Notes under the pieces: model-generated | Seen by the model: the letters and a program-made list of their open reading frames with translations, nothing else | Database searches by the model: none | What the model was told of the DNA's origin: nothing | Origin: Agromyces subbeticus DSM 16689 | GTDB taxonomy: Bacteria; Actinomycetota; Actinomycetes; Actinomycetales; Microbacteriaceae | Assembly: GCF_000421565.1 (NCBI RefSeq) | Contig: NZ_ATXG01000020.1 | Coordinates: 1-64,000, forward strand | Direction of reading: 5' to 3' | DNA: 64,000 nucleotides | Part shown: positions 1 through 64,000 of the stretch, piece by piece | How the letters are laid out: every line of letters starts with the position of its first letter | Position numbering within the stretch: the first letter of the stretch is position 1 | Position numbers and translations under genes: made by a program

Positions 1-1
1 C

Positions 2-94
2 ACCCGGTACGACAAGCTCGCCATCACCTACCGCGCCGCCGCCGTCCTCCACGCGGTCATCGCCTGGGCGAAGCACTTGTCAGACACGCCCTAG
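2..94 (+). CDS. IS5-family transposase, C-terminal fragment (cut by window start)
   Basis: Thirty codons of an open frame run from the first bases to TAG at 92-94. The peptide begins TRYDKLA, continues with an alanine/valine-rich helix and ends HLSDTP. This resembles the C-terminal helix of IS5-group DDE transposases of Actinobacteria, where a YDK motif lies just after the catalytic domain. The catalytic residues are outside the window. It marks an insertion sequence at, or inside, the left part of the ICE. A perfect 6-bp hairpin arm pair (GGTCCG/CGGACC) directly follows the stop codon. Confidence 0.7.
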   Translation, partial: TRYDKLAITYRAAAVLHAVIAWAKHLSDTP

Positions 95-109
95 GTCCGA
101 TGCGGCGAA
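91..109 (-). promoter_or_regulatory. Class B box copy next to the transposase end
   Basis: Read on the minus strand this is TTCGCCGCATCGGACCTAG, one mismatch from the copy at 20,461 upstream of the pilin-like gene. It overlaps the transposase stop codon by four bases. It could be an ICE promoter box beside which the IS landed, or part of the IS end. Confidence 0.4.
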
Positions 110-140
110 CGGACCTCTTCAGGTGTAACTCGGCCTCTGC

Positions 141-782
141 TCAGAGGTCGAAGCCGGGGTGCTCGGTGATGCGCCTGCGTGGCGGCGTCGGCGCGGTCGC
201 CTTCCTGGCAGTGAGACCGGCGAGTGCGACGAGGAGGTGGGGATCGCCGGGCTCGGCGCCGAACCTGCGCCAGAGATACCGGTCGGTGAAACGTCTGCCG
301 GAGATCGCCCTCGCGCCCGTGGGTCGGTAGAGGGCGAGGTTCAGCCTCGACCTCGCGTTCGAAGGGTGGACGACGAGAAGCGGGGTGTCGAGCGTAGCTT
401 CGACGCCGGACTTCTTCAGCATCGCGGCTACGGCCTTCCTCGCGACGGGGAGGGTCTTCTTGTCGGCGAAGGCGAACTTCTCACGGCCGCGCCTGGTGTG
501 TCCGCCGAAGGTCCAGTAGAGGCCCGGCTTCCATACCTTCGAGTCGATCAGGGTCACGGTCCGCCCGGTGACGACGGCGTGGTCGATGTTCGCGGTGAAG
601 CCTGGAATCGGGATTCGAAGGTCGTGGAGCACCGACGGTCCGTTGGCATGCGCCATGCGGTCGAGCGCGGCAGCGGTTAGCTGCTCCCCGACCTGCCCGA
701 TCCGTGCGACGTTCTCATTCGCCGCCCACGAGGCATCGGTGAGGGAGGCCCCGGCGCGGCCGACGATGTGCCCGCGGCTCAT
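141..782 (-). CDS. NERD (nuclease-related) domain protein
   Basis: 213 residues. The N-terminal half fits the NERD domain: a GQVGEQ segment with Glu33, an NIDHAVV segment with Asp67, and a TLIDSK segment with Asp80 and Lys82, a PD-(D/E)XK-like arrangement. The C-terminal 100 residues are basic with no recognised domain. The start ATG overlaps the stop of the upstream 58-residue membrane protein (ATGA), so it is the last gene of a coupled three-gene operon. NERD proteins are thought to process DNA or RNA; an ICE role in nucleic-acid processing is inference. Confidence 0.7.
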   Translation of the reverse strand: MSRGHIVGRAGASLTDASWAANENVARIGQVGEQLTAAALDRMAHANGPSVLHDLRIPIPGFTANIDHAVVTGRTVTLIDSKVWKPGLYWTFGGHTRRGREKFAFADKKTLPVARKAVAAMLKKSGVEATLDTPLLVVHPSNARSRLNLALYRPTGARAISGRRFTDRYLWRRFGAEPGDPHLLVALAGLTARKATAPTPPRRRITEHPGFDL

Positions 783-955
783 GCGGTCGCGCCGGTGATC
801 GTATTCCAGATGATGATGCCGACGATCACCGTGACGACAATGACGACGGTGACCTTCCCAGCTCGGCTGCCGAAGGCGTTCGCGAGCTCTTCGCTGGCCT
901 CCTCACGGTTGCGCTGGAAGACGGACTTGGACTGCTTCGGCTGCTGGTTGCTCAT
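779..955 (-). CDS. Small single-pass membrane protein
   Basis: 58 residues: a polar, charged N-terminal half rich in Gln, Lys, Arg and Glu, then one hydrophobic helix (about residues 35-52, Val/Ile-rich), then a short tail. Start chosen at the ATG that overlaps the upstream stop (ATGA) and follows a GGAGAG ribosome-binding site. A longer in-frame extension upstream lies over the neighbouring gene and is rejected. Both neighbours are coupled to it, so it is probably made together with the NERD protein. Function unknown; membrane topology is inferred from hydrophobicity only. Confidence 0.65.
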   Translation of the reverse strand: MSNQQPKQSKSVFQRNREEASEELANAFGSRAGKVTVVIVVTVIVGIIIWNTITGATA

Positions 956-1239
956 GCTCTCTCCGATGCGGCGAAGGAATCGAGGATGAACGCCGTCTCG
1001 TCGAGGATCCGCACCGCCTTGATCTCGATGCGGTCTCGGTGCTCGCGGAAGTGGTGGCCGCAGAACAGGAGCTCGCTCGCGCGGTCCTCGGAATGTGCAG
1101 GGCCGGAGCCGGTAGGGAACCAGGCGACAGCGTACGCGCGAGCTTGGCACTGATCGCAGCGATCGGCGGCGGTCAGGGTCGGCATCTGCTCGCCCTGCTC
1201 AGTCGCCGGTGCGATGTCGGTGGGTGGTGCTTGGGTCAT
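952..1239 (-). CDS. DUF7455-like zinc-ribbon protein
   Basis: 95 residues. Metal-ligand candidates are C28xxC31 (TAADRCDQC) and C60-G-H62-H63 (LLFCGHH). The framework TAADRC, LFCxHH and a late ILDET motif match the small actinobacterial DUF7455 family of unknown function. The start lies exactly 7 nt after a GCCGCGCATAT box, with no Shine-Dalgarno sequence, so a leaderless transcript is predicted. It heads the coupled operon with the 58-residue membrane protein and the NERD protein. Confidence 0.65.
   Translation of the reverse strand: MTQAPPTDIAPATEQGEQMPTLTAADRCDQCQARAYAVAWFPTGSGPAHSEDRASELLFCGHHFREHRDRIEIKAVRILDETAFILDSFAASERA
962..975 (-). promoter_or_regulatory. Class B box before the small membrane protein
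   Basis: Minus strand reads TTCGCCGCATCGGA, 6 nt before the ATG at 955. It lies inside the end of the upstream gene and its GGA also contributes to the ribosome-binding site, so it may be coincidental here. Confidence 0.3.
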
Positions 1240-1246
1240 GCCGCGG

Positions 1247-1257
1247 ATATGCGCGGC
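1247..1257 (-). promoter_or_regulatory. Class A box GCCGCGCATAT, leaderless promoter
   Basis: Seven nt separate the box from the ATG at 1239. The same box and spacing recur at ten other ICE starts. Confidence 0.65.
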
Positions 1258-1260
1258 AGG

Positions 1261-1485
1261 TCAGCCTCGGACGTAGCTGTCGAGAGAGAGGCCTGCCCAG
1301 TGAGCGAGCGCGGCGAGCGAGTCGATCGATGCGCGCTCTCCCTGTCCGATTCGGGTGAGGAGTGCACCTCCGACGCCGGCTTCGACCGCTGCGCCCTTCC
1401 GTGTGATCGCGCGTTCAAGCCGCACCTGGTCGAGGTCAGCGGCGAATGCGGGCATGTCGAACGAGGCCACAGGTTTCAGCGGCAT
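1261..1485 (-). CDS. Small XRE/Cro-type helix-turn-helix protein
   Basis: 74 residues. Residues about 17-65 read as a compact helix-turn-helix: a recognition segment AGVGGALLTRIGQGERASI followed by SLAALAHWAG, typical of Cro/CI-type folds. Start chosen at the ATG preceded by GGAGGTGA with good spacing. An 11-codon leader ORF with its own strong ribosome site ends three nt upstream, suggesting coupling. Likely a local transcriptional regulator of the ICE; its target is not visible. Confidence 0.6.
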   Translation of the reverse strand: MPLKPVASFDMPAFAADLDQVRLERAITRKGAAVEAGVGGALLTRIGQGERASIDSLAALAHWAGLSLDSYVRG

Positions 1486-1488
1486 CCG

Positions 1489-1524
1489 TCACCTCCGGCC
1501 TGCTGGCCGTATCGGTGCTGGCAT
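1489..1524 (-). CDS. Eleven-codon leader ORF upstream of the HTH gene
   Basis: Reads MPAPIRPAGRR and stops. A perfect GGAGGG sits 7 nt before its ATG. The stop TGA is 3 nt from the next ATG, and the next gene's ribosome site lies inside this ORF. That arrangement favours translational coupling or attenuation rather than a functional peptide. Confidence 0.4.
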   Translation of the reverse strand: MPAPIRPAGRR

Positions 1525-1570
1525 CGTCTCGCCCTCCAGTGCGCACGCCGGTCGTGCGACTCCGCGAGGG

Positions 1571-1581
1571 ATATGCGCGGC
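1571..1581 (-). promoter_or_regulatory. Class A box upstream of leader ORF and HTH gene
   Basis: GCCGCGCATAT on the minus strand, about 85 nt before the HTH gene. No start codon follows at 7 nt, so this would give a leadered transcript. Confidence 0.55.
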
Positions 1582-1585
1582 AGCT

Positions 1586-1762
1586 TCAGACGGCTGCGAA
1601 CTCGAGGATCGCCTGCTCTGCGCCGGCCTGAGCCGACGGGTGCTTCACTGCGAGCTTCCGGAGCTTTCCGACCGTCGATCCAGCCTGCACGGCACGGGCG
1701 ATCTCGCCGACGGGGTCGTCGCGGTGTCGCTGCCGGCCGAGCCAGGCATCCAGAGAGGTCAC
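1586..1762 (-). CDS. YozE/SAM-like small protein
   Basis: 58 residues starting at GTG. The segment SLDAWLGRQRHRDDPVGEIA (residues 3-22) resembles YozE-type SAM-like small proteins, in which a WL..Q..RDDPIGDLA core is typical. The first two residues and a Lys/Arg-rich middle follow the usual pattern, and the family is short. A 29-codon ORF at 1759-1848 ends in a TGA overlapping this GTG and may couple translation, but it has no ribosome site and is not called. Function of the family is unknown. Confidence 0.5.
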   Translation of the reverse strand: MTSLDAWLGRQRHRDDPVGEIARAVQAGSTVGKLRKLAVKHPSAQAGAEQAILEFAAV

Positions 1763-1868
1763 CGTCCCATCGTCGCATCCGTCGCGCGGATTCGGAAGCA
1801 GCGCCCCCGCGCCGCCATGCCAAAGGCCGTCGAGGGAGCCTTCGTCATGGCGAGAGTTGCCGGGCCGA

Positions 1869-2123
1869 TCAGCTCCCCGCGGCGGCGGGATCGAGGATGC
1901 TCGCGTTGCGAAGCTCGATCGCCCGACCGAGCATGTCGTGGAGTAGCTCGAGGTGCTCGGCGTCAACGATGATGGCCTCGTCGCAGTCTTGGTCGGAGAT
2001 CGTCACCTCGCCGCCGCCATCGTGGTCGAAGGCGACCGTCACTTCCGGCGCGCCGTCCAGGGGTGCGGTCAGCGTCGTCTCGGTGATGTACTTGGCGTCT
2101 TCGACGAAGGCACGGTTGCTCAT
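1869..2123 (-). CDS. Hypothetical ICE protein, leaderless
   Basis: 84 residues, acidic, ending DPAAAGS; no recognised domain. The first half looks like beta strands (TETTLTAPLDG, EVTVAFD) and the second like a helix (HLELLHDMLGRAIELR). The start was moved inward to the ATG exactly 7 nt after a GCCGCGCATAT box; the longer frame would read through the promoter. It is the first gene of a minus-strand series running toward the left edge of the window. I do not recognise a family. Confidence 0.55.
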   Translation of the reverse strand: MSNRAFVEDAKYITETTLTAPLDGAPEVTVAFDHDGGGEVTISDQDCDEAIIVDAEHLELLHDMLGRAIELRNASILDPAAAGS

Positions 2124-2130
2124 GCCGGGG

Positions 2131-2141
2131 ATATGCGCGGC
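2131..2141 (-). promoter_or_regulatory. Class A box, leaderless promoter
   Basis: GCCGCGCATAT on the minus strand, 7 nt before the ATG at 2123. A TTGACA hexamer directly abuts it but is too close to act as a -35 element. Confidence 0.65.
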
Positions 2142-2213
2142 TGTCAAGGAGGACGTGCTCGCCCCGCCACCACGCCGAGGCGCGCCACCGCACCGGCAAC
2201 GCAGAGGATCGCG

Positions 2214-2288
2214 AGGCAGCCGAACGGGAGCCAGTTCGCCGGCCGAACCCGTGATGAATCAGTCGTCTGGCTGAAGCCTCAGGAGTAG
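2214..2288 (+). pseudogene. Remnant of the N-terminal tag shared by five ICE proteins
   Basis: The open frame reads RQPNGSQFAGRTRDES, then VVWLKPQE and TAG. The RQPxG.QFA....ES signature matches the N-terminus of the proteins starting at 19473, 24707, 41071, 41883 and 42929. No start codon or body domain is present, so this looks like the leftover of a deleted tagged gene. It could instead be a very short peptide from a non-standard start. Confidence 0.4.
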
Positions 2289-2644
2289 AGCCGGCGGATC
2301 GTGTTCCGCACCGTGCGGTGCATCGCCCGGAGCATCGCCTGGTGTTCGGGGGAGCCGAACGCCCCAGCCGAAGCGTCGAGCACGGCGTCCGCGCGCCGAG
2401 TCATCACCTCACCGCCCGGGTGTTCCCAGGAGCGGAAGGTCAGCGCCGTCGTCGCGATGCCCTCACCGTCGAGCACCGTCGTCGCGCCCGTCCTGTGAAG
2501 GTTCAGCCCGACGGTGAAGGAGAGGCGCGCGGAGTCGTCATCCATCTCGAGGATGAAGCCTTGCAAGTCGACCACGCCGGCGACCGTGCGGAGCTCGCCG
2601 TGGCGCTGGAGCTCCACGGACGGCGCAGCGTGCTGAATCGACAT
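2279..2644 (-). CDS. Hypothetical protein
   Basis: 121 residues, no signal peptide or membrane segment, no recognised family. The middle is predicted beta-rich (GFILEMDDDSARLSFTVGL) and the C-terminus helical and basic (MLRAMHRTVRNTIRRLYS). Start taken at the internal ATG (MSIQHAAPSVEL) because the longer frame runs through a strong hairpin and has no ribosome site. A CATGAT hexamer 6 nt upstream of that ATG may be a leaderless -10. Convergent with the tag remnant, overlapping by about 10 bp. Confidence 0.5.
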   Translation of the reverse strand: MSIQHAAPSVELQRHGELRTVAGVVDLQGFILEMDDDSARLSFTVGLNLHRTGATTVLDGEGIATTALTFRSWEHPGGEVMTRRADAVLDASAGAFGSPEHQAMLRAMHRTVRNTIRRLYS

Positions 2645-3027
2645 GCGTCCATCATGCCCGACGACTCCCGGACGAATGAGACCCCCGGCCGCAACTCGAA
2701 AGCGGCCGGGGGTCATAGCGGCGCCGGAACTCCCCAGCGACCAGGCCGAATGAAGTGGAATCATCAGGGCCGTACGCCGCGAATCTGGGGTGAAGGGGAG
2801 ACGTGGCTCCCGATGAGACGTAATAGGGCGGTGGGCCCGCAGACTTTTCGCGTCGCGATCGATCGGCTACCGGAGCGGATGCGGACCTCGACAGCCGAAG
2901 CAGTCGGGGTCTGGTGGATCCCGATTCCCAAGAGGAGAGGTGACACCCAGCCGATCAGGCTGAGCGGATCACCCCCGACTTCGGTCTGCGCGGCACCGAG
3001 CACTGCTCGTGCGGGCGATGGCGATAA
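2645..3027. other. Gene-free stretch with a terminator hairpin
   Basis: Apart from the hairpin at 2680-2714 I see no supported gene. A 79-residue minus-strand frame (2764-3003) lacks a ribosome site and any family resemblance. Confidence 0.6.
2680..2714. terminator. Strong hairpin, probable terminator
   Basis: A perfect 13-bp GC-rich stem (GACCCCCGGCCGC with its complement) around a 9-nt loop. No U-tract, as is common in actinobacteria. It separates the lipoprotein gene from the 2279-2644 gene. Confidence 0.65.
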
Positions 3028-3471
3028 CTACTCGACAGGGGGAGTCGGCCCGGCGAGGCACGCCCCGTCGAGCGGGACATCGACGACGGTCGTCAGCCCT
3101 CCGACGGCCGCGCCGTTCTGCCCGATCAGGCAATCGCCCTTCCAGAGGACTGAGAACGAGACGGAGTCGGCGGCGAGCCCGGTCGGGGTCTCGTCAGGTG
3201 TCACCTGCATCGCGGCGCGATCGAACCCGGCGGTGATGAGCGCGGACGTGAAGTCCCGGCTCGCCGTCGTGCCGGACGCGGAGACTCCGCTCGCGACCTG
3301 GGTGAAGAACGGCAGGTTCGCTTCTGCATCGCCGTCAGGCACGAGGACTGCCGGGGCTACGGGAGGGGTTGTCTCGGGAACTGGTGCCGGCTCAGGGTCG
3401 GCCGCGCATCCGGTGAGGGCGAGGGCAGCCGCGCCGAGCACGACGGGGACGATGATGTTGGCGGCCCTCAT
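3028..3471 (-). CDS. DUF6993-like lipoprotein
   Basis: 147 residues. A lipoprotein signal is clear: short basic N-terminus, hydrophobic core and lipobox LTGC with Cys22. A Pro-rich linker follows, then a domain with the motifs AGFDRAAMQVTPDETPTGLA and SVSFSVLWKGDCLIGQNG. This resembles the DUF6993 lipoproteins common in Microbacteriaceae, function unknown. Start chosen for a GGAGGTCGCCC-ATG ribosome site. Probably anchored in the outer face of the membrane. The strong hairpin at 2680-2714 lies downstream and could end its transcript. Confidence 0.7.
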   Translation of the reverse strand: MRAANIIVPVVLGAAALALTGCAADPEPAPVPETTPPVAPAVLVPDGDAEANLPFFTQVASGVSASGTTASRDFTSALITAGFDRAAMQVTPDETPTGLAADSVSFSVLWKGDCLIGQNGAAVGGLTTVVDVPLDGACLAGPTPPVE

Positions 3472-3504
3472 GGGCGACCTCCGATCTCGAGGTGGGAAGT
3501 GGAC

Positions 3505-3633
3505 GCGTGTCGCACGCAGGTCGTCCGCTGCAGGGTGAAAGGAGAGGCCCAGGAGGTGCCATGAAAACCCCAGTCCGCCTTCGCCGTGTTGAATGCTGGT
3601 CCTCCTGAGTTTCGGCGTTGACGTGCGACACGC
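3505..3633. repeat. Perfect 12-bp inverted repeat beside the tRNA-like cluster
   Basis: GCGTGTCGCACG (3505-3516) and its exact complement (3622-3633) flank 105 bp without a supported gene. The right arm ends one base before the CCA end of the first tRNA-like sequence. Confidence 0.6.
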
Positions 3634-3634
3634 A

Positions 3635-3708
3635 TGGTGGTCTCGTCCGGGATCGAACCGGCCGGTTCCGCCTGGATCGGCGGTGTGTTCCGTTGCAGCA
3701 ACGAGACC
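3635..3708 (-). tRNA. tRNA-like sequence 1, encoded CCA end
   Basis: 74 nt with a perfect 7-bp acceptor stem (GGTCTCG/CGAGACC), discriminator A and an encoded CCA. A T-loop TTCGATC with four paired T-stem bases, a 5-nt variable loop and a 5-bp anticodon stem CCGCC/GGCGG are present. The anticodon loop is only 6 nt (GATCCA, with T then CCA) and the D-stem pairs poorly. It could be a decayed tRNA-Trp-like gene or an unusual element-borne tRNA. Confidence 0.4.
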
Positions 3709-3720
3709 AGCGGGTGTCCT

Positions 3721-3811
3721 CACGGCGGACGGGAATCGAACCCGCCACCCGGGACTCGCTAGCAGTCCCGGCCCGTACCCGTACGGAGTAGCGCCTTGCC
3801 ACTTCCCCCGT
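3721..3811 (-). tRNA. tRNA-like sequence 2
   Basis: 91 nt. The acceptor arms ACGGGGG/CCGCCGT pair with one mismatch, and the T-arm is perfect (GCGGG, TTCGATT, CCCGT). A D-arm-like hairpin with GG in its loop, an extra CCGTAC/GTACGG hairpin and an 8-bp hairpin with loop GCTAGCG lie between. There is no standard 7-nt anticodon loop with T33, so a charged tRNA is doubtful. Confidence 0.35.
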
Positions 3812-3893
3812 GAGGAACCCTGGCGAGCCGCACTGGAGCAGCTCGCGTAGTGAAAGTCGGGCCTGTCCGGTCAGTTCTAGACCCCGATTCTTG

Positions 3894-3958
3894 CGACCTC
3901 GACCGGGCTTGAACCGGCCCCGCGATCTGGCGGGGGAGCACCATGGCTCCTCAAGGCC
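3894..3958 (-). tRNA. tRNA-like sequence 3, shortened
   Basis: 65 nt. Acceptor arms GGCCTTG/CGAGGTC pair over 7 positions (two G-T), the D-stem is GAGC/GCTC with a 6-nt loop, the central stem is CCCCG/CGGGG and the T-arm is GCCGG-TTCAAGC-CCGGT. The variable loop is missing and the central loop lacks T33. It is transcribed in the same direction as the other two. Confidence 0.35.
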
Positions 3959-4040
3959 TCACCGATCAGATCGGTGAAGAAGATGTGTGTCGTTCCCGTG
4001 TGGAGTTCTACGTTCGCCCGGCTTCCCGGGCTCGACCTGC

Positions 4041-4051
4041 ATATGCGCGGC
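4041..4051 (-). promoter_or_regulatory. Class A box upstream of the tRNA-like cluster
   Basis: GCCGCGCATAT pointing at the three tRNA-like sequences, about 80 nt before the first. No coding start follows, so this copy may drive a non-coding transcript. Confidence 0.5.
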
Positions 4052-4080
4052 ACCGACCGGAGTTCGTGCGGGCAAGCAGC

Positions 4081-4176
4081 TCATTGAGCTGCGACGGCGA
4101 GCAACAGCCAGATTGCGATCGCCGACCAAGCGGCCAGAACACCCACGAGCAGCCCTGCGCGGACGAGCGCGCTCAT
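4081..4176 (-). CDS. 31-residue single-helix membrane peptide
   Basis: MSALVRAG, then an almost uninterrupted Leu/Val/Ala/Trp helix, ending AVAAQ. The ATG overlaps the stop codon of the upstream 93-residue gene (TGATG), so translation is coupled. One transmembrane helix fills nearly the whole peptide. It resembles small membrane peptides of conjugative and phage elements only in general character; no family is recognised. Confidence 0.5.
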   Translation of the reverse strand: MSALVRAGLLVGVLAAWSAIAIWLLLAVAAQ

Positions 4177-4457
4177 CAGAACGGCACCTCATCGCAGGCG
4201 ACTGCACCGGCGGAGAGCTCCGGCGCCGCAGCAGGGGCGAGGACTCTGAGGCTCTTCACGAACGGGTTCCGGTGACCGAGCTCGCCACGGACGACGAACC
4301 GGCCCTCTGGCGCATCGACACGGAGGCGGCTGCCGTCGAGGTAGACGAGCCCCGTCACCTCGTACTCCGGCTCGATGACGGAGGCGAAGGTGAACGCGAC
4401 TCTGTCGCCGGTGCGGATGGCGGCAACGTCGTATCGGCCGTCGGTCAGGTGATCCAT
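4176..4457 (-). CDS. Hypothetical ICE protein
   Basis: 93 residues, predicted beta-rich: AAIRTGDRVAFTFASV, EYEVTGLVYLDGSRLRVDA, GRFVVRGEL. The alternation suggests a small barrel, but no named family is recognised. Start taken at MDHLTDG because GGGAG lies 8 nt upstream; the long frame reads through the promoter box. It is coupled to the 31-residue membrane peptide. A class A box lies 22 nt upstream of the start. Confidence 0.55.
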   Translation of the reverse strand: MDHLTDGRYDVAAIRTGDRVAFTFASVIEPEYEVTGLVYLDGSRLRVDAPEGRFVVRGELGHRNPFVKSLRVLAPAAAPELSAGAVACDEVPF

Positions 4458-4479
4458 GTCTGTGCTCCCTTCACCCGAC

Positions 4480-4490
4480 ATATGCGCGGC
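4480..4490 (-). promoter_or_regulatory. Class A box
   Basis: GCCGCGCATAT on the minus strand, 22 nt before the ATG at 4457, giving a leadered transcript with a GGGAG ribosome site. Confidence 0.55.
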
Positions 4491-4619
4491 GATGCCGGCG
4501 CGCACCTGGCTGCCCTTTGCGCCGAGATGCAACCGAAGCAGCTGAGCCGGACATCCGTGATTGAGCACGCCGCACAGCGAGCTCCGCAGTTCACCTGCAC
4601 CGAGACGAAGGAGAATCCC

Positions 4620-5045
4620 TTGAAGGCTGTCCTCAAGAAGTTGGCGGCCGCAACTGCCATCGGTGCCGCGCTCTCCCTGACGATGATCGCGGCGCCAGCG
4701 CAGGCCGTCGTCCCCGTGCTCTCCAGCAACATCCAGCTCTGCCGGTACTTCCCGCACGACGGCTTCGGCGGGCAGCTCCAGTACAGCGACGGCGGCTCGA
4801 GGTGCGCCCAGGTGTACACGAACACGAACCTGAACGTCCGGACCGGACCCGGCGCTGGATACTCCTACGCCGGCTACACCCTGACCGCCGGCAAGGTCTA
4901 CGAGTTCGATTGCTGGTCGACCGGCAGCTACGTCGACGGCGACAACATCTGGCTCAAGGTCTACACCGCTGGTGGCAGCCGTTGGGTCTCCGACCGGTAC
5001 GTGTACACCGGAGCCAATGTGACGACCACGCTCCAGCCCTGCTGA
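4620..5045 (+). CDS. Secreted SH3-like (SH3b) protein
   Basis: 141 residues from a TTG start preceded by AAGGAG with 6-nt spacing. Residues 1-29 form a classic Sec signal peptide with a basic N-terminus, hydrophobic core and AQA cleavage site. The mature part contains a bacterial SH3 domain: LNVRTGPGAGYSYAGYTL, VYEFDCWSTG and WLKVYTAGGSRWVSDRYV. Such domains bind cell-wall peptides. It is the only plus-strand gene in this part of the ICE and converges with the transfer genes across a terminator. A surface role during mating is inference. Confidence 0.75.
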   Translation: MKAVLKKLAAATAIGAALSLTMIAAPAQAVVPVLSSNIQLCRYFPHDGFGGQLQYSDGGSRCAQVYTNTNLNVRTGPGAGYSYAGYTLTAGKVYEFDCWSTGSYVDGDNIWLKVYTAGGSRWVSDRYVYTGANVTTTLQPC

Positions 5046-5070
5046 GCTCCCCGATCACGCGCTCACCCTA

Positions 5071-5109
5071 CGAACAGGGGCCCGGCATGCATTGCCGGGT
5101 CCCTGTTCG
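5071..5109. terminator. Bidirectional terminator hairpin
   Basis: CGAACAGGG and CCCGGCA pair with TGCCGGG and CCCTGTTCG around a TGCAT loop, giving a long stem with one internal mismatch. It lies between the convergent SH3-like and replication-relaxation genes. Confidence 0.75.
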
Positions 5110-5124
5110 CTTGCCGCCTGCTGG

Positions 5125-6522
5125 TCAGCGGTTCATCCGCAGCCGCCGGGGCGCGCGCACGTCACCGGCAGCGCCGGTACCTTCCCCGAACGGCTTGAAC
5201 GCCGATGACTCCGGTCGAGTCAGCGGCGGCACCGGGATCCGGTCGAATCCAGCCTCCGTGACCGCGATCGGCCACACCTCAGGTGACCTGCCCGCGCCGC
5301 GGCGCATCCAGAACGGCACCGAGCGGAGCGCCCCGACCTGGTCGAGCACGGCGGTGAACGCCGCATCGTCAGCCGGTTCGAACGGAACATCGAACACGTC
5401 TACGAGGCTTGCCCGCTCCCACGGCTCGATCGCAGGCCCCGATGGTCGATCGCAGGTGAGGGTGAGGAAGTCCTCCGACACCATGCCCTGCGACGGGAAC
5501 CACTCGCGCCAGTCGGCGACGAACATCCGCGATGCGGTTCGGTCGAACGAGACGCCCGGGTAGTCGCGGACGGCGGAGGCGACGGCCTTCAGCACGCTCG
5601 ACCGTGCGTCGCGGCCGCCGATCTTCTTGTCCGGGCGCTCGGCGACGACGAACACGACGACGAGGCCCGAGTCCCGCATCCGGCGGGTGTCCAGCAGCTC
5701 CGCCCACCGGCGCACCTTCCTGTCGAACGAAGCACCCGCCGAGGCAGTCACCTCCACCGCGATGCGGACACCGTCCGGGCGGATGAACGTCGCGTCGGCT
5801 GCGCGCTGCGATCCGATCGCGGGCGGCAGACCGAGACCGGAGTGCCCGAGGAGGTCGACGGAGGAGGTCTTCTCGCCGACGACCATGCCGAGGTCGCACC
5901 ACTCGGCGGCGCGGAGGGCGAGCTCGGCGGTGAGGATGTTGTGCCGGTCGAACTGCCCGCCCGACTCGAACGGCGAACCGCCGGTGACGGACAGCCACTC
6001 CGCGTAGCTCAGCTGCGGCTCGACCCGGTCGCGGAACGCGTTCGTCCGGCTCGGCCGGTAGAGCGACGCGCGGTCGGCGTTCCGCCCGCCGAGTAGCGCG
6101 TTCGTGAAGATCCCCACGTCTGCGAGCCCGGTCTGGAAGAGCTCGGCCATGTCGATCGACCGGCCCGAGGCGACCTTCCCGTGCCCGGTGAACGCTGCGA
6201 TCTGCTCGCTCGTGACCGTCCGCCACGAGTCGAGGACGCCGAGGAGGTCGAGCCTGCGCTCAAGGACGACCGGGTCGAACATCCGAGACCATGCCCGGTC
6301 GGCGTCCGCGGCCAGGTGCGCGGGGAGGTGACCGAGCCCGGCGGCGACCTGGCGGCGGGCGATGTCCTCGCTCACCCACGAACCCTGCGCGCCGAGTGAC
6401 CAGACACCGTCCCAGTACGGGTCGAGGCGGGTGTGCGCGCGGAGCTCGGGCGCCGGGCACGCGCTCGGGAGGCCGGCCATCCGGACATTGCGGCCGGGCG
6501 CTGTAGCGTAGGCGACGCTCAT
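5125..6522 (-). CDS. Replication-relaxation family protein (Replic_Relax-like)
   Basis: 465 residues. Residues about 88-140 look like a winged helix (LERRLDLLGVLDSWRTVTSEQIAAF..., AELFQTGLADVGIF), the hallmark of actinobacterial replication-relaxation proteins found beside coupling ATPases. Around residues 245-300 a segment with RPDGVRIAVEVTAS and LVVVFVVAE resembles a PD-(D/E)XK nuclease-like fold. Start taken at the ATG that overlaps the stop of the coupling ATPase gene (ATGA). It probably helps open or prepare DNA at the transfer origin. No relaxase catalytic HUH or Tyr motif is visible. Confidence 0.65.
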   Translation of the reverse strand: MSVAYATAPGRNVRMAGLPSACPAPELRAHTRLDPYWDGVWSLGAQGSWVSEDIARRQVAAGLGHLPAHLAADADRAWSRMFDPVVLERRLDLLGVLDSWRTVTSEQIAAFTGHGKVASGRSIDMAELFQTGLADVGIFTNALLGGRNADRASLYRPSRTNAFRDRVEPQLSYAEWLSVTGGSPFESGGQFDRHNILTAELALRAAEWCDLGMVVGEKTSSVDLLGHSGLGLPPAIGSQRAADATFIRPDGVRIAVEVTASAGASFDRKVRRWAELLDTRRMRDSGLVVVFVVAERPDKKIGGRDARSSVLKAVASAVRDYPGVSFDRTASRMFVADWREWFPSQGMVSEDFLTLTCDRPSGPAIEPWERASLVDVFDVPFEPADDAAFTAVLDQVGALRSVPFWMRRGAGRSPEVWPIAVTEAGFDRIPVPPLTRPESSAFKPFGEGTGAAGDVRAPRRLRMNR

Positions 6523-8957
6523 GCTGAGCCGAACCCTTCGTAGGCGGCGAACCGGTCTCGGGTGCCCCAGAAGTCGTGCATCTTCAGGGTGAACGGGCTG
6601 AGCTTCCTGCCGTCGACGGTCGCCTTCACGATCGCCTCGAACCGGGGGAGCGTCGCGAGGTCGTCGGCAGTCCACTCGTCACCGCCGAGCGAGAGTGCGT
6701 GCGCGAGAGCGGAGGCGACGTCGGGGTCCGACTGGCCGAACATCACCTGCGTGCCGTACGAGAGCACCGACCGGCGCACGTCCGGGTGGAGCTGCTCTGG
6801 CCACTGCGTCGCCATGAACATTCGAACCCCGTACGACCGGCCCTGCTCGCGGAGCCAGGAGATGACCTCCGGGCTCGTGCCAGCGAGCAGCTTCAGCTCG
6901 TCGGCGAAGACGCTCACCCCGCGGCCGGCTTCGAACCATCCGGAGCAGTTCGCCTTGATCGCCTGGTATAGCGTGTACATCAGCATCGACGACATCTGCG
7001 TCTTGAGCTCATCGTCGAATTCCTCGTGGTTCCGGGCGATGCCGGTATTCACGATGACGACTCCGTTGTGCTGAAGGATCCGCTCCCACGGGATCCGCGT
7101 CGGCCGTGACCACCACTGCTCGGCGCCCATGAACGCGCCGATCTTGTTCCGCGGCGCCTTCGTGAACTGACCGCGTTGTGCGGGGGTGAGCCCGGAGTAG
7201 AGCCCCTGAAGCGCCTCGGCCGCCGCCTGGAGGTCCTCGTCACCGGCGCCGGTCGGTGCGACCGCGGCGGAACGGATCGCCCCGGCGAGGGCGACCCCGA
7301 GGTCATCGCCGCGCTGGCCGAGGAGGATGTTCACGTAGTAGAAGGGCGACGCGTCGGTCGCGACTCCGGGCACCTGGGAGGCGATCGCGGGGGTGACGAC
7401 GAACGCGCCTGTGAGGACCTGTGTGAGGGTGTTGAACGACTCGACGCCGACGGAGCCGACCTCGAACGAGTACTTCATCGCGTTCACCGTCCTCCGGGCC
7501 CGCTCCCGCGCGGACACGTTCCCGAACGCGAGCACGTCGACCGCTACCGTCGCCGGGTCGGACAGGTCGAGACGGAGGACTGGCAGGCCCGCGACCCGCG
7601 CCCACTCCTCGTACGAGTCCGCGCCCTCACCCTTCGACTCGAACGCGATGAGGGTGTTCTGCGCACCGGGCCAGTCGGCGACGGGGGTGCTGACGTCGCG
7701 TTGGAACCCGCACCAGGTGAAAAGCGCCTGGATCAGCCGCGACTTCCCCGACCCGGGCAGGCCCCAGATCATCGTCCCCTCCCACTGGTCGGCGGCGGAG
7801 AGGTGAATCGGCAGGCCCGTACCGGAGTCGACCCGGCCGATGAACGGGCCGATGCGCTGCTCCATCACCGGCGGGTGCGCGGCGCTCCTCGCGGACTGCG
7901 AACCGGACGCGGCGCCGCCGTGCGGTGCGACGAGAGTGGCTGGCAGATGCGCGCCGACGAGGAAGCCGGACCCCGTCAGCGGGTAGTCGCCGTCGAACGC
8001 CTGCACCGAAAGCCCGTCCTTGTCCATCCGCTCCCTGCGCGGTCGACGCGGTGCGATGACCCGGTGGCCAGGCGCTGGGAGCCTGCCCGACTTGGCGCCG
8101 CGGCGGATGCGGCGAGCGGGCGAAGGGAGCAGTCCGCTCGCGATGCTGACACCTGCGGCCATGACCATCCCGCCTGCGGTGAACGGGACAAGAGTGGGAA
8201 GACCGGCCAGGCTCAGCAGCGGCCCGGCGAAACCGCACGCGGCGATGACTGCCCCGGACATCGTGATCGCCGTACCGAGGGGGAGCGCTGTGACGCGCCT
8301 GGCCCGTACAGGGACGTCGAAACCGGGGATCGCCGCGGCGACCTGGCGGACGAGGGATGCCGCTTCCGCATGGCTGCCCGCCCCGGCGAAGACACCCATG
8401 ACGATCGACGTCGACGCGACCGAGTGATGCGTCGGGACGGACCCGCCACCCATCTGCCCGGCGAGCCACGCCTGCCACCGCTTCAGCTCCCAGCGGGTCT
8501 TCGGGCGGAGGACTGCAGCGACCCATTGCCCGGTGCTGAGGGTCGACGCGAGGAGCCGCGAGACCTCCGCCGGGTCGGCGCCGGTCTGAGTGTCACGACC
8601 CACACGGCCACCGCGCTCGGAGACCATCACCGCAATCGCCCGGCCGGCCATGAGCTCGTCGACGGCGGCGGTGTCGATGACCTCCTCGCCGCGGGCGGCG
8701 ATGGCCTGTGCGAGGTGGAGCATCGCTGAGTCGGCAGCGCTCGAGTCCGGCGACAAGAGGTAGTGCTCAAGGCCTGCCTCACTGCGGCGGGTGAGGAGGG
8801 TCGTACCGTCCGCGATCACCGAGCCGAATGAGCCCGCGCGCTGCACGATCGCGGTCGGGTTCACGTCCATCTGCCCGGCCTTCGTGAGTCGCCAGACCCG
8901 CACGTGCGCGCCGCCGCCGAGTCGGTTGAGGGGAGAGTCAGGTGTGCCGATCCGCAT
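6519..8957 (-). CDS. Type IV coupling protein, TraD/VirD4-like ATPase
   Basis: 812 residues. Hydrophobic segments around residues 225-280 are predicted transmembrane helices. Walker A is GLPGSGKS near residue 400, and Walker B plus sensor region reads VSVFADELKLLAG and MFMATQWPEQL near 675-725. This is the layout of conjugative coupling ATPases that bring DNA to the secretion channel. The gene starts a two-gene operon with the replication-relaxation protein. A TTCGCCGCATTGG box lies 7 nt upstream of the ATG, and the 1-kb repeat-rich non-coding stretch lies directly behind it. Confidence 0.8.
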   Translation of the reverse strand: MRIGTPDSPLNRLGGGAHVRVWRLTKAGQMDVNPTAIVQRAGSFGSVIADGTTLLTRRSEAGLEHYLLSPDSSAADSAMLHLAQAIAARGEEVIDTAAVDELMAGRAIAVMVSERGGRVGRDTQTGADPAEVSRLLASTLSTGQWVAAVLRPKTRWELKRWQAWLAGQMGGGSVPTHHSVASTSIVMGVFAGAGSHAEAASLVRQVAAAIPGFDVPVRARRVTALPLGTAITMSGAVIAACGFAGPLLSLAGLPTLVPFTAGGMVMAAGVSIASGLLPSPARRIRRGAKSGRLPAPGHRVIAPRRPRRERMDKDGLSVQAFDGDYPLTGSGFLVGAHLPATLVAPHGGAASGSQSARSAAHPPVMEQRIGPFIGRVDSGTGLPIHLSAADQWEGTMIWGLPGSGKSRLIQALFTWCGFQRDVSTPVADWPGAQNTLIAFESKGEGADSYEEWARVAGLPVLRLDLSDPATVAVDVLAFGNVSARERARRTVNAMKYSFEVGSVGVESFNTLTQVLTGAFVVTPAIASQVPGVATDASPFYYVNILLGQRGDDLGVALAGAIRSAAVAPTGAGDEDLQAAAEALQGLYSGLTPAQRGQFTKAPRNKIGAFMGAEQWWSRPTRIPWERILQHNGVVIVNTGIARNHEEFDDELKTQMSSMLMYTLYQAIKANCSGWFEAGRGVSVFADELKLLAGTSPEVISWLREQGRSYGVRMFMATQWPEQLHPDVRRSVLSYGTQVMFGQSDPDVASALAHALSLGGDEWTADDLATLPRFEAIVKATVDGRKLSPFTLKMHDFWGTRDRFAAYEGFGSA

Positions 8958-8964
8958 ACCCTCA

Positions 8965-8977
8965 CCAATGCGGCGAA
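8965..8977 (-). promoter_or_regulatory. Class B box before the coupling ATPase
   Basis: TTCGCCGCATTGG on the minus strand, 7 nt before the ATG at 8957. Four similar copies exist in the window. Confidence 0.5.
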
Positions 8978-9089
8978 TCCCGGCAGGTCTCGGCGGCCAA
9001 CTGGCCCGATTTCAGAAATGAGATTCCCCGCAAGGCAGCCCTCGCCGGACGCCCCCGGCCCACCCAGCTGCTCTCAGCCCTCTCTCCGC

Positions 9090-9126
9090 CCACGGGTACC
9101 ACCTCGTTCCTCGCCGGTACCCGTGG
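9090..9126. repeat. Inverted repeat CCACGGGTACC
   Basis: Two perfect 11-nt arms separated by 15 nt. Possible nick-site hairpin or terminator inside the gene-free region. Confidence 0.65.
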
Positions 9127-9250
9127 CCTCCGTTCACGCTTCGCCCTGTCAGCGGGTGTCACCTCAGGCCGGTGTGGCGGCCCCGCGCGGCAGCCTCTTC
9201 CTCGTCCCTCACAAGAGTCAGCCTCCAAGCGCGGTGCTGGCACTCCCGTA

Positions 9251-9298
9251 CCGCTTCGCTGGTCGTGCCGCACTCCGCTTCGCTCCGTGCCGCTTCGC
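9251..9298 (+). repeat. Three CCGCTTCGC direct repeats
   Basis: Copies at 9251-9259, 9275-9283 and 9290-9298. The reverse-sense word CGCGAAGC recurs at 9441, 9544 and 9654. Confidence 0.5.
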
Positions 9299-9810
9299 GT
9301 CTGCCGTGGCGTCCCCGGGAACCTGCGGTCCACCGTGTACTCAGCGTCATCCGTGAAGCCCCCGAACCGTGCACTCCCCGTCGACGATGCGCCACCATGT
9401 GCCCCTCTCCGGCAGTGACATGACCTTCAGAATCAGCCACCGCGAAGCAGCCCCCGGCAGGGGTTCACAGTCACCTGGCTTCCCGATGAGGCCGCCCCGG
9501 AAACCCCCGTTCCAGAGACGAGACGGTCACACCCAGCCTCCATCGCGAAGCGCCGCCGCAGGCGGGGACCACCCCACCCTGCAGACAACACGACGAACCA
9601 GCCACCCCGGACACCCCCACGTCAAGCCGGCATCACGGACGCACCGCCACCACCGCGAAGCGCGCGCCGCAGGTGCGGACACGAACCTGCCGAAGACACC
9701 AGACACGATGAAGCCCGCCACCCCGGACACCCCGAACAGACACTCTCCGGAGACACACCCCGAAGGGGTGCAGCAGACACGACGGCCGCGCGCCGCCACG
9801 TTCCGTGTCG

Positions 9811-9825
9811 CCGCCCGAAGGGCGG
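9811..9825. repeat. Palindrome CCGCCCGAAGGGCGG
   Basis: Fully self-complementary arms around GAA. Related palindrome CCCCGAAGGGG lies at 9758-9768. Confidence 0.55.
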
Positions 9826-9983
9826 AAGAGCAGACGGACAGCGGACACACCGACCTCGTGCAGACACCGACCCGATGCGAGCGACCGAAGGGAGCGGGGC
9901 GAGGCGCGCCAGCGCCGAGCCTCTTCTAATGGCATCCGTCGCGGCTACCGCCGGGCACGAGCAGCTGGGTGCTCGGACAGTCG

Positions 9984-10538
9984 CTAGCGCTCGGCTGCAG
10001 AGAGGAGTCGGCGGGCAACTCCGAAGGTGGTGTCTTCGTTCATCCAGGTGATCTCAACGACGATCACGGGTGGAGTGTCGACCCGACGCCTCAGGTCGAT
10101 CGGGATCAGTCCGTGGCGGTCAACGGACGCAATGGGCATTGGCGGCAAGTGGAGCGCAGCTTGATCCGACGCTGACACTCCCGACACGGTGACATTGAAT
10201 GCCGGACCTCCGGCGTTGAAGAGCGCGAAGTCAGCCTTCTTCCCTGGCCTGGATTCGCCTGTGTCCAGGTCGAGGATCTTGTTGCGGGTGATTCTGACCG
10301 CCCACCGGTCGTTGCCAGTCGACTCAGCATCATCGGCGTCACCGAAGAAGATCTTGGGAAGGATCGTGTCTCGGATCTTGCCCGGGATGTCCTCGGCGTT
10401 GATCTCGGCGATGTCCGTGCGAGCGGCGCTTACCTGGCGGGTCGCCCTGTAGGTGAAGTATCCGATCACTCCCGTGACGCCCACGCCGACGATGCCGGTG
10501 ATGGCTGAGATCCAGTCGGTGATGCTCGGTTCGGACAT
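9984..10538 (-). CDS. Hypothetical single-pass membrane protein
   Basis: 184 residues. One N-terminal transmembrane helix (about residues 8-30, ISAITGIVGVGVTGVIGYFTY) is followed by a soluble domain with a coiled-coil-like start and later beta strands (DFALFNAGGPAFNVTVSGVS, PPVIVVEITW). This organisation resembles small membrane-anchored hypothetical proteins seen near restriction or defence genes, but no family is certain. It lies between the gene-free repeat region and a cluster of GTGTCC words on its upstream side. Confidence 0.5.
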   Translation of the reverse strand: MSEPSITDWISAITGIVGVGVTGVIGYFTYRATRQVSAARTDIAEINAEDIPGKIRDTILPKIFFGDADDAESTGNDRWAVRITRNKILDLDTGESRPGKKADFALFNAGGPAFNVTVSGVSASDQAALHLPPMPIASVDRHGLIPIDLRRRVDTPPVIVVEITWMNEDTTFGVARRLLSAAER

Positions 10539-10720
10539 GCGCCGATCGTAGCGGCGGCCGCTTGCTCGTGTCGCGTCTCAGTGTCCTCGTCACGTCCGCA
10601 CGCTGTCGAGTCCGGAATCAGGGAGCGTGGATGTCCGTGTCCGCAGTGTGTCCGTGTCCGATGTCAGCTGCTTGAGGTGTCAGCCCCGGCGCTGTCCGCT
10701 GCTCGTGTCTGAGCTCCATG

Positions 10721-11296
10721 TCAGGCAACGGTGATGTCCGGGCCGAGACCGAGTGGTGCGACCGCAGTCCGGAAGGAGACGACGAATGCGGCTTGGAAGT
10801 TGCCGAGCGGGAACGGGATAGGCCGCTCGTGGAGGAGGGGCGCACCCGCCGCGGTGAGCCCGGGTGCGAGCGCACGGTACGTCAGCGTATGGCAGATGAC
10901 GACCCCGTCCGGGGTGAGGCTCTCGATGTCGCGGACTCGGGCCGGCGCGTGCTCGACGAGCGTACGTTGGCGCCTTCCTGGTGAGAGGTGATTGACCGGG
11001 AACGGTGACAGGTCGATGAGCCAGACACCGTCCGACCGAAGCCGGCCGAGCAGCTCGGCGCGGTCGTCGCCGGTGAGGACCCGCTGACCGTAGAGGGCGA
11101 TCACGACCGCGCGGAACAGGTTGTCGTGGCGGCTGACCGTCGGTGCGTAGAAGAAGCGGCGGTCGGCGGCTGCCGCACCGGGGGCGGGTGCCGATTCGGC
11201 GACGAGGAGCAGACGCACTGGGTTGGGCTTCCACTGCTTGCGGAGCTGCTGGTACCAGGCGTCCTCGGTTCCGGCCAGGTCGTCGGTCTCAGGCAT
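10721..11296 (-). CDS. UDG-superfamily-like hypothetical protein
   Basis: 191 residues. The order VRLLLVAESAPAPG, RFFYAP, GVWLIDLSPFPVN and GVVICHT resembles the uracil-DNA-glycosylase fold, where a GESPG-like loop and an H-containing motif near the C-terminus form the pocket; here the Gly of the first loop is an Ala (AESAP). Start fixed by a GGAGGTG ribosome site; a much longer upstream frame crosses the divergent promoter and is rejected. A DNA-repair or base-removal activity is possible but unproven. Confidence 0.45.
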   Translation of the reverse strand: MPETDDLAGTEDAWYQQLRKQWKPNPVRLLLVAESAPAPGAAAADRRFFYAPTVSRHDNLFRAVVIALYGQRVLTGDDRAELLGRLRSDGVWLIDLSPFPVNHLSPGRRQRTLVEHAPARVRDIESLTPDGVVICHTLTYRALAPGLTAAGAPLLHERPIPFPLGNFQAAFVVSFRTAVAPLGLGPDITVA

Positions 11297-11315
11297 CCGT
11301 GCACCTCCGCCATTG

Positions 11316-11326
11316 CGCGCGCATAG
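11316..11326 (+). promoter_or_regulatory. Degenerate class A box
   Basis: Reads CGCGCGCATAG, then 7 nt, then the ATG at 11334. Confidence 0.45.
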
Positions 11327-11333
11327 ACCTGGC

Positions 11334-11519
11334 ATGCAGACGAACCCGCGCCGAGCCCAAACCTTCCGACTGGCGGACTCCACCGTCATGAAGATCAAGG
11401 AGACCCTGTACCTGACAGCGACCAGGTGGCACCTCGCGTGCGACGAGGACCCGCTGCTCGAACCGTCCGTGAACGCTGCCATCGACGCGCTCCTTGGCTG
11501 GCCAATCGGCCCGTGGTGA
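11334..11519 (+). CDS. Small hypothetical protein, leaderless
   Basis: 61 residues, MQTNPRRAQTFRLAD at the start and ending LLGWPIGPW. No recognised domain, signal peptide or membrane helix. It lies divergently from the UDG-like gene with only 37 bp between them. The ATG follows a class A-like box by exactly 7 nt and there is no Shine-Dalgarno sequence. The spacing rule is the main reason for calling it, together with an uninterrupted frame of natural composition. Confidence 0.45.
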   Translation: MQTNPRRAQTFRLADSTVMKIKETLYLTATRWHLACDEDPLLEPSVNAAIDALLGWPIGPW

Positions 11520-11656
11520 GACCGCGGAGTTGACCGGGCGGCGTGCTGCGTCGATGGCCATGCTGCATCGTATCCACCTGACGATTTCAGAAGTGATATC
11601 GCTCCGTGAGCCACGAGGAGTGGTCGCTTACTAGCCGGCGCACCGGCGAAGATCCG

Positions 11657-11667
11657 TCCGCGCATAT
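11657..11667 (+). promoter_or_regulatory. Class A box
   Basis: TCCGCGCATAT, one mismatch from consensus, 29 nt before the ATG at 11697 (GGGAG ribosome site). Confidence 0.55.
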
Positions 11668-11696
11668 CCCCGGCACAACCCGAGGGAGCCCCGACG

Positions 11697-12131
11697 ATGA
11701 GCAGCACGGCCGATCAGGACCGGACCCAGTTCAGTAGCGGCAAGCACGAGAAGCTCACGGCCGCATGGTGCGTGTATCTGGTAGCCAAGAACGGGCGCAC
11801 CCGACAGCAGTACGTGTGGGCAACGACTTGGGACGATGCCATGGTCGCGGCCGAGCGCGCGAACCCGCGGTTTCAGGCACACAGCGCTGGGCCGAGCGTC
11901 GACGCTGCCCACGCCCGTCCGCTCCACAACCTCGCCAACCCGATCCTGGTCGAGTTCCGCGAGGCCATCGCATCCGGCGATCCCTACGCGACACCGGGAG
12001 ACTGGCTCGCGAACCTCGACGCGATGGAGACCGGCTCCGATGCTTGGCGCTGGCGCGACACCCCATACCTCGATCACGCCGAGCGCGTCCTGACGCTCCT
12101 CGCCGCCCTCACCCCGAAGGCGTCCACATGA
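11697..12131 (+). CDS. Hypothetical ICE protein
   Basis: 144 residues. An N-terminal stretch (HEKLTAAWCVYLVAKNGRTRQQYVWATTWDDAMVAAE) looks like a small alpha/beta unit similar in rhythm to short phage or plasmid proteins; the rest is helical. No named family. Ribosome site GAGGGAG with 7-nt spacing. It is the first gene of a plus-strand operon whose members overlap by four bases, and a class A box lies 29 nt upstream of its ATG. Confidence 0.55.
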   Translation: MSSTADQDRTQFSSGKHEKLTAAWCVYLVAKNGRTRQQYVWATTWDDAMVAAERANPRFQAHSAGPSVDAAHARPLHNLANPILVEFREAIASGDPYATPGDWLANLDAMETGSDAWRWRDTPYLDHAERVLTLLAALTPKAST

Positions 12132-12265
12132 AGACCTGTCCCAACTGCCGCGGTTCGGGCATGGTCGCCTACGGCCCGTGGGCCCCCGCCCGCCGAAGAG
12201 GACCTGCCCCACCTGCAACGGCACGCGAACCGTACCCGACAACTATGAGGAGGACCGACCCGTGA
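12128..12265 (+). CDS. Small zinc-knuckle protein, apparently frameshifted
   Basis: 45 residues starting MKTCPNCRGSG, half of a DnaJ-type CxxCxGxG zinc finger. The partner half, TCPTCNGT, is present 40 nt downstream but in the -1 frame, within a C-rich run near 12180-12190. As read, the protein ends in a basic tail and its TGA overlaps the next GTG. Either the gene is a truncated remnant, or ribosomes shift frame and fuse the complete finger to the next protein. ATG overlaps the upstream stop. Confidence 0.5.
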   Translation: MKTCPNCRGSGMVAYGPWAPARRRGPAPPATAREPYPTTMRRTDP

Positions 12266-12744
12266 AGACCCCCGCCCAGATCGCGCACGCGCTCGTCTGG
12301 CCGACGCCGGACACGACCATCCACACGAGCCTCGCGGCAACCGCCCTAAAGGGCTACGACGGCGACCTCTGCGATTTGCTCGTGAAGGCCGTCGAGGTCG
12401 ACCGCGCCCAGCGCGAGCCTGCCGCCGCCCACGCCGGCGACTGGGAGGTGACCTCATTCGAGGATGGCCCCGACGGTGAAGATGGCAAGTGGATCACCGT
12501 CGAGACTTACGATCCTGACCGCGAAGCCGCGAACGATGACGACGGGCCGGTGTGCGCCGCCTCGATCCTCATGTCGGCGATCGAGGCACTCGACCTCTAC
12601 CGCGCGCTCGGCTCGGCAATCGCCGACCACGCGCCCGCACATCTGCCCGAGTACGACACGTCAGGCAGCGCGAGTCGCCAGCACTACATCGACACCGGCA
12701 CCTATCTGACGCACGACGAAATCACGAAGGAGGTGGCGCGATGA
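12262..12744 (+). CDS. Hypothetical acidic protein
   Basis: 160 residues from GTG, preceded by AGGAGG with 8-nt spacing. Begins MKTPAQIAHALVWPT, strongly acidic in the middle (GPDGEDGKWITVETYDPD, NDDDGP), helical at the C-terminus. No family recognised. The -1 frame zinc knuckle upstream is in register with this gene, so a longer fusion form starting upstream is conceivable. Coupled to both neighbours by overlapping start and stop codons. Confidence 0.55.
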   Translation: MKTPAQIAHALVWPTPDTTIHTSLAATALKGYDGDLCDLLVKAVEVDRAQREPAAAHAGDWEVTSFEDGPDGEDGKWITVETYDPDREAANDDDGPVCAASILMSAIEALDLYRALGSAIADHAPAHLPEYDTSGSASRQHYIDTGTYLTHDEITKEVAR

Positions 12745-13244
12745 GCGAGGGAATCCGCGCGGTCACGTACCGTCATTACGTCGTGTGCGTGATCTGCGGC
12801 AAGCGTGCCGAGTCCCGTCTCGCCGATGAGCGCGGCGGCGCATTCAAGCTCGAACGCGAGCACGCCGCCCAGCGCCGCGCCGAAGGTTGGCGCGTGTTCG
12901 CCAGTTCGTTCTAGGAGCCGAGCTGCGGTCACCTCGAGGCGGTCGCAGACAGGGAGGAGCCTGGCCCACAGGTCGGTGTCGAGCCGGACGTAGAGCACTT
13001 CGCCATCTCGGTTCACCGCAGGGCGCGGGGCAGCCGTCGGCTGGCGACGGAGCGCGCGCATCCCGAGGCCCTTCCTGACGATCGTGTCCACGAGCTCGTC
13101 GGGGCTCAGGCTCATCCGCTCGCACCTAGTGAGGAACGCGTCACGGACTGGAGCGCGTAGCCGCAGGCCGACGGGCACCTGGCATTCGATCGGTGCCCCA
13201 GGGGCGTGGCGCCACCTCTCAACGGTCTCAATCGCGATTGCCAT
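12702..13244 (-). CDS. Hypothetical protein, possible ribbon-helix-helix
   Basis: 180 residues. The segment VPVGLRLRAPVRDAFLTRCERMSLSPDELVDTIVRKGL has the strand-helix-helix rhythm of ribbon-helix-helix DNA-binding proteins, followed by a longer C-terminal part of unknown type. Start set at the ATG 7 nt after a class A box. The last 213 nt lie antisense to the small gene at 12741-12914, a true tail-to-tail overlap unless one of the two is not expressed. Divergent from the methyltransferase-helicase gene. Confidence 0.5.
   Translation of the reverse strand: MAIAIETVERWRHAPGAPIECQVPVGLRLRAPVRDAFLTRCERMSLSPDELVDTIVRKGLGMRALRRQPTAAPRPAVNRDGEVLYVRLDTDLWARLLPVCDRLEVTAARLLERTGEHAPTFGAALGGVLAFELECAAALIGETGLGTLAADHAHDVMTVRDRADSLAHRATSFVISSCVR
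12741..12914 (+). CDS. Small CxxC protein
   Basis: 57 residues: YRHYVVCVICGKRAESRLADE and a helical basic tail ending VFASSF. One CVIC pair suggests a zinc knuckle, perhaps completed by dimerisation. ATG overlaps the upstream stop (ATGA). The whole gene is antisense to the 3' end of the 12702-13244 gene, so at most one of the two is likely to be strongly expressed at a time. No family recognised. Confidence 0.45.
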   Translation: MSEGIRAVTYRHYVVCVICGKRAESRLADERGGAFKLEREHAAQRRAEGWRVFASSF

Positions 13245-13251
13245 GCCCTTC

Positions 13252-13262
13252 ATATGCGCGGC
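13252..13262 (-). promoter_or_regulatory. Class A box, leaderless promoter
   Basis: GCCGCGCATAT on the minus strand, 7 nt before the ATG at 13244. Confidence 0.65.
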
Positions 13263-13289
13263 ACCGCGACTGCCTCACGCGGCGAGTTC

Positions 13290-13300
13290 GCCGCGCATAT
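13290..13300 (+). promoter_or_regulatory. Class A box for the methyltransferase-helicase
   Basis: GCCGCGCATAT 47 nt before the ATG at 13348. It is divergent to the box at 13252, with 27 bp between the two. Confidence 0.6.
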
Positions 13301-13347
13301 CCGGGTCAGACACGAAGAGACGACACGACGCACACGAGGACGACACG

Positions 13348-16300
13348 ATGAACCGCACCGCCCGAGCCAGCCTGGCCGCGCTGACCACCCTCCATGAGCT
13401 CAACGGTGAAGCGACCCCCGAGCAGCGCGAGATCCTCACCGGATTCACCGGCTGGGGCGCGCTGGCCCCCGCACTCTCGCTCATCCCTTCGGAGGAGTGG
13501 CTGCCGACGGCGGACCTCCTCGACACGCTCGTCAGCCCGGACGCGCTCGACATCGCCCGCGACGTCTGCGACACCTCGTTCTTCACGCCGGCGACCGTGA
13601 CCCGTGCCGTTTTCGACCTCCTCCGCGCGACCGGCTTCACCGGCGGCCGCGTGCTCGAGCCCGGTTGCGGCTCCGGCGCGTTCATTGGCGCTGCACCCGC
13701 GGACCTGCTCATCGAATGGACCGGTGTCGATATCGACCCGACCGCGACGGCGATCGCCCGTGCACTGCACCCCGCCGCGAACATCCTGACCGGCGGGCTG
13801 CAGACTGCTCGCATCCGCTCCGGCAGCTTCGACGCCGTCGTCGGCAACGTGCCCTTCGCCCGCACGACGGTTCACGACCCGAACCTCCCGTCGAAGTCGC
13901 TGCACGAGTACTTCATCCTGCGCGCGCTCGATGCCGTCAAGCCCGGCGGCTACGTCATCGTCGCCACCAGCCGCCACGTCCTCGATGCTGAACGGGCGGA
14001 CAGCGCCGTCTTCGAGGGCGCCGACCTCATCAGTGCCGTGCGTCTGCCGTCCGGCACGTTCCCCGGCACAGACGTGGTCGCGGACGTACTCGTGCTCCGC
14101 CGGCGCGCAAACGACGTGCACCCGGGCTGGGCGCTTCCGACCCGCTCGGTCGAGCGTGCCCTGAGCCACCGGTACGGCACCTACACCAGCGTCGAACCGA
14201 TCGATCACGAAGTGGCAACAGGGGAGCACCGCACCACGATCTCCGGCCGCTGGACCGGACACGAGGCGTGCATCGCAGGCACACTCGTCGCGACCGGATA
14301 CGACCCCGCACCTCTCCGCGTGCACGCTGCGGACATCCCGGCCGCGATTTCAGCCGCCACCGCAGCCGCGGCCGCGTACGTCCTCGAAGTCCCGCAGACG
14401 CCGACCGTCGGCAGCCTCGACGACGTCATACTCGAAGACGAGCTTGGCCGGAAGGTCGGGTCTTTCCAGATCATCGACGGCACGGTTATGCAGGTCCGCG
14501 AGAATGGCATCGTGCCTGTGGCCCGCGCCGGCGCCGAGCTGCGCGCGTTGATCGCACTCCGCGACGCTGCGCTCGAGCTCATCGAGCAGGAGTCGCACCC
14601 TGAGCGACCGGATGCCGTGATCGCCCCGGTCCGCGCGGCTGCGCTCGAGCTCTACACCGCGTACGCGGCGAAGTTCGGCGCCTTGAACCGGGGCAACCTC
14701 GTCGAAGGCAAGGTCGATCCGGAGACCGGTGAGCCGACGTACTCCTGGCGCCGGCCGCCGATGGGCGGGTTCCGCCGCGATCCCGACTACGTCTCAGTCC
14801 TCGCGCTGGAGCAGTTCGACCAGGGCACCGGTGAGGCTGGCCCCGCTCCGATCCTCATCCGCCGAGTCGGCGCGTACCCGCCGCGCGCAACGACCGCGGC
14901 ATCCGCTGAGGAAGCTCTCGCGATCAGCCTCGCGGAGACCCGGACGGTCGATCTCGCACGTATCGGCGGCCTCCTCAGCTGCGATGAGCCGGAAGCTCGC
15001 GGGCGCCTGGGCGGCGCAGTCTTCGCCGACCCGGAGACCGGCGACCTCCTGACTGCCCGCGACTACCTCTCGGGCGACGTCCGCCGGAAGCTGGAGCGTG
15101 CCCGCGCGGCCGGCGAGCGGTACGCCGAGAACATCGCGGCGCTGGAAGCGGTCATGCCCGCCGAGCTCACCGCGCTCGACATCCGCCCGCAGCTCGGCGC
15201 GACGTGGATCCCCGCCCTCGACGTGGAGAACTTCGCACAGGAGACCTTCGGCTGCCGCGTGACGATTCAGTTCACCCCGGCGATCGCGCTGTGGGAATCG
15301 GACTCGCAGAAGTGGGCCCGCGCGTCGGCTGAAGCGCAGCTCGCGTACGGGACGCGCGACAAGTCCCCGATCGACCTGCTCCTCGACGGGTTGAACGGGA
15401 AGTCCCCGACCGTCTACGACGAGTTCTACGACGCCGAGCGCGGCACCAATCGGAAGGTCCGCGACCCGCAGCGCACCCTCGCCGCAGAGGAGAAGCTTCG
15501 GACGATCCAGGACCGGTTCGCAACGTGGCTGTGGGAGGACAAGGCCCGTGCTGAGCGGATCGTCACCGAGTACAACCGCCGGTTCAACTCGCACGTCGCA
15601 CGCCGCGGCGACGGCTCCTACCTGACCTTCGACGGCCTCGACGAGCGGGTGTCCCTGTGGGCGCATCAGCGAGACGCCGTTGACCGGGTCGTGTCGAGCG
15701 ACCGCGTCATCATCGCTCACCCCGTAGGAGCCGGGAAGGCGCAACCGATGGACTCACTTGTTCTCACTCCAACGGGGTTCCGCCGCATGGGCGACTTCAT
15801 GGTCGGTGATGATGTAATCGCGCCTGACGGTTCAACGACCAAGATCACGGGCGTGTTTCCTCAGGGGCCCCTCGGCCTATACCGGGTGACCTTCAGCGAT
15901 GGCGCCGTTGTCGAGTGCAACGACGAACACCTATGGAATGTCGCGACGCACGAGATGCGGCGCGCACGAGTGCAAGATAACGGGTGGAAGACCCTCACCC
16001 TTCGCGAGATCGTCAAGTCCAGCCTGACCGACGCGAGAGGGCAGCTGAAGTATTGGGTCCCTCAGCAGGTGGCTGCAGACTTCGACGGCGGGGGTGACCG
16101 GCCTCTCGACCCGTACTGGCTTGGACTTTTGCTCGGCGACGGCTGCGTGACTACCTCTGCTGTCGACTACACGAGCGCCGACGACGAACTCGTCCAGGCC
16201 TTCGAGGCGGGATTGCCCGAGGGGCAGGTGCTCCGCAGGAGCAGCACCCGGCCGCATGACTATCACGTGAGGTCATCGACGAAGGGTGCCAGACAGCCGC

Positions 16301-19122
16301 TCATCCGCATTCTTCGTGCGATGGGGGTCATGGGTTCAGACGCCCCGAACAAGTCGGTCCCGACGGCCTACCTCAACGCCCCGGTCGCAGATCGTCTCGC
16401 GCTCCTGCAAGGGCTGATGGATACCGATGGCGATGTGTCGACGCGCCGTGCTCGTGGGGCGGCAGCGGACGGCGAGGTTGTCGGGTCAGGCTCGACGTTC
16501 AACACTTCTTCGATCCGACTCGCTGAAGACGTGGCTTGGATTGTGCGCTCGCTCGGCGGAACGATCGGGCGAGGGATCAATAGCCGCAAGATCGACGGCC
16601 GGCTCCACTACCGGGTCACTGTGCGCCTCCCCGAGAACTTCAACCCCTTCCGACTTCAGAGAAAAGCCTCGGCATACGTGCCCGCAAGCAAGATGCCGCC
16701 GAAGCGCTTCATTCGCTCGGTGGAACTGATCGGTGCAAAGCCAATGCAGTGCATCTCGGTCGCGCACAAAGACCGGCTATACGTGACGAACGACTTCGTG
16801 GTGACGCACAACACCCTCTCGCAGATCGTCTCGGCGATGAAGCTCCGCCAGCTCGGCCTCGCGCGCAAGCCGCTCATCATCGTCCCGAACCATCTCCTCG
16901 AGCAGATCTCCCGGGAAGCGCAGCAGGCGTACCCGACCGGCCGATTCCTGATTGCATCGAAGGACGATCTCGCCCGCAACGCCCGCCGCCTTTTTGCGGC
17001 CCGATGCGCGACGGGGGATTGGGACGCCGTCGTGATGACGCACCAGGCGTTCACGTCCATCCCCGTCTCCGCCGAGGCAGAGGAGGCGTGGCTGCAGGAG
17101 CAGAAGGCGGACCTCCGCTGGTCGCTCGCGACCGAGGGTGGCGGCGCACGCGGGGCGAAGCAGGTCGCCGCGGCGGTCCGGAAGCTGGAGGATCAGATCG
17201 CCAAGCTCCGCGGACAGGTCGCCGACGCTGGCACGATCACTTTCGACCAGCTCGGCATCGACCACATCAGCGTCGACGAGATTCACATGTTCCGCCGAGA
17301 TCACGTCGCCACGCGCGCGGAAGGCTTCAGCCTCGGATCCTCGAAGCGAGCGACGGACCTCCGCGTGAAGGTCTCCGTCCTCGCCGAGCGGCGCCCGGGC
17401 ATGCCGGTTCTCGCGGGCTACACTGGCACGCTTCTGTCGAACACCCTCGCCGAGTGCTACGTCTGGCAGCGACTTCTCCAGCCCGAACGGCTCGCCGCCG
17501 CTGAAGCCACTCAATTCGACGCGTGGGCGGCGACCTTCGTCAAGTACGAGACGAACGTCGAGGTCGCCCCGGACGGCTCAGGGTTCCGGATGCAACGCCG
17601 CCCATCCGCGATCCGCAATGTCCCCGAGCTGTCGCAGATGATGGCCGAGTGCTGCGACATTCTCCGCGCGGAGGACCTCGACCTTGATCGTCCCGAAGCC
17701 GAATGGGAGACGGTCGTTTGCGAGCCGGGCCTGGCCCAGGCGAGCTTCGTCTCGGGTCTCGCCGAGCGCGCCGATGCCCTCCGCTCGGGAGTGAGGAAGG
17801 GCTCGACGAACGACAACATGCTCGTCATCTGCACAGATGGGCGCCGAGTCGCGCTCGACCCGCTGCTGGTCGGTCTCGCCGAGCGGTCGCCGAAGGTCGC
17901 CGAGGCCGCTCGCCGGATCGTCGCCCAGTACCGCGCCGACGAGAACCGCACCTTCGGGGCGAGCCGAAACCCCGGCTCCCTGCAGCTCGTCCTCTGCGAC
18001 ATCGGCACCCCGCACCCCAGCGACCCCCAGACGTACGGCCGCCTCCGCGCCGCGCTCGTCGCCGGAGGTATCCCCATGAGCCGGATCCGCTTCATCCACG
18101 AGGCAACCACCGACAAGGCTCGCGCCCACCTCTTCGCCCAGTGCCGCGAGGGCGCCGTGTCCGTGCTCATCGGCTCCACCGATAAGGTCGGCGTCGGCAC
18201 GAACATTCAGACCCGCCTGACGGCACTCCATCACCTGGACGCCCCGTGGCGGCCGTCGGATGTCGAGCAGCGCGAGGGCCGCGCGATTCGCCCCGGCAAC
18301 CTCTCCGGAAACGTCCGCATCCTCCGCTACGTCACCGAGCGCACTTTCGACGCGTTCATGTGGGAGACGCTGACCCGGAAGGCACGGTTCATCGCCCAGT
18401 TCATCGCGAACGATGGCGTCGCGCGGGAGGTCGCAGACATCAGCGACACCGTGCTCTCCTTCAGTGAGGTGAAGGCTCTCGCTGCCGGGAACCCCCTGCT
18501 CCTCCGTCAGGCCGAGCTCGCCGCCGACGCGCGCCGCTTGCTCGTGATGCGATCGGTCTGGTCGCAGACTGTGAATGGGCTGAACCGCGATGCCGCCACG
18601 CTCCGGGAGCGCGCGGCATCCGCCCGAGCAGCAGCTGAGGTCACAGCCCTGGCCGCGGCCAAGTACGAGGCCGACGGTGCATCGCGCCTCGCTGGCCTCG
18701 TCGACGAGGTTCGTCAGGGACGCGGTTCGTACACCCGTTATGAGTGGCGGGGGCTCGATGTCGGAATGCGCCCCAGCGGCTACAACGAGCGCGAGACCGG
18801 CCCGCGCGTCGTGCAGGTCTGCGTGAACTACCACACCGCGCACACCTTCGTAGTGCACCCTGGCGTCGCCCGTCGGAGCCTGCGCGCGGTGGAAGAGTTC
18901 ATTCTCGCGGAGCTGACGGACTGGGCGTCGCGACTTCCCATCGCTGAGGGGCGCCTCCTCGACTCCGCCGGCAGGAACGATCGAGCCGCCGACGAGGCCG
19001 CGGATGCCGCGGGTCAGGCCGTCTTCGAGCACGAGCTGGAGCTGCGCGAGGCGGAAGCGCTGCTCGACCAGGTCACCCGCGAGATCGCCGATGAAGCATC
19101 CGAGCTGCCCGTCGCTGCATGA
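13348..19122 (+). CDS. DNA adenine methyltransferase-helicase (N12-class / DarB-like) with intein
   Basis: 1924 codons. Residues about 95-200 form a gamma-type DNA methyltransferase: SAM-binding VLEPGCGSGAF near 102 and catalytic NVPF near 167. A SNF2/DEAD-type helicase follows, with Walker A HPVGAGK|T split by an intein at residues 798-1155, a DEIH box near 1308 and the C-terminal VGTNIQ and QREGRAIRPGN motifs near 1615-1640. Such giant proteins (COG4646; phage P1 DarB is similar in type) occur on mobile elements, where some protect entering DNA from restriction. The protein stays inactive as helicase until the intein is removed. Start at ATG with a weak GAGG site. Confidence 0.8.
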   Translation: MNRTARASLAALTTLHELNGEATPEQREILTGFTGWGALAPALSLIPSEEWLPTADLLDTLVSPDALDIARDVCDTSFFTPATVTRAVFDLLRATGFTGGRVLEPGCGSGAFIGAAPADLLIEWTGVDIDPTATAIARALHPAANILTGGLQTARIRSGSFDAVVGNVPFARTTVHDPNLPSKSLHEYFILRALDAVKPGGYVIVATSRHVLDAERADSAVFEGADLISAVRLPSGTFPGTDVVADVLVLRRRANDVHPGWALPTRSVERALSHRYGTYTSVEPIDHEVATGEHRTTISGRWTGHEACIAGTLVATGYDPAPLRVHAADIPAAISAATAAAAAYVLEVPQTPTVGSLDDVILEDELGRKVGSFQIIDGTVMQVRENGIVPVARAGAELRALIALRDAALELIEQESHPERPDAVIAPVRAAALELYTAYAAKFGALNRGNLVEGKVDPETGEPTYSWRRPPMGGFRRDPDYVSVLALEQFDQGTGEAGPAPILIRRVGAYPPRATTAASAEEALAISLAETRTVDLARIGGLLSCDEPEARGRLGGAVFADPETGDLLTARDYLSGDVRRKLERARAAGERYAENIAALEAVMPAELTALDIRPQLGATWIPALDVENFAQETFGCRVTIQFTPAIALWESDSQKWARASAEAQLAYGTRDKSPIDLLLDGLNGKSPTVYDEFYDAERGTNRKVRDPQRTLAAEEKLRTIQDRFATWLWEDKARAERIVTEYNRRFNSHVARRGDGSYLTFDGLDERVSLWAHQRDAVDRVVSSDRVIIAHPVGAGKAQPMDSLVLTPTGFRRMGDFMVGDDVIAPDGSTTKITGVFPQGPLGLYRVTFSDGAVVECNDEHLWNVATHEMRRARVQDNGWKTLTLREIVKSSLTDARGQLKYWVPQQVAADFDGGGDRPLDPYWLGLLLGDGCVTTSAVDYTSADDELVQAFEAGLPEGQVLRRSSTRPHDYHVRSSTKGARQPLIRILRAMGVMGSDAPNKSVPTAYLNAPVADRLALLQGLMDTDGDVSTRRARGAAADGEVVGSGSTFNTSSIRLAEDVAWIVRSLGGTIGRGINSRKIDGRLHYRVTVRLPENFNPFRLQRKASAYVPASKMPPKRFIRSVELIGAKPMQCISVAHKDRLYVTNDFVVTHNTLSQIVSAMKLRQLGLARKPLIIVPNHLLEQISREAQQAYPTGRFLIASKDDLARNARRLFAARCATGDWDAVVMTHQAFTSIPVSAEAEEAWLQEQKADLRWSLATEGGGARGAKQVAAAVRKLEDQIAKLRGQVADAGTITFDQLGIDHISVDEIHMFRRDHVATRAEGFSLGSSKRATDLRVKVSVLAERRPGMPVLAGYTGTLLSNTLAECYVWQRLLQPERLAAAEATQFDAWAATFVKYETNVEVAPDGSGFRMQRRPSAIRNVPELSQMMAECCDILRAEDLDLDRPEAEWETVVCEPGLAQASFVSGLAERADALRSGVRKGSTNDNMLVICTDGRRVALDPLLVGLAERSPKVAEAARRIVAQYRADENRTFGASRNPGSLQLVLCDIGTPHPSDPQTYGRLRAALVAGGIPMSRIRFIHEATTDKARAHLFAQCREGAVSVLIGSTDKVGVGTNIQTRLTALHHLDAPWRPSDVEQREGRAIRPGNLSGNVRILRYVTERTFDAFMWETLTRKARFIAQFIANDGVAREVADISDTVLSFSEVKALAAGNPLLLRQAELAADARRLLVMRSVWSQTVNGLNRDAATLRERAASARAAAEVTALAAAKYEADGASRLAGLVDEVRQGRGSYTRYEWRGLDVGMRPSGYNERETGPRVVQVCVNYHTAHTFVVHPGVARRSLRAVEEFILAELTDWASRLPIAEGRLLDSAGRNDRAADEAADAAGQAVFEHELELREAEALLDQVTREIADEASELPVAA
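15739..16812 (+). other. Class 3 intein with LAGLIDADG homing endonuclease
   Basis: 358 codons in frame, inserted between Lys and Thr of the Walker A motif. The first residue is Ala (AQPMDSLVLTP) instead of Cys or Ser, and the end is VVTHN followed by Thr. The class 3 WCT set is visible: Trp in NDEHLWNV, Cys in MQCISV, Thr in VVTHN. Two endonuclease motifs, LGLLLGDGC and LLQGLMDTDGD, indicate an intact homing endonuclease. Known from class 3 inteins: splicing starts at the internal Cys. Confidence 0.85.
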
Positions 19123-19130
19123 GCGAAAGT

Positions 19131-19141
19131 GCCGCGCATAT
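19131..19141 (+). promoter_or_regulatory. Class A box
   Basis: GCCGCGCATAT just after the methyltransferase-helicase stop, 39 nt before the ATG at 19181. Confidence 0.6.
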
Positions 19142-19180
19142 ACCCGACAGCCGGACAAAGCCGGCGAGGAGAGGACGACG

Positions 19181-19399
19181 ATGGACGGGTTCGGGCAGAC
19201 GGCCGACATTCACGCAAGTGAACGATCGCTGTCCGACTGGCCGACCGCGTATGTCCGTGGCTGCGCTGCGATTGTCAGGAACGCGGCACGCTGCTTCCAA
19301 GCAGCACCAACCGAGGCGAACGCTGTCGAGCTTGAGCGTACGACGGCGAACCTCGGCGCCGCGGTCGAAGACTGGAGGTCCGCCTCTCGATCACGCTGA
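19181..19399 (+). CDS. Small hypothetical protein
   Basis: 72 residues, MDGFGQTADIHASERSLSDW at the start, then a helical Ala-rich part ending SASRSR. Ribosome site GGAGAGG 6 nt upstream and a class A box 39 nt upstream. No domain recognised. A longer upstream frame overlaps the helicase gene and is rejected. It sits alone between the giant helicase and the tagged sigma-like gene. Confidence 0.5.
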   Translation: MDGFGQTADIHASERSLSDWPTAYVRGCAAIVRNAARCFQAAPTEANAVELERTTANLGAAVEDWRSASRSR

Positions 19400-19454
19400 C
19401 TGAGATCGAACTCCCCGGACGCATTGAGCGGTGAACGGCCGAGTCGCGATTACC

Positions 19455-19465
19455 GCCGCCCTTAT
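19455..19465 (+). promoter_or_regulatory. Class A box (CTTAT form), leaderless promoter
   Basis: GCCGCCCTTAT, 7 nt before the ATG at 19473. The same form is used at 41053 and 42911, always before a tagged protein. Confidence 0.65.
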
Positions 19466-19472
19466 GCGAGTC

Positions 19473-20456
19473 ATGAGTACACTCACGACCACGCCGGCCC
19501 GGATCCGTCAGCCGAAGGGGCAGCCCATTGGCGGCCAGTTTGCGGCCGAGACGCACGCCGAGTCGACGGTCAGCCTGAAGGCACCGGAGCCGCAGGCGAT
19601 CTCGGACTCCGCCATCGTCGAGCAGGCTAAAAGCTCGGCCGGCTACTACGCCCGCCGGTACAACTTCTCCCGGTTCGACGAAGAGGACATTGCGCAGGAC
19701 GCGATCGCATCCGTGCTCCTCACCCGCAAGAACAAGGGCATCACAGTCCAGAAAGGCCTCGTCCACTCGGCCGCCCGCGCCCTCGCCCAGCGTCTCGTCG
19801 ACGGCCACCGACGGCATGAGGACTCCACCGCGCTCACCCTGTGGAAGAAGCTCATCGAGGATGACGAGCACCGTCTCGGCCGGCACCTGACAACCGCCGA
19901 GAAGGACGAGCTCGCGAAGGAGGTCCGCGAAAGCTGGCACGACCCCCGCCACAAGCCGTCCGATACCTTCCACCGCGACCTTCACCTCGACTCGATCGAC
20001 GGCATGACCGCGCCTGACCGGATCCTCGGCGCGTCGATCGAGACCGACATGCAGATGAGTCCCGCGTACGAGCTGCTCGACGGGCTTGAGGGCCACGGCG
20101 GCAACGCCGCGAAGCTCTCCCTTGCGCAGACCAGGCACCGCCTCTGGAACACGGTCATCGCGAAGAACCACGACACCCCTGAAGCGATCGCCGGATCCGT
20201 CGGCGAGTCGCAGGCTCGCAAGCACAAGACCGCGATCGGCGGTCAGATCGCCGCGGTTTGCCGCCGCTACGAGTACGGCGAGGACAACCCTGGAGAGGCG
20301 GATGCGCTGTTTGCCCCGTTCGGTGACCTGAGCGAGAAGGAACGCGGCCAAGTCGTCAAGGCACTGCTCTCCGACCCGAAGCGGGCGAACGGCATCTGGC
20401 AGTCCGCTCTCGACTACGCGAACCGCCGGAACCTGACCCCGATCGTCGCGAAGTGA
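19473..20456 (+). CDS. Sigma-70-like protein with N-terminal QPxGQPIGGQFA tag
   Basis: 327 residues. Residues about 12-35 carry the tag (IRQPKGQPIGGQFA..., HAES). Residues about 50-115 resemble sigma-70 region 2: YYARRYNFSRFDEEDIAQDAIASVLL and a helix with HRRHEDS. A charged middle and a helical C-terminus without an obvious region 4 follow. It could direct RNA polymerase to the recurrent ICE boxes; that is inference. Start fixed by the class A box and 7-nt spacing, no ribosome site. An upstream in-frame extension would read through the box. Confidence 0.55.
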   Translation: MSTLTTTPARIRQPKGQPIGGQFAAETHAESTVSLKAPEPQAISDSAIVEQAKSSAGYYARRYNFSRFDEEDIAQDAIASVLLTRKNKGITVQKGLVHSAARALAQRLVDGHRRHEDSTALTLWKKLIEDDEHRLGRHLTTAEKDELAKEVRESWHDPRHKPSDTFHRDLHLDSIDGMTAPDRILGASIETDMQMSPAYELLDGLEGHGGNAAKLSLAQTRHRLWNTVIAKNHDTPEAIAGSVGESQARKHKTAIGGQIAAVCRRYEYGEDNPGEADALFAPFGDLSEKERGQVVKALLSDPKRANGIWQSALDYANRRNLTPIVAK

Positions 20457-20460
20457 CCAG

Positions 20461-20473
20461 TTCGCCGCATTGG
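20461..20473 (+). promoter_or_regulatory. Class B box before the secretion-channel operon
   Basis: TTCGCCGCATTGG followed by ACCTAG, 27 nt before the ATG at 20501. Nearly identical to the left-edge copy. Confidence 0.55.
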
Positions 20474-20500
20474 ACCTAGAGAGAACGAAAGGCAGCTCAG

Positions 20501-20845
20501 ATGACCAACACCATCCCCGCCGCGGTGGGCATCACAGTGCGCGCCGCCGGTGACGTGAACCTCTCCGGGGCGTGGGACACGCTCTGGGGCGCCATCCAGG
20601 GCGCGATCGGCAGCGGTATTGGGCTCGCGCTGACAATCATCGGTCTTTGCCTCGTGCTCGCTGCGGTGCTCAAGTGGATCTTCGATCGCCGCCGCGCAGG
20701 CGGAACCGGGCAAACCTCGCCGATGTGGTGGGCGATCTTCATCGGCGCGATCCTCGCCGCACCGGGTGCAGTCATTCCGATCCTGCTCACCATCGTCGAC
20801 GCGCTCGCGAACGCCGCCGTCAACCTGTTCAACGCCGTCTTCTAG
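20501..20845 (+). CDS. Pilin-like (VirB2/TrbC-type) two-helix membrane protein
   Basis: 114 residues with two long hydrophobic helices: about residues 30-60 (WGAIQGAIGSGIGLALTIIG...) and 76-112. A short basic loop (DRRRAGGTG) lies between. Size and topology match VirB2/TrbC-like subunits of actinobacterial secretion channels, and the gene stands directly upstream of VirB3- and VirB6-like genes. No cleavable signal is obvious. Ribosome site AAGG with 8-nt spacing. Identity rests on topology and position more than sequence. Confidence 0.55.
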   Translation: MTNTIPAAVGITVRAAGDVNLSGAWDTLWGAIQGAIGSGIGLALTIIGLCLVLAAVLKWIFDRRRAGGTGQTSPMWWAIFIGAILAAPGAVIPILLTIVDALANAAVNLFNAVF

Positions 20846-20874
20846 TGATCGCTCAGGTGAACGGGAATGAATCG

Positions 20875-21483
20875 ATGACGGCGGAGAGGTACGGGCCGGA
20901 GGTGTTCGAGTCGTCAGTACGGGTAATCCGGCTCGGCCACATGGACGCCGACGGCGACCTCACGGTGGGCGCAACAGTCGGCGGGAACCTACGCGGGTAC
21001 CGTCTCACGCCAGAGTATCGGGAGCTTCTCGAAGATCCGGGAGTCTTGCTCGGTACCGCACGTCTGAGCGCTCGGCAGCGGGCATTGCTTTGGTGGATGG
21101 GTAACCACGACATGGTGGCACTAATCCCAGGGCACGCGCCCGAAGAAGTGATGGACCTCGTGCCCGTACTTCGCAAGTCATTCGCCGCCGTTGATCCTCT
21201 CGGGGAGGAAGGCTATCGCGTCCATGTGAAGGGTGCGGGCACCTTCGTGGCCGATGAGCTCGAGATGCGGCTCATGCCGTTCATCGACGGTCAGCGACGC
21301 TTCAGTGACATCGCCGAACTCGCGACGACCCAACTCCTCGAAGACGAGCAGAACCGCACAGCGATCGCATGTGAGGAGGCCGTTCAAGGTCGCACGCTCC
21401 GCGAATCCTTCGCCGACGCTGCACTGCGGCTGGTGGCACACGGGCTTGAAACCAGTGCGATCTCGATCGAGCGGCCAGTGTAG
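20875..21483 (+). CDS. Hypothetical protein in the secretion operon
   Basis: 202 residues, soluble, acidic. N-terminal part predicted beta (SSVRVIRLGHMDADGDLTVGATVGGNL), middle helical with LSARQRALLWWMGNHDMVALIPG. No family recognised. Start taken at ATG 20875; an in-frame GTG at 20846, right after the pilin-like stop, would add ten residues and is equally possible because neither has a clear ribosome site. Position suggests a transfer accessory or a passenger. Confidence 0.5.
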   Translation: MTAERYGPEVFESSVRVIRLGHMDADGDLTVGATVGGNLRGYRLTPEYRELLEDPGVLLGTARLSARQRALLWWMGNHDMVALIPGHAPEEVMDLVPVLRKSFAAVDPLGEEGYRVHVKGAGTFVADELEMRLMPFIDGQRRFSDIAELATTQLLEDEQNRTAIACEEAVQGRTLRESFADAALRLVAHGLETSAISIERPV

Positions 21484-21538
21484 TGCGGCCGCTTTCAACT
21501 ATCGCCTCCTGAGACGACAACTACCCAGAACGGTCGCC

Positions 21539-22027
21539 ATGTATGCATACGCACTCACCGACCTCACCGGCCGCCGCCGGAACGAGGGGCGCACGGACAG
21601 CAAGGCCGGATTCGAATACAACCGCCGGCATGCGATCATCGCCGGCATCGCTGTCGCATGCTCGCTGCCGGTGTCGGCCTTCGTGTTCCTGATCGTCGGC
21701 CCTGTCGCGTTTGTCGTCGTGCCGCTGCTCTCCATCGTGGCGGGGTTCCTCGGATTCGAGGCCCGGTCGCGGAAGGGCCTGAAGCAACGGATGTACCGCT
21801 CAGCGCTCGACAAGCGCAACGCCGGACTGAATCGCATCTATCTGTGTTGGAGGCCGATCAGCGCCAACACGGCACCGGGACGAATCGTCGTGTCCTCACG
21901 GCCCACACGGACTCCAGCGAAGACCGACCTCTTCGACGGCTCACCCATCTCAGCGAGAGGCCCTGTCATCAGTCGTGGCCGCGAGATCGCCGCCGACCCG
22001 CTCACCACGATCCTCGGAGGTGAATGA
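21539..22027 (+). CDS. VirB3-like (PrgI/TcpE-type) membrane protein
   Basis: 162 residues. Two adjacent transmembrane helices (about residues 35-77: HAIIAGIAVACSLPVSAFVFLIVGPVAFVVVPLLSIVAG) after a charged N-terminus, then a basic cytoplasmic tail. This matches inner-membrane VirB3/PrgI/TcpE-like components that dock the VirB4 ATPase. The stop overlaps the ATG of the VirB6-like gene (ATGA). Assigned from topology and context; sequence similarity cannot be tested here. No strong ribosome site is visible. Confidence 0.5.
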   Translation: MYAYALTDLTGRRRNEGRTDSKAGFEYNRRHAIIAGIAVACSLPVSAFVFLIVGPVAFVVVPLLSIVAGFLGFEARSRKGLKQRMYRSALDKRNAGLNRIYLCWRPISANTAPGRIVVSSRPTRTPAKTDLFDGSPISARGPVISRGREIAADPLTTILGGE

Positions 22028-24678
22028 CGGTGCGCCGTCGACTCAGCATCCTTATCGGCGCAATCCTCGCTGGCTTCCTCTTGGCCGCCCCGGCTGCCAC
22101 GGCATTCGCCGCCGATCTCACAGCACCGGCATCCGCCGTGCACGCGGGGATCGACGGCTCCGACGCCAACGTCCCGACGCCGGAACTCCCCTTCGATGAG
22201 TGGAAGGACGCGACCGGAAAGCTGCACAGCCGGCTCGACGGTTCCATCCTCGAGAACGCCTACGCCTTCTTGTCGCGGTACGGAACCCAGCAATCGTGGA
22301 TGGGTTCCGGCAATTCCAGTTACGACATCTCGCTGACCATGGTCGAGTTCGCCACAGGCATGGACATCATGCGGCAGGTCGGTGCGGCTGCGGACAAGGC
22401 CGCCGCTTCGATCGGCTCGGCGCTCGTGTCAGGTCCCGGGGCCGTCATTACCGTCGCGTTGGTCGCAGCTGCTATCCTCGCCCTCATCTGGCGACAGGCT
22501 CGGTCCGCAGAAAAGCCATGGGGGAGAGCAGCTCAGATGCTCGGCGTCGTCGGCATCCTCGCGGTAATGGCGTTCGGAGCGAACGCCTCCACAGGTACCG
22601 GCGACCAATACAAGCCCGGTCCTGGGTCGCCCGGATGGGTGGTCACCACAGTGAACGACGCGATCGGCACCATGGTCGAAGCACCCGCAGCTTCGATCGC
22701 AACAGCCATGAACCCCGCGGCTTCCGGCACCGAGGCTGACGCGAACATCAGCTACTGCGCTTCGAGCGTGGCGACCCGAACGACCGCATACATGAACGCG
22801 ACAACCGGCAACGGGCACGCCCTGCCTGCTGTTCTCGGCAACCAATGGTTGAACACCGGCGGTGAGGCGTGGAAGGCCGCGCAGTTCGGTGCGGCGAACC
22901 CATACGCCGACGAGGTCTACTGTCACCTTCTCGACTGGTTCTCGAACAAGCCGGCGAAACAACAGTGGGCCGAGTACAAGGCCGACATGCTCGTACGATA
23001 CGGGACCGCGCCTTCGTCCGAGAACGGCAACAAGGGCTCCTTGAAGTCCGTGGCCTGGGGCTCCAGCGACAACGTGCAGAACGACCGCTCGCTCATTGCA
23101 TGGGCCGCATGCGAATGGAACGGCGCCGATTGGACGGTCCGGCCGGGTTGGGACAAGAAGCCGAAGGACGCGGACAGCGACGAGACCGAGTCCTGGATCA
23201 AGCCCGCTGATTGCGTGGAGTGGTGGACAGACGACGACCGCAAGATCGGCGACGTGTTCAACGTCGACGGTAAGGGGGAGTCCGTCGATGAGAAGGCCAC
23301 AACGCCTGAGGTGCGCGACTACCTCCTCTCGCTGCACGGCACTGACACCAGTGGCGGTGTGATGGCGATCCAGGTGTTCGGTGTCGCCTCCGCACTCCAG
23401 CTCATCATTTTTGGCGGATTCTCGGTCGCCATCATCCTGGCGAAAGTGTTCGGTGTCGTGCTGACGATATCGATCCTCTTCATCCTCTTGGCCTCGCTCG
23501 CGTCCAAGAACGCGCCGCTCGAAAGGCTGGCCGGGCAAGGCAAATTCCTCCTCGGCACGAGCGTGCTCGCCGCCGGAGCGTCCATGTTCCTCGCGGTCAT
23601 CGTGCTGCTAACCGACCTGCTCGCACGCTTCGGAACGGAAACGGACCTCCTCGGCCCGCCCGGATCTCCCGGACCAATCCTGTGGGCAGGGCTCGCTCCA
23701 ATCCTCGCCTGCGTCGCGCTTCACCTAATCCTCACCAAGGCCCTGAAACTGCCATCCGTGTTCAAGCCGAGCGCCGCGGCGGCCTGGGGCCAAGCTGCGG
23801 GCGCAGCGGGAAGCGCAGCGCTCGGAGGGTTCGCAGGCTCGGCTATCGGCCGTCGGATAGGGAATGGCGGCCGCGCCCTGGGTCGCTCTGCAGTTCGTGC
23901 TGCCGGTCAGCGCATCGGCCTCGGAACAGGCGGCCGTGGTCCGGGTGGAAAGGGACGCCGCGGAGCAATGGCACTTGCAGGCGCAGCCGGTGCTGGTGCC
24001 GCAGCCGGGACGGACACGGCGAGGACTCGGGCTGAGGCCAAGCGACTTGCCGCTGAAGCGAAGACGTCGCGTCGAACGGAGCTCAGACAGGCCATGGCTC
24101 ACAAGCGCGGCATCGACCCGGCAGCGGTCACGACCAACCGTGCACGGATGAAGGCGCTGAACACGAGCGAAGGCCGGCGCGCCCTCGCAGCGGCGACCAG
24201 GAAGGGCGCGATGACCACCAAGGACGCCTTCGTCGGCGCATTCGAGGATCCGAAGGGTGCGTTGCAGTGGGTCGGCGCTGGATCCGCTGACGCGATCCGG
24301 TCCGGACGGGACAAGCTCGCCGCCGCAACCGGAAACGCGATCGCCCGCGGCGGCAAATACATGGTGTCGGGGAAGCCCACTAAGGCGATCGCAGCGACTG
24401 CGCTCCTAGGCGGCGCAGCCGCGGTCACCCTCGGGCCCGTTGCCGCTGGCGCGGCTGGAGCCGTCGTCGCCGGCGGGCTCGCTGTGAAGGGCATCCGGCA
24501 CGTCGCAGGCACCCGCGACCGACACCTGGATCGCCAGAACCAAGTCGTGGACACGTACCGGGCGCATCTCGCTGAGGTGCAGGAGAAGGCCGCGGAAGCG
24601 GAGCGGAAGAAGAACGAGCCAGCTGGTCGGGAAACGACTGCGCAATCGGTGGTGAGTCGCAATGCGAGCGCCAGTTAG
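22024..24678 (+). CDS. VirB6/TrbL-like conjugative channel protein
   Basis: 884 residues. A signal peptide (about residues 1-29, cleavage near AFA) is followed by hydrophobic helices near 130-150 and 175-190, a long polar external domain (about 190-430) rich in Trp and Cys, a cluster of four or five helices (about 445-590), and an Ala/Gly/Arg-rich cytoplasmic tail ending in a Glu/Lys coiled coil. This is the architecture of actinobacterial TrbL/VirB6 proteins. It should form part of the mating channel. Translationally coupled to the VirB3-like gene. Confidence 0.75.
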   Translation: MTVRRRLSILIGAILAGFLLAAPAATAFAADLTAPASAVHAGIDGSDANVPTPELPFDEWKDATGKLHSRLDGSILENAYAFLSRYGTQQSWMGSGNSSYDISLTMVEFATGMDIMRQVGAAADKAAASIGSALVSGPGAVITVALVAAAILALIWRQARSAEKPWGRAAQMLGVVGILAVMAFGANASTGTGDQYKPGPGSPGWVVTTVNDAIGTMVEAPAASIATAMNPAASGTEADANISYCASSVATRTTAYMNATTGNGHALPAVLGNQWLNTGGEAWKAAQFGAANPYADEVYCHLLDWFSNKPAKQQWAEYKADMLVRYGTAPSSENGNKGSLKSVAWGSSDNVQNDRSLIAWAACEWNGADWTVRPGWDKKPKDADSDETESWIKPADCVEWWTDDDRKIGDVFNVDGKGESVDEKATTPEVRDYLLSLHGTDTSGGVMAIQVFGVASALQLIIFGGFSVAIILAKVFGVVLTISILFILLASLASKNAPLERLAGQGKFLLGTSVLAAGASMFLAVIVLLTDLLARFGTETDLLGPPGSPGPILWAGLAPILACVALHLILTKALKLPSVFKPSAAAAWGQAAGAAGSAALGGFAGSAIGRRIGNGGRALGRSAVRAAGQRIGLGTGGRGPGGKGRRGAMALAGAAGAGAAAGTDTARTRAEAKRLAAEAKTSRRTELRQAMAHKRGIDPAAVTTNRARMKALNTSEGRRALAAATRKGAMTTKDAFVGAFEDPKGALQWVGAGSADAIRSGRDKLAAATGNAIARGGKYMVSGKPTKAIAATALLGGAAAVTLGPVAAGAAGAVVAGGLAVKGIRHVAGTRDRHLDRQNQVVDTYRAHLAEVQEKAAEAERKKNEPAGRETTAQSVVSRNASAS

Positions 24679-24690
24679 ACAGTTCCCGCG

Positions 24691-24698
24691 GATAGGAT
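24691..24698 (+). promoter_or_regulatory. Leaderless -10 (TAGGAT)
   Basis: GATAGGAT lies 8 nt before the ATG at 24707. It is closer to a housekeeping -10 than to the class A box. Confidence 0.45.
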
Positions 24699-24706
24699 CG
24701 GCAACT

Positions 24707-25378
24707 ATGACCGACCACAGGCAGCCTGCCGGACAACCAATCGGAGGTCAGTTCGCTGGAACGAACCGACCGGAATCGTTCGTTCGACTCGGCTCTGACA
24801 TGCTCTCCGACGACGAGTACAACGCGACCGGCACCTTCCTCTATCCGCCTCGCGCCCGTTCGTTCGAGCAGCACGTCAAGTTCTGGGCGAACGTTCCTGT
24901 CTCGGATGGCATCCTCGACAACGTCCGCTACGGCTACGAAGAGTGGAAGATCAGGTGGCACAACGCCACCATCAACAGCTTCCGCTACGAATGGCAGACC
25001 AGCAACCGCATAAAGCCCGGCCGAATCACCGACAAGGAGCAGGCGGCGCTCGATGCCGCCTGCGAAGCCGAAAGCGACCGACTTGACGGCGTCCATCCGC
25101 CGGCAATCTCGTCGCTGAACACTCGAACGATCGCTCGCGTTGGGATGATGGTTTGGAATCGTACGACGCTTGCTGAGGCCGATCAAGATCGTGTCCTTGA
25201 GCTGAAGGTGGACGTGGGCGTTGAGCGCTCCGCTCGTGAGGTGTTCGAGCGGTTCGCGATCGGGAACATCCTCGACTCATTCTCTGAGCCGAACATCGAG
25301 GTGCTCCGTTCGCTGAACCATCTCCGACGTGAACAGATGGAGATCGGCCAGTCGACGATCGCGCAACTGGGCGGCTGA
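24707..25378 (+). CDS. Tagged hypothetical protein (N-terminal QPAGQPIGGQFA)
   Basis: 223 residues. Residues 4-26 carry the tag HRQPAGQPIGGQFA and RPES. The body is mostly helical and charged with no recognised domain. A TAGGAT hexamer 8 nt before the ATG suggests a leaderless transcript. It lies 8 nt upstream of the ADP-ribosyltransferase-like gene in the same direction, so the pair may be a toxin with an accessory or immunity protein. The longer in-frame start at 24662 overlaps the TrbL gene and is rejected. Confidence 0.55.
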   Translation: MTDHRQPAGQPIGGQFAGTNRPESFVRLGSDMLSDDEYNATGTFLYPPRARSFEQHVKFWANVPVSDGILDNVRYGYEEWKIRWHNATINSFRYEWQTSNRIKPGRITDKEQAALDAACEAESDRLDGVHPPAISSLNTRTIARVGMMVWNRTTLAEADQDRVLELKVDVGVERSAREVFERFAIGNILDSFSEPNIEVLRSLNHLRREQMEIGQSTIAQLGG

Positions 25379-25386
25379 TCCCCGGC

Positions 25387-26250
25387 GTGCTTGCCACTGA
25401 GCCGCTTTCGGAGCGCGTCCAGGCTGCGTTGGCAGGGCAGCTACCTCTCGCCGAAACGTTACCTTTGCTGATCCTCGAGCGGGTGGTCGAACGAGACTGG
25501 ATGCTCAACGCAGTAGCTGCAGACGCGTGGCGTGAACTCAATACGGCGGCGCGTGCGCTTGAACAGCGATTTGACGATCTCGATGACTTGTTCGGTGACG
25601 ATGTTGGCAAGATCCTTCATGCGTGCCTTGACGAAGTGCTTCAGGTTGAGGACTTCCCGATGGCGGTCTGTCGGGTTGTTCGGGAGGCGTTCCAGACGAC
25701 ACGGCCGACGGGCACCGCCGTCGGGCTCGTCTTGAGCTGGTGCGCCGAACGATACTTCCGGAACCGGCGCGGGCTCACCGTGTTCTATCGTGATGAGCCG
25801 GATCTCAATACGATCCCGGCCCTCGCCCAGGCCGGCCGAATCTGGGTACGGCTCCCGCACATGGTGGAGCTCCTTGAACTTCTCATGTGGTCGTCGAGTG
25901 ACGCTCTAAAGCAGCGGGTAGAGGCCACAGGTCGAACGCATGTACGCCTGTTCCGTGGAGTGACACCACCATCTGGGCAACCCGAAGGTTGGCGCCTCGG
26001 AAGGCGGGAGATGTCCGGTCCTCGCTACCCGCTGCGCGCACTGAGCTCGTGGTCCGCGCACCGAGACTCCGCGGCTTGGTTCGCGGGGGAGCACGGGGTC
26101 GTCGTCGAGGCTGACGTGCCGGCAAGCTGCCTGGCACTCGCGCCAGGGTACGCCGAAGAGGAGGTCGTGATCTTTCCGCTGGCTACTGACGTGAAGGGGA
26201 GGACTCGGCGATTCCATGAGCTTCGGATCCGGCGCGTAGCTAGGCCATGA
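25387..26250 (+). CDS. ADP-ribosyltransferase-fold protein (R-S-E class)
   Basis: 287 residues from GTG. The C-terminal third has the three signatures of arginine-type ADP-ribosyltransferases: THVRLFRGV (Arg near 189), LSSWSAH (near 218-223) and YAEEEVVIF (ExE near 257). Between them lies SAAWFAGEHGVVVEADVP, a typical core strand pattern. The N-terminal 150 residues are helical and unassigned. Such enzymes modify proteins or nucleic acids using NAD and often act as toxins or antiphage effectors. Operon partner is the tagged 223-residue protein. Confidence 0.6.
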   Translation: MLATEPLSERVQAALAGQLPLAETLPLLILERVVERDWMLNAVAADAWRELNTAARALEQRFDDLDDLFGDDVGKILHACLDEVLQVEDFPMAVCRVVREAFQTTRPTGTAVGLVLSWCAERYFRNRRGLTVFYRDEPDLNTIPALAQAGRIWVRLPHMVELLELLMWSSSDALKQRVEATGRTHVRLFRGVTPPSGQPEGWRLGRREMSGPRYPLRALSSWSAHRDSAAWFAGEHGVVVEADVPASCLALAPGYAEEEVVIFPLATDVKGRTRRFHELRIRRVARP

Positions 26251-26313
26251 GGTTGTCGGCCACGGTGATCAGGATGCAGACGCCAGACGCTACCGGCACA
26301 CAGGTTATCGCGC

Positions 26314-26319
26314 TAACAT
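26314..26319 (+). promoter_or_regulatory. Possible -10 (TAACAT) of the Phd-type toxin-antitoxin operon
   Basis: Eight bases before the palindromic operator; -35 unclear. Confidence 0.35.
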
Positions 26320-26326
26320 GTACGGG

Positions 26327-26343
26327 ACGTACTTCAAGTACGT
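26327..26343. promoter_or_regulatory. Palindromic operator ACGTACTT-C-AAGTACGT
   Basis: Perfect 8-bp arms around one base, 20 nt before the antitoxin ATG and just downstream of a TAACAT hexamer. Phd-type antitoxins repress their own operon through such palindromes. Confidence 0.6.
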
Positions 26344-26363
26344 TCGACCGGAGATGAAACGCC

Positions 26364-26783
26364 ATGTCACTCACAGCCGATTACGGCTCCTTCACTGATG
26401 CCCGAACGCACCTGAAGGACGTTCTTGACGCAACCGAGCAGGGGCGAACCGTCACGGTGCGCCGAGACGACCACCTCTCCGCCGTGGTGCCCGTCGAGCG
26501 TCTCCGCGGCTTCTTCTTCCGTACAGTATCGCCGCGGGTAAAGGTATATCGGGAAGAGGGGCGAACGGTTGCTTTGATGGAGTCTCGGCCGTTCGCGTCC
26601 GAGGGTGAAGACGTCGCAAGTGCACTCGCGGATCTCGCTGTTCCACTTCGGGAGTACGCCGCCGACTGGGAGGACCGACTCCAGCATGCTCCGAACCATG
26701 CCAACAATTGGGCGCTCGTTCAGCTAATCAAATTGTCAAGCGATGAACAGCTCCTCGAATGGCTTGAGCGCGGCGGTGAGTAA
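26364..26783 (+). CDS. Phd/YefM-type antitoxin
   Basis: 139 residues. The first 50 match the prevent-host-death fold: SFTDARTHLKDVLDATEQGRTVTVRRDDHLSAVVPVERL. The longer C-terminal part would bind the toxin. GGAG ribosome site 9 nt upstream. A perfect palindrome overlapping the promoter fits autoregulation. The toxin gene starts within its last codons. Usual length for Phd proteins is 80-100; this one has an extension of about 50 residues with no known domain. Confidence 0.7.
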   Translation: MSLTADYGSFTDARTHLKDVLDATEQGRTVTVRRDDHLSAVVPVERLRGFFFRTVSPRVKVYREEGRTVALMESRPFASEGEDVASALADLAVPLREYAADWEDRLQHAPNHANNWALVQLIKLSSDEQLLEWLERGGE

Positions 26784-27216
26784 GTACCCAGCCGCAACGC
26801 GAGAGCATCACGATGAGTTCTGCGAGAAGGAAGAGTGGAGCCTCGTCCGCGGAGCGACTGGACGCCCGGTTGATCACCATCGGACGTACGAGCTGACTCT
26901 CTGGGACGGACGCATCCTTCGGACGCGTATCTCCAAGCCCGCCGACAGGACAACGTACGCGCGGAGCATGTGGTCGCACATCCTCCGCGAACAGCTTGAG
27001 GTAACCGCACCCGTGTTCTGGGCCTGTGTCCAGGATGGCCAGCTCCCCGACCGGGGCGGGCCTCTGGCCCGCCCGGTGGAGAATTCGATCCCGCTGTATC
27101 TCCTCAGGGCGCTTGGCGACCTCGGCGTCAACGAGAACGAGGTCCTATCGATGACCACGGGTCAAGCCGCTGAACTCCTGGCTCAGAAGCTAACGGAGCA
27201 GCACGAGACGACGTAG
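26776..27216 (+). CDS. Toxin partner of the Phd-type antitoxin
   Basis: 146 residues from GTG overlapping the antitoxin stop. The motifs YELTLWDGRILRTRISKP, YARSMWSHILREQLEV and FWACVQDGQLPDRG fit a family annotated as cytotoxic translational repressors that pairs with Phd antitoxins in Actinobacteria. The mechanism is not established from the sequence. An alternative upstream ATG at 26743 lies inside the antitoxin gene and is less likely. No RelE-type catalytic pattern is evident. Confidence 0.6.
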   Translation: MSKYPAATREHHDEFCEKEEWSLVRGATGRPVDHHRTYELTLWDGRILRTRISKPADRTTYARSMWSHILREQLEVTAPVFWACVQDGQLPDRGGPLARPVENSIPLYLLRALGDLGVNENEVLSMTTGQAAELLAQKLTEQHETT

Positions 27217-27344
27217 CTGATCCATCAAGCGCTCAACAGCACGATGACAGGTCCGGCCGAACGGCGATAACGACCTTTGAAGTCGATGGAAGATCGGTAC
27301 CTTGCCGGACGATGATCCTAGCGATCGCGGGCGGCGGTATCGGC

Positions 27345-28658
27345 TCACAATCGACCACGCCACCATGCGAGGCGTTTCCACCACGGCTCTCGTCTGAGCG
27401 ACGGAGTAATCGTCTCCGTGGCTGGCAACTCCGCAGCCGACGCGCTGACCGGATCGATCCTCACGACGCCCGGAGGCACCGACTGGGATGGCGCGACCTG
27501 TGTGTCGCTGGCAACCTGGTGTTCGATCTCTTCCGCACCCTCCGCCAATGCAGGATGTTGGTCGACTGTTGTCTCCGGCTCGACTGTCGGCGCCGCGTCG
27601 AGTGCTTCAGAACGTCGCCTCAATTCGTCTTGGCGCCGCAGCCAGAGCTCCTGCCGAGCTCTCTCGGCGGACTGATGACGCTCCCAATCAGTCTTCCTGA
27701 CCCAAGCTCCACCAGCGGTCTCGAAGCCGCCGTACTTTTGCACGGGGACCGACGCGATCCACACTCGGGTTCCGGCCAGCACGTCTCGTAGGAACTGCAT
27801 GAGATCGGTTCGTGCGGTGAAGAACTCGTCGGCTTCATGCTTGTAGTTGACAACGGTTCCAGACACATAGAGTCGCGCGTATCTGTTCAGCTCCTCGTTC
27901 TCCCACGGCCGGAGCGAGGTCCACGGTTCGCCTCGTTTGCGCCGGTTGTCGTAGGCGCCGATCAAGGCTGCCGGGCGTGAATACACTTCGCTCCGGACCT
28001 TCTTGGTCGCCGTCCGGCTCCATGCCTCCGGCACGAACCAGATCGTGCTTGTGGCTCCCGCGAGCTTGCGAGCGAACGTTCGAGTGCCGAACTCTGTCGA
28101 CCAGCGCTGGTATTCGAGCGCGGTCTTCGCATCAGGAACGTACACATCGGCTTTCGTCCGCGGGTCCTCAATAACTGCCTCATATCCGAGGAGACGGCAG
28201 ATCGTGGCGAGTCGCCCCTTGAACCAGAGATGCTCGTCCGACTCGATACCTCCGCCCCCGGGCGGAATTGCGGGCACGACGCCGTGACTGCATGATGCGC
28301 CGCCAGGCTTCGACCTAAGGAATCGCGTCGGTCCACGCTTCACGGCCACGAGCATGGTCGGGCAGGACCGTCTTGGGCAACGAATGTTGATCTTCTGCAG
28401 ATGTATGAGCTTGAAATCATCAGGATCAAGCACGCTCACCAGGCGGGTCTCGGTGGTCCCGGGGACTCTCTTGCTGGGCAACTCCGCGAGACCTTGAAGT
28501 TTCGCCCCCTCGTCACGCCGGTGCGCAACGTGAAGTTTTCGTACTGTGCTCTCGATTCGAGCCAACTCAGAACCCACCTTCTGCTTGATTCCCCCGGTCT
28601 GCAGCGTAGGCAGGACCCGCCGACATTTGACCGCAGATCCCACGAGGACGGCTGCCAC
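27345..28658 (-). CDS. CoiA-like PD-(D/E)XK nuclease protein
   Basis: 437 residues. Residues about 140-215 resemble CoiA: HLWFKGRLATICRLLGYEAV, then KADVYVPD and ALEYQRWSTEFGTR, an Asp...Glu-x-Gln nuclease core, then TSTIWFVPE. Two cysteines in CPRRSCP near residue 94 suggest a small zinc ribbon before it. The C-terminal 100 residues are Pro/Glu-rich and end in a Trp/Arg tail. GTG start, no clear ribosome site. Divergent from the small 28716 gene. Standalone CoiA-like nucleases are common on mobile elements; role here unknown. Confidence 0.55.
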   Translation of the reverse strand: MAAVLVGSAVKCRRVLPTLQTGGIKQKVGSELARIESTVRKLHVAHRRDEGAKLQGLAELPSKRVPGTTETRLVSVLDPDDFKLIHLQKINIRCPRRSCPTMLVAVKRGPTRFLRSKPGGASCSHGVVPAIPPGGGGIESDEHLWFKGRLATICRLLGYEAVIEDPRTKADVYVPDAKTALEYQRWSTEFGTRTFARKLAGATSTIWFVPEAWSRTATKKVRSEVYSRPAALIGAYDNRRKRGEPWTSLRPWENEELNRYARLYVSGTVVNYKHEADEFFTARTDLMQFLRDVLAGTRVWIASVPVQKYGGFETAGGAWVRKTDWERHQSAERARQELWLRRQDELRRRSEALDAAPTVEPETTVDQHPALAEGAEEIEHQVASDTQVAPSQSVPPGVVRIDPVSASAAELPATETITPSLRREPWWKRLAWWRGRL

Positions 28659-28715
28659 CCACGAATGTCAGCGGTTGGAGGTCTACTCTTCGTAGAAAGG
28701 ACTTGGAGGTGAATC

Positions 28716-28907
28716 GTGGCCCCTGTCATCGAAGTGACTAGCGAAGCGTTGCGAATGCGCCGTTCGGAGATCCTCGAACGTCTCGAGACGAATGAAGAGA
28801 TGTTCTGGGCTGCCGTTGCGTGCCGGTCATTGTCCGCCGAGGAATGGGAAGCGAAGGAAGAGCTCAGCGAGATCGCGTTCCTCCTCGGCGAAGACTCCGG
28901 ACACTGA
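28716..28907 (+). CDS. Small partner protein of the 28910 gene
   Basis: 63 residues from GTG, preceded by GGAGGTGAATC. Acidic and helical: ALRMRRSEILERLETNEEMFWAAVACRSLSAEEWEAKEELSEIAFLLGED. Its size, acidity and position 2 nt before a larger unknown gene resemble an antitoxin or small regulator arrangement. No family recognised. The promoter must lie in the 57 bp shared with the divergent CoiA-like gene. Confidence 0.5.
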   Translation: MAPVIEVTSEALRMRRSEILERLETNEEMFWAAVACRSLSAEEWEAKEELSEIAFLLGEDSGH

Positions 28908-28909
28908 AG

Positions 28910-29617
28910 TTGCTCGACCTTCACACGAGCTCTGGTGAATTCGCTCAGGAGCTCCAGTCGACGCTCGCGGGGGTGCTTCCTGGCGAGTTCCAGATCGTAT
29001 CAATCGCGCACCATGATCGATTTGTAGTTCGCCCTGACGGAAAAACGAGCGCAGAGCAGCGAGTTCCGCTGTACGTGGGCGGTGAGCATCTCGCAGACCT
29101 CGGAGTGCAGATCTATCTCGGAAGCGACAGCTCAGGCCGGTTTCTGAAGGCCTGGCAATCGAGGCTTGCCGTGCATTCAGTTCTCGACCGAACGCCTTTG
29201 TTCCGACAGGAGTTCGACGCGGCGATGTCGCTCAGCGCTCCCATGGCTCATTGGCACGTTCATGCCGACCGCGGAGCGCTGTCCCACCTGCTCGGCCGCT
29301 CCCACGCGATAAGGAGCGAGGCCGTGAAGAAGCCGCACGACATGTCGTCGCTTCACATTCCCGTCGGAGGCGAGCGGTTCCGCCCATGCGTGGAAGACTT
29401 CCTTGAGTTCCTAGTGCGCGAATTCGGTATCGATCACGAGGAAGACTGGCAGTCCGCAGTCCTCGAAGGGCGAGAGCGCTGGCGGCGTCTCCAATTTCGC
29501 TCGACGGTGCGTGACCTTCAGAACGAAGCTGCCGAAGTCCTGGCCGCGCACGGTTGGGAGCTCGTTCCACCAGGCACACCGCCCACGACGGGACCCGGCG
29601 TACTCTCCCGCTGGTAA
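28910..29617 (+). CDS. Hypothetical protein of a two-gene module
   Basis: 235 residues, probable TTG start 2 nt after the previous stop. Motifs that look conserved-type are MAHWHVHADRGALSHLLGR, LHIPVGGERFRPCVEDFLEFLVREFGID and WQSAVLEGRERWRRLQFRSTVRD. The His-rich HWHVH and following GGxRFRPCxED segments could bind metal, but no known family is assigned. It converges with the DinG-like helicase gene (gap 7 bp). A two-gene toxin-antitoxin or defence module is plausible. Confidence 0.5.
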   Translation: MLDLHTSSGEFAQELQSTLAGVLPGEFQIVSIAHHDRFVVRPDGKTSAEQRVPLYVGGEHLADLGVQIYLGSDSSGRFLKAWQSRLAVHSVLDRTPLFRQEFDAAMSLSAPMAHWHVHADRGALSHLLGRSHAIRSEAVKKPHDMSSLHIPVGGERFRPCVEDFLEFLVREFGIDHEEDWQSAVLEGRERWRRLQFRSTVRDLQNEAAEVLAAHGWELVPPGTPPTTGPGVLSRW

Positions 29618-29624
29618 GCGGGCA

Positions 29625-31874
29625 TCAGCTCTGATTTGTCTTCGCCCGCCGCTCCCGAAGGAACTCGGTCGCCTTGCTGAGCTGGGAGTACTTCCGGTCG
29701 AATCGGCGGACGGCGTGAATGTAGATGTCCCGCGTCGCCTCGGGGTAGGCGAACGGGCTCGACTTCACGAGCCGCGGGTCGAGAATCGCGGCGAGGCCGG
29801 AGTCGGACATCGACCGGATGAGTCGGCCGACGCTCTGCTCGAGGAGGGTTGCGGCGTCGCCCGCGTACACGATCCGGTCTGCGCCCCATTTGCCGCCGTG
29901 GTTCGGGGCGAGCGCCTCGACGCGGGCGTTGTCGATCGGGTTCGCGCGGGCGCGCGGTGGTCGGTCGACGATCACGAGCGAGCACGTCTCGCCGGGCGCA
30001 TCGGTGCCCGTCATGAGCGTCTTCGTCCCGACGAGCACGGCGGTGCGGTCGTCTTCCCAGTCGGCCTTGATCTGGCGGATGTTGGCACCGTCCCACTGTG
30101 ACAGTACGCGCCACCGGCCACGGGCGGCCTCTCGTAGGCTCTCGGTGTACTTCTTGCCGGCATCGACCGTTGAGGAGAGGACCAGCGCGCTTCCGCCGTT
30201 CGCGTCGACGAGGTCGACCATGTAGGGGAGTGCCCATCCGGCGTGCTTCGTGGTGTCGAACTTCGGCTTGCCGCCCCGCGGGCCCGGCGCGGAGAGCGCT
30301 GCGACCTCGGCGGGGGAGATCACCCGCGGCGCGAAGAACGCAGAATCGCCGTAGCGGGCGTCGAACGGCGACTCGTACTCGCGCGACTGCGATCGAATCG
30401 CGGCGTCTCTGGCGAAGCCGGTGGGCAGGGTCGCTGACATCGCGACCACAGACAGCTGCATCGGTTCGGCGTCCTCCTCGTCGCTCGGCACGACGGTCCA
30501 CACGTTCCGGTCGATCATGCGCGAGACCTCCACGGGCGCAGCGGTGACGCTCACGCTCTCGCGGCGCCCGTGCCCGCCGCCGAACTTCGCTGGACGCTTC
30601 CACCATCGGGCGACGCCGACGAAGTGCTCGCGAACAGCATCCACATCGGAACCCAGCTGGGTGACCTCTGCTCTGGCGCGCTTCGCGGCGATCTTCACCG
30701 ACTGGCTCTCAGCGTCCGCCGTCGCGTTGGCGAGCAGCCGGTCGCCACGCTTCGCCCACGAGATCACGAGATCGGCAGTGTCGTTCAGCGGGTCGACGTC
30801 GCCCGGGACGCTGACCTCGTCACCTGGTTCAAACGGGGCAGCCTTCAACCGGCGCCGGAGCTCGTCATCGACGGCAGTCGCGACGGCGTCGCCATCGTCG
30901 ATCCAGCGCTTCACCCCAGCATCAGTGTCGGAGAGGACGCGGCGCACGAGCGCGATAACCTTCGTGATCCTGCGCGCGGAGACCTGCGACTGCCCCTGCG
31001 ACCGGACAGTCCCGGGGAGGGCGTGCGCCTCATCGACGATGATGTTCTGGAAGTCGCCGAGGCCAGAATTGCCGAGCACGACGGGCAGCGCGGTCGCCGC
31101 CTGCACGGCGAGCATCGAGTGGTTCGTGACGACGATGTCCGCCTCCGCGACCACGCTTCGCGCAGCGGCCGGCTTGCACAGCTCGAAGACCGGGCACCCG
31201 GACTCCCCAAGGCACTCCTGCGTGGAGACGCTGACGAGCGCCCATTCGAGGTTCGACGCCACGCCCGGGTAGGCCGCGCGGTCTGCGCTGAGGCGGGAGT
31301 CCTCGTGCTGGCGGAGAGCCCACGCGAGGAGAGGGATGAGCGTCGCCGAGTCGTAGTCATACCCGTCGATGTGAACCGCCGCGCCGAACTTCATCTGCTC
31401 GAGCTGATCGGCCAGCGCGCTGTTCGAGACGTGCCCGACGGCGCCGAGGAGCCCCGCGACAGTCTCGCGGGTGCGCTGGAGGCATGAGTAGTTGCTCCAT
31501 CCCTTGAGCACGGCGAACCGAACGGGCTTGCCATAGACGCGCTCGGCTGCGGCGCTGATCGTGGGGCCGTCCTTGTCGATGATCTGAGCCTGCAGGCTCA
31601 ACGACTCAGTCGAGTAGATGGTCCGCTCACCGTGCTCGATCGCTCGTACGGCGGCAGGAGCGAGCGCGCTCAAGCTCTTGCCAATGCCAGTGGGGCCACA
31701 GAGCAAAGCATGCTCGCCCTGATCCTCGAAGGCGTTCGCGATCGCCTGCGACAGGCGTGCCTGCCCGGGCCGAGGTTCGGCGTGGTCGAGACCGGTCGCA
31801 ACCTTCACCGCATGGTCGAGCAGACGGTACGACGGGGTCGTGTGCTTTTTCTTGGTCTTCTCGGTCTTCGCCAC
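29625..31874 (-). CDS. DinG/XPD-like iron-sulfur helicase
   Basis: 749 residues from GTG placed exactly 7 nt after a class A box. Walker A GPTGIGKS near residue 60, four cysteines for a 4Fe-4S cluster (SCLQR near 128, then CLGESGCPVFELC near 222-234), DEAH box IIVDEAHALPG near 278, and C-terminal helicase motifs including ILLEQSVGRLIRS-like sequence near 680. This fits DinG-type 5'-3' helicases that unwind R-loops and displaced strands. On mobile elements such helicases occur in defence or DNA-entry modules. Confidence 0.75.
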   Translation of the reverse strand: MAKTEKTKKKHTTPSYRLLDHAVKVATGLDHAEPRPGQARLSQAIANAFEDQGEHALLCGPTGIGKSLSALAPAAVRAIEHGERTIYSTESLSLQAQIIDKDGPTISAAAERVYGKPVRFAVLKGWSNYSCLQRTRETVAGLLGAVGHVSNSALADQLEQMKFGAAVHIDGYDYDSATLIPLLAWALRQHEDSRLSADRAAYPGVASNLEWALVSVSTQECLGESGCPVFELCKPAAARSVVAEADIVVTNHSMLAVQAATALPVVLGNSGLGDFQNIIVDEAHALPGTVRSQGQSQVSARRITKVIALVRRVLSDTDAGVKRWIDDGDAVATAVDDELRRRLKAAPFEPGDEVSVPGDVDPLNDTADLVISWAKRGDRLLANATADAESQSVKIAAKRARAEVTQLGSDVDAVREHFVGVARWWKRPAKFGGGHGRRESVSVTAAPVEVSRMIDRNVWTVVPSDEEDAEPMQLSVVAMSATLPTGFARDAAIRSQSREYESPFDARYGDSAFFAPRVISPAEVAALSAPGPRGGKPKFDTTKHAGWALPYMVDLVDANGGSALVLSSTVDAGKKYTESLREAARGRWRVLSQWDGANIRQIKADWEDDRTAVLVGTKTLMTGTDAPGETCSLVIVDRPPRARANPIDNARVEALAPNHGGKWGADRIVYAGDAATLLEQSVGRLIRSMSDSGLAAILDPRLVKSSPFAYPEATRDIYIHAVRRFDRKYSQLSKATEFLRERRAKTNQS

Positions 31875-31881
31875 GGTTCGG

Positions 31882-31892
31882 ATATGCGCGGC
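31882..31892 (-). promoter_or_regulatory. Class A box, leaderless promoter
   Basis: GCCGCGCATAT on the minus strand, 7 nt before the GTG at 31874. It lies immediately after the stop of the upstream gene. Confidence 0.65.
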
Positions 31893-32792
31893 TCAGACCG
31901 CGTATCTCCATTCGCGCTTGCGGGGAGTGTTTGTGTGCCGGCACTGAGGTGTGTGCTGAGCTCGCATGCGGAGCTTCCCGAAGGCGTTCGATCGGTCCTC
32001 GTCGAGCAGCCCATTCCGGTCCAGCTCACACTGTGTGGAGTGCCACTGGTACCAAAAGGCCTCGGTCTTGTTCTCTGTCGTCGGTCGCGGCGCGCAACCA
32101 CCGTTCTTGACGATCCATGCTTTGAAGCGCTCGAGCCGCGACTCGAAGCTCACGTCGACGCTGTCGCGCCAACCGACGAGAACCTGGTCGAGGCGCTCCT
32201 TCCGAGACGCGTCCAGCTGGTCGAGGCTGAACATCCAGCGCTGCCGGCGCAGCCAGCTCGCGAGTCGTCGTTCAGCCTCGGGCGCCTCATCCGAGTCGGT
32301 GGGCCACTCCTCGTTGAACTCCACCCACGCGAGGAACTGTCCGATTGATCGCTCCCAGGATCGGAAACCGTTGTCGAGGAGCCCAGACGCATGCTCCCGG
32401 AGCAGTGCCACCCGGTCGAGGCGACCATCAACGACTTCGCCGTCGGGCGTCTTCAGCACCTTCCGGCAACGGGTGGCCCAGACCCCGAGGCGTCGCTCGT
32501 ACGGCGTGGTGCCTGCGCCACTCATCCGGGGGTGTACGCCGTCGGACTCGGCGAGGAACAGCGCGTACTCGCGGAGGGTCTCGAGGAACCGTCGGTCGGC
32601 GGGCGAGTCAGCCCAACCCGGGATCCGCCCGACCCGGTCGGAGTCCGTAGCGGGGAGAAGACCTGAAGCGCGCTGGTAGCCGGTGTTCTCCGTCCAGATC
32701 GCGAGTTCACGTTCGTGTTCGATCCAGGGACGCGGTCGCCAGTCGGGGCCGTTCGCCGCAGCGAAAGCTCCGTACCGTTCGATCTCGTTCAT
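31893..32792 (-). CDS. Helicase-associated (HA) repeat protein
   Basis: 299 residues with at least three copies of the helicase-associated repeat: ERRLGVWATRCRKVLKT near 98-114, ERRLASWLRRQRWMFSLDQLDASRKERLD near 173-202 and a third ending in LLDEDRSNAFGKL near 260-272. These Trp/Arg-rich three-helix units bind nucleic acid and often follow helicases; here they form a separate protein beside the DinG-like helicase, which has its own class A box. ATG 7 nt after a class A box, no ribosome site. Confidence 0.65.
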   Translation of the reverse strand: MNEIERYGAFAAANGPDWRPRPWIEHERELAIWTENTGYQRASGLLPATDSDRVGRIPGWADSPADRRFLETLREYALFLAESDGVHPRMSGAGTTPYERRLGVWATRCRKVLKTPDGEVVDGRLDRVALLREHASGLLDNGFRSWERSIGQFLAWVEFNEEWPTDSDEAPEAERRLASWLRRQRWMFSLDQLDASRKERLDQVLVGWRDSVDVSFESRLERFKAWIVKNGGCAPRPTTENKTEAFWYQWHSTQCELDRNGLLDEDRSNAFGKLRMRAQHTPQCRHTNTPRKREWRYAV

Positions 32793-32799
32793 GGCGGAA

Positions 32800-32810
32800 A
32801 TATGCGCGGC
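32800..32810 (-). promoter_or_regulatory. Class A box, leaderless promoter
   Basis: GCCGCGCATAT on the minus strand, 7 nt before the ATG at 32792. Back to back with the class B box at 32823. Confidence 0.65.
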
Positions 32811-32822
32811 AGCTCGCGTATT

Positions 32823-32835
32823 TTCGCCGCATTGG
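32823..32835 (+). promoter_or_regulatory. Class B box before the TcpC/VirB4 operon
   Basis: TTCGCCGCATTGG, 22 nt before the ATG at 32858. Confidence 0.55.
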
Positions 32836-32857
32836 ACGGGGTAGGAGGGAACGCCAA

Positions 32858-33388
32858 ATGAACTTCGAGCCCGTCCGTACTGCTCAACCGCCAGTGCGCC
32901 TACTGCCGACGCCAGTGGAGCCGCCTGCGAGCACGCCCGTCACCCGCCGCACACCCGCCAGGAAGAACCCGCGCGCCGCGGTATCGATCACGCCTGCGAC
33001 CGTCGGCCGAGTGCTCGAGCAGGCCGCGGAGATCGAGGCGATGGACGAGGGAGAGCGCGCACTCGTCGCAGCCGTGCTCGGTGTGCGGGACGACGTCCCG
33101 GATCTCATCGCTGCCGCATTGTCGGGTGCGAAGTCGACGGGGCAGCACGCAGTCGACCTCCTTGCCGTCATGGGCGCGGACCCCGCTGAGGCCGGCGTCA
33201 TCGCGATGCAGGCAGGCCGCGCGCGCATGCGGGCGATGTGGCGCCTCGCGCACCGACTCGGCCTCATCGGTCAGGACGTGCCCGCTTCCGACGCGAAGGC
33301 AGCGATCGCCCTTGCGAAGGCTGTGCAAGACGGCCGCGGGCGGGACCGGCTCGCTGAGGTCGTGCGGGGTCTGGGGCTTGCGCGATGA
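32858..33388 (+). CDS. Hypothetical protein, first gene of the TcpC/VirB4 operon
   Basis: 176 residues. The first 45 are Pro/Thr/Arg-rich and probably disordered; the rest is helical and Ala-rich (TVGRVLEQAAEIEAMDEGERALVAAVLG, MRAMWRLAHRLGL). No family recognised. GGAGGG ribosome site 8 nt upstream. Its stop overlaps the next start, so it is produced with the secretion proteins. A relaxosome or DNA-binding accessory is possible but unsupported. Confidence 0.5.
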   Translation: MNFEPVRTAQPPVRLLPTPVEPPASTPVTRRTPARKNPRAAVSITPATVGRVLEQAAEIEAMDEGERALVAAVLGVRDDVPDLIAAALSGAKSTGQHAVDLLAVMGADPAEAGVIAMQAGRARMRAMWRLAHRLGLIGQDVPASDAKAAIALAKAVQDGRGRDRLAEVVRGLGLAR

Positions 33389-33777
33389 GCCGCTGCAGCT
33401 CGTGGCGCTTCGTCGCCGGCGCCGGCCACGACAGCTCGCACCGACCCGGCGGGTGCCGCACCTGCTGGGTCCCTTGCCGTGAGCGGGTCGAGCCCGGCCG
33501 CGAGCAGTGCGACGGATGCCTCGCCGCGCTCGTCATGCACCCGGAGGCCGAGATCCGTCTCACCCTCGCCGAGAGCACCGGAGTTGACCGGGCAAGTCTC
33601 GAGACCCTCGCCACCGACCTTGACCTGCGGGTGAGCCTCGCCGCGCAGCGTGCGCTCGACGACCTCGATCCGGAAGTCACCAGCGACGAAGACGTGTTCG
33701 ACGCTGCCAAGCCAGCGCTCCCGTTCAGCGCCCCGACCGCCGAGACCGACTGGCTCACCGAGGAGACCGACCGATGA
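33385..33777 (+). CDS. Cysteine-rich hypothetical protein
   Basis: 130 residues. Five cysteines in the first 50 (CSSW, GCRTCWVPC, QCDGC) with His residues between suggest a zinc-binding region; residues 50-85 resemble a HEAT-like helical hairpin (HPEAEIRLTLAESTGVDRASLETLATD..DLRVSLAAQRALDDL). The tail is acidic. Coupled by overlapping codons to both neighbours. No named family. It may be a transfer accessory. Confidence 0.5.
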   Translation: MSRCSSWRFVAGAGHDSSHRPGGCRTCWVPCRERVEPGREQCDGCLAALVMHPEAEIRLTLAESTGVDRASLETLATDLDLRVSLAAQRALDDLDPEVTSDEDVFDAAKPALPFSAPTAETDWLTEETDR

Positions 33778-34805
33778 AGAAGTCCAAGCCCGACAGCTGG
33801 CTCACCGACCAGATCGACCAACCGGTGCCAGAGGCCCCCGGCAGCCGAAAGGCCGAGCGCCGCCAACGCATCTACCGATGGCTTCTGCTCGGCTCGTTCG
33901 TGCTGTTCCCCGTGGCGCTGCTGTCAGTCGTAGTTCTCGCCGGCCAGGCGGCAGGCGAGGAACCGCCGACTGCCGTAGCTCCGGAGGTTCGGCTTGACGC
34001 ACCTGGCCGTGCAGCCGCCACGACGACGCTGCAGGCGTGGCTCGCCGCCGAGCCGGCCCCGGTTCCCGGCGGCGGCAGGATGCTCTCCTGGGATGGCGCC
34101 GAGACCGTCGTAGCGCCGACCGTTGCCGACGACGAGGCAGTCCCAGATGTGGAGCTGCACCAGTTCACGATCACGGACGAGGCGGGGACCGTCTACACGG
34201 TCACCGTCCCAGTGGCCGTCGACGATGTGCTCGGGTCACGAGTACTCTCGGCGCCGTCACTTGTCGCGGTCGCTCCGTCTGCGGGCTCGGGCTGGGCGAA
34301 GGACAACGTCTGGGCCGGGACGAAGGCGACCACCACAGCGAAGTCCGTCGACGCTGCCGTGAAGAGCTGGGCAGAGGCGTTCACCTCCGGCGACCCCGAC
34401 AAGCTGCGCATCACCGTCGCCGACCGCGCCGATGACCACTTCTACGTCCCACTGTCCGGGGTGGCCTCCGTGACCGCGTCCGTCGGGCAGGCGGCGTTCG
34501 TCGACACTGGCGACGAGACGTTCAAGAAGGACGGCACGAGCCCTGTGATGCTCGCGAACGTCACGCTCGAGATCGTCTGGGCCGGCGCCGAACCCTCGAA
34601 AGAGCAGGAGCCGACAACCGTCACCTACGACGTGCTCATTCACGACGCCGACACGGCAGCGCCTGTGATCGTCTCGTGGGGCCCCACGGGCGCCGGCCTC
34701 TCTCTGAAGCCATATGACCAGGCCGTTGTTGGTCGGGAGGTCGTGGCCGCAAGCCCCGCACCCGATGCCGAACCCGAAGACGATTCCAAGGAGGCGGGGG
34801 AGTGA
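33774..34805 (+). CDS. TcpC/VirB8-like conjugation protein
   Basis: 343 residues. A basic cytoplasmic start, one transmembrane helix (about residues 35-58), then a Pro/Ala linker and two beta-rich halves, the second with SVDAAVKSWAEAFTSGDPDKLRITVADR, which resembles the NTF2-like fold of VirB8/TcpC. TcpC-type proteins connect the channel across the envelope of Gram-positive cells. Coupled to the VirB4-like ATPase gene by a four-base overlap. The acidic C-terminal tail (PDAEPEDDSKEAGE) is likely disordered. Confidence 0.7.
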   Translation: MKKSKPDSWLTDQIDQPVPEAPGSRKAERRQRIYRWLLLGSFVLFPVALLSVVVLAGQAAGEEPPTAVAPEVRLDAPGRAAATTTLQAWLAAEPAPVPGGGRMLSWDGAETVVAPTVADDEAVPDVELHQFTITDEAGTVYTVTVPVAVDDVLGSRVLSAPSLVAVAPSAGSGWAKDNVWAGTKATTTAKSVDAAVKSWAEAFTSGDPDKLRITVADRADDHFYVPLSGVASVTASVGQAAFVDTGDETFKKDGTSPVMLANVTLEIVWAGAEPSKEQEPTTVTYDVLIHDADTAAPVIVSWGPTGAGLSLKPYDQAVVGREVVAASPAPDAEPEDDSKEAGE

Positions 34806-37279
34806 AGAGCTCCGAGCTGATGACCGCCCCCGAGTTTCCGACGATGGTCCGCCGCCGCTTCGCCGACGGTCGGATGCTGAACATCGACGGCAACAGTATG
34901 TGGCTCTACCGGCGGGTTCCGATGGGCGCCGTCGAGGACGCGAAGACCCCTGAAGACGCGATCCGCACCGGCGGTCCCATCATGGCGGCGATGGACATGC
35001 TCGCCGACATGCCGTCGATCCGATCGAAGCGGCGACGCGGCGCGAAGGGCGCGTACCGGGAGGTGCACCTCCTGTGGGTGAACGTCCCTACCGCCTACAC
35101 GCCGCCGCCTGGCCCGCTCGCACCGCACCTCGCGGCCAAGTTCCACGGAACCGCCGTCATGGACCGCGTCCTCCTCTTCGGTGTACGCCTCAACGCGACC
35201 GTCGGCACCGGCGGCTTTCGCGCCGCGCTCGATTCGGTTACCGAGACAATCGTGTCCGGCGGCACCCCGCTAGAGGACTACGACCGCGACTTCAACGCCG
35301 TCGACCAGGTGCTCGCCCGGGCGGGGCTCGTGACGCTGTCGCAGGACGGCTACCGCCTAGCGAACGCATGGTGGAACCCGGCTTCTGCGCCAGACATCCC
35401 GTACATGCCCCACGCCGACCACATGCACTTCTTCCGCACCGCGGATGCCGGCGCCCGCGCGACTCGCGCCGGCCTCGAAACCTGCGACGACTGGCCTGAC
35501 TTCCCCGACGCGCACGAGATCACCTTCGCCACAGTGGAGGACGTCTCACTCGAGTTCGTCGAGCACACGAAGCCCGCCTCGAAGTGGTTCCTCCCGTTCG
35601 TCGAGATGGGCGCCATCGTCGCCTCGATTCGCGGGACTCTCGAACCACCGCAGGTGACGCGCGCCGAGCTCCGACACCAACGGAAGGAGTACCTCCGCGA
35701 CATCAGCAAGGCCATGAACGACGGGCTGCTCAGCCGTGACGAGCACGACGCGAAGCTCGGCCAGCTCACGAGCGTCGAAGGCATCTACTCCGAGAACCGG
35801 GCGCCCGCCACACTCGTGAACGGGTCGATCATCGTCGGGTTCAACGGACACGTCGAATCGGTCGAGGACCTCTCCACCGAGGAGGTGACACTCAACTCCA
35901 TGATGTGGCGCCAGCCGGGCGCGTGGGCCGAAACGATGATCGCCTCATCCGCCCGGGCGAACCCGCATGCCGTCGAACTCCCGAGCGTCAGCTTCGGTAT
36001 CTCCGGGCTCGCATCCCTCTCGACCGTCGGAGACCGATCGGGCGCCCTCGTCGGCTTCACCGAGAAGGACCGGCAGCCCGCCTACTTGTCACCGTCGGCC
36101 GCGTCGACTGCGGACGGCTTGCCGATCTGCCTGGTCGCCGGGGCCACAGGGTCAGGCAAGTCATTGCTGATGTTGTCGCTCGCGGACCAGTTCGCCCGCA
36201 ACAACAACCCGAACGTGGTGATTGATCCAAAACCACAGAGCGATCATTCCGCCGCTGTGCTCCTCTCCGGTGGCCAGGTCGCATCTCTCGACGACATGGT
36301 CACCGGCGACGGGATCCTCGACCCTCTCCGGTTCGCCCAGAACCGGGCCTCCGCCGTGCAGGCGGCGTCGTCGATGCTGATGCTAGTGAACCCCTGGGGA
36401 GGTGACCGCGACCGCTACGAGGTCGACCTGCTCGCGTCACTGGAGTTCGGAGCTCAGAACGGCGCGACGTGCACCGGCCAGGCCCTGCGTATGGCAGAGG
36501 AGGCAGGAGTCGCACCGACCGAGATGGTCGCCGCGGTGATGAAACTGGCGAACTCGTTCCCAATGTTCCGGGCGTGCTTCGGTGTGAACCCCGGGACGAA
36601 TGCACTTCGTTTCGCGGACGGCATCACCCTCATCAAGGTCGGCTCGACGAACCTCGAACTCCCGAAACCGGGCCAGCAGGCGTCCTCGCTCACCCAGCGC
36701 GTCTCCGTCGCGGTCGTCCGCATGATGGTGTTCGGCTCCATGATGGCGCTGACCGGCCGGGGCGGCGTCCTCCACCTCGACGAGGCGTGGGTCGTGCTCG
36801 ACTCCACGCCCGACGAGGTCGAGCGCGTCGGCCGTCTCGCACGGTCGCAGAATGTCCTCCCGATCCTCTACACCCAGCGGGTCACCGACGCGGTGCGTGC
36901 GGGCCTCGCCGGGTACATCTCCCGTGGCCTAATCGGACCGATCAAGGACCCAGAGGAAGCCGCCGCGGCGTGCGAGCTGTTCAAGCTGGAGCCGACCGCC
37001 GAGCGCATCTCCAGGATCACGGCGCCGGCGCGCCTGTCGGGTACCGGCGACGACGAAGACGGCGAGCTCAACTGGGCGTCAATGCGCGCCCTCGTTGAGC
37101 GAGGCGCGGACGGGACCGTCGATGTGAAGCGCGGCGCGATCTTCACTTACATCGATCTAGCGGACCGGGCCATCCCGACGGAGGTCACGCTGCCGAACGA
37201 CTTCCTCACAGCTGCATCGACGAATCCCGATGACGTACGCCGTCGGATGATGGAACGCGAGGCGATGGTAGCGCGGTGA
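34802..37279 (+). CDS. VirB4-like conjugation ATPase
   Basis: 825 residues from GTG. Walker A is VAGATGSGKS near residue 446, Walker B VLHLDEAWVVLD near 657, followed by a conserved-type LARSQNVLPILYTQR sensor segment. The N-terminal 430 residues would contact the VirB3/VirB8-like proteins. VirB4 ATPases power assembly of the type IV channel. No transmembrane segment is present, as expected for a protein recruited by VirB3. End of the operon that begins at 32858. Confidence 0.8.
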   Translation: MKSSELMTAPEFPTMVRRRFADGRMLNIDGNSMWLYRRVPMGAVEDAKTPEDAIRTGGPIMAAMDMLADMPSIRSKRRRGAKGAYREVHLLWVNVPTAYTPPPGPLAPHLAAKFHGTAVMDRVLLFGVRLNATVGTGGFRAALDSVTETIVSGGTPLEDYDRDFNAVDQVLARAGLVTLSQDGYRLANAWWNPASAPDIPYMPHADHMHFFRTADAGARATRAGLETCDDWPDFPDAHEITFATVEDVSLEFVEHTKPASKWFLPFVEMGAIVASIRGTLEPPQVTRAELRHQRKEYLRDISKAMNDGLLSRDEHDAKLGQLTSVEGIYSENRAPATLVNGSIIVGFNGHVESVEDLSTEEVTLNSMMWRQPGAWAETMIASSARANPHAVELPSVSFGISGLASLSTVGDRSGALVGFTEKDRQPAYLSPSAASTADGLPICLVAGATGSGKSLLMLSLADQFARNNNPNVVIDPKPQSDHSAAVLLSGGQVASLDDMVTGDGILDPLRFAQNRASAVQAASSMLMLVNPWGGDRDRYEVDLLASLEFGAQNGATCTGQALRMAEEAGVAPTEMVAAVMKLANSFPMFRACFGVNPGTNALRFADGITLIKVGSTNLELPKPGQQASSLTQRVSVAVVRMMVFGSMMALTGRGGVLHLDEAWVVLDSTPDEVERVGRLARSQNVLPILYTQRVTDAVRAGLAGYISRGLIGPIKDPEEAAAACELFKLEPTAERISRITAPARLSGTGDDEDGELNWASMRALVERGADGTVDVKRGAIFTYIDLADRAIPTEVTLPNDFLTAASTNPDDVRRRMMEREAMVAR

Positions 37280-37375
37280 CCGGATCGTTGCCCAGACCTA
37301 GTGCTAAGGGACACACGATATCGGATCTGACGACGGTCCACATACCCGTCGTGATTCGTTCGGTAGAGTTAGGAG

Positions 37376-37930
37376 GTGCATCGCCTCGCATCGTTCACCA
37401 CGCATGCGGGGAGCACACCTCTCGTCGCGGGAATCTACATCCTCGGGGTCGGCTGGTCAACCGGTGAGCCGTTGCTGGCGGCAATCGCGGCTGCGATATG
37501 CATCGGCATTCCGGCCATAGCGATAGTTGCTGGCATTCGGCGAGGTCGGATCGAGAGTCGGTTCGTACCTGACCGGACAAATCGTGTGCCACTGGCAGGC
37601 GCGACAATCGTGGGGATCGCTGGTTCTGTCGGCTTGCTCAGCGTACTCGGCGCGGATACTCACCTGATTCGTGCACTGGTCGCTCTCGGTTGCGTCGTCG
37701 TCATCGTGGGTGTGGCTAGCATTTGGTGGAAGATATCGGCTCAGTGTTCGATGGTCGGACTCGTCGTTGGCTCCGTGGCAGCGGTGTCGCCAGTGGGAGC
37801 CATAGTCGTATTGCTGGTGGGCGGAGCTGTCGCATGGTCTCGTGTCTACCTTGGGGCGCACACGTGGGCGCAGACGCTGACTGGTCTGGCGCTCGGCAGC
37901 GTTGTCGCTGCGGCGGCCTTCACGGTTTAG
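37376..37930 (+). CDS. PAP2-like membrane protein
   Basis: 184 residues with about five hydrophobic helices. Near the C-terminus SRVYLGAHTWAQTLTGLALG matches the last motif of PAP2/undecaprenyl-pyrophosphatase-type enzymes (SRxxxxxHxxxDxxxG), with His present but Gln in place of the catalytic Asp. The earlier KxxxxxxRP and PSGH motifs are not seen, so it may be inactive. Start GTG follows TAGAGT by 6 nt, suggesting a leaderless transcript. Its 3' end overlaps that of the convergent membrane gene. Confidence 0.5.
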   Translation: MHRLASFTTHAGSTPLVAGIYILGVGWSTGEPLLAAIAAAICIGIPAIAIVAGIRRGRIESRFVPDRTNRVPLAGATIVGIAGSVGLLSVLGADTHLIRALVALGCVVVIVGVASIWWKISAQCSMVGLVVGSVAAVSPVGAIVVLLVGGAVAWSRVYLGAHTWAQTLTGLALGSVVAAAAFTV

Positions 37931-38654
37931 CCCCACCTACTGAGAGCTGCTTCTGGGGTCGATTCGAGAGCCAAACGATCGTGCTACTTGAGACGATAAG
38001 CACGACAAGACACATCTTCAGTAGGTCAGTGAATAAACCCTCAGTGTCGTTGGCCGCTTCGACAGCGCGGGCGACCGGATATGTGAGGCCTACCAGGCAT
38101 CCCAATGCGCACAGCATGGCAGCCACCTGGCGTATCCGAGAGGTGTGCGGTGTCAGTGCAGCGGGCAGCAGGGCGGAGAGCAGGCAAACAACGACATACG
38201 CCGCATAGAGCTGCCACGCCAGTACATATGCAATGCCCGCGGCAGAGTCATACGGATCGTCGGTTGCGAGCGCACCGAATCCGAACGAGGTAGCGGTCAC
38301 TGTTCCCGCGACGGCCACCGCGATCTTGCCGTACTTGCCCTTGATCAGCCACAACGCAAGCATCGAATTGAATGCCCGGGCCGTCACGACGCCCACGATC
38401 AAGATCAGTGCGTATACAAGAGCTCGCATGACCAAATCCGCTATCCGGATACTCCCGAGCGCGGCATCGAGAGCCTTGTATACCTCTTCGATGTCGAGCA
38501 GCACGGCGAGCGTGAAAAGCAGGAGCGCCAGGGTGAAGGCCTTCCTCGATGCAAGCGCCGCAGGATTTGCCGTGGGCTCCACAATGAGCTGTCGGAGCCT
38601 GGCAGCGAATGCGAGAGCACAGATTACGGCAACGATGGTCTTCAGAACAAGCAC
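37920..38654 (-). CDS. MAB_1171c-like multi-pass membrane protein
   Basis: 244 residues with six or seven transmembrane helices and short loops, ending RPQKQLSVGGAKP. Membrane proteins of this type (MAB_1171c family) occur in Actinobacteria immediately downstream of XRE regulators, the arrangement seen here. Probable GTG start; TATAGCTAT just upstream could be an extended -10. A role in sensing or in membrane-level immunity has not been shown. No catalytic motif is visible. Confidence 0.5.
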   Translation of the reverse strand: MLVLKTIVAVICALAFAARLRQLIVEPTANPAALASRKAFTLALLLFTLAVLLDIEEVYKALDAALGSIRIADLVMRALVYALILIVGVVTARAFNSMLALWLIKGKYGKIAVAVAGTVTATSFGFGALATDDPYDSAAGIAYVLAWQLYAAYVVVCLLSALLPAALTPHTSRIRQVAAMLCALGCLVGLTYPVARAVEAANDTEGLFTDLLKMCLVVLIVSSSTIVWLSNRPQKQLSVGGAKP

Positions 38655-38696
38655 TTCAGGAACATAGCTATACCATCCTGAGAGCTTGCAGCGTGT

Positions 38697-39116
38697 TCAC
38701 CCGAAATGAGTGTTGAGGGCCTGCTCATCGCCGAGGTGGTGATTTCCTTCGCCAACCATCGGCTCGGGCGACGGTTTCGTAATCGTCATCTGACCTTGGG
38801 TGGCGATGGTGTCGCCGGAGGCGCCGCTGGATCCACGTCGGGTGCGCACGGGGCCGGCGTTGCGAAGCTTCGCCTCCTGCTCACTGCGCGCCAAGAAGGC
38901 TTCTGGCGACTCTCCAAGCCACGCACAGAACGTCTCAATGTCATTCAGCCCGAAGGCAAATGTGTCGTTCAGGCGTTCGCGAACGTACTTCTCTGAGCGC
39001 CCGAGCATACGAGCGAGCTCGCGGCCAGACATTCGCCGGTCGCCCATTTCTCGGCGTATGCCTGCAGCGAGTGAACTCGCAAGGATTCCCGGTGGTTCCT
39101 GCGGCTGCCTGCCCAT
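38697..39116 (-). CDS. XRE-family transcriptional regulator
   Basis: 139 residues. Helix-turn-helix at about residues 26-70: MSGRELARMLGRSEKYVRERLND and LNDIETFCAWLGESPEAFLARSEQEA. The C-terminal half is Ser/Gly/Pro-rich. TAGAAT stands 6 nt before the ATG, consistent with a leaderless transcript from a housekeeping promoter. Divergent from the sigma-like gene, whose first promoter contains a palindrome between -35 and -10. It is therefore the likely repressor of that promoter. Confidence 0.7.
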   Translation of the reverse strand: MGRQPQEPPGILASSLAAGIRREMGDRRMSGRELARMLGRSEKYVRERLNDTFAFGLNDIETFCAWLGESPEAFLARSEQEAKLRNAGPVRTRRGSSGASGDTIATQGQMTITKPSPEPMVGEGNHHLGDEQALNTHFG

Positions 39117-39190
39117 GCACCAATTCTAGCGCGAACCCGGTGCCATCGAGACGCAACGTGCACCAAATCGGCGAGCACAAGGCTCTCAAT

Positions 39191-39219
39191 TTGATAATGC
39201 GTCTAACAAGACGCATAGT
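39191..39219 (+). promoter_or_regulatory. Housekeeping promoter with embedded palindromic operator
   Basis: -35 TTGATA (39191-39196), 17-bp spacer, -10 CATAGT (39214-39219), then 6 nt to ATG 39226. The arms ATGCGTCT and AGACGCAT around AACA occupy 39197-39216, so a bound protein would block RNA polymerase. Confidence 0.65.
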
Positions 39220-39321
39220 GCATATATGAGCCTGATGTGGTCAGTTGCTAGCACTGAGAGAGACGCGCGCCCGCGCCGTGGTGGCTTCAATGTGATGGGA
39301 CATGCCTGTTCGCACTTCGGC

Positions 39322-39332
39322 GCCGCGCATAT
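39322..39332 (+). promoter_or_regulatory. Class A box inside the sigma-like gene
   Basis: GCCGCGCATAT, 7 nt before an in-frame GTG at 39340. Confidence 0.65.
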
Positions 39333-39339
39333 GCAGGAC

Positions 39340-40509
39340 GTGGATGATCTGAACAGCATGGTCGGCCGCTCTGCGATCGATGCTGAAATCGCCGACCTCG
39401 CTGAAAGCATCCGTGCCAACGAGCTCGATGAACGATCTGGTCGTGTGCTGATCTACTCGAAACTGATGGCCGCCGGTATCGCCCAGTCCGTGGCGCAAAG
39501 TCCGTGCAGCGTTCCGGAATGGCAGCGCGTTGATCTCGCTGATCTACTCAACGATGTGATCCTCGAGCGCACGCTGGAGTCGGATGAAGGCGGCTTCGAC
39601 CTCGACCGCGCCCGGCACGCCTCCGCTGAGGGATGGGCCCGGCAGCTCGCTCGTTCCGCGGTTCAGTCGTGCCTGCGCCGCCTCGCCGCTGACCGGCAGC
39701 GGAAGGTTGACGTCAATCCCGTCGTCGACGAGCGGATTCCCATGAGCGAGGCTGTCGCCGCTTACCATCGGCACGAGTCGACCGATGTGCTCCCCGAAGA
39801 GGCCGATTTCGAAGCCAGTGTCGAGTCCGCCCACGACGAATTCATCCTGAGTGCCAAGGGGCTGCAGTCCGCGTCGCGGCTAAAGCTCGCGGCCGGTGCG
39901 CTGGCCGAGGCGTACAAAGTGCCGATGCCGGTGCGCCCTGCGGACCTCCTCGATCGACTGTGGGTGACCGAGCGCGTCACCAAAGATCCCATGCTCGCCC
40001 GCGACTCCGCCCGCGCGTTCCACCAACTCGTGAGCGACCGGATGAGCCCCGAGCAGCAGGAGATCGACGAGCGCCTCCTCGCTCTCTGGGACGATTACAC
40101 CTTGGACGCGATCGAGCAGATCATCGAACGGGACGCCCGCATCGCGCAGACGCTCGTGCTCGCAACACTGGCCTCGAACCCGCGCCCTCACCGCGACTCC
40201 GTTGCCGGGACAATGAGCGTCATGCGGATGGCCTCGACCACGACTCTCTCGTGGATCCGGCTCTGCCGGGCGCTCCTGGAAGGCTGGCTCGCCACCGAAT
40301 GTGAGCTGGTCAGCACAAAGAACACTCGGCTCACCGCAGACCGTCTCGCCGAGCTCGAAGCGGCGCAGATTGCCGCCGCCGCCGACTGGCCAGCCGCGAT
40401 CGCCGAGGTCATCGCGATGCCCGACGCGCCGTTCGGGAGCACCGAACAGCAGGTGAAAGAGTGGATCGCCTCGGCCGTCGACTCGTTCCAGATCGCCCGG
40501 GCAAGCTGA
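39340..40509 (+). CDS. Sigma-like regulator with two leaderless starts
   Basis: 389 residues from GTG 39340, or 427 from in-frame ATG 39226. The segment DLADLLNDVILERTLESDEGGFDLD followed by GWARQLARSAVQSCLRRLAADR resembles sigma-70 region 2 with its core-binding helix; the remainder is helical without a clear region 4. The long form starts behind a TTGATA/CATAGT promoter containing a palindrome; the short form starts 7 nt after the class A box. That suggests repression by the neighbouring XRE protein and self-activation. Identity as a sigma factor is inference. Confidence 0.5.
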   Translation: MDDLNSMVGRSAIDAEIADLAESIRANELDERSGRVLIYSKLMAAGIAQSVAQSPCSVPEWQRVDLADLLNDVILERTLESDEGGFDLDRARHASAEGWARQLARSAVQSCLRRLAADRQRKVDVNPVVDERIPMSEAVAAYHRHESTDVLPEEADFEASVESAHDEFILSAKGLQSASRLKLAAGALAEAYKVPMPVRPADLLDRLWVTERVTKDPMLARDSARAFHQLVSDRMSPEQQEIDERLLALWDDYTLDAIEQIIERDARIAQTLVLATLASNPRPHRDSVAGTMSVMRMASTTTLSWIRLCRALLEGWLATECELVSTKNTRLTADRLAELEAAQIAAAADWPAAIAEVIAMPDAPFGSTEQQVKEWIASAVDSFQIARAS

Positions 40510-40511
40510 TC

Positions 40512-40522
40512 GCCGCGCATAT
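40512..40522 (+). promoter_or_regulatory. Class A box, leaderless promoter
   Basis: GCCGCGCATAT overlapping the end of the sigma-like gene region, 7 nt before ATG 40530. Confidence 0.65.
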
Positions 40523-40529
40523 CCTCGCC

Positions 40530-41039
40530 ATGCAGAACCGCCAGACCTTCGTCTCGTTGCCCGGCCATGCCGCCGCGATACCGCTGATGCACGCTTGGCT
40601 CGACGACGACGGCGTGTTCAATGAACTTACGAGCCCGTCGGATGCAATCGTCGAACGGTATGCCGGGTGCGTCGGCCTCGCGATCGCGGTGATCGACGCG
40701 ACGCAAGGTCGAGGGTTGTTCGGCGCGCACGCGCAGACAGTCTCCGAAGTGCTCCAGCTTCACATGGAGCAGGGCCTCGTTCTCCGACGCTCGGGACTCG
40801 TCACGCCCCACACCGCGAGCGGTCGCCGGCTCATGGCGTTCGAGACTGCGCTGCTCGCCACCCTCCGGGCCGCCGCTGAAGGCCGGACCTCGAGCACCCA
40901 GTTTGGGGTCCCGAAGCAACCCGCCCTCCTCCGTGAGACCTTCGCCGCGATCTGCGGGTACCTCGAGGTGCTCCTCTCCGAGCAGGCGAAGGCCCACCGC
41001 CTCAGTGGCCCTGCCGAAGCGCTCGCCGTTCATGGTTGA
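40530..41039 (+). CDS. Hypothetical ICE protein, leaderless
   Basis: 169 residues, helical, no membrane segment. MQNRQTFVSLPGHAAAIPLMHAWLDDDGVFNELT at the start and a middle part with EVLQLHMEQGLVLRRSGLV. No family recognised. The start was chosen because the ATG follows the class A box by 7 nt; the longer frame would use codons inside the upstream gene. It stands between the sigma-like gene and the first of three tagged genes. Confidence 0.5.
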   Translation: MQNRQTFVSLPGHAAAIPLMHAWLDDDGVFNELTSPSDAIVERYAGCVGLAIAVIDATQGRGLFGAHAQTVSEVLQLHMEQGLVLRRSGLVTPHTASGRRLMAFETALLATLRAAAEGRTSSTQFGVPKQPALLRETFAAICGYLEVLLSEQAKAHRLSGPAEALAVHG

Positions 41040-41052
41040 ATCGCCTGCGGGC

Positions 41053-41063
41053 GCCGCCCTTAT
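41053..41063 (+). promoter_or_regulatory. Class A box (CTTAT form), leaderless promoter
   Basis: GCCGCCCTTAT, 7 nt before ATG 41071. Confidence 0.65.
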
Positions 41064-41070
41064 CCAGGGC

Positions 41071-41886
41071 ATGAGCACGATGAAGCGTCAGCCATCCGGC
41101 CAGCCGATCGGCGGCCAGTTCGCCGCTGGGTCACGGCAGGAGTCCCATGTCTCCCTCTCTCAGGCGTCCACCCGCACCGGCCCGCTCGAGCTCACGTTCG
41201 ATCAACTACAGGTCGGGGACGAGTTCATCGATCATTCGGCGGCTGCCGGCGATCTCCGAGACCACTACCTCAAGGTGATCTCGTCGCGTCAGCACATTGT
41301 CGGTGGGAACCGTTACCAGCGGATCGACTACGAGACCCGCGACGGCCGAACAGGTACCGGCGACTTCCTCGTCGCCTACGCTGACAGCGAGAAGGACGAG
41401 CGCTGGCCGAGGAAGGCCCCGAAGGCGACCATCTATGGGAAGTGGGTCGACGCCGCCGACCGTGACTACGAGCCGGTGCAGGTGCCGTCCGCACGCGAGG
41501 TCGCTGAGGCGGCCGTGGACCGGCTCTTCGCCGAGGACCCTGCTGCTGCGTACCAGCTCTACCGTGGGATGCTCTCGAAGGTCCGCTCTGCGGAGTATCC
41601 GCGGCTTCGGTTCGAGTTCAGGCCCGACCCCGATTATCCCGACGAGCCCGAAGCCGTGATTCCGACGTTCATCGACCCGTACACAGGTGAGGAAACAGGC
41701 ATCCGGATCGTCGACCGTGCCGTCCGCTGGACGGAGAACGACTCGATCGAGCCAGACCCCGAGGAGGAGATGATCTCCGTCGACTACGGCGGCGGTGACG
41801 ACGGGAACGGTTTCGAGACTCTCGTCTACACGTCCACGATGACTGGTAAGCCAGTCCGCCTTCCTGAAGGTTGGGAGGAGCGGTGA
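41071..41886 (+). CDS. Tagged hypothetical protein
   Basis: 271 residues. Residues 5-28 carry the tag KRQPSGQPIGGQFA and RQESHVSL. A following domain (LELTFDQLQVGDEFIDHSAAAGD..., YLKVISSRQHIVGGNRYQRIDYETRDG) looks beta-rich, reminiscent of a small barrel that reads out a modified ligand, but no family is recognised. Later part is helical and the end acidic. Leaderless start behind a GCCGCCCTTAT box. The next tagged gene overlaps its stop. Confidence 0.6.
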   Translation: MSTMKRQPSGQPIGGQFAAGSRQESHVSLSQASTRTGPLELTFDQLQVGDEFIDHSAAAGDLRDHYLKVISSRQHIVGGNRYQRIDYETRDGRTGTGDFLVAYADSEKDERWPRKAPKATIYGKWVDAADRDYEPVQVPSAREVAEAAVDRLFAEDPAAAYQLYRGMLSKVRSAEYPRLRFEFRPDPDYPDEPEAVIPTFIDPYTGEETGIRIVDRAVRWTENDSIEPDPEEEMISVDYGGGDDGNGFETLVYTSTMTGKPVRLPEGWEER

Positions 41887-42863
41887 GCGGGCCGCAACGG
41901 CAGCCCGCAGGCCAGCCCATCGGCGGTCAGTTCGCCACGAGCCACCGGTCTGAATCAGGACCAGGACTCACCCAGCTCGAAGGCGCCGGCCTCCGCGACC
42001 GGTTCGAGTGGGCTGACGACGAGATGATCGCACGGATCGCAGACGACAAACCATCAGCGTGGGTCGCCGAGCCGCCACTTGAGTGGGAAGCAAATTACGA
42101 CGCCGGTGACCCGATCCCGTGCTCGCGCTGCGGCGGCATCCTGCGAAGCGGGTGGCCCGGCGTCCCGGGGAAGTGGGCACACGACGACGATGACGTGAAC
42201 TGCTGGGATGTGGTCACGGCAGCGCGCGCTGCCGTCCAGGCGCACCGCGACGTTGAGAGGGCCCTCTCCGCGGATGCAGCCGACGCGGCAGAGCGACTTG
42301 CACGACAGATGACCTGCGCCGCTCGTGAGCTCGCGCGGGATCCGAAGGCAGCCGACCGGGTCGGTGGTACCTTCACCGTCCTCAACCAGATGGTGCGCGT
42401 CCAAGATGGACGTGTCACCGCCGAGCATCTCGGCAAGCTCATCGAAACCCACAGGGGAATCAACGCTGGAGCGTGGGGTGATCTGAACGAAGGCGCCCGG
42501 CGCGAGCTCTGGGTGTCGATCGGCGATCAGGCGGCCGTCGACGCGTCCGAACGAGGCCTCGACAGCAGCGACCTGGACCTCGCCCGCCCGCTTGACGCGA
42601 TCCTCGACGCGCGATCGGACGAACTCCGTCAGGAGAATCTCGGCGCTGTGCGGACGGACGCGGTCCTGATCTTGCTGGAGGCGGGCAAGGCGGTCGCGAA
42701 TCGGCACCTCGTCGGCGACCCTCGGTTCCCCCGCTGGACGCAGGAGGCGTACGAGCACATGGTGCGGCCCTACCAGGTCGTCTTCGGCACCGTGCATCCG
42801 GCCGACTCACAGCGTCCGTCGAGCTGGGAGAAGCGTCCGGTACTGCTCGCCAGCGCCAAGTAG
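41883..42863 (+). CDS. Tagged hypothetical protein with zinc ribbon
   Basis: 326 residues from GTG overlapping the previous stop, with GGAGGAG just upstream. Tag at residues 4-24 (PQRQPAGQPIGGQFA, RSES). Around residue 80 CSRCGGILRSGW and a later Cys (NCWDV) suggest a zinc ribbon. The rest is helical: ADAAERLARQMTCAARELARD, then a long Asp/Arg-rich part. No named family. Coupled expression with the first tagged protein of this cluster. Confidence 0.6.
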   Translation: MSGPQRQPAGQPIGGQFATSHRSESGPGLTQLEGAGLRDRFEWADDEMIARIADDKPSAWVAEPPLEWEANYDAGDPIPCSRCGGILRSGWPGVPGKWAHDDDDVNCWDVVTAARAAVQAHRDVERALSADAADAAERLARQMTCAARELARDPKAADRVGGTFTVLNQMVRVQDGRVTAEHLGKLIETHRGINAGAWGDLNEGARRELWVSIGDQAAVDASERGLDSSDLDLARPLDAILDARSDELRQENLGAVRTDAVLILLEAGKAVANRHLVGDPRFPRWTQEAYEHMVRPYQVVFGTVHPADSQRPSSWEKRPVLLASAK

Positions 42864-42910
42864 ACGGCTGCAGCGGGCGCTCGCACTGGACGATCCATCT
42901 GCGGGCGCCC

Positions 42911-42921
42911 GCCGCCCTTAT
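42911..42921 (+). promoter_or_regulatory. Class A box (CTTAT form), leaderless promoter
   Basis: GCCGCCCTTAT, 7 nt before ATG 42929. Confidence 0.65.
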
Positions 42922-42928
42922 CCAGGTC

Positions 42929-44182
42929 ATGAGCACTTTGCACCGCCAGCCTGCCGGACAGCCGACGGGTGGCGAGTTCGCATCTAAGGGGCGCGCCGAA
43001 TCTGCCGTCTCCCTGACCGCCGGCACCGCTCCCCAGGAGAACGCCGCCGGCCCGAGTGTTCGGGTATTCGCACATCACCTGAGCGCCGTCGAGCGCCGCG
43101 TCGATGAGGCCAATCGGAAGCTTGCCCGGGCAGGCATCGAAGAGCGGTTCGCCTTCGAGACCGAGTCGATTGTTGAGCACCGCGACGGCATCGACGTCGA
43201 GCTGCTCGAGGTGCGGCTGAACGCTCCGAGGATCAGCTACGGCGGCTGGCAGATCACCGGCGTGCACGAGTTCACGCCGTCCGGCGATGTCATCTCCCAC
43301 ACCTTCGGGCGCGAGGACGCGCCAGCCGTCGAGGACGCGCATTGCGATCAGTGCGGCACGAACCGGCGACGCGAGAAGGTGTACACCCTCAGCCATCACG
43401 GTGAGGGAGGCCGCCAAGTCGGAAGCTCCTGCCTCACGCCGTTCCTCGGCGTCCGCCCTGAAGGGCTCTGGGCAATCGGCGACGACCTCGACCTCGACGA
43501 CTTCGATGCCGGGAATGGGTCCAACCTGAACGCTCGCGTCTTCGACACCAGCGACCTCGTCGTCGCCGCACTCGTAGCATCCGCCGATGGAGAGGAGTAC
43601 GTCTCCGCCTCGCAGGGGAGCTGGACCGTGCAGCCCACCGCAGCCCGAGCGACAAGGCAGTTCGCCGCGCTCCTCGGATCAGGGGATACACCGGCGCGGA
43701 GGAAGCTCGCCAACCGCATCATCCGATGGGTGAAGAAGCAGCCAGACGACGGCGCTGACTCGTACATGGCGAACCTCAAAGCATCGCTCGGCGGCGACTG
43801 GGTGAAGACGAAGCACGCCGGCATCGCTGTCTCCGCCGTGTCCGCGTTCCGGCACGCCGAACGGCGCGAACGAGCGACCAAGCAGAAGGCGAAGGAGAAG
43901 GCAGCCGAGCAGCGAGCATTCCTCGCACCGAAGGACGCAAAGCTCGCCCAGGTTCCCGCCCGCGTCAGATCGATGCACTCCTTCGAGACGATGTACGGCG
44001 ACATGACCATCGTGCAGCTGGTCACCGACGACGGATACGTCCTCAAATGGAAGACGCAGAACCCGCAGGACCTCGCAGAGGGGCAGGCCGTCACCATTGA
44101 CCGGGCCACTGTGAAGGCCCACGAGATCTACCGCGACACCTTCGAGACCGTGATCCTCCGACCGAAGTTCACCGTCGGCTGA
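42929..44182 (+). CDS. Tagged protein with a four-ligand zinc site
   Basis: 417 residues. Tag at residues 5-28 (HRQPAGQPTGGEFA, RAES). Around residue 131 CDQCGTNRRREKVYTLSHHGEGGRQVGSSCLTPFLG gives CxxC, His and a later Cys, a pattern seen in proteins of actinobacterial plasmids and phages, function unknown. A Lys/Ala coiled coil near residue 310 precedes a C-terminal domain (MTIVQLVTDDGYVLKWKTQNPQDL, AVTIDRATVKAHE) with OB-fold-like strands. Leaderless start behind a class A box. Confidence 0.6.
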   Translation: MSTLHRQPAGQPTGGEFASKGRAESAVSLTAGTAPQENAAGPSVRVFAHHLSAVERRVDEANRKLARAGIEERFAFETESIVEHRDGIDVELLEVRLNAPRISYGGWQITGVHEFTPSGDVISHTFGREDAPAVEDAHCDQCGTNRRREKVYTLSHHGEGGRQVGSSCLTPFLGVRPEGLWAIGDDLDLDDFDAGNGSNLNARVFDTSDLVVAALVASADGEEYVSASQGSWTVQPTAARATRQFAALLGSGDTPARRKLANRIIRWVKKQPDDGADSYMANLKASLGGDWVKTKHAGIAVSAVSAFRHAERRERATKQKAKEKAAEQRAFLAPKDAKLAQVPARVRSMHSFETMYGDMTIVQLVTDDGYVLKWKTQNPQDLAEGQAVTIDRATVKAHEIYRDTFETVILRPKFTVG

Positions 44183-44293
44183 CTGGAGGAGTCATCGCCA
44201 GCCTGGCCGGCCGGTGAGGTGGCGGTTCAGCGCGCTCGTTATGGCGTCACTCTCGATGTGGACGTGTCGCCTACTCGCTGAGAGGGCTGCCTC

Positions 44294-44304
44294 TGCCGCG
44301 CATA
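44294..44304 (+). promoter_or_regulatory. Class A box
   Basis: GCCGCGCATAT 33 nt before the ATG at 44338, which has its own GGAG ribosome site. Confidence 0.6.
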
Positions 44305-44337
44305 TACGCACTGCCGATCGAGAGGCAGGAGCAGAGC

Positions 44338-44865
44338 ATGACCGACACACTGGCCGACCCCACTGGGGTCATCTTCGAGAAGGAGCAGATCGCGGTCGAG
44401 CACCACAGCGCCTTCGCCGACGCGATGCGAGCTGACTTCCAAGCGGTTCGCAGCGGTATCGGGTGGTTCATGTGGCTCCGCGTCAGCCTCTTCATCATCG
44501 TTGTGCTTGCCGCGCTCGTGACTTCGTTCACTTCGGTGTACGCGATGAGCTCGTGGATCGGCATCCCGCCTGAAGTGCAGCTGCTCCCCGCGATCTTCCT
44601 CGACGTAGCGATCATCGCCAGCACGTTCGCGATGGTCGAGTTCCGTCGCCGTGACCGATACGTCGGATGGGGGAGAGCCGGGCTCGCCATCACCACCTGC
44701 CTCTCCGTCGTCGCGAACGCGACGCACACGCTCGCGTACTGGAAAGGCGACCTCTCCACCTACCAGGCGGTGATCGGCATCGTGTTCAGCGCAGCGATCC
44801 CACTCATCACGCTCCTGTTCACCGAGATCCTCATCCGCTTGATCTTCGACCCCGAGGCCCGGTGA
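44338..44865 (+). CDS. DUF2637-like membrane protein
   Basis: 175 residues with four transmembrane helices (about 45-70, 80-102, 110-130, 140-168). Arrangement and the segments LLPAIFLDVAIIASTFAMVEFRRRD and AYWKGDLSTYQ resemble the DUF2637 proteins of actinobacterial plasmids and integrative elements, which often lie next to replication or Spd genes. The stop overlaps an in-frame GTG of the next gene. Function unknown. Confidence 0.55.
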   Translation: MTDTLADPTGVIFEKEQIAVEHHSAFADAMRADFQAVRSGIGWFMWLRVSLFIIVVLAALVTSFTSVYAMSSWIGIPPEVQLLPAIFLDVAIIASTFAMVEFRRRDRYVGWGRAGLAITTCLSVVANATHTLAYWKGDLSTYQAVIGIVFSAAIPLITLLFTEILIRLIFDPEAR

Positions 44866-44870
44866 CCGGC

Positions 44871-45293
44871 ATGAGCAAGAAGAAGTCCGCCCGTCCCTCC
44901 GAGCCCGACCATGAGCTTGACCCGCACGCGGTGATCGAGCCTGGCACCGAAATCGCTCGGATGAGCCCGCTGGAGCGCGCCCGACGCCTCCTCACGAACA
45001 GCACGCGGTACCGCAACTCGGCGGCCCACCGCACCGCTGGCCTCACCTGGGCACAGCTCGAAGTCGCCGCGGCAACCGACCGGCAGACAGCTGCGCTCCT
45101 GCTCGTCCATGGCGAGCTGCAGCGATCGAGTCGGATCGCACTCGCACTGGCGCAGATCGCCCTCTACGGGACACCTGCAGATCGCTTCCCTGAAGGTGTC
45201 CTCCCTCAGATCAAGGCGAACCTCGGCATCCTCACCGACGGGGAGTCGACCGCATCCGTGCCAGGCTCCCCGGGCGAATCGGAGCACAGCTGA
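44871..45293 (+). CDS. Hypothetical protein, last ICE gene
   Basis: 140 residues from ATG 44871; GTG 44862, overlapping the previous stop, would add three residues. A basic start (MSKKKSARP) is followed by helices: LERARRLLTNSTRYRNSAAHRTAGLTWAQLEVAAATDRQTAALLLVHGELQ. No family recognised. It is coupled to the membrane protein and is the last supported gene before attR. No integrase is present at this end. Confidence 0.5.
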   Translation: MSKKKSARPSEPDHELDPHAVIEPGTEIARMSPLERARRLLTNSTRYRNSAAHRTAGLTWAQLEVAAATDRQTAALLLVHGELQRSSRIALALAQIALYGTPADRFPEGVLPQIKANLGILTDGESTASVPGSPGESEHS

Positions 45294-45893
45294 GTCCGGC
45301 ATCTTCATCCGTAGGCGACGGCTGACTCCCTGCATCGTCGGCGCTGCGTCGACAGCAAGTTTGACGCTGCGCGATGTACGGGGCGGCCGCGGTCGGACAG
45401 CCGAGCACTAAGTTGGCTGCCCGCCGGAAAGCCGCAGCGAGGTCCGCACCAGCCAACTCGTTCTGGCCGTCGTACCCAACGACGACCGTGAGCCGCGCGA
45501 CATCACGACGATCGTCTCACCGCGATCGCAAGTCTTCCGAAGCTCGGCGAGAACCCCTGCCGCAGCGCGAGTAACGCTGCTGGGTCTAGCTCAGCGTGAC
45601 GGTTATCGATGGTGAAGGGCCGGCGGAGCGCCCGCGGGCTGTCCGCCGATAGCGGTGTCCCGCGCGTAGATCTGCCGGAGCCGCTCAACCAGACCGTCCG
45701 TACAGACGAGGCCATCCACCCCGTCCGAGCTGCCCCGGATGCTGGCCTATCGCCTGTCGTGGCATCTGGGCCACAAATTGGGCCGGAAACACCCCTCAAG
45801 GTCCCTAAACAACCCGTAATGTTGGGGAGTGTCACCCGAAGACATCGGCGTGATTACGGGGAAGTAAGGTCCAATCCTTCAATCGGCTGCGGG
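45294..45893. other. Gene-free stretch beside attR
   Basis: 600 bp with no frame I can support. An 8-bp inverted repeat CCCGTAAT (45813-45820) and ATTACGGG (45853-45860) lies 34 bp before the tRNA fragment and may be a recombinase or excisionase arm site. Confidence 0.55.
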
Positions 45894-45930
45894 TCGGTAG
45901 GTTCTTGGTTCGAGTCCAAGTGGGGGAGCA
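45894..45930 (+). other. attR: 3' fragment of tRNA-Asn
   Basis: The last 35 nt of a tRNA are present: end of an anticodon arm (TCGG), a 5-bp T-stem CTTGG/CCAAG around TTCGAGT, and acceptor TGGGGGA with discriminator G. Discriminator G and the TGGGGGAG end fit tRNA-Asn. No D-arm or 5' acceptor precedes it. A tRNA terminator follows directly, so this is the chromosomal 3' end copied at integration. Confidence 0.7.
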
Positions 45931-45932
45931 AG

Positions 45933-45964
45933 AAGCCCTGCATTCATCTGAATGCAGGGCTTTT
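45933..45964. terminator. Terminator after attR
   Basis: A perfect 11-bp stem GCCCTGCATTC/GAATGCAGGGC with an ATCT loop, flanked by AA and TTTT. It probably belonged to the original tRNA-Asn gene and also ends the convergent pucR-type gene. Confidence 0.85.
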
Positions 45965-45992
45965 CTGTTGCGCCGGGCGGTTCGAGCCCCGG

Positions 45993-47138
45993 TCAGCCCT
46001 CATCTCCCGATGCCGTCGCGGCGAAGACGAGCCGGATCGTGCCCGCATCGTGGGGCAGGGTCGGATCGAGACCGGTGGCCGCCGAGAATCGGCCCAGCCG
46101 GTTCAGGACGGTATTCCGGTGGCAGTACAGCGCCTCCGACGTGCGTGTGATCGAACCGCTGTGGAGGTATTGCTGCACCGCCTCGATCTGCAGGTTCCGT
46201 TCTCGATCGGGCACCGATGCGAGCGGCGCGAGCACTTGCCGCGCATGCGAGCGCAGAACCCCGTCGAGGCGGCCGACCATCAGTCGATCCCAGTCTCGAT
46301 CGAGCGTTGCGGCCCGGTCGAACCGATCGACGAGCGCCGCGAGTTCGCCGGCAGCGCGCCACATCATGCCGAGTTCGTGAATGCCCGATGCGACGGGCGA
46401 GAGACCTCCGGGGATGGCGCGCAGCGCGTCGAGCCCTGCATCGTCGACGTCTGCGGTGTCGATGATGGCGAACTCCGCACCGTCGAGACGATCGATGGTC
46501 GCGTCGGGAAACGACGTTCGGAGCGCAGCCCGGAACTCGGCCGCGAAGCGCGTGCTTCCGACGGTGACGATGAAGCCGGCATCGGGGTCGAGCGCCAGGG
46601 TTTCGGCGGCCTGTGCATACAGCCGCGGATCGTGGGCATCCTCCTGGAGGAGGCGACGCAGCAGGAACGCCCGGGCGAGCTCGAGTTCGCGGTTCATTTC
46701 GGCGAGCTCGGCCATGTATCCCGCGTGCACGTTGATGGTGTGCACCTCGACCGCGTCCCAGATGGTGACGACCTCATCGGAGAACGCGGGCATCTCCTCT
46801 TCCGCGATGTACGTGCGCATGGCATTCCAGAGGAATCGGAAGTCCATGCGCACGGCTCGCAGCAGCGAATCCAGCGGGATGCCCTGTCGCGCCCGCCGGC
46901 GACCGAGTCGATCGGAGTGCGCGATCAATCGCGCATCGAGGTCTGCGCCGGCGATGCGACCGAAGAGCATCTCGAGCGACGCCTGGGCGGCCCGGAGGAG
47001 CTCTTCGTCGTCGATCACCGAATCGAGATAGCCCGAGAGCTCACGCACTTCGTGCACGTAGCGCCAGGAGATGTCATCGAGATCTGCGAGGCATCTCGTC
47101 GCGATACGCGCCGCGATGCTGTCGGACTGATTATGCAT
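45993..47138 (-). CDS. PucR-family transcriptional regulator
   Basis: 381 residues. The N-terminal and middle parts are helical with a GGDEF-related-like segment; the C-terminal HTH reads YLHSGSITRTSEALYCHRNTVLNRLGRFSAATGLDP (about residues 325-360), the signature of PucR regulators. Start chosen at ATG 47138: an inverted-repeat site overlaps it, and the longer frame has no ribosome site. Divergent from the transporter and hydrolase operon, which it most likely controls. Its own start overlaps one of the inverted repeats, suggesting autoregulation. Confidence 0.75.
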   Translation of the reverse strand: MHNQSDSIAARIATRCLADLDDISWRYVHEVRELSGYLDSVIDDEELLRAAQASLEMLFGRIAGADLDARLIAHSDRLGRRRARQGIPLDSLLRAVRMDFRFLWNAMRTYIAEEEMPAFSDEVVTIWDAVEVHTINVHAGYMAELAEMNRELELARAFLLRRLLQEDAHDPRLYAQAAETLALDPDAGFIVTVGSTRFAAEFRAALRTSFPDATIDRLDGAEFAIIDTADVDDAGLDALRAIPGGLSPVASGIHELGMMWRAAGELAALVDRFDRAATLDRDWDRLMVGRLDGVLRSHARQVLAPLASVPDRERNLQIEAVQQYLHSGSITRTSEALYCHRNTVLNRLGRFSAATGLDPTLPHDAGTIRLVFAATASGDEG

Positions 47139-47146
47139 TTGCACAT
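47131..47146. promoter_or_regulatory. Inverted-repeat site 1 (PucR-type operator candidate)
   Basis: TTATGCATTTGCACAT covers the regulator start. It resembles the perfect repeat at 50089 (TGCA..TGCA half-sites). Confidence 0.5.
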
Positions 47147-47176
47147 CATAGGCCGCGAACTCGTGCCGTTTCACGG

Positions 47177-47190
47177 TTGTGCAGGCACAT
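47177..47190. promoter_or_regulatory. Inverted-repeat site 2
   Basis: TTGTGCAGGCACAT (TGTGC and GCACA arms) between the regulator and the first transporter gene. Confidence 0.5.
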
Positions 47191-47266
47191 CTTCGTGAAT
47201 CACGATGGGGGAGCACGTCACTGTGCTCACGCTCGGGCAGTGCCCGCACATTTCAACGGAGAAGCC

Positions 47267-48598
47267 ATGGAAGATCCAGCTCAGACGGAGCGACCCGCGT
47301 CGACGATCGAGGTGAGCGGTTCCGACGCCGCTCGGATCGCGTGGGCCGCGTTCGTCGGCACCGCCCTCGAGTGGTACGACTACTTCCTCTTCGGCACGGC
47401 TGCCGCACTCGTCTTCAACCGGCTCTTCTTCACCGAGCTCGACGCCACTGCCGCGACGCTCGCCGCGTTCGCGACCTTCGGCGTCGGCTTCGCCGCCCGC
47501 CCGCTCGGTGCACTCGTGTTCGGCTACATCGGCGACCGGTACGGGCGCCGACCGGCCTTGCTGATCACGATCGTGATGATCGGCTGTGCGACCGGGCTCA
47601 TCGGTGTTCTGCCCGACTACCTCGCGATCGGCATCGCAGCGCCGGTCATGCTCGCGGTGCTCCGACTCCTGCAGGGGCTCGCCGTCGGAGGCGAGTGGGG
47701 AGGGGCGATGACCCTCGCCGTGGAGCACGCGCCGATCGAACGTCGCGGCCGGTTCGCCGCACTCATCCAGATCGGCTCTCCCGTCGGCACGTTGATCTCG
47801 TCCGGCGCATTCGCGCTCGTGCTGCTGCTTCCACCCGACGAGTTCGACTCATGGGGCTGGCGGCTGCCGTTCCTCGGCGCCTTCCCGCTCCTCGCCGTCG
47901 CGCTGTACATTCGCCTCAAGGTCGAGGAGTCGCCCATCTTTAAAGACCTCGTCGCGCTCGACGAGCGCGCGAAGGTACCGGCGCTCGACGTGTTCCGTCG
48001 ATCCGGCGGCCGTCTCCTCGTGGCGATCGCCGCGGCGATGCTCGGCGTCGGAGGCTTCTACATGATGACGACGTTCGTCGTGAGCTACGGAACGAACACG
48101 CTCGGGGTCGATCGGGGTGTCATGGTGAACGCGACGCTGATCGCCGCGGTCTTCCAGATCGTCGTCACGGTGTTCGCCGGCAGATTCGCCGAGCGCTTCG
48201 GACCCGGCAAGATGACCGTCGTCGGCGGTCTCGCCACGGCCGCGGCGGCCTTCCCGCTGTTCTGGCTCATCGACACCGGGAGCCCGCTCGCGATCATCGC
48301 GGCGGTGACGATCGGCATCGCGCTGATCACCATCGCATACGCGGTCACCGGTGCCCTGCTGACCGATCTGTTCCCGCCGCGACTGCGCTACAGCGGAGTG
48401 TCGCTCGGGTACAACATCGCCGGCGCACTCAGCGGCTTCCTCCCGCTCATCGCCACGGCATTCCTCGCCGCGACCGGAGGTGCGTCCTGGTCGGCCGCAC
48501 TGCTGCTCATCGGTATCTCGCTCATCACCGCCGTCGGCGGCGCGATCGGCGAACGCCTCCGCGTTCACGACAAGCCCATCGTGCACCAATCCAGATAA
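47267..48598 (+). CDS. MHS-type MFS transporter
   Basis: 443 residues with twelve hydrophobic helices. ALEWYDYFLFGTAAALVF at the start and GDRYGRRPALL in the first cytoplasmic loop mark the metabolite:H+ symporter (MHS) branch, which carries organic acids and osmolytes. GGAG ribosome site 6 nt upstream. It is followed after 10 nt by a zinc deacylase gene, so the imported compound is probably hydrolysed by it. A second, similar transporter is encoded at 50201. Confidence 0.8.
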   Translation: MEDPAQTERPASTIEVSGSDAARIAWAAFVGTALEWYDYFLFGTAAALVFNRLFFTELDATAATLAAFATFGVGFAARPLGALVFGYIGDRYGRRPALLITIVMIGCATGLIGVLPDYLAIGIAAPVMLAVLRLLQGLAVGGEWGGAMTLAVEHAPIERRGRFAALIQIGSPVGTLISSGAFALVLLLPPDEFDSWGWRLPFLGAFPLLAVALYIRLKVEESPIFKDLVALDERAKVPALDVFRRSGGRLLVAIAAAMLGVGGFYMMTTFVVSYGTNTLGVDRGVMVNATLIAAVFQIVVTVFAGRFAERFGPGKMTVVGGLATAAAAFPLFWLIDTGSPLAIIAAVTIGIALITIAYAVTGALLTDLFPPRLRYSGVSLGYNIAGALSGFLPLIATAFLAATGGASWSAALLLIGISLITAVGGAIGERLRVHDKPIVHQSR

Positions 48599-48608
48599 GG
48601 ACGAACAT

Positions 48609-49943
48609 ATGCAACTCCAGCCCGAACACGCGCGACGCATCGTCGACGCCATCGACACGGCCTTCGACGCCCAGCTCGCCTTCACCCAGGAGCTCGTTCG
48701 GCACCCATCGCTTCGGACCCAAGAGGCCTCGGCCCAGGATCTGCTGTTCGACGCCATGCGCGACCGCGGACTCGAGATGGATCGCTGGGACCTCGACCCC
48801 GAGGAACTGGCGACCCACCCGGGGGCCGGACGTGTCGCGGTCTCGTACGAGAACGTCGGCAATGTGGTCGGCACGTATCGACCCGAGCGCGAGGAGGGCC
48901 GGTCGCTGATCCTGAACGGGCACGTCGACGTCGTGCCCGAAGGGCCGCTCGACGAATGGTCGCGATCGCCATGGGACGCGCCCATCCTCGACGGCTGGCT
49001 CTACGGCCGAGGCAGCGGCGACATGAAGGCCGGCCTCGTCGCGAATCTCTTCGCCTTCGACGCGATCCGTGCGGCAGGTCTCGAGCCGACCGGGCGCATC
49101 CACTTCCAGTCGGTCGTCGAGGAGGAGTGCACCGGCAACGGCTCGCTCTCGGCGCTGCAGCGCGGATATCGGGCCGACGCCGTGCTGATTCCCGAGCCGG
49201 AGGAGGACATGCTGGTGCGCGCGAACACCGGGGTCATCTGGTTCACCATGCGTGTCGCGGGTCGGCCGATCCACCCGCGGGAGATGAGTGCCGGGTTCAA
49301 CGCGATCGATGCCGCCTACCACGTGATGAGTCGGCTCCGGGAACTCGAGGCGCGCTGGAACGCCGACAAGGGGCAGCATCGCTTCTTCGAGGACCTCGAG
49401 CATCCGATCAACTTCAACCTCGGCGGCATCCGTGGCGGCGACTGGCCCTCGAGTGTGCCCGCGTGGTGCGAACTCGACGTGCGGGTCGCGCTCTACCCAG
49501 GGGTCACGGCGGATGCTGCGTGGGCCGAGATCCAGGAGTGCCTCTCGTCGGTCACCGCCGACGAGGCGGGCAACCCACTCGAAGCGATCGCCACTCGAAA
49601 CGGCTTCTACGCCGAAGGCTATGTGCTCGAGGAGGGCTCCGACGCGGAGTCGGTGCTTCGGGGCGCTCATCGCGAGGTCTTCAACGACGAGCTGAAGAGC
49701 TTCACGACCCCCGGGTACCTCGACGGCCGGGTCTTCGCGCTCTATGCCGACATGCCTGCGCTGGTGTACGGCCCCATCTCTGAGGCGATCCACGGCTACG
49801 ACGAGCGCGTCGATGTCGAGTCGGTGCGCCGGATCACGAAGTCGATCGCGCTCTTCATCGCGGAGTGGTGCGGCGTTACGCCCATCGAGGCGAGCCCGGG
49901 ACAGAACGCCCTGGCGGAGAACGGCGCCGTTCAGACGGTCTGA
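48609..49943 (+). CDS. M20-family deacylase (ArgE/DapE type)
   Basis: 444 residues. Metal ligands and catalytic residues are all visible: NGHVDVVP, YGRGSGDMKAG, VEEECTGNGS (Glu-Glu pair) and PEPE, plus EAIHGYDERV near the C-terminus. These fit amidohydrolases that remove acyl or related groups from amino-acid nitrogen. Starts 10 nt after the transporter with a weak GGA site. No signal peptide, so it acts in the cytoplasm. Substrate not determinable from the sequence. Confidence 0.8.
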   Translation: MQLQPEHARRIVDAIDTAFDAQLAFTQELVRHPSLRTQEASAQDLLFDAMRDRGLEMDRWDLDPEELATHPGAGRVAVSYENVGNVVGTYRPEREEGRSLILNGHVDVVPEGPLDEWSRSPWDAPILDGWLYGRGSGDMKAGLVANLFAFDAIRAAGLEPTGRIHFQSVVEEECTGNGSLSALQRGYRADAVLIPEPEEDMLVRANTGVIWFTMRVAGRPIHPREMSAGFNAIDAAYHVMSRLRELEARWNADKGQHRFFEDLEHPINFNLGGIRGGDWPSSVPAWCELDVRVALYPGVTADAAWAEIQECLSSVTADEAGNPLEAIATRNGFYAEGYVLEEGSDAESVLRGAHREVFNDELKSFTTPGYLDGRVFALYADMPALVYGPISEAIHGYDERVDVESVRRITKSIALFIAEWCGVTPIEASPGQNALAENGAVQTV

Positions 49944-50088
49944 CCTCAGGGGCCGTCGAGCTCGGCGAAGCCGCACCCCGACGTCGCCGGGCTCGACGGA
50001 CCGGTGCGCGTGTCGACCGCCCGAATTGGGCGATCGCCCGCGCGACGTGCGCTTGACCGAAACATGATCGACACACAAGGCGTCCAGA

Positions 50089-50104
50089 TTGTGCATATGC
50101 ACAC
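50089..50104. promoter_or_regulatory. Inverted-repeat site 3 (perfect)
   Basis: TTGTGCATATGCACAC contains a perfect 14-bp palindrome TGTGCATATGCACA, 97 nt before the second transporter gene. Related half-sites occur at 47131 and 47177. Confidence 0.6.
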
Positions 50105-50200
50105 AAACGCCGCGAATCCATGTGTGGTTTTCAATTGCCTCGGCCGGCTCGGTCCGGCCAAAGTTGACCAACCCTTTCCACAGACCCCCTGGAGGATCTT

Positions 50201-51592
50201 GTGACCACCACCCCCTCGTCGGCAGCGCCGCCGACCGAATCCGGTCGCCTCGACCGCGCCAAGATGAAGAAGATCTCGCTCGCAAGCGTCATCGGCACCA
50301 CGGTCGAGTGGTACGACCTCTTCCTCTTCGGCACCGCGTCGGCGCTCGTCTTCAACCAGGTGTTCTTCCCCGACCTCGATCCCGCCGTGGGAACGATTCT
50401 GTCGTTCCTGACCTTCGCCTCGGCGTACCTCGCCCGCATCGTCGGCGCGATCCTCTTTGGTCACTTCGGCGACCGACTCGGCCGCAAGTCGATGCTGCTG
50501 ATCTCGCTGATCACGATGGGCGCAGCGACGTTCGCGATCGGACTGATCCCCGACTTCGCGACCATCGGCCTCGCCGCACCGTTCATCCTCCTCTCGCTCA
50601 GGCTGATCCAGGGCCTCGCGCTCGGCGGCGAGTGGGGCGGAGCCGTGCTGATGACGGTCGAACACGCACCGGCCGCCAAGCGCGGCTGGTACGGATCGCT
50701 CGTGCAGGTCGGCGTCCCGGCAGGCACGCTCATCGCCAACCTCGCGTTCCTCATCGTCACGGCGACCGTCGACAACGAGGCGCTCGTCGCGTGGGCGTGG
50801 CGGATCCCCTTCCTCGCCTCGGCGATCCTCGTCGGCGTCGGCATCTACATCCGTCTCAACATCGAGGAGACGCCGAGTTTCCGCAAGGTGCGCGAGCGCG
50901 GCGCCAAGGCGAAGCTCCCCTTCGCCTACCTGCTCCGTCACTACTGGAAGCAGGTGCTGCTCGGTGGTGTCGCGACGCTGTCGACCGGCTCGACCTTCAC
51001 CTTGCTCGTCGCCTCCGGAGTGAACTACGGCACCGCTGAGCTCGGCCATTCGAACAACCTCATGCTGTGGGCGGTGCTCGTGTCGTGCATCGTCGCGTTC
51101 GTCGCGATCCCGGCCTTCGGCCGCCTCTCGGACCGGGTCGGCCGCAAGCCGGTGATCGCCGCGGGCATCATCGCCGAAGCGGCGTTGGCCTTCCCGTTCT
51201 TCTGGATCCTCGACACCGGCAACGAGGCGCTCGTCTTCGTCGCGTACGCGCTCATGATGCTGGCCTTCTCGGCGAACTACGGCCCGATCGCGACCTTCCT
51301 CGCCGAGCTGTTCGGCGCGAAGGTCCGTTACTCCGGCCTCTCGGTGTCGTACATGCTGTCGGGCCTTCTCGGCTCCGCCATCACGCCGGCGATCACCGTG
51401 GCGCTGCTCGCGGTCACCGGGCAGAGCTCGTCCATCGCGTGGTACGTCGGCGGCGCGGCCGTGCTCTCGCTGATCGCGCTCGTGCTCCTCGCCGAAGGGC
51501 GCCACCTCAATATCGACATCGTGGATCAGGGCGATCAGCAGGTCGAGCCCGAGGTCGCCGTCGACGCTCAGGTCGAGGCGACGGCACGATGA
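50201..51592 (+). CDS. MHS-type MFS transporter
   Basis: 463 residues from GTG, twelve predicted helices; VEWYDLFLFGTASALVF and GHFGDRLGRKSMLL are the MHS signatures. Clearly related to the product of 47267 but with an N-terminal extension. First gene of an operon in which most starts overlap the previous stop (RidA, RraA-like, ThDP enzyme), then two further enzymes. The palindromic site at 50089 suggests control by the PucR-type regulator. Confidence 0.8.
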   Translation: MTTTPSSAAPPTESGRLDRAKMKKISLASVIGTTVEWYDLFLFGTASALVFNQVFFPDLDPAVGTILSFLTFASAYLARIVGAILFGHFGDRLGRKSMLLISLITMGAATFAIGLIPDFATIGLAAPFILLSLRLIQGLALGGEWGGAVLMTVEHAPAAKRGWYGSLVQVGVPAGTLIANLAFLIVTATVDNEALVAWAWRIPFLASAILVGVGIYIRLNIEETPSFRKVRERGAKAKLPFAYLLRHYWKQVLLGGVATLSTGSTFTLLVASGVNYGTAELGHSNNLMLWAVLVSCIVAFVAIPAFGRLSDRVGRKPVIAAGIIAEAALAFPFFWILDTGNEALVFVAYALMMLAFSANYGPIATFLAELFGAKVRYSGLSVSYMLSGLLGSAITPAITVALLAVTGQSSSIAWYVGGAAVLSLIALVLLAEGRHLNIDIVDQGDQQVEPEVAVDAQVEATAR

Positions 51593-51978
51593 CGATCCGG
51601 AGGGTGCGGACCGTCGACGGACTCGGCGAGCCGGTCGGTGCGTTCTCGCAAGCTGTCGTGGCGAACGGCGTGGTCTACACGTCCGGCCAGATTCCTGCAC
51701 GGGCCGACGGCACGGTGCCGACGGACTTCGAGGGTCAGCTCGAGACGACGCTGGAGAACCTCCGCACCCTCCTCGACGGCGTGGGGAGCGGCATCGACCG
51801 GGTGGTCAAGGTGAACGGGTACCTGACCGATGCCGCCGACCTCGAGTCGTACAACCGCATCTACACCCGCTGGTTCGGCGATCACCTCCCGGCGCGCACC
51901 ACCGTATGCGTCTCACTCTGGGGCGTCTCGCTCGAACTGGAGTGCGTGGCGCTGCTCCGGGAGGACTCCGATGACTGA
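51589..51978 (+). CDS. RidA family protein
   Basis: 129 residues, the usual family length. GAFSQAVVANGVVYTSGQIPARADG and a C-terminal VSLWGVSLELECVALL fit the RidA (YjgF/UK114) fold; the Arg in PARTTVCVSL corresponds to the imine-deaminase arginine. RidA hydrolyses reactive enamines and imines to keto acids and ammonia. Its place in this operon suggests that an amino acid is converted through an imine. ATG overlaps the transporter stop. Confidence 0.75.
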   Translation: MTIRRVRTVDGLGEPVGAFSQAVVANGVVYTSGQIPARADGTVPTDFEGQLETTLENLRTLLDGVGSGIDRVVKVNGYLTDAADLESYNRIYTRWFGDHLPARTTVCVSLWGVSLELECVALLREDSDD

Positions 51979-52636
51979 GGTCACCTTCTCGTCGACGACG
52001 GCGCTCCTCGACGCCCTTGCGAGCGTCGAACTACCCACCCTCGGACACTTCCTCGATGAGGGCTTCTGCGACCCGGGCATCCGCCCCGTCGGTTCGGTCG
52101 CACGTATGGCTGGCCCCGCAGTGACGGTCGACCTGACCGAGCCCGACGCGATCGCGGTGAATCAGGCGTTGCTGCGGCTCGAGCCCGGCTCGGTGCTCGT
52201 GATCCGCATGCACGGCGGGCGTCATGCATCCGTCGGCGCGGTCACCGCGGCAGCGGCCATCGCTCGCGGTGCGGCGGGCATCGTCGTCGACGGCCCGGTG
52301 ACGGATGTCGCAACGTTGCGTGAAACCGCGCGGTCGCTGCCGGTCTTCGCCCGAGGCACCACCCCGCTCACCACGAAGCGCCTCGGCACGGCGGTCGACG
52401 GCGTCGGCGTCCCGGTGCGGATCGGCGGGGTGACCGTCTCGACTGGCGACATCGTCGCCGGCGACGAGAACGGCGTGGTCGCCATCGCACCCGGCACCGT
52501 CGACCCCGCGGTGTTCCGCGAGGCACTCCGCTCCGACCTCGCCGAGCCCGAACTCATCGACCGCATCTGCAGCGGCAGCCCGCTGGAGGAACTCCTCGCC
52601 GTCCAGCCCCCGATCTCCCGAAAGGCCGTCTCATGA
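51971..52636 (+). CDS. RraA/HMG-aldolase-like protein
   Basis: 221 residues. Segments LGHFLDEGF, GAAGIVVDGPVTDVATLR and GDIVAGDENGVVAIAP fit the RraA-like fold that includes 4-hydroxy-4-methyl-2-oxoglutarate aldolases. In active aldolases the VDGxxRD motif supplies a catalytic Arg; here it is VDGPVTD with Thr in that place, so the classical reaction may be lost or changed. ATG lies inside the end of the RidA gene. Contribution to the pathway is uncertain. Confidence 0.65.
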   Translation: MTEVTFSSTTALLDALASVELPTLGHFLDEGFCDPGIRPVGSVARMAGPAVTVDLTEPDAIAVNQALLRLEPGSVLVIRMHGGRHASVGAVTAAAAIARGAAGIVVDGPVTDVATLRETARSLPVFARGTTPLTTKRLGTAVDGVGVPVRIGGVTVSTGDIVAGDENGVVAIAPGTVDPAVFREALRSDLAEPELIDRICSGSPLEELLAVQPPISRKAVS

Positions 52637-54345
52637 TCACCGCGACCGAACCACGCAGCACGCTCCCGAACGCGCCCGAAGCCGCATCCCCGCGCGGCTC
52701 TCGTACCGCAGCCGTTGCGCAATCCGCCGGACACCTGATCGTCGCCCAGCTCGAACGCGAGGGAGTCGAGCGCGTCTACGGAGTGCCGGGCGAGTCGTAC
52801 CTCGATGTGCTCGACGGACTTCACGACTCGTCGATCGAAACCATCGTCACCCGTCACGAGGGCGGGGCGGCCTTCATGGCGCTCGCTGAGGGGCGCCTCA
52901 CCGGCAGACCCGGCATCGCGATGGTCACCCGCGGCCCTGGCGCGGCGAACGCGTTCATAGCGGTGCACACTGCCTGGCAGGATGCCACGCCAATGGTGCT
53001 CTTCGTCGGACTCATCCCGGTTCCCGACCGGGGCCGTGAGGCGTTCCAGGAGTTCGACCTCACGGGGTGGTTCGGCAGCACGGCGAAGCACGTCACCACG
53101 CTCGACGACCCCAGCTCAGCTGCGCGGGTCGTCTCCGATGCGATCCGGATCGCGCGAAGCGGTCGACCCGGACCCGTCGTCATCGGACTTCCCGAAGACG
53201 TCATCCGCTGGTCGTCCGAGGGGGCGACGACCCTCGAGCCCACCCCCGCTGCGCGCCCCGAACCAGGTCCGTCGGCCATCGCGGATCTCGTCGACCGGCT
53301 CGAGCGCGCAGAGCGTCCGCTCTTCGTCGTCGGGGGTGAGGGGTGGTCGGTGCAGACCGGTCGCGCGCTCGTCGACTGGGCCGGACGGCACCGCATCCCG
53401 GTCGTCGCCGACTTCCGTGCGTATGACGCCGTGCCCCACGACGGCGAGCTCGGCGCTTACGTCGGCGCGCTCGGGTACGGCCGGAGTGATCACGTGGCAA
53501 CACTCCTCGACGACGCCGATCTCCTGGTCTTCGTCGGCACATCCCGCACCGACGTGCTGAGCGATGGCTACCGGCTCGGCCACGACGCCGAGACGGTCGT
53601 CGTCGTTCCCGGCGACCCGGTCGGGCACTCTGGCCGGCTCGACCAGATCATCGCCTCGGATGCCGCGGGACTCGTCGCGAACCTGCCGGCGTCGCTCGGT
53701 CGCAGCTTCGATGAGGCACGTCTGCGCGCGGCCCGCGACGCGCACATCGTGTACACGACCCCTTCCGCCGGCGCACTGCACGACGCCGGGCCATACGTCG
53801 ATCTCACGACGGTGATGTCGGTGCTCCGTGAAGAGCTCGCGCCCGATGCCGTGATCACCTTCGGCGCCGGAAACCACGCCATCTGGCCGGCCCGCTACCT
53901 CGAGCACCGTGCACCTGCCACGCTCATCGCCCCGCGCAACGGCGCGATGGGCATGGGCATCCCTGCGGCCGTCGCGGCATCCCTCGTCTTTCCCGACCGC
54001 GAGGTCGTCTCGGTCGCCGGTGACGGCTGCTTCCTCATGAACGGCCAGGAATTCGCCACCGCCGTCGGATACGGAGCGCCGTTCATCGCCATCGTCGTCG
54101 ACAACGGCGTGTACGCGACGATCCGCGAGCACCAGGAGGCCCAGTATCCGGGCCGCCCCTCCGGCACGCACCTGACGAATCCCGACTTCGCCGCGTTCGC
54201 GCGGTCGTTCGGCGGTTACGGCGAGACGGTCGCCCGCACGGCGGACTTCCGCGACGCCTACCGGCGCGCTCGCGCCAGCGGTCTGCCGGCGGTGCTGCAT
54301 CTTCGCCAGGACCCCGAAGTGCGGGCTCCCGCCACCGGCGCGTGA
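52633..54345 (+). CDS. ThDP-dependent enzyme, acetolactate synthase-like
   Basis: 570 residues. N-terminal ThDP domain with catalytic Glu in TRHEGGAAFMA, a central domain, and the C-terminal cofactor motif GDGCFLMNGQEF...VDNGVYATI. This is the layout of acetolactate synthases, 2-oxoacid decarboxylases and glyoxylate carboligases. Next to RidA and an aldehyde dehydrogenase, a 2-oxoacid decarboxylase is the simplest guess. Start overlaps the previous stop (ATGA). The first 30 residues are Pro/Ala-rich and probably flexible. Confidence 0.7.
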   Translation: MITATEPRSTLPNAPEAASPRGSRTAAVAQSAGHLIVAQLEREGVERVYGVPGESYLDVLDGLHDSSIETIVTRHEGGAAFMALAEGRLTGRPGIAMVTRGPGAANAFIAVHTAWQDATPMVLFVGLIPVPDRGREAFQEFDLTGWFGSTAKHVTTLDDPSSAARVVSDAIRIARSGRPGPVVIGLPEDVIRWSSEGATTLEPTPAARPEPGPSAIADLVDRLERAERPLFVVGGEGWSVQTGRALVDWAGRHRIPVVADFRAYDAVPHDGELGAYVGALGYGRSDHVATLLDDADLLVFVGTSRTDVLSDGYRLGHDAETVVVVPGDPVGHSGRLDQIIASDAAGLVANLPASLGRSFDEARLRAARDAHIVYTTPSAGALHDAGPYVDLTTVMSVLREELAPDAVITFGAGNHAIWPARYLEHRAPATLIAPRNGAMGMGIPAAVAASLVFPDREVVSVAGDGCFLMNGQEFATAVGYGAPFIAIVVDNGVYATIREHQEAQYPGRPSGTHLTNPDFAAFARSFGGYGETVARTADFRDAYRRARASGLPAVLHLRQDPEVRAPATGA

Positions 54346-54379
54346 GCTTCGCCATCCGTTCTCGCACGAAGGAGCAGTC

Positions 54380-55681
54380 ATGACCACCCACACCGACGCC
54401 GGCTTCGACGCCGTGGCAACCACCGCCGAGGCTGCCGCCGATTTCCTCCGCGATTTCGCGACCATGAGCGAGTTCGGTGCCACTCCGAACGGCGGCGTCG
54501 ATCGGCAGGCGGCGAGCGAAGCGGATGTCGCGCAGCGACGTTGGCTCGCGCAGCTGCTCGAGTCCCGTGGGCTCCGGGTCGAGTACGACCGCATCGGCAA
54601 CCAGTTCGGGCTGCTCGAACTCAATCCGGGTGCGCCGTACGTGATCGTCGGCTCGCACATGGACTCCCAGCCGACAGCGGGCCGCTTCGATGGCGCGTAC
54701 GGCGTCTTGGCCGGCGCCCATGCCGCATTTCGCCTGGCCGAAGAGTGGGCCGCCGACGGCATCATTCCGCCCTGCAACGTCGCCGTCGTGAACTGGTTCA
54801 ACGAGGAGGGCTCCCGATTCGCGCCCTCGATGATGGGATCGAGCGTGTACACCGGGGCGCTCCCGCTCGAGCAGGCATTCGCGACGACCGATCGCGCCGG
54901 AGTGTCCGTCGCCGAAGCGCTCGCGCCCACGGGCTTCCTGGGTCACGGCGACGGACCGCGCGCAGCGTCCTGCGCGGAGATCCACATCGAGCAGGGGCGC
55001 CTGCTCGAGAACGCCGGCACGACGATCGGCCTCGTCTCGGCGAGCTGGGCCGCGAGCAAGTACGTCGTGACCGTCGAGGGTGCACAGGCGCACTCCGGAG
55101 CGACCGTGATGGAAGATCGGCAGGATGCCCTCTACGGTGCGGCGTTGCTCGTGGTGTTCGCTCGTGAGCTCGCCGATCGGTTCCCGGGCGTGCTCCACAC
55201 GGCCGTGGGCCAGCTCGACGTGTATCCGAATTCCCCGGTCGTCGTGGCATCCGAGGTGAAGCTCCTGCTCGATCTGCGCTGCGCCGATGAGACGATCCTC
55301 GCCGAGGCGAACGCGCTCCTGCGCGAACGGTTCATCGAGATCGAACGCCAGGCGCGGGTGGGCATCCGCCAATCGCTGTCGCACGCCTGGGGAATCAATC
55401 CGTACCAGCCGGAGGGAGTTGAACTCGCACGCGCGTCCGCCGCGAAGTTGGGGCACGCGCACGGCGACATCCTCACGGTCGCCGGACACGACTCGATCAA
55501 CATGAAGGAGATCGTGCCCACGGTGATGCTCTTCGTGCCGTCGGTGGATGGCATCTCGCACAACGAGGGGGAGTACACGCGCGACGACGACCTGCTCGCC
55601 GGCCTCGAGGTGCTGACCGACGTCGTGCGCCGCCTCGCCCATGGTGAGCTGCCCGCGACGGACGGGACAGTGCGGCGATGA
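54380..55681 (+). CDS. Zn-dependent hydrolase, N-carbamoyl-L-amino-acid / allantoate amidohydrolase family
   Basis: 433 residues. Metal-binding residues are in VGSHMDSQ, RFDGAYGVLAG, WFNEEGSRF, AEIHIEQG and AGHDSINM, which together are typical of the AllC/HyuC branch of M20. These enzymes release ammonia and CO2 from N-carbamoyl or ureido groups. AAGGAG-like site 9 nt upstream. The aldehyde dehydrogenase gene starts within its stop codon. Substrate could be an N-carbamoyl amino acid or a purine or pyrimidine breakdown product. Confidence 0.75.
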   Translation: MTTHTDAGFDAVATTAEAAADFLRDFATMSEFGATPNGGVDRQAASEADVAQRRWLAQLLESRGLRVEYDRIGNQFGLLELNPGAPYVIVGSHMDSQPTAGRFDGAYGVLAGAHAAFRLAEEWAADGIIPPCNVAVVNWFNEEGSRFAPSMMGSSVYTGALPLEQAFATTDRAGVSVAEALAPTGFLGHGDGPRAASCAEIHIEQGRLLENAGTTIGLVSASWAASKYVVTVEGAQAHSGATVMEDRQDALYGAALLVVFARELADRFPGVLHTAVGQLDVYPNSPVVVASEVKLLLDLRCADETILAEANALLRERFIEIERQARVGIRQSLSHAWGINPYQPEGVELARASAAKLGHAHGDILTVAGHDSINMKEIVPTVMLFVPSVDGISHNEGEYTRDDDLLAGLEVLTDVVRRLAHGELPATDGTVRR

Positions 55682-57054
55682 CCGAGTACCGCGTCACAGA
55701 TCCGACGACGAACGACGTGCTGCGCAGAGTCGCCATCGCGAGTGACGATCAGGTCGACGCTGCCGTCGCGCGAGCCGATTCCGCCTACCGCGACTGGCGT
55801 CGTCGGCCGATCGGCGAGCGCGCCGAGTACCTTTCGGCAGTGGCCGCCGAATATCGCGCCGACCGCGTCCGTCTCGCGGCGATCATCACTCGCGAGATGG
55901 GCAAGACGACGGCCGAGGCGCTCGGCGAGGTCGACCTGGTCGCCGACATCTTCGACTACTACGCGCAGAACGGACCCTCCTTCGTCGCCGAACGGCGGTT
56001 GGAGACCCCAACCGGCGAGGCCGTCGTGCGTTCGTCGCCGATCGGTGTGCTGCTGGGCATTATGCCGTGGAACTACCCCTACTACCAGGTCGCTCGATTC
56101 GCAGCGCCGAACCTCGTGCTGGGCAACACGGTCGTGCTGAAGCACGCCCCGAATTGCCCGGAATCGGCGGCGGCGATCTCCGAGCTCTTCGATCGGATCG
56201 GACTCCCGATCGGCGTCTACGAGAACGTCTACGCCTCCGAAGCCCAGGTTGCGCGAATGATCGAGGCGCCGGCGGTGCAGGGCATCTCGCTCACCGGATC
56301 GGAACGCGCGGGGCGCGCGGTCGGCGAACTCGCCGGGCGCGCCATGAAGAAGGTCGTGCTCGAGCTCGGCGGATCCGATCCGTTCATCGTGCTGCCCGAT
56401 GCCGATCTCGACGCCGCCGCGGATGCCGCGGTCGCGGGCCGCATGGGGAACGCGGGTCAGGCGTGCACCGCTTCGAAACGGTTCATCGTGCTCGACGAGG
56501 TGCATGACGAGTTCGTCGATCGCTTCGTACGCCGAGTGCAGGCACTGCGCGTGGGGAGTCCGACGGATCCGAACGTGGCATTCGGTCCGCTCTCCTCCGA
56601 GACGGCCGCGGCGACCGTGATCGAGCAGGTGAACGATGCTCTCGCACACGGAGCGAGGGCTCTCGCCGGCGGTCGTCGACCGAGCGGCGCCGGTGCGTTC
56701 GTCGAACCGACCGTCCTCACCGACGTTCCGGCGTCTGCACGCGCGTACCACGAGGAGATCTTCGGGCCGGTCGCCGTCGTATACCGGGTGACATCCGTCG
56801 ACGAGGCCGTTCGCCTCGCCAACGACACTCCCTACGGGCTCGGCAGCGTCATCTTCGGAGCCGATGCGGCTCTGATGAACGAGATCGCAGATCGGCTCGA
56901 TGTCGGCATGGTGTCGATCAACGGCCCCTCGCAGACCCAGGCGGATCTGCCGTTCGGCGGGGTCAAGGCGTCAGGCTTCGGTCGAGAGCTCGGCGACTAC
57001 GGCATGGCGGAGTTCGTGAACCGAAAACTGATCCGCACCCACGCGCCACGGTGA
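55678..57054 (+). CDS. NAD(P)-dependent aldehyde dehydrogenase
   Basis: 458 residues, normal for succinate-semialdehyde-type dehydrogenases. Catalytic Cys in [11 protein letters not shown] and general base Glu in [12 protein letters not shown], with nucleotide-binding [10 protein letters not shown] and [10 protein letters not shown]. It should oxidise an aldehyde to an acid, fitting a decarboxylase product from the ThDP enzyme. Start overlaps the hydrolase stop (ATGA). Specificity cannot be read from the sequence. Confidence 0.8.
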
Positions 57055-57077
57055 CGGTCGAACGCGACCGAGGAGAC

Positions 57078-57368
57078 ATGATGCACGCACAGGCGACGAT
57101 CGCGCTCGACGACTCGCACTCGCGCATCACGCGGTGGGTGTTCACCGAACCTGGTGAGCGCACCGGACCGCACACACATGAGTTCGAGTACGTCGTGGTA
57201 CCGATCACCGGCGGCGCGTTGTCGGTGGTCGATACGCAGGGCACCACGACGGAGCTGGTCCAGACGGCGGGGGTGCCATATCGAGGGCGTGCGGGAACAT
57301 CGCATGACGTGGTGAATGCCAGCGGTGGTCGCCTCGTCTTCATCGAGGTGGAACTGACTTCGATCTGA
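57078..57368 (+). CDS. Small cupin protein
   Basis: 96 residues; single cupin barrel with metal ligands in GPHTHEFEYVVVP and a later His (TSHDV). AGGAG lies 5 nt before a second ATG (57081), so the start is 57078 or 57081. A GTG at 57051 overlapping the upstream stop is a third possibility. Cupins of this size isomerise or bind small metabolites. Last gene of the catabolic operon. Confidence 0.65.
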   Translation: MMHAQATIALDDSHSRITRWVFTEPGERTGPHTHEFEYVVVPITGGALSVVDTQGTTTELVQTAGVPYRGRAGTSHDVVNASGGRLVFIEVELTSI

Positions 57369-57404
57369 GGACGACGCCGTCTGAGGTCGGTTCGGGTCGA
57401 TAGT

Positions 57405-58169
57405 GTGGAAAACGTGAACGAGCGCCCCGAAACCGACGCCCGGCCGCCTGAAGAACATGGTGAGAATTTGGAGGGCGAGCGGTCGGCGGCGATCCGCGAC
57501 AGTCTCGCGGTCGGCCTGGCGACCGCCGCGTACGGCATCTCGTTCGGCGCCCTCGCGGTCGCGGCAGGGCTCGACGTGTGGCAGACCTGCTTCCTCAGCC
57601 TCGTGATGTTCACCGGCGGCTCGCAGTTCGCGCTCGTGGGAGTGCTCGCGAGCGGCGGAGTCGCGGCTGGCGGCTCGGCGATCGCGACCGCGGCGATGCT
57701 CGGCATCCGCAATGTCGTGTACGGCATGCGCATGAAGCCGATCGTCGATGGTGCTGACGAGGCGCACGGCATCTGGCGGCGAGTCGCCGCGGCGTGGGTC
57801 ACGATCGATGAGTCGACGGCGGTCGCGCTCGCGCAATCGACCGACCGCGCTGCACGCATCGGCTTCTGGGCGACCGGCATCACCATCTTCGTGGGCTGGA
57901 ACGTGACGACGCTCGCCGGCGCGCTCATCGGCGATGCCCTCGGCGACACGAAGGCATGGGGGTTGGATGCCGCGGCGGCCGCGGCCTTTCTCGGGTTGCT
58001 GTGGCCACGTCTCAAACGCTTCCAGGCCGGTGCTGTGGCGGTTGCCGCGGCGATCGTCGCCACGCTCGCGACGCCGGTGCTCATGCCCGGGCTGCCGGTG
58101 CTCGTCGCCGCTGTCGTCGCGGTGGTCGTCGGTTGGTTCGATCTGTTCACTCGGAGGCCGGCGGCATGA
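57405..58169 (+). CDS. azlC: AzlC-family branched-chain amino acid exporter
   Basis: 254 residues. After a polar start come five or six hydrophobic helices; ISFGALAVAAGLDVWQTCFLSLVMFTGGSQFALVG is the AzlC signature. GTG 57405 used; GTG 57414 lies 7 nt after TAGTGT and could be a leaderless start instead. The stop overlaps the AzlD start. AzlCD pairs export branched-chain amino acids or analogues. Independent of the catabolic operon by a 36-bp gap. Confidence 0.75.
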   Translation: MENVNERPETDARPPEEHGENLEGERSAAIRDSLAVGLATAAYGISFGALAVAAGLDVWQTCFLSLVMFTGGSQFALVGVLASGGVAAGGSAIATAAMLGIRNVVYGMRMKPIVDGADEAHGIWRRVAAAWVTIDESTAVALAQSTDRAARIGFWATGITIFVGWNVTTLAGALIGDALGDTKAWGLDAAAAAAFLGLLWPRLKRFQAGAVAVAAAIVATLATPVLMPGLPVLVAAVVAVVVGWFDLFTRRPAA

Positions 58170-58471
58170 CCACCTGGCACATCATCCTGATCGCCTCCGC
58201 GGCGACGCTCGCGCTCAAACTCGCCGGTCACCTCGTGCCGGCCGGGTTCCTCGAACGCGAACGCCCCGCGCGCATCGCCGATCTGCTGACCGTCGCGTTG
58301 CTGTCAGCGCTCATCGCAGTGCAGACGCTGGGGGCGGGGCAGCAGGTCGTCGTCGACGCACGTGTTCCCGCCGTGATCGTCGCGGCAGCCCTCTACGCGC
58401 TGAAGGTGCCGTTCATCGTGGTCGTCGCGGTCGCCGCGGCGGTCGCCGCCGGCATCCGCGCCTTCGTGTGA
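58166..58471 (+). CDS. azlD: AzlD-family transport partner
   Basis: 101 residues with three or four short hydrophobic helices, ending VAAGIRAFV. ALKLAGHLVPAGFLERERPARIADLLTVALLSALIAVQ matches the small AzlD subunit. ATG overlaps the AzlC stop, as is usual for this pair. No soluble domain is present. Confidence 0.75.
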   Translation: MTTWHIILIASAATLALKLAGHLVPAGFLERERPARIADLLTVALLSALIAVQTLGAGQQVVVDARVPAVIVAAALYALKVPFIVVVAVAAAVAAGIRAFV

Positions 58472-58510
58472 GCGGCGCCGCCACGCGGCATCCGTCTCGC
58501 TCGATCGGGC

Positions 58511-59077
58511 TCAGGCCTCGAGGTCGTCGACCCCGGGCATCCACTGCGCGCCGGGCTTTCCCCACCCCAGCTTCTTCGTGATCTTCGCCACGATGCGCTG
58601 GTCGCGTTCGCCGAGCCGATCGGTGTAGAGCGTGCCGTCGAGATGGTCGTACTCGTGCTGGAAGATGCGGGCGAGCCATCCTTCGGCCTCGATCTCGAAG
58701 CGCTGCCCCTCGAGGTCGGTCGCGCGCAGGATGGCGCGATCGGCTCGACGCAGCCCGAACCGCTCGCCGGGGAACGAGAGGCAGCCTTCGGATTCTTCGT
58801 CGAGGTCGGGTTCACCGGCGGGGGGCGGAGAGATCCAGAGTTCGGGGTTGATCGCGACGCCGCGCCACCGGGTCTCGGCCTCATCGACCCAGCCGTAGGT
58901 GAAGAGCCGCAGCCCCACACCGACCTGCGGGCCGGCGAGGCCGACTCCCGGCGCGGCATCCATCGTCTCGAACATGTCGTGCACGAGCGTGCGCAGGTCG
59001 TCGTCGAACGACTCGACGGGCAACGCGGGGGAGTGGAGTACCGGGTCGCCGGTGATTCGTATGGGGAGGACGGCCAT
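58511..59077 (-). CDS. def: Peptide deformylase
   Basis: 188 residues. All three motifs are present: GVGLAGPQVG, EGCLSFPG with the metal-binding Cys, and QHEYDHLDG with two His and catalytic Glu. It removes the formyl group from new proteins. Start at MAVLPIR: GATATCCT stands 6 nt upstream, so this is a leaderless housekeeping transcript. Divergent from the DMT transporter gene. The frame extends further upstream but over that gene. Confidence 0.9.
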   Translation of the reverse strand: MAVLPIRITGDPVLHSPALPVESFDDDLRTLVHDMFETMDAAPGVGLAGPQVGVGLRLFTYGWVDEAETRWRGVAINPELWISPPPAGEPDLDEESEGCLSFPGERFGLRRADRAILRATDLEGQRFEIEAEGWLARIFQHEYDHLDGTLYTDRLGERDQRIVAKITKKLGWGKPGAQWMPGVDDLEA

Positions 59078-59117
59078 TCGCCAAGGATATCGGGCAGCGA
59101 ACGGGTAGGGTCGATGC

Positions 59118-60035
59118 GTGGAACCGGACCTGAGCGAGCTCTCTGAACAGATCGCCCTCGACCCCACCCAGTTCATCGGAATCCCGCTCGCCCTGATCGG
59201 CGCGGTGTTCCTGTCCCTCGGCGCGCAGTTCCAGCACCGGGGTGTGGTCAAGGTCGAGTCGCATACCGTCGACAGCCTCGGCAAGGGGCTGAACGGCAAG
59301 CAACTGGCGCTGCTGCTGGCGCGACCGTCGTGGGTCATCGGCACGGTCATGCTCGGCCTGGCGATCATGTTCCAGCTCGGGAGCCTCTACTTCGCTCCCA
59401 TCATCGTGGTGCAGCCGCTCGGCGCGATCGCGCTCGTCATCACGTCGATCCTGAACTCGCGCATCAACCACGTGCAGCTCAATCGCAAGTCGATCACGGC
59501 CATCGTCATGTGCGTCGGAGGCGTGTTCCTCTTCGTCGGTGTTGCGGCGTTCACGGCCGTCGACAAGCCGGTCACCGATCGTCAGCTCGTGACGATCCTC
59601 ATCATCCTCGCCGTCGTGCTCGTGCTCGCGGCCGTCGCGTTCGGCATGTTCCGTCACCGCATCCGGGCCATCTTCTACGTGATCCTGGCCGGCGTGCTCT
59701 ACGGCTTCGTCGCCACGCTCGCCAAAGTCGTGCTCGGGCGCCTGCAACAGGGAGAGTTCGACTGGCTCACGTGGCTCTGCGTGATCGGCCTGCTCGGTGC
59801 GACCGCGCTCGGGGCGTACTTCGTGCAGAACGCCTATGCGTCGGGGCCGCCCGATCTCGTGATCGCCGGTCTGACGGTCGTCGATCCGATGGTCGCCGTC
59901 GCGATCGGCATCCTGGTGCTGGGCGAGGCCTCGCAGGCGCCGCTCTGGGCGATCGGCGTCTTCATCCTCGCCGGGGTGATCGCCGTCTGGGGTGTGTTCC
60001 AGCTGGCACGAAACCACCCGCAGACGCGCCTGTGA
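59118..60035 (+). CDS. DMT-superfamily (NIPA-like) transporter
   Basis: 305 residues with nine or ten hydrophobic helices. An alternating pattern with GAVFLSLGAQFQHRG, GSLYFAPIIVVQPLGAIALVIT and LVIAGLTVVDPMVAVAIGILVLGE matches the EamA-like/NIPA group of drug/metabolite transporters. GTG start 6 nt after TAGGGT, so a leaderless transcript. Substrate unknown; magnesium transport is only suggested by the NIPA-like look. Confidence 0.75.
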   Translation: MEPDLSELSEQIALDPTQFIGIPLALIGAVFLSLGAQFQHRGVVKVESHTVDSLGKGLNGKQLALLLARPSWVIGTVMLGLAIMFQLGSLYFAPIIVVQPLGAIALVITSILNSRINHVQLNRKSITAIVMCVGGVFLFVGVAAFTAVDKPVTDRQLVTILIILAVVLVLAAVAFGMFRHRIRAIFYVILAGVLYGFVATLAKVVLGRLQQGEFDWLTWLCVIGLLGATALGAYFVQNAYASGPPDLVIAGLTVVDPMVAVAIGILVLGEASQAPLWAIGVFILAGVIAVWGVFQLARNHPQTRL

Positions 60036-60195
60036 GCTGAGCAGGCACGGCTCGGCGACATGCCAACGCGAGGAGCCCGCCGGCGCAGTGCGTAGACTAT
60101 CGTCGGATTCAGTCCGCGCGCCGATCCGCCTGTCGCGGCGCCCCGACGAGGGCCGATCGCCCTCGATCCGATGAAATGGTGAGGAACAACCCCAC

Positions 60196-61452
60196 GTGTC
60201 TGACACCCCCGGTGCGAGTACCCACGCCGGCACTCCCGGCGCGGAGCCCGAACGGCCGCTCACGGTTCTGATCGGCGCCGATACCTTCGCTCCCGACGTC
60301 AACGGCGCCGCCCGTTTCGCGGAGCGCCTTGCGGCCGGCCTCGCGGAACGCGGTCACGACGTGCACGTCATGGCTCCGGCCGCGAACCGCAAGCACGGCA
60401 CCTGGAAAGAGGTCCACGAGGGTCAGGAGATCACCGCGCACCGCCTGCGCAGCTGGCGCTGGTACCCGCACGACTGGCTTCGGTTCGCGCTGCCCTGGCG
60501 CATCAAGCAGAACAGCTCGCGCATCATCGATCAGGTGCAGCCCGATGTCGTGCACTTCCAGTCGCACATCATCACGGGCCGCGGCCTCTCGCTCGAGGCG
60601 CAGAAGCGCGGCATCCGCATCGTCGGCACCAACCACTTCATGCCCGAGAACATGCTCGAGTTCACGCTGTTGCCGCATGCCTGGCAGGAATGGGCCGTCG
60701 GCCTCGCCTGGAAGGCGGCCGGCCGAACCTTCGGACGCGCGGAGTCGGTGACCACGCCGACCCGCAAGGCGGCTCAGTTCCTCGAGAAGCACACCGGCCT
60801 CTCGGGCGTGCACGCGATCTCCTGCGGAATCGACGCACACAAGTACTCACCGAACTGGGAGCAGCGAACCGAGAACCGCATCCTCTTCGTCGGTCGGGTC
60901 ACGGGCGAGAAGCAGATCGACGTGCTGCTGCGCGCACTCACCCTGCTGCCGAAAGAGCTCGATGCCATCGTCGAGATCGTCGGCGGCGGAGACCAGAAGA
61001 GGAACCTCGAGCACCTGGCGGTCGAGCTCGGCATCGCCGATCGCGTCACGTTCACCGGCTACGTCACCGACGACGAGCTGCGCGAGGCGTATCACCGGGC
61101 CTCCGTGCTCGCCATGCCGTCGATCGCCGAGCTGCAGAGCATCGTGACGATGGAGGCCATGGCGTCGGCGCTGCCGGTCGTCGCCGCCAACGCGATGGCA
61201 CTGCCGCACCTCGTGCACGACGGCGAGAACGGCTACCTCTTCGAGCCGGGCAGTGCCGAAGACCTCGCGGCCAAGCTCCGCATCGTGCTCGAGGCCTCGC
61301 CCGACGACTACCGGGCGCTCAAGAACGAGTCGATCCGGCTCATCGCCGCACACGACATCCAACGCACGATCTCGACGTTCGAGAGCCTGTATCGTGGGAA
61401 GCCGGTGACCGATCCGGTCACCGATACCGCGCCGGCCGCGACGCCTGAATGA
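60196..61452 (+). CDS. GT4-family glycosyltransferase
   Basis: 418 residues from GTG. N-terminal Rossmann half begins TVLIGADTFAPDVNGAARF; C-terminal half has ILFVGRVTGEKQIDVLL, the donor-site motif ELQSIVTMEAMASALPVVA (E-x7-E) and a tail ending TDTAPAATPE. This is a GT-B retaining enzyme of family GT4, likely adding a sugar to a cell-wall lipid or glycolipid. Followed after 10 nt by a tRNA gene. Acceptor unknown. Confidence 0.8.
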   Translation: MSDTPGASTHAGTPGAEPERPLTVLIGADTFAPDVNGAARFAERLAAGLAERGHDVHVMAPAANRKHGTWKEVHEGQEITAHRLRSWRWYPHDWLRFALPWRIKQNSSRIIDQVQPDVVHFQSHIITGRGLSLEAQKRGIRIVGTNHFMPENMLEFTLLPHAWQEWAVGLAWKAAGRTFGRAESVTTPTRKAAQFLEKHTGLSGVHAISCGIDAHKYSPNWEQRTENRILFVGRVTGEKQIDVLLRALTLLPKELDAIVEIVGGGDQKRNLEHLAVELGIADRVTFTGYVTDDELREAYHRASVLAMPSIAELQSIVTMEAMASALPVVAANAMALPHLVHDGENGYLFEPGSAEDLAAKLRIVLEASPDDYRALKNESIRLIAAHDIQRTISTFESLYRGKPVTDPVTDTAPAATPE

Positions 61453-61462
61453 GCCGGTGCGC

Positions 61463-61536
61463 GGGGCGGTAGCTCAGCTGGTCAGAGCAGTGGACTCATA
61501 ATCCATCGGTCACGGGTTCAAGTCCCGTCCGCCCTA
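61463..61536 (+). tRNA. tRNA with anticodon CAT (elongator Met, or Ile2)
   Basis: Acceptor GGGGCGG/CCGCCCT (one G-T), D-arm GCTC..GAGC, anticodon stem TGGAC... with loop CTCATAA, T-arm ACGGG-TTCAAGT-CCCGT, discriminator A, CCA not encoded. CAT means elongator methionine or lysidine-modified Ile2; the sequence does not settle which. Decayed and foreign-looking sequence starts right after it. Confidence 0.9.
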
Positions 61537-62145
61537 CTCATTAGATTTGGCATCTGATCAGGGATTTCTCCTTCGTTTCCGAGGTGCGCATATGCGCGGA
61601 GAATGAATCCTGGCTGCCGCATATCGCTCTGATGGAGTTTCGCTTCGGACTTGAACCCGAGTCCAGAAGATTCACGCATCAAGTCCCTGCGCGGCAACTA
61701 TCCCGTTGATCTGGGGTTCTCAGCATCGTTCGCTCCGCGTCGGGCGCGTTCACGTTTATCCAACGTTGACTCAAAAGGCGACACCAGTGCTGAGGCGCTC
61801 GACTGCTGATCGAGTTCCTGCGCGGACAAAGGCGGGGCTGCCCGCTCGGTCAGCCGACGAAGGCCAGCTCGCAGCGCGCTTCCGCGATGGGGCCCGTTCC
61901 TGTTCGATTGGGCGGAAGGCTGAGTTGCCAGTCGTCGCGATGGCTGCGTAGGCGTCGTTCTCTGCGGTGGTGAGGCATCGTAGGGACGTGACGCGGGGCA
62001 TGGTCGAAGCCACGAGCGAAGGAGGAGCATCCCCACATCTCGACAGCCAAGGCTTACCAGGCGCGCTGGCAGAACTGTTTGCCAAGCACGGGGGGCGAAG
62101 GACCGAGGCCTACTTGTCACGATCGAGTTGGAGACCCGGCAGGAC
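61537..62145. other. Decayed stretch without a supported gene
   Basis: All frames are short, lack ribosome sites and show no family resemblance. A GCCGCATAT word 7 nt before an ATG (near 61615-61632) leads into a 26-codon frame only, so a gene remnant is likely. Confidence 0.5.
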
Positions 62146-62352
62146 ATGAACGTCATCGACTACACGCTCGGAATTGTCAAACGTGACGGGCTCGTGATGA
62201 CTGAGTTCAGCATCGACCAACGTCGCTGGGAGCCGATCTACAACGACCTCCAGGCCGGCACGTCCGGACAGATGCTCGTGCGCTTCTCTGGTTCCGGCGA
62301 CAAGTACCGCGCTCGGTGTCTACAAGACCGCCCCGCGACCGCAACAGAATGA
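62146..62352 (+). CDS. Small hypothetical protein, possible remnant
   Basis: 68 residues: MNVIDYTLGIVKRDGLVMTEFSIDQRRWEPIYNDL, then a basic end. No family recognised. An AGGA site lies close to the ATG. The strand pattern of the first half looks like a genuine protein, but the flanks are decayed, so it may be the end of a truncated gene. Confidence 0.3.
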   Translation: MNVIDYTLGIVKRDGLVMTEFSIDQRRWEPIYNDLQAGTSGQMLVRFSGSGDKYRARCLQDRPATATE

Positions 62353-62545
62353 AAATGGTGAGATACGTGGTTGCGGTGTGTCCCGAACTCGTCGGCGGTT
62401 TTCAGCGGCACAGCGAACTCCGCCTTGCCGACGTTTCAGAGTTTCGCTAACTCCTGGACCGTCTGGCTCGACTACCTTTTGAAGCGACGATCATCGGCGC
62501 TGATGGAAAGTGATGAGATGGGTGCACACGGCGAGGAGCCTGCGC

Positions 62546-63058
62546 ATGGCTGATCCCTCCTACGACTGGGCGGCCCTGTACCAAAAGCATCGCGACGCGA
62601 TGTACGGGGTCGCCTACGAAGTGCTGCGCGGGCGAGGAAGGACGGATCTGGCCGCAGACGCGGTCCAGGAAGCCATGCTGTCGCTCATGAAGGCGCCTCC
62701 AGCAGAACCGCCCCGCAGCTGGGAGGCGCTGCTGGTTGCAACGTCGAAACGGAGGGCCCTCGACATCGTGCGATCCGCCGCTGTCGTGCGGGGCGTGGAG
62801 TACTCGGAGGAGTACGTGCGTGGAGGCGCGGCGCCAGACGAGGACGAGGCAATGGAATGGCTCGAGAAGATGGCACAGGCGCGGCCCGCGATCGCGCGCC
62901 TTGACGCTCAGGAGCACTACGTCCTTGCGCAGTACATCGTGCTGGACCGCCCGCGTGGCGATATCGCAGCAGAGGTTGGCGTTACGCCGGCTCGAATCAG
63001 CCAGATTAGTACCAGAGTCTTGTCAAAGATCAACGCCGCAGTGAAGGGAGGAGGATGA
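62546..63058 (+). CDS. Sigma-70-like factor
   Basis: 170 residues from ATG 62546, chosen for GAGGAG 7 nt upstream. Region 2 is seen in DWAALYQKHRDAMYGVAYEVL...AADAVQEAMLSLM (about residues 7-55), region 4 in LDAQEHYVLAQYIVLDRPRGDIAAEVGVTPARISQISTRVLSKI (about 115-160). Length fits ECF sigma factors. Its stop overlaps the start of an HTH gene, so it is produced together with a repressor-like partner. May direct expression of the same module. Confidence 0.65.
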   Translation: MADPSYDWAALYQKHRDAMYGVAYEVLRGRGRTDLAADAVQEAMLSLMKAPPAEPPRSWEALLVATSKRRALDIVRSAAVVRGVEYSEEYVRGGAAPDEDEAMEWLEKMAQARPAIARLDAQEHYVLAQYIVLDRPRGDIAAEVGVTPARISQISTRVLSKINAAVKGGG

Positions 63059-63732
63059 CGATGCACCCGGACGGCAAGGACGAAGAAATCGCAGCCATCC
63101 TTGATGCGCGCGCTGGACAGTCGGCGCTTGCCGCAGGAGCGGATCAGTCGTCTGAACGCCCCGAGGTTCGAGACCTGCTCAAGGCCGCCGATTTCGCCTG
63201 GGCCAGCCAGCAGAGCGCTCCACCGCTTGCCGACGATCCAGTCGCGGCGATGCTCGGCCTAGTCCCGGACTCAGAGCTTGAGCTGGACGGCAAGGCGCTG
63301 TCGAGCGCCCGTAAGAACGTGGGTCTGACCGTCAGCGTGCTAGCGCAACGACTCGCCGCGCGTGGCTGGGAGGTAACGAGCAGGGACATCTTTGCTTGGG
63401 AGAGTGGCAAAAACCTGACTCATGTCCCCGCGCTGATCAACGCTCTCGCTGAGGAGACCGCTGTCGATGCCGACCGACTGCGCAGGCAGTCCGGGGGGGA
63501 TCCGGAGCGTGCTCGGCTCGCTGTCATCGTGGGGTCAGAGGCCTTCAAGGGGCTGGCGCAGCGGTGGGCACGTATCCAGGGGACTACTGTCGCGCTGGCG
63601 GCCTCGGCGCTTGAGTCTCGGATGCTCGTGGCTGTGCATCGTGGTGGTGCTCCCGAAGCGGATGTTTTGCTTGAGTCGATTGAAGCGTTGGTTGACTCCG
63701 TCGAAGGCGCCGAAGGCGCCGAGGGCTCATGA
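63055..63732 (+). CDS. XRE-type HTH protein
   Basis: 225 residues. An HTH covers about residues 78-130: ALSSARKNVGLTVSVLAQRLAARGWEVTSRDIFAWESGK, similar to Cro/CI folds. The N-terminal and C-terminal parts are acidic and partly disordered, the end being an EGAEGA repeat. ATG overlaps the sigma-like stop, and its own stop overlaps the metallopeptidase start. In many elements such HTH proteins are cleaved by the ImmA-type peptidase next to them. Confidence 0.65.
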   Translation: MTMHPDGKDEEIAAILDARAGQSALAAGADQSSERPEVRDLLKAADFAWASQQSAPPLADDPVAAMLGLVPDSELELDGKALSSARKNVGLTVSVLAQRLAARGWEVTSRDIFAWESGKNLTHVPALINALAEETAVDADRLRRQSGGDPERARLAVIVGSEAFKGLAQRWARIQGTTVALAASALESRMLVAVHRGGAPEADVLLESIEALVDSVEGAEGAEGS

Positions 63733-64000
63733 GGCTAGGGCCGTGGATCGAGCGGGCCGTGAAGATTCTCGATCCCGCGGTGCAGGAGCAATTTGTTCTC
63801 GACCCGATCGACGCACTGACCACCGGCATGAACTTGACGGTTCGCGCGGTCGACTCACTGTCCAGCAGTCGTGGTGATGGTGGCTTCTGCGACGGGATGT
63901 CGTTCCTCGAGGATGGGGTCATCCTCTATGCGCCGACGTCAAACAGTCGCCGTCAGAACTTCACTCTCGCGCATGAGCTTGGTCACTGGATCGTCGAGCA
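63729..64000 (+). CDS. ImmA/IrrE-family metallopeptidase (cut by window end)
   Basis: The first 90 codons are visible: MRLGPWIERAVKILDPAVQEQF, a beta-rich part, then FTLAHELGHWIVE, the HExxH zinc motif of ImmA/IrrE peptidases near residues 83-87. These enzymes cut partner repressors to switch on mobile elements or stress genes. ATG overlaps the HTH stop (ATGA). The remainder, including the third zinc ligand, lies outside the window. Confidence 0.75.
   Translation, partial: MRLGPWIERAVKILDPAVQEQFVLDPIDALTTGMNLTVRAVDSLSSSRGDGGFCDGMSFLEDGVILYAPTSNSRRQNFTLAHELGHWIVE

Follow-up and report, generated by a model that had tools for sequence, protein, structure and literature searches.

The 11-bp box GCCGCSCWTAT is probably the private promoter class of a family of conjugative elements, one that would be read by host RNA polymerase together with a divergent sigma factor encoded by the element itself. 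We base this on the confinement of the box to the element, the constant spacing and direction of its copies, a transcription-start signature at box+8 whether or not a start codon stands there, the lack of a -35 motif, eight related plasmids that carry the sigma-like gene, and a box before that gene. The element is about 76 kb long, is integrated at tRNA-Asn, and is split between contig C20, which holds the window (the whole 64-kb stretch of DNA analysed), and contig C8. Its end at 45895..45970 (no strand assigned) is a repeat of C8:29800-29876 (77 columns, 89.6%), which overlaps the 3' end of the tRNA-Asn. Genome-wide, 31 of the 35 exact boxes lie inside the element: 16 on C20, all in the window, and 15 in C8:1-30 kb. 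Half of the regulon sits on a second contig, outside the window, and was overlooked in the first-pass annotation. That annotation had proposed counting the box in the rest of the chromosome, where the remaining ~4.2 Mb hold 4 exact copies; the exact box followed by 7 nt and ATG or GTG never occurs outside the element (16/16 sites within it; reversed pattern 0). Among 149 other genomes a single match was found in each of 7, which we regard as background since the reversed control gives 10 matches in 9 of the 149. Allowing up to one mismatch, the window holds 23 boxes versus 3.58 +/- 1.74 in shuffled sequence, with 0 of 100 shuffles reaching 23.

The 18 window positions first reported hold up: 16 are exact, that at 11657 has one mismatch, that at 11316 is degenerate, and the last starts at 44295, not 44294. 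The 7-nt spacing to ATG or GTG claimed for 11 of them was likewise recovered, in 10 exact copies plus the degenerate one. On the minus strand, predicted leaderless genes follow the boxes at 1247..1257 (7 nt before the ATG of the DUF7455 gene, 952-1239), 2131..2141 (gene 1869-2123), 13252..13262 (12702-13244), 31882..31892 (GTG of the helicase gene, 29625-31874) and 32800..32810 (31893-32792, with a helicase-associated domain). On the plus strand they follow those at 39322..39332 (GTG of a conserved gene, 39340-40509), 40512..40522 (40530-41039) and 19455..19465 (the sigma-like gene, 19473-20456). This last box has the CCCTTAT flavour, as do those at 41053..41063 and 42911..42921, which precede the tagged plus-strand genes 41071-41886 and 42929-44182. 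The degenerate plus-strand copy CGCGCGCATAG at 11316..11326, followed by 7 nt and an ATG at 11334, is weak and near the Curtobacterium form. The remaining sites have leaders. On the minus strand these are 1571..1581 (candidate gene 1261-1485), 4041..4051 (about 89 nt to a candidate gene) and 4480..4490 (15 nt with a Shine-Dalgarno (SD)-like site, gene 4176-4457). On the plus strand, 13290..13300 has a 40-nt leader to the methylase-helicase gene (13348-19122), and SD-like sites lie in the leaders after the one-mismatch box at 11657..11667 (22 nt, gene 11697-12131) and the boxes at 19131..19141 (gene 19181-19399) and 44295..44305 (25 nt, gene 44338-44865). Describing the targets as ICE cargo proved too narrow: the box also precedes sigma, anti-restriction, helicase, nuclease and sortase genes.

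To find related elements we used the VirB4/TrbE-like ATPase (34802..37279, plus strand) as query. Core genes (VirB4, FtsK-like, helicase, PD-(D/E)XK and others) are common with the pACHL01 giant-plasmid family, and for 22 of the 71 predicted element proteins tblastn finds matches in each of the three plasmids tested (one stretch accounts for two of the 22, read on opposite strands). A search of related elements for the box with its 7-nt spacing, also suggested at the outset, was positive: lineage versions with the same spacing are found in eight giant plasmids of Arthrobacter, Pseudarthrobacter, Paenarthrobacter and Curtobacterium. Whole records of the eight, three used for discovery and five not, contain 64-107 sites each (reversed control 0 or 1), counted as sequence matches with genes not checked; in pCPAA3 at least 3 sites are present twice, near both record ends. 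An unbiased 8-mer test gave best uncorrected p-values of 1.6e-65, 3.1e-84 and 2.3e-23 in three plasmids. For 400 kb of host chromosome the best was 3e-9, and the box-position count there (8) matched background (7.97). The element's own box form with the start-site step is scarce in relatives because their forms differ (0-2 per genome in four VirB4-bearing relatives, 0 in W01-W04); relative G348 has the variant GCCCACAT 8 nt from the start. Box-position excess (p-values uncorrected) was clear around G377 (9 vs 2.00), G206 (9 vs 2.13) and G327 (12 vs 3.10), slight around G250 (6 vs 3.23), not clear around G422, G023 and G500, and not seen for L117 and L118. A Bifidobacterium megaplasmid that encodes a distant VirB4 and no such sigma has no box sites. 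A VirB4 short-pattern search of genome contigs found no relatives, and viral contigs scanned for the sigma-like and 39340-40509 proteins yielded neither.

The putative reader of the box is the product of 19473..20456 (plus strand), a 327-aa sigma-70-like protein that appears to be a divergent member of the family. It carries an N-terminal RQPKGQPIGGQFA tag and region 2 at about residues 43-112, then further helices and a C-terminal helical domain. The Pfam model Sigma70_r2 matched 4 of 8 homologues (best 3.1e-4), sigma factors made up 7 of 11 matches, including the top five, in an hmmsearch of PDB (E 0.035-0.25), and hhalign against six chromosomal ECF sigmas gave P 2.7e-5. At least 47 of the 50 matches listed by Foldseek, and at least 47 of 50 by VIA, were sigma chains, as judged by reading titles, chain letters and lengths. 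No match to region 4, which binds the -35, was seen in this protein, a non-detection that does not prove absence. A homologue is encoded in 8/8 of the plasmids rich in box versions, so the dedicated sigma or activator first postulated is well supported by sequence. Of 21 homologues, 16 have the box in front of their own gene, 7 or 8 nt away. By sequence, the sigma is encoded on the element and the regulon is confined to it; for the eight plasmids, the search covered the plasmid records themselves. We propose that region 2 and the adjacent region would recognise an extended -10 in the absence of a -35, and that the sigma would amplify its own expression through the box at its gene. The regulon would then turn on together, giving leaderless mRNAs from about half of the element's promoters. 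No RNA polymerase of the element's own was found among the subset of ORFs run against Pfam, PHROGs and NCBIfam; a crude D-x-D-G/A-D motif search of the 71 predicted proteins gave a single match, by eye a LAGLIDADG-like motif.

The product of 39340..40509 (plus strand), a conserved protein, looks region-2-like by eye and was considered as a second sigma. PDB and Pfam searches did not support this, nor did hhalign to the sigma-like protein or to the ECF sigmas (P 0.25 for the latter). It remains a second regulator candidate without sigma support.

An unlikely alternative is that the host housekeeping sigma reads the box with the help of an element adaptor, in the style of sigma adaptation, while the sigma-like protein does something else. 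The adaptor could be the 39340-40509 protein, which shares its distribution over the eight plasmids with the sigma-like protein and has the box before its gene in 5 of 6 copies examined (window, W02, W03, L111 and L112; not L110), or the DUF7455 protein, predicted leaderless in the element and with relatives in 3/3 plasmids tested (weak in two). However, the box contains no TAnnnT-type -10. It is long, varies hardly at all and is not accompanied by a further conserved element upstream, and a sigma-like protein of the same distribution exists.

The geometry of the box bears on what kind of signal it is. A logo of 32 sites reads Y(-19) GCCGCSCWTAT, C(-6), G(-3), Y(-1), R(+1), with no conservation at -35. 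Among the 31 exact element copies, 16 end 7 nt before a start codon, which would suit a signal for translation initiation in the place of the ribosome site, such as has been proposed for cluster K mycobacteriophages. Against this, the other 15 lack a start codon at that position. For 13 of them the start downstream comes with an SD-like site; another is followed by a leader of 1 nt, and for the last no gene is clear. The leaderless character first ascribed to the regulon therefore stands for 16 of 31 copies and fails for these 15. In 14 of the 15 copies away from start codons the pyrimidine-purine step at box+8 is kept, as it is in 57/98, 32/63 and 35/52 such copies in three plasmids, and box+8 is the highest of 15 offsets for this step in the element and in each plasmid. 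With NCBI-annotated starts, the box stands at exactly 7 nt in 14 of 134 CDS, and an SD-like sequence precedes 0/14 of these versus 48/120 of the others; the box itself lacks a purine-rich Shine-Dalgarno core. Because the start step is kept and SD-like sites follow in copies away from start codons, the box looks like a promoter element (-18 to -8, no -35) and not a translation signal, a reading we consider very improbable. Equally improbable is an operator for a repressor or activator overlapping ordinary promoters: conserved sites that recur on mobile elements frequently turn out to be operators, but this box is asymmetric, faces the gene at 31 of 32 sites, keeps a constant distance from the inferred +1, and has no other promoter element conserved alongside it.

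The sigma-like protein also has an N-terminal RQPxGxPxGGQF(A) tag in common with ArdC, with Fic and with dozens of further products. Promoter flavour and tag were linked in the element (p 1.4e-3), W02 (1.4e-7) and W03 (5.3e-10), and not significantly in W01 (p 0.06), where the direction was opposite; all p-values are uncorrected. Length limits of 40 aa for tagged ORFs, and of 60 aa in the flavour/tag test, exclude one leaderless 32-aa element ORF, and the count of 44 tagged ORFs for W03 includes at least 1 that looks false by eye. Tentatively, the tag might be a conjugative delivery signal by which the donor injects a ready private sigma, although we think this rather doubtful. The sigma would then enter with the DNA and the leaderless regulon would be transcribed and translated immediately in the recipient, and the two promoter sub-flavours, one on tagged genes, would separate donor-made delivered products from the rest. 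For the prompt translation in a new host that the first-pass annotation had imagined, the tag on the sigma-like, ArdC and Fic proteins is indirect support only. Phage N4, whose virion carries its own RNA polymerase, would be a parallel.

No account of this system was found in the open-licence literature searched. T4 gp55, a late sigma without region 4, recognises an extended -10 with no need of a -35. It ranked 35 among the VIA matches, a comparison at the level of the general sigma-2 fold, and differs in being a phage factor that works with coactivators. SigN (ZpdN) of Bacillus subtilis pBS32 is a plasmid-encoded sigma with a mostly plasmid-confined regulon and positive autoregulation, its promoters having -35 and -10 and sigN being under LexA control (PMC6751061). 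Compared by that description, SigN is alike in having the sigma on the element, a regulon confined there and a sigma gene that is itself preceded by the promoter class in question. It differs in that here there is no -35, region 4 is undetected, about half of the element promoters are leaderless, and the class spans a giant-plasmid family and an ICE. Start Associated Sequences, described in cluster K mycobacteriophages and in cluster EF Microbacterium phages, are also short, highly conserved, element-confined boxes that recur at a constant position ahead of many start codons (PMC3203893, PMC7302621). They take the ribosome-binding position, with a translation role proposed for cluster K, whereas here the sequence evidence points to a promoter. 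Establishment regulons of the pLS20 family likewise place scattered operons, ardC among them, under conserved element sequences, and these operons are presumed to act once they reach the recipient. Control there lies with strong promoters under a repressor, or with long inverted-repeat regions, and the term "sigma factor" is absent from that text (PMC8708921). Delivery with DNA has been inferred for polyvalent proteins of conjugative elements and phages, and one element product here has ArdC-N and metallopeptidase-PolyVal domains; the present case differs in its short common tag on dozens of separate proteins including the sigma, and that text lacks the term "sigma" (PMC5512222).

If the private promoter class is real, this giant-plasmid and ICE family would use host RNA polymerase to read a promoter language of its own, whose promoters diverge by lineage. 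Plasmid regulons would become predictable from sequence, and orthogonal leaderless promoters and sigma factors would become available for actinobacteria. The system would offer a direct test of whether a sigma works on a -10-type box alone and travels into a new host.

Two contig ends, C8:1-30 kb and C20:1-46 kb (C20 being the contig that holds the window), look like the halves of one integrated element with an estimated size of about 76 kb. Window 45895-45970 and C8:29800-29876 are copies of one repeat (77 columns, 89.6% identity), which overlaps the 3' end of a tRNA-Asn gene (C8:29842-29915, minus strand); the copies are oppositely oriented, with the contigs facing each other. The element encodes a tyrosine integrase (C8:25843-26973), a VirB4/TrbE-like ATPase, FtsK/TraB-like proteins, a PD-(D/E)XK nuclease, helicases, ArdC, Fic and a sortase (C8:3593-4339). 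Within the same element lies a large surface-type protein (C8:22786-25041) with, by eye, an LKNTG-like C-terminal sorting motif and a box at C8:22626, ~140 nt upstream of its ORF. A large methylase-helicase protein (window 13348-19122) carries a LAGLIDADG-like stretch, possibly contains an intein, and weakly matches part of a replicative-helicase model in NCBIfam. An ECF-type sigma factor gene (window 62510-63058) lies outside the element, in chromosomal DNA that the window also covers.

The first-pass annotation had reported many copies of the box GCCGCSCWTAT in the element, and this holds: 16 in the window are exact, none of them beyond 44.4 kb, one at 11657 has a single mismatch and a weaker one lies at 11316. 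Counting extended to the whole 4.30-Mb genome gave 35 exact copies (16 on C20, all in the window, 15 in C8:1-30 kb and only 4 elsewhere). All 16 instances of exact box, 7 nt and ATG/GTG fall inside the element (10 on C20, 6 in C8:1-30 kb, 0 elsewhere). Among 149 other genomes of the same genus, family and order, the box gave a single match in 7, about equal to its reversed control.

Judged from sequence layout, the box is probably a promoter. Alignment of 32 sites (the 31 exact boxes plus 11657) gave Y at -19, the box from -18 to -8, C at -6, G at -3, Y at -1 and R at +1, with no conservation at -35; in exact copies away from a start codon the pyrimidine-purine step recurs at the same spot in 14/15. 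Leaderless starts account for 16 of the 32 sites; one site has a 1-nt leader, 14 are followed 10 to 106 nt further on by a start that has an SD-like sequence (under a lenient definition), and one has no clear gene. That the box is instead a translation signal is very improbable, as this could not explain boxes whose starts have their own SD-like sequence downstream. Divergent back-to-back pairs of this promoter box occur at window 13252 and 13290 and at C8:4357 and 4387, the latter with box and spacer GCAGGTC identical on both strands. The gene at window 952-1239, leaderless from a box, encodes a DUF7455 protein related to functionally uncharacterized phage families. The DUF7455 family occurs near sigma genes in actinobacteria.

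Searching with VirB4 gave 39 plasmid records; the eight that ranked highest are plasmids of 375-608 kb from Curtobacterium, Arthrobacter, Pseudarthrobacter and Paenarthrobacter. When 8-mers were scanned without bias for a preferred distance to ATG/GTG (p-values uncorrected), CGCACACA stood at 8 nt in 76/182 copies in W02 (p 1.6e-65) and 85/161 in W03 (p 3.1e-84), both Micrococcaceae plasmids, and CGCGCATA at 8 nt in 27/73 copies in the Curtobacterium plasmid W01 (p 4.4e-22); run on 400 kb of host chromosome, the identical scan reached 3e-9 at best and showed no surplus where the box would lie. Lineage forms of the box at fixed spacing were then counted over whole records and found in all eight plasmids, five of which played no part in motif discovery. 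KCCGYACACA N8 RTG (ATG/GTG) occurs 76, 107, 89, 86 and 73 times in the five plasmids from Micrococcaceae, and 11, 18 and 11 times in the three from Curtobacterium (reversed control, 0 in all eight). CCGCGCAYA N8 RTG occurs 80, 64 and 91 times in the Curtobacterium plasmids and 0, 0, 1, 0 and 0 times in the Micrococcaceae ones (reversed control, 1 in a single record, 0 in the others). NCBI-annotated starts in three 42-kb stretches agree: the box lies exactly 7 nt upstream in 14/134 CDS, with an SD-like sequence in 0/14 of these versus 48/120 of the others. In the copies away from a start codon in three plasmids, the pyrimidine-purine step falls at box+8 in 57/98, 32/63 and 35/52, the runner-up offsets scoring 28, 30 and 22. 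DUF7455 relatives are present in W01, W02 and W03, weakly in two. The Bifidobacterium megaplasmid pMP7017, whose VirB4 is 27% identical to that of the element, has neither motif at this spacing (0 each), and at E 1e-5 nothing in it matched the sigma, the divergent sigma-70-like protein of the element (window 19473-20456). In a related genome (G348, L135-L138), genes that begin MSxFDPxQ have a variant of the box, chiefly GCAGCCCACAT, at 8 nt from ATG; this is another lineage version, and the N-terminal motif is peculiar to it.

The nearest known system is SigN of pBS32, a plasmid sigma with a self-amplifying regulon confined to the plasmid; SigN promoters, however, are of the -35/-10 type (PMC6751061), unlike the element's box sites with no conserved -35. 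Phage start-associated sequences (PMC7302621, PMC3203893) are alike in layout but likely not in mechanism. A literature search of partial coverage found no report of the element's sigma, box or tag.

This tag, R-Q-P-x-G-x-P-x-G-G-Q-F-A or a close form, begins 9 proteins of the element (ORFs at window 19473, 24707, 41071, 41883 and 42929; C8 2203, 7429, 18692 and 20018), 21 in W02, 44 in W03 and 8 in W01, and is absent from 400 kb of chromosome. A 33-residue query, which does not recover the Curtobacterium forms, matched 6/72,556 plasmids, one weakly (E 0.3), and 0/50,697 phages. The promoters of tagged genes are a sub-flavour of the box: -11 is T in 6/6 tagged versus 1/9 untagged promoters of the element, and the last box base is not T in 14/15 versus 13/66 in W02 and 17/24 versus 5/79 in W03; in W01 the trend ran in the opposite direction and was not significant. 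Pfam matches were obtained for 5/20 tagged proteins submitted in two of the Pfam searches. The sigma, ArdC, Fic and a DNA ligase are among the proteins that bear the tag. Since certain proteins of the ArdC type are known to accompany DNA in transfer (PMC5512222), we speculate that the tag might be a delivery signal for proteins carried with DNA during conjugation.
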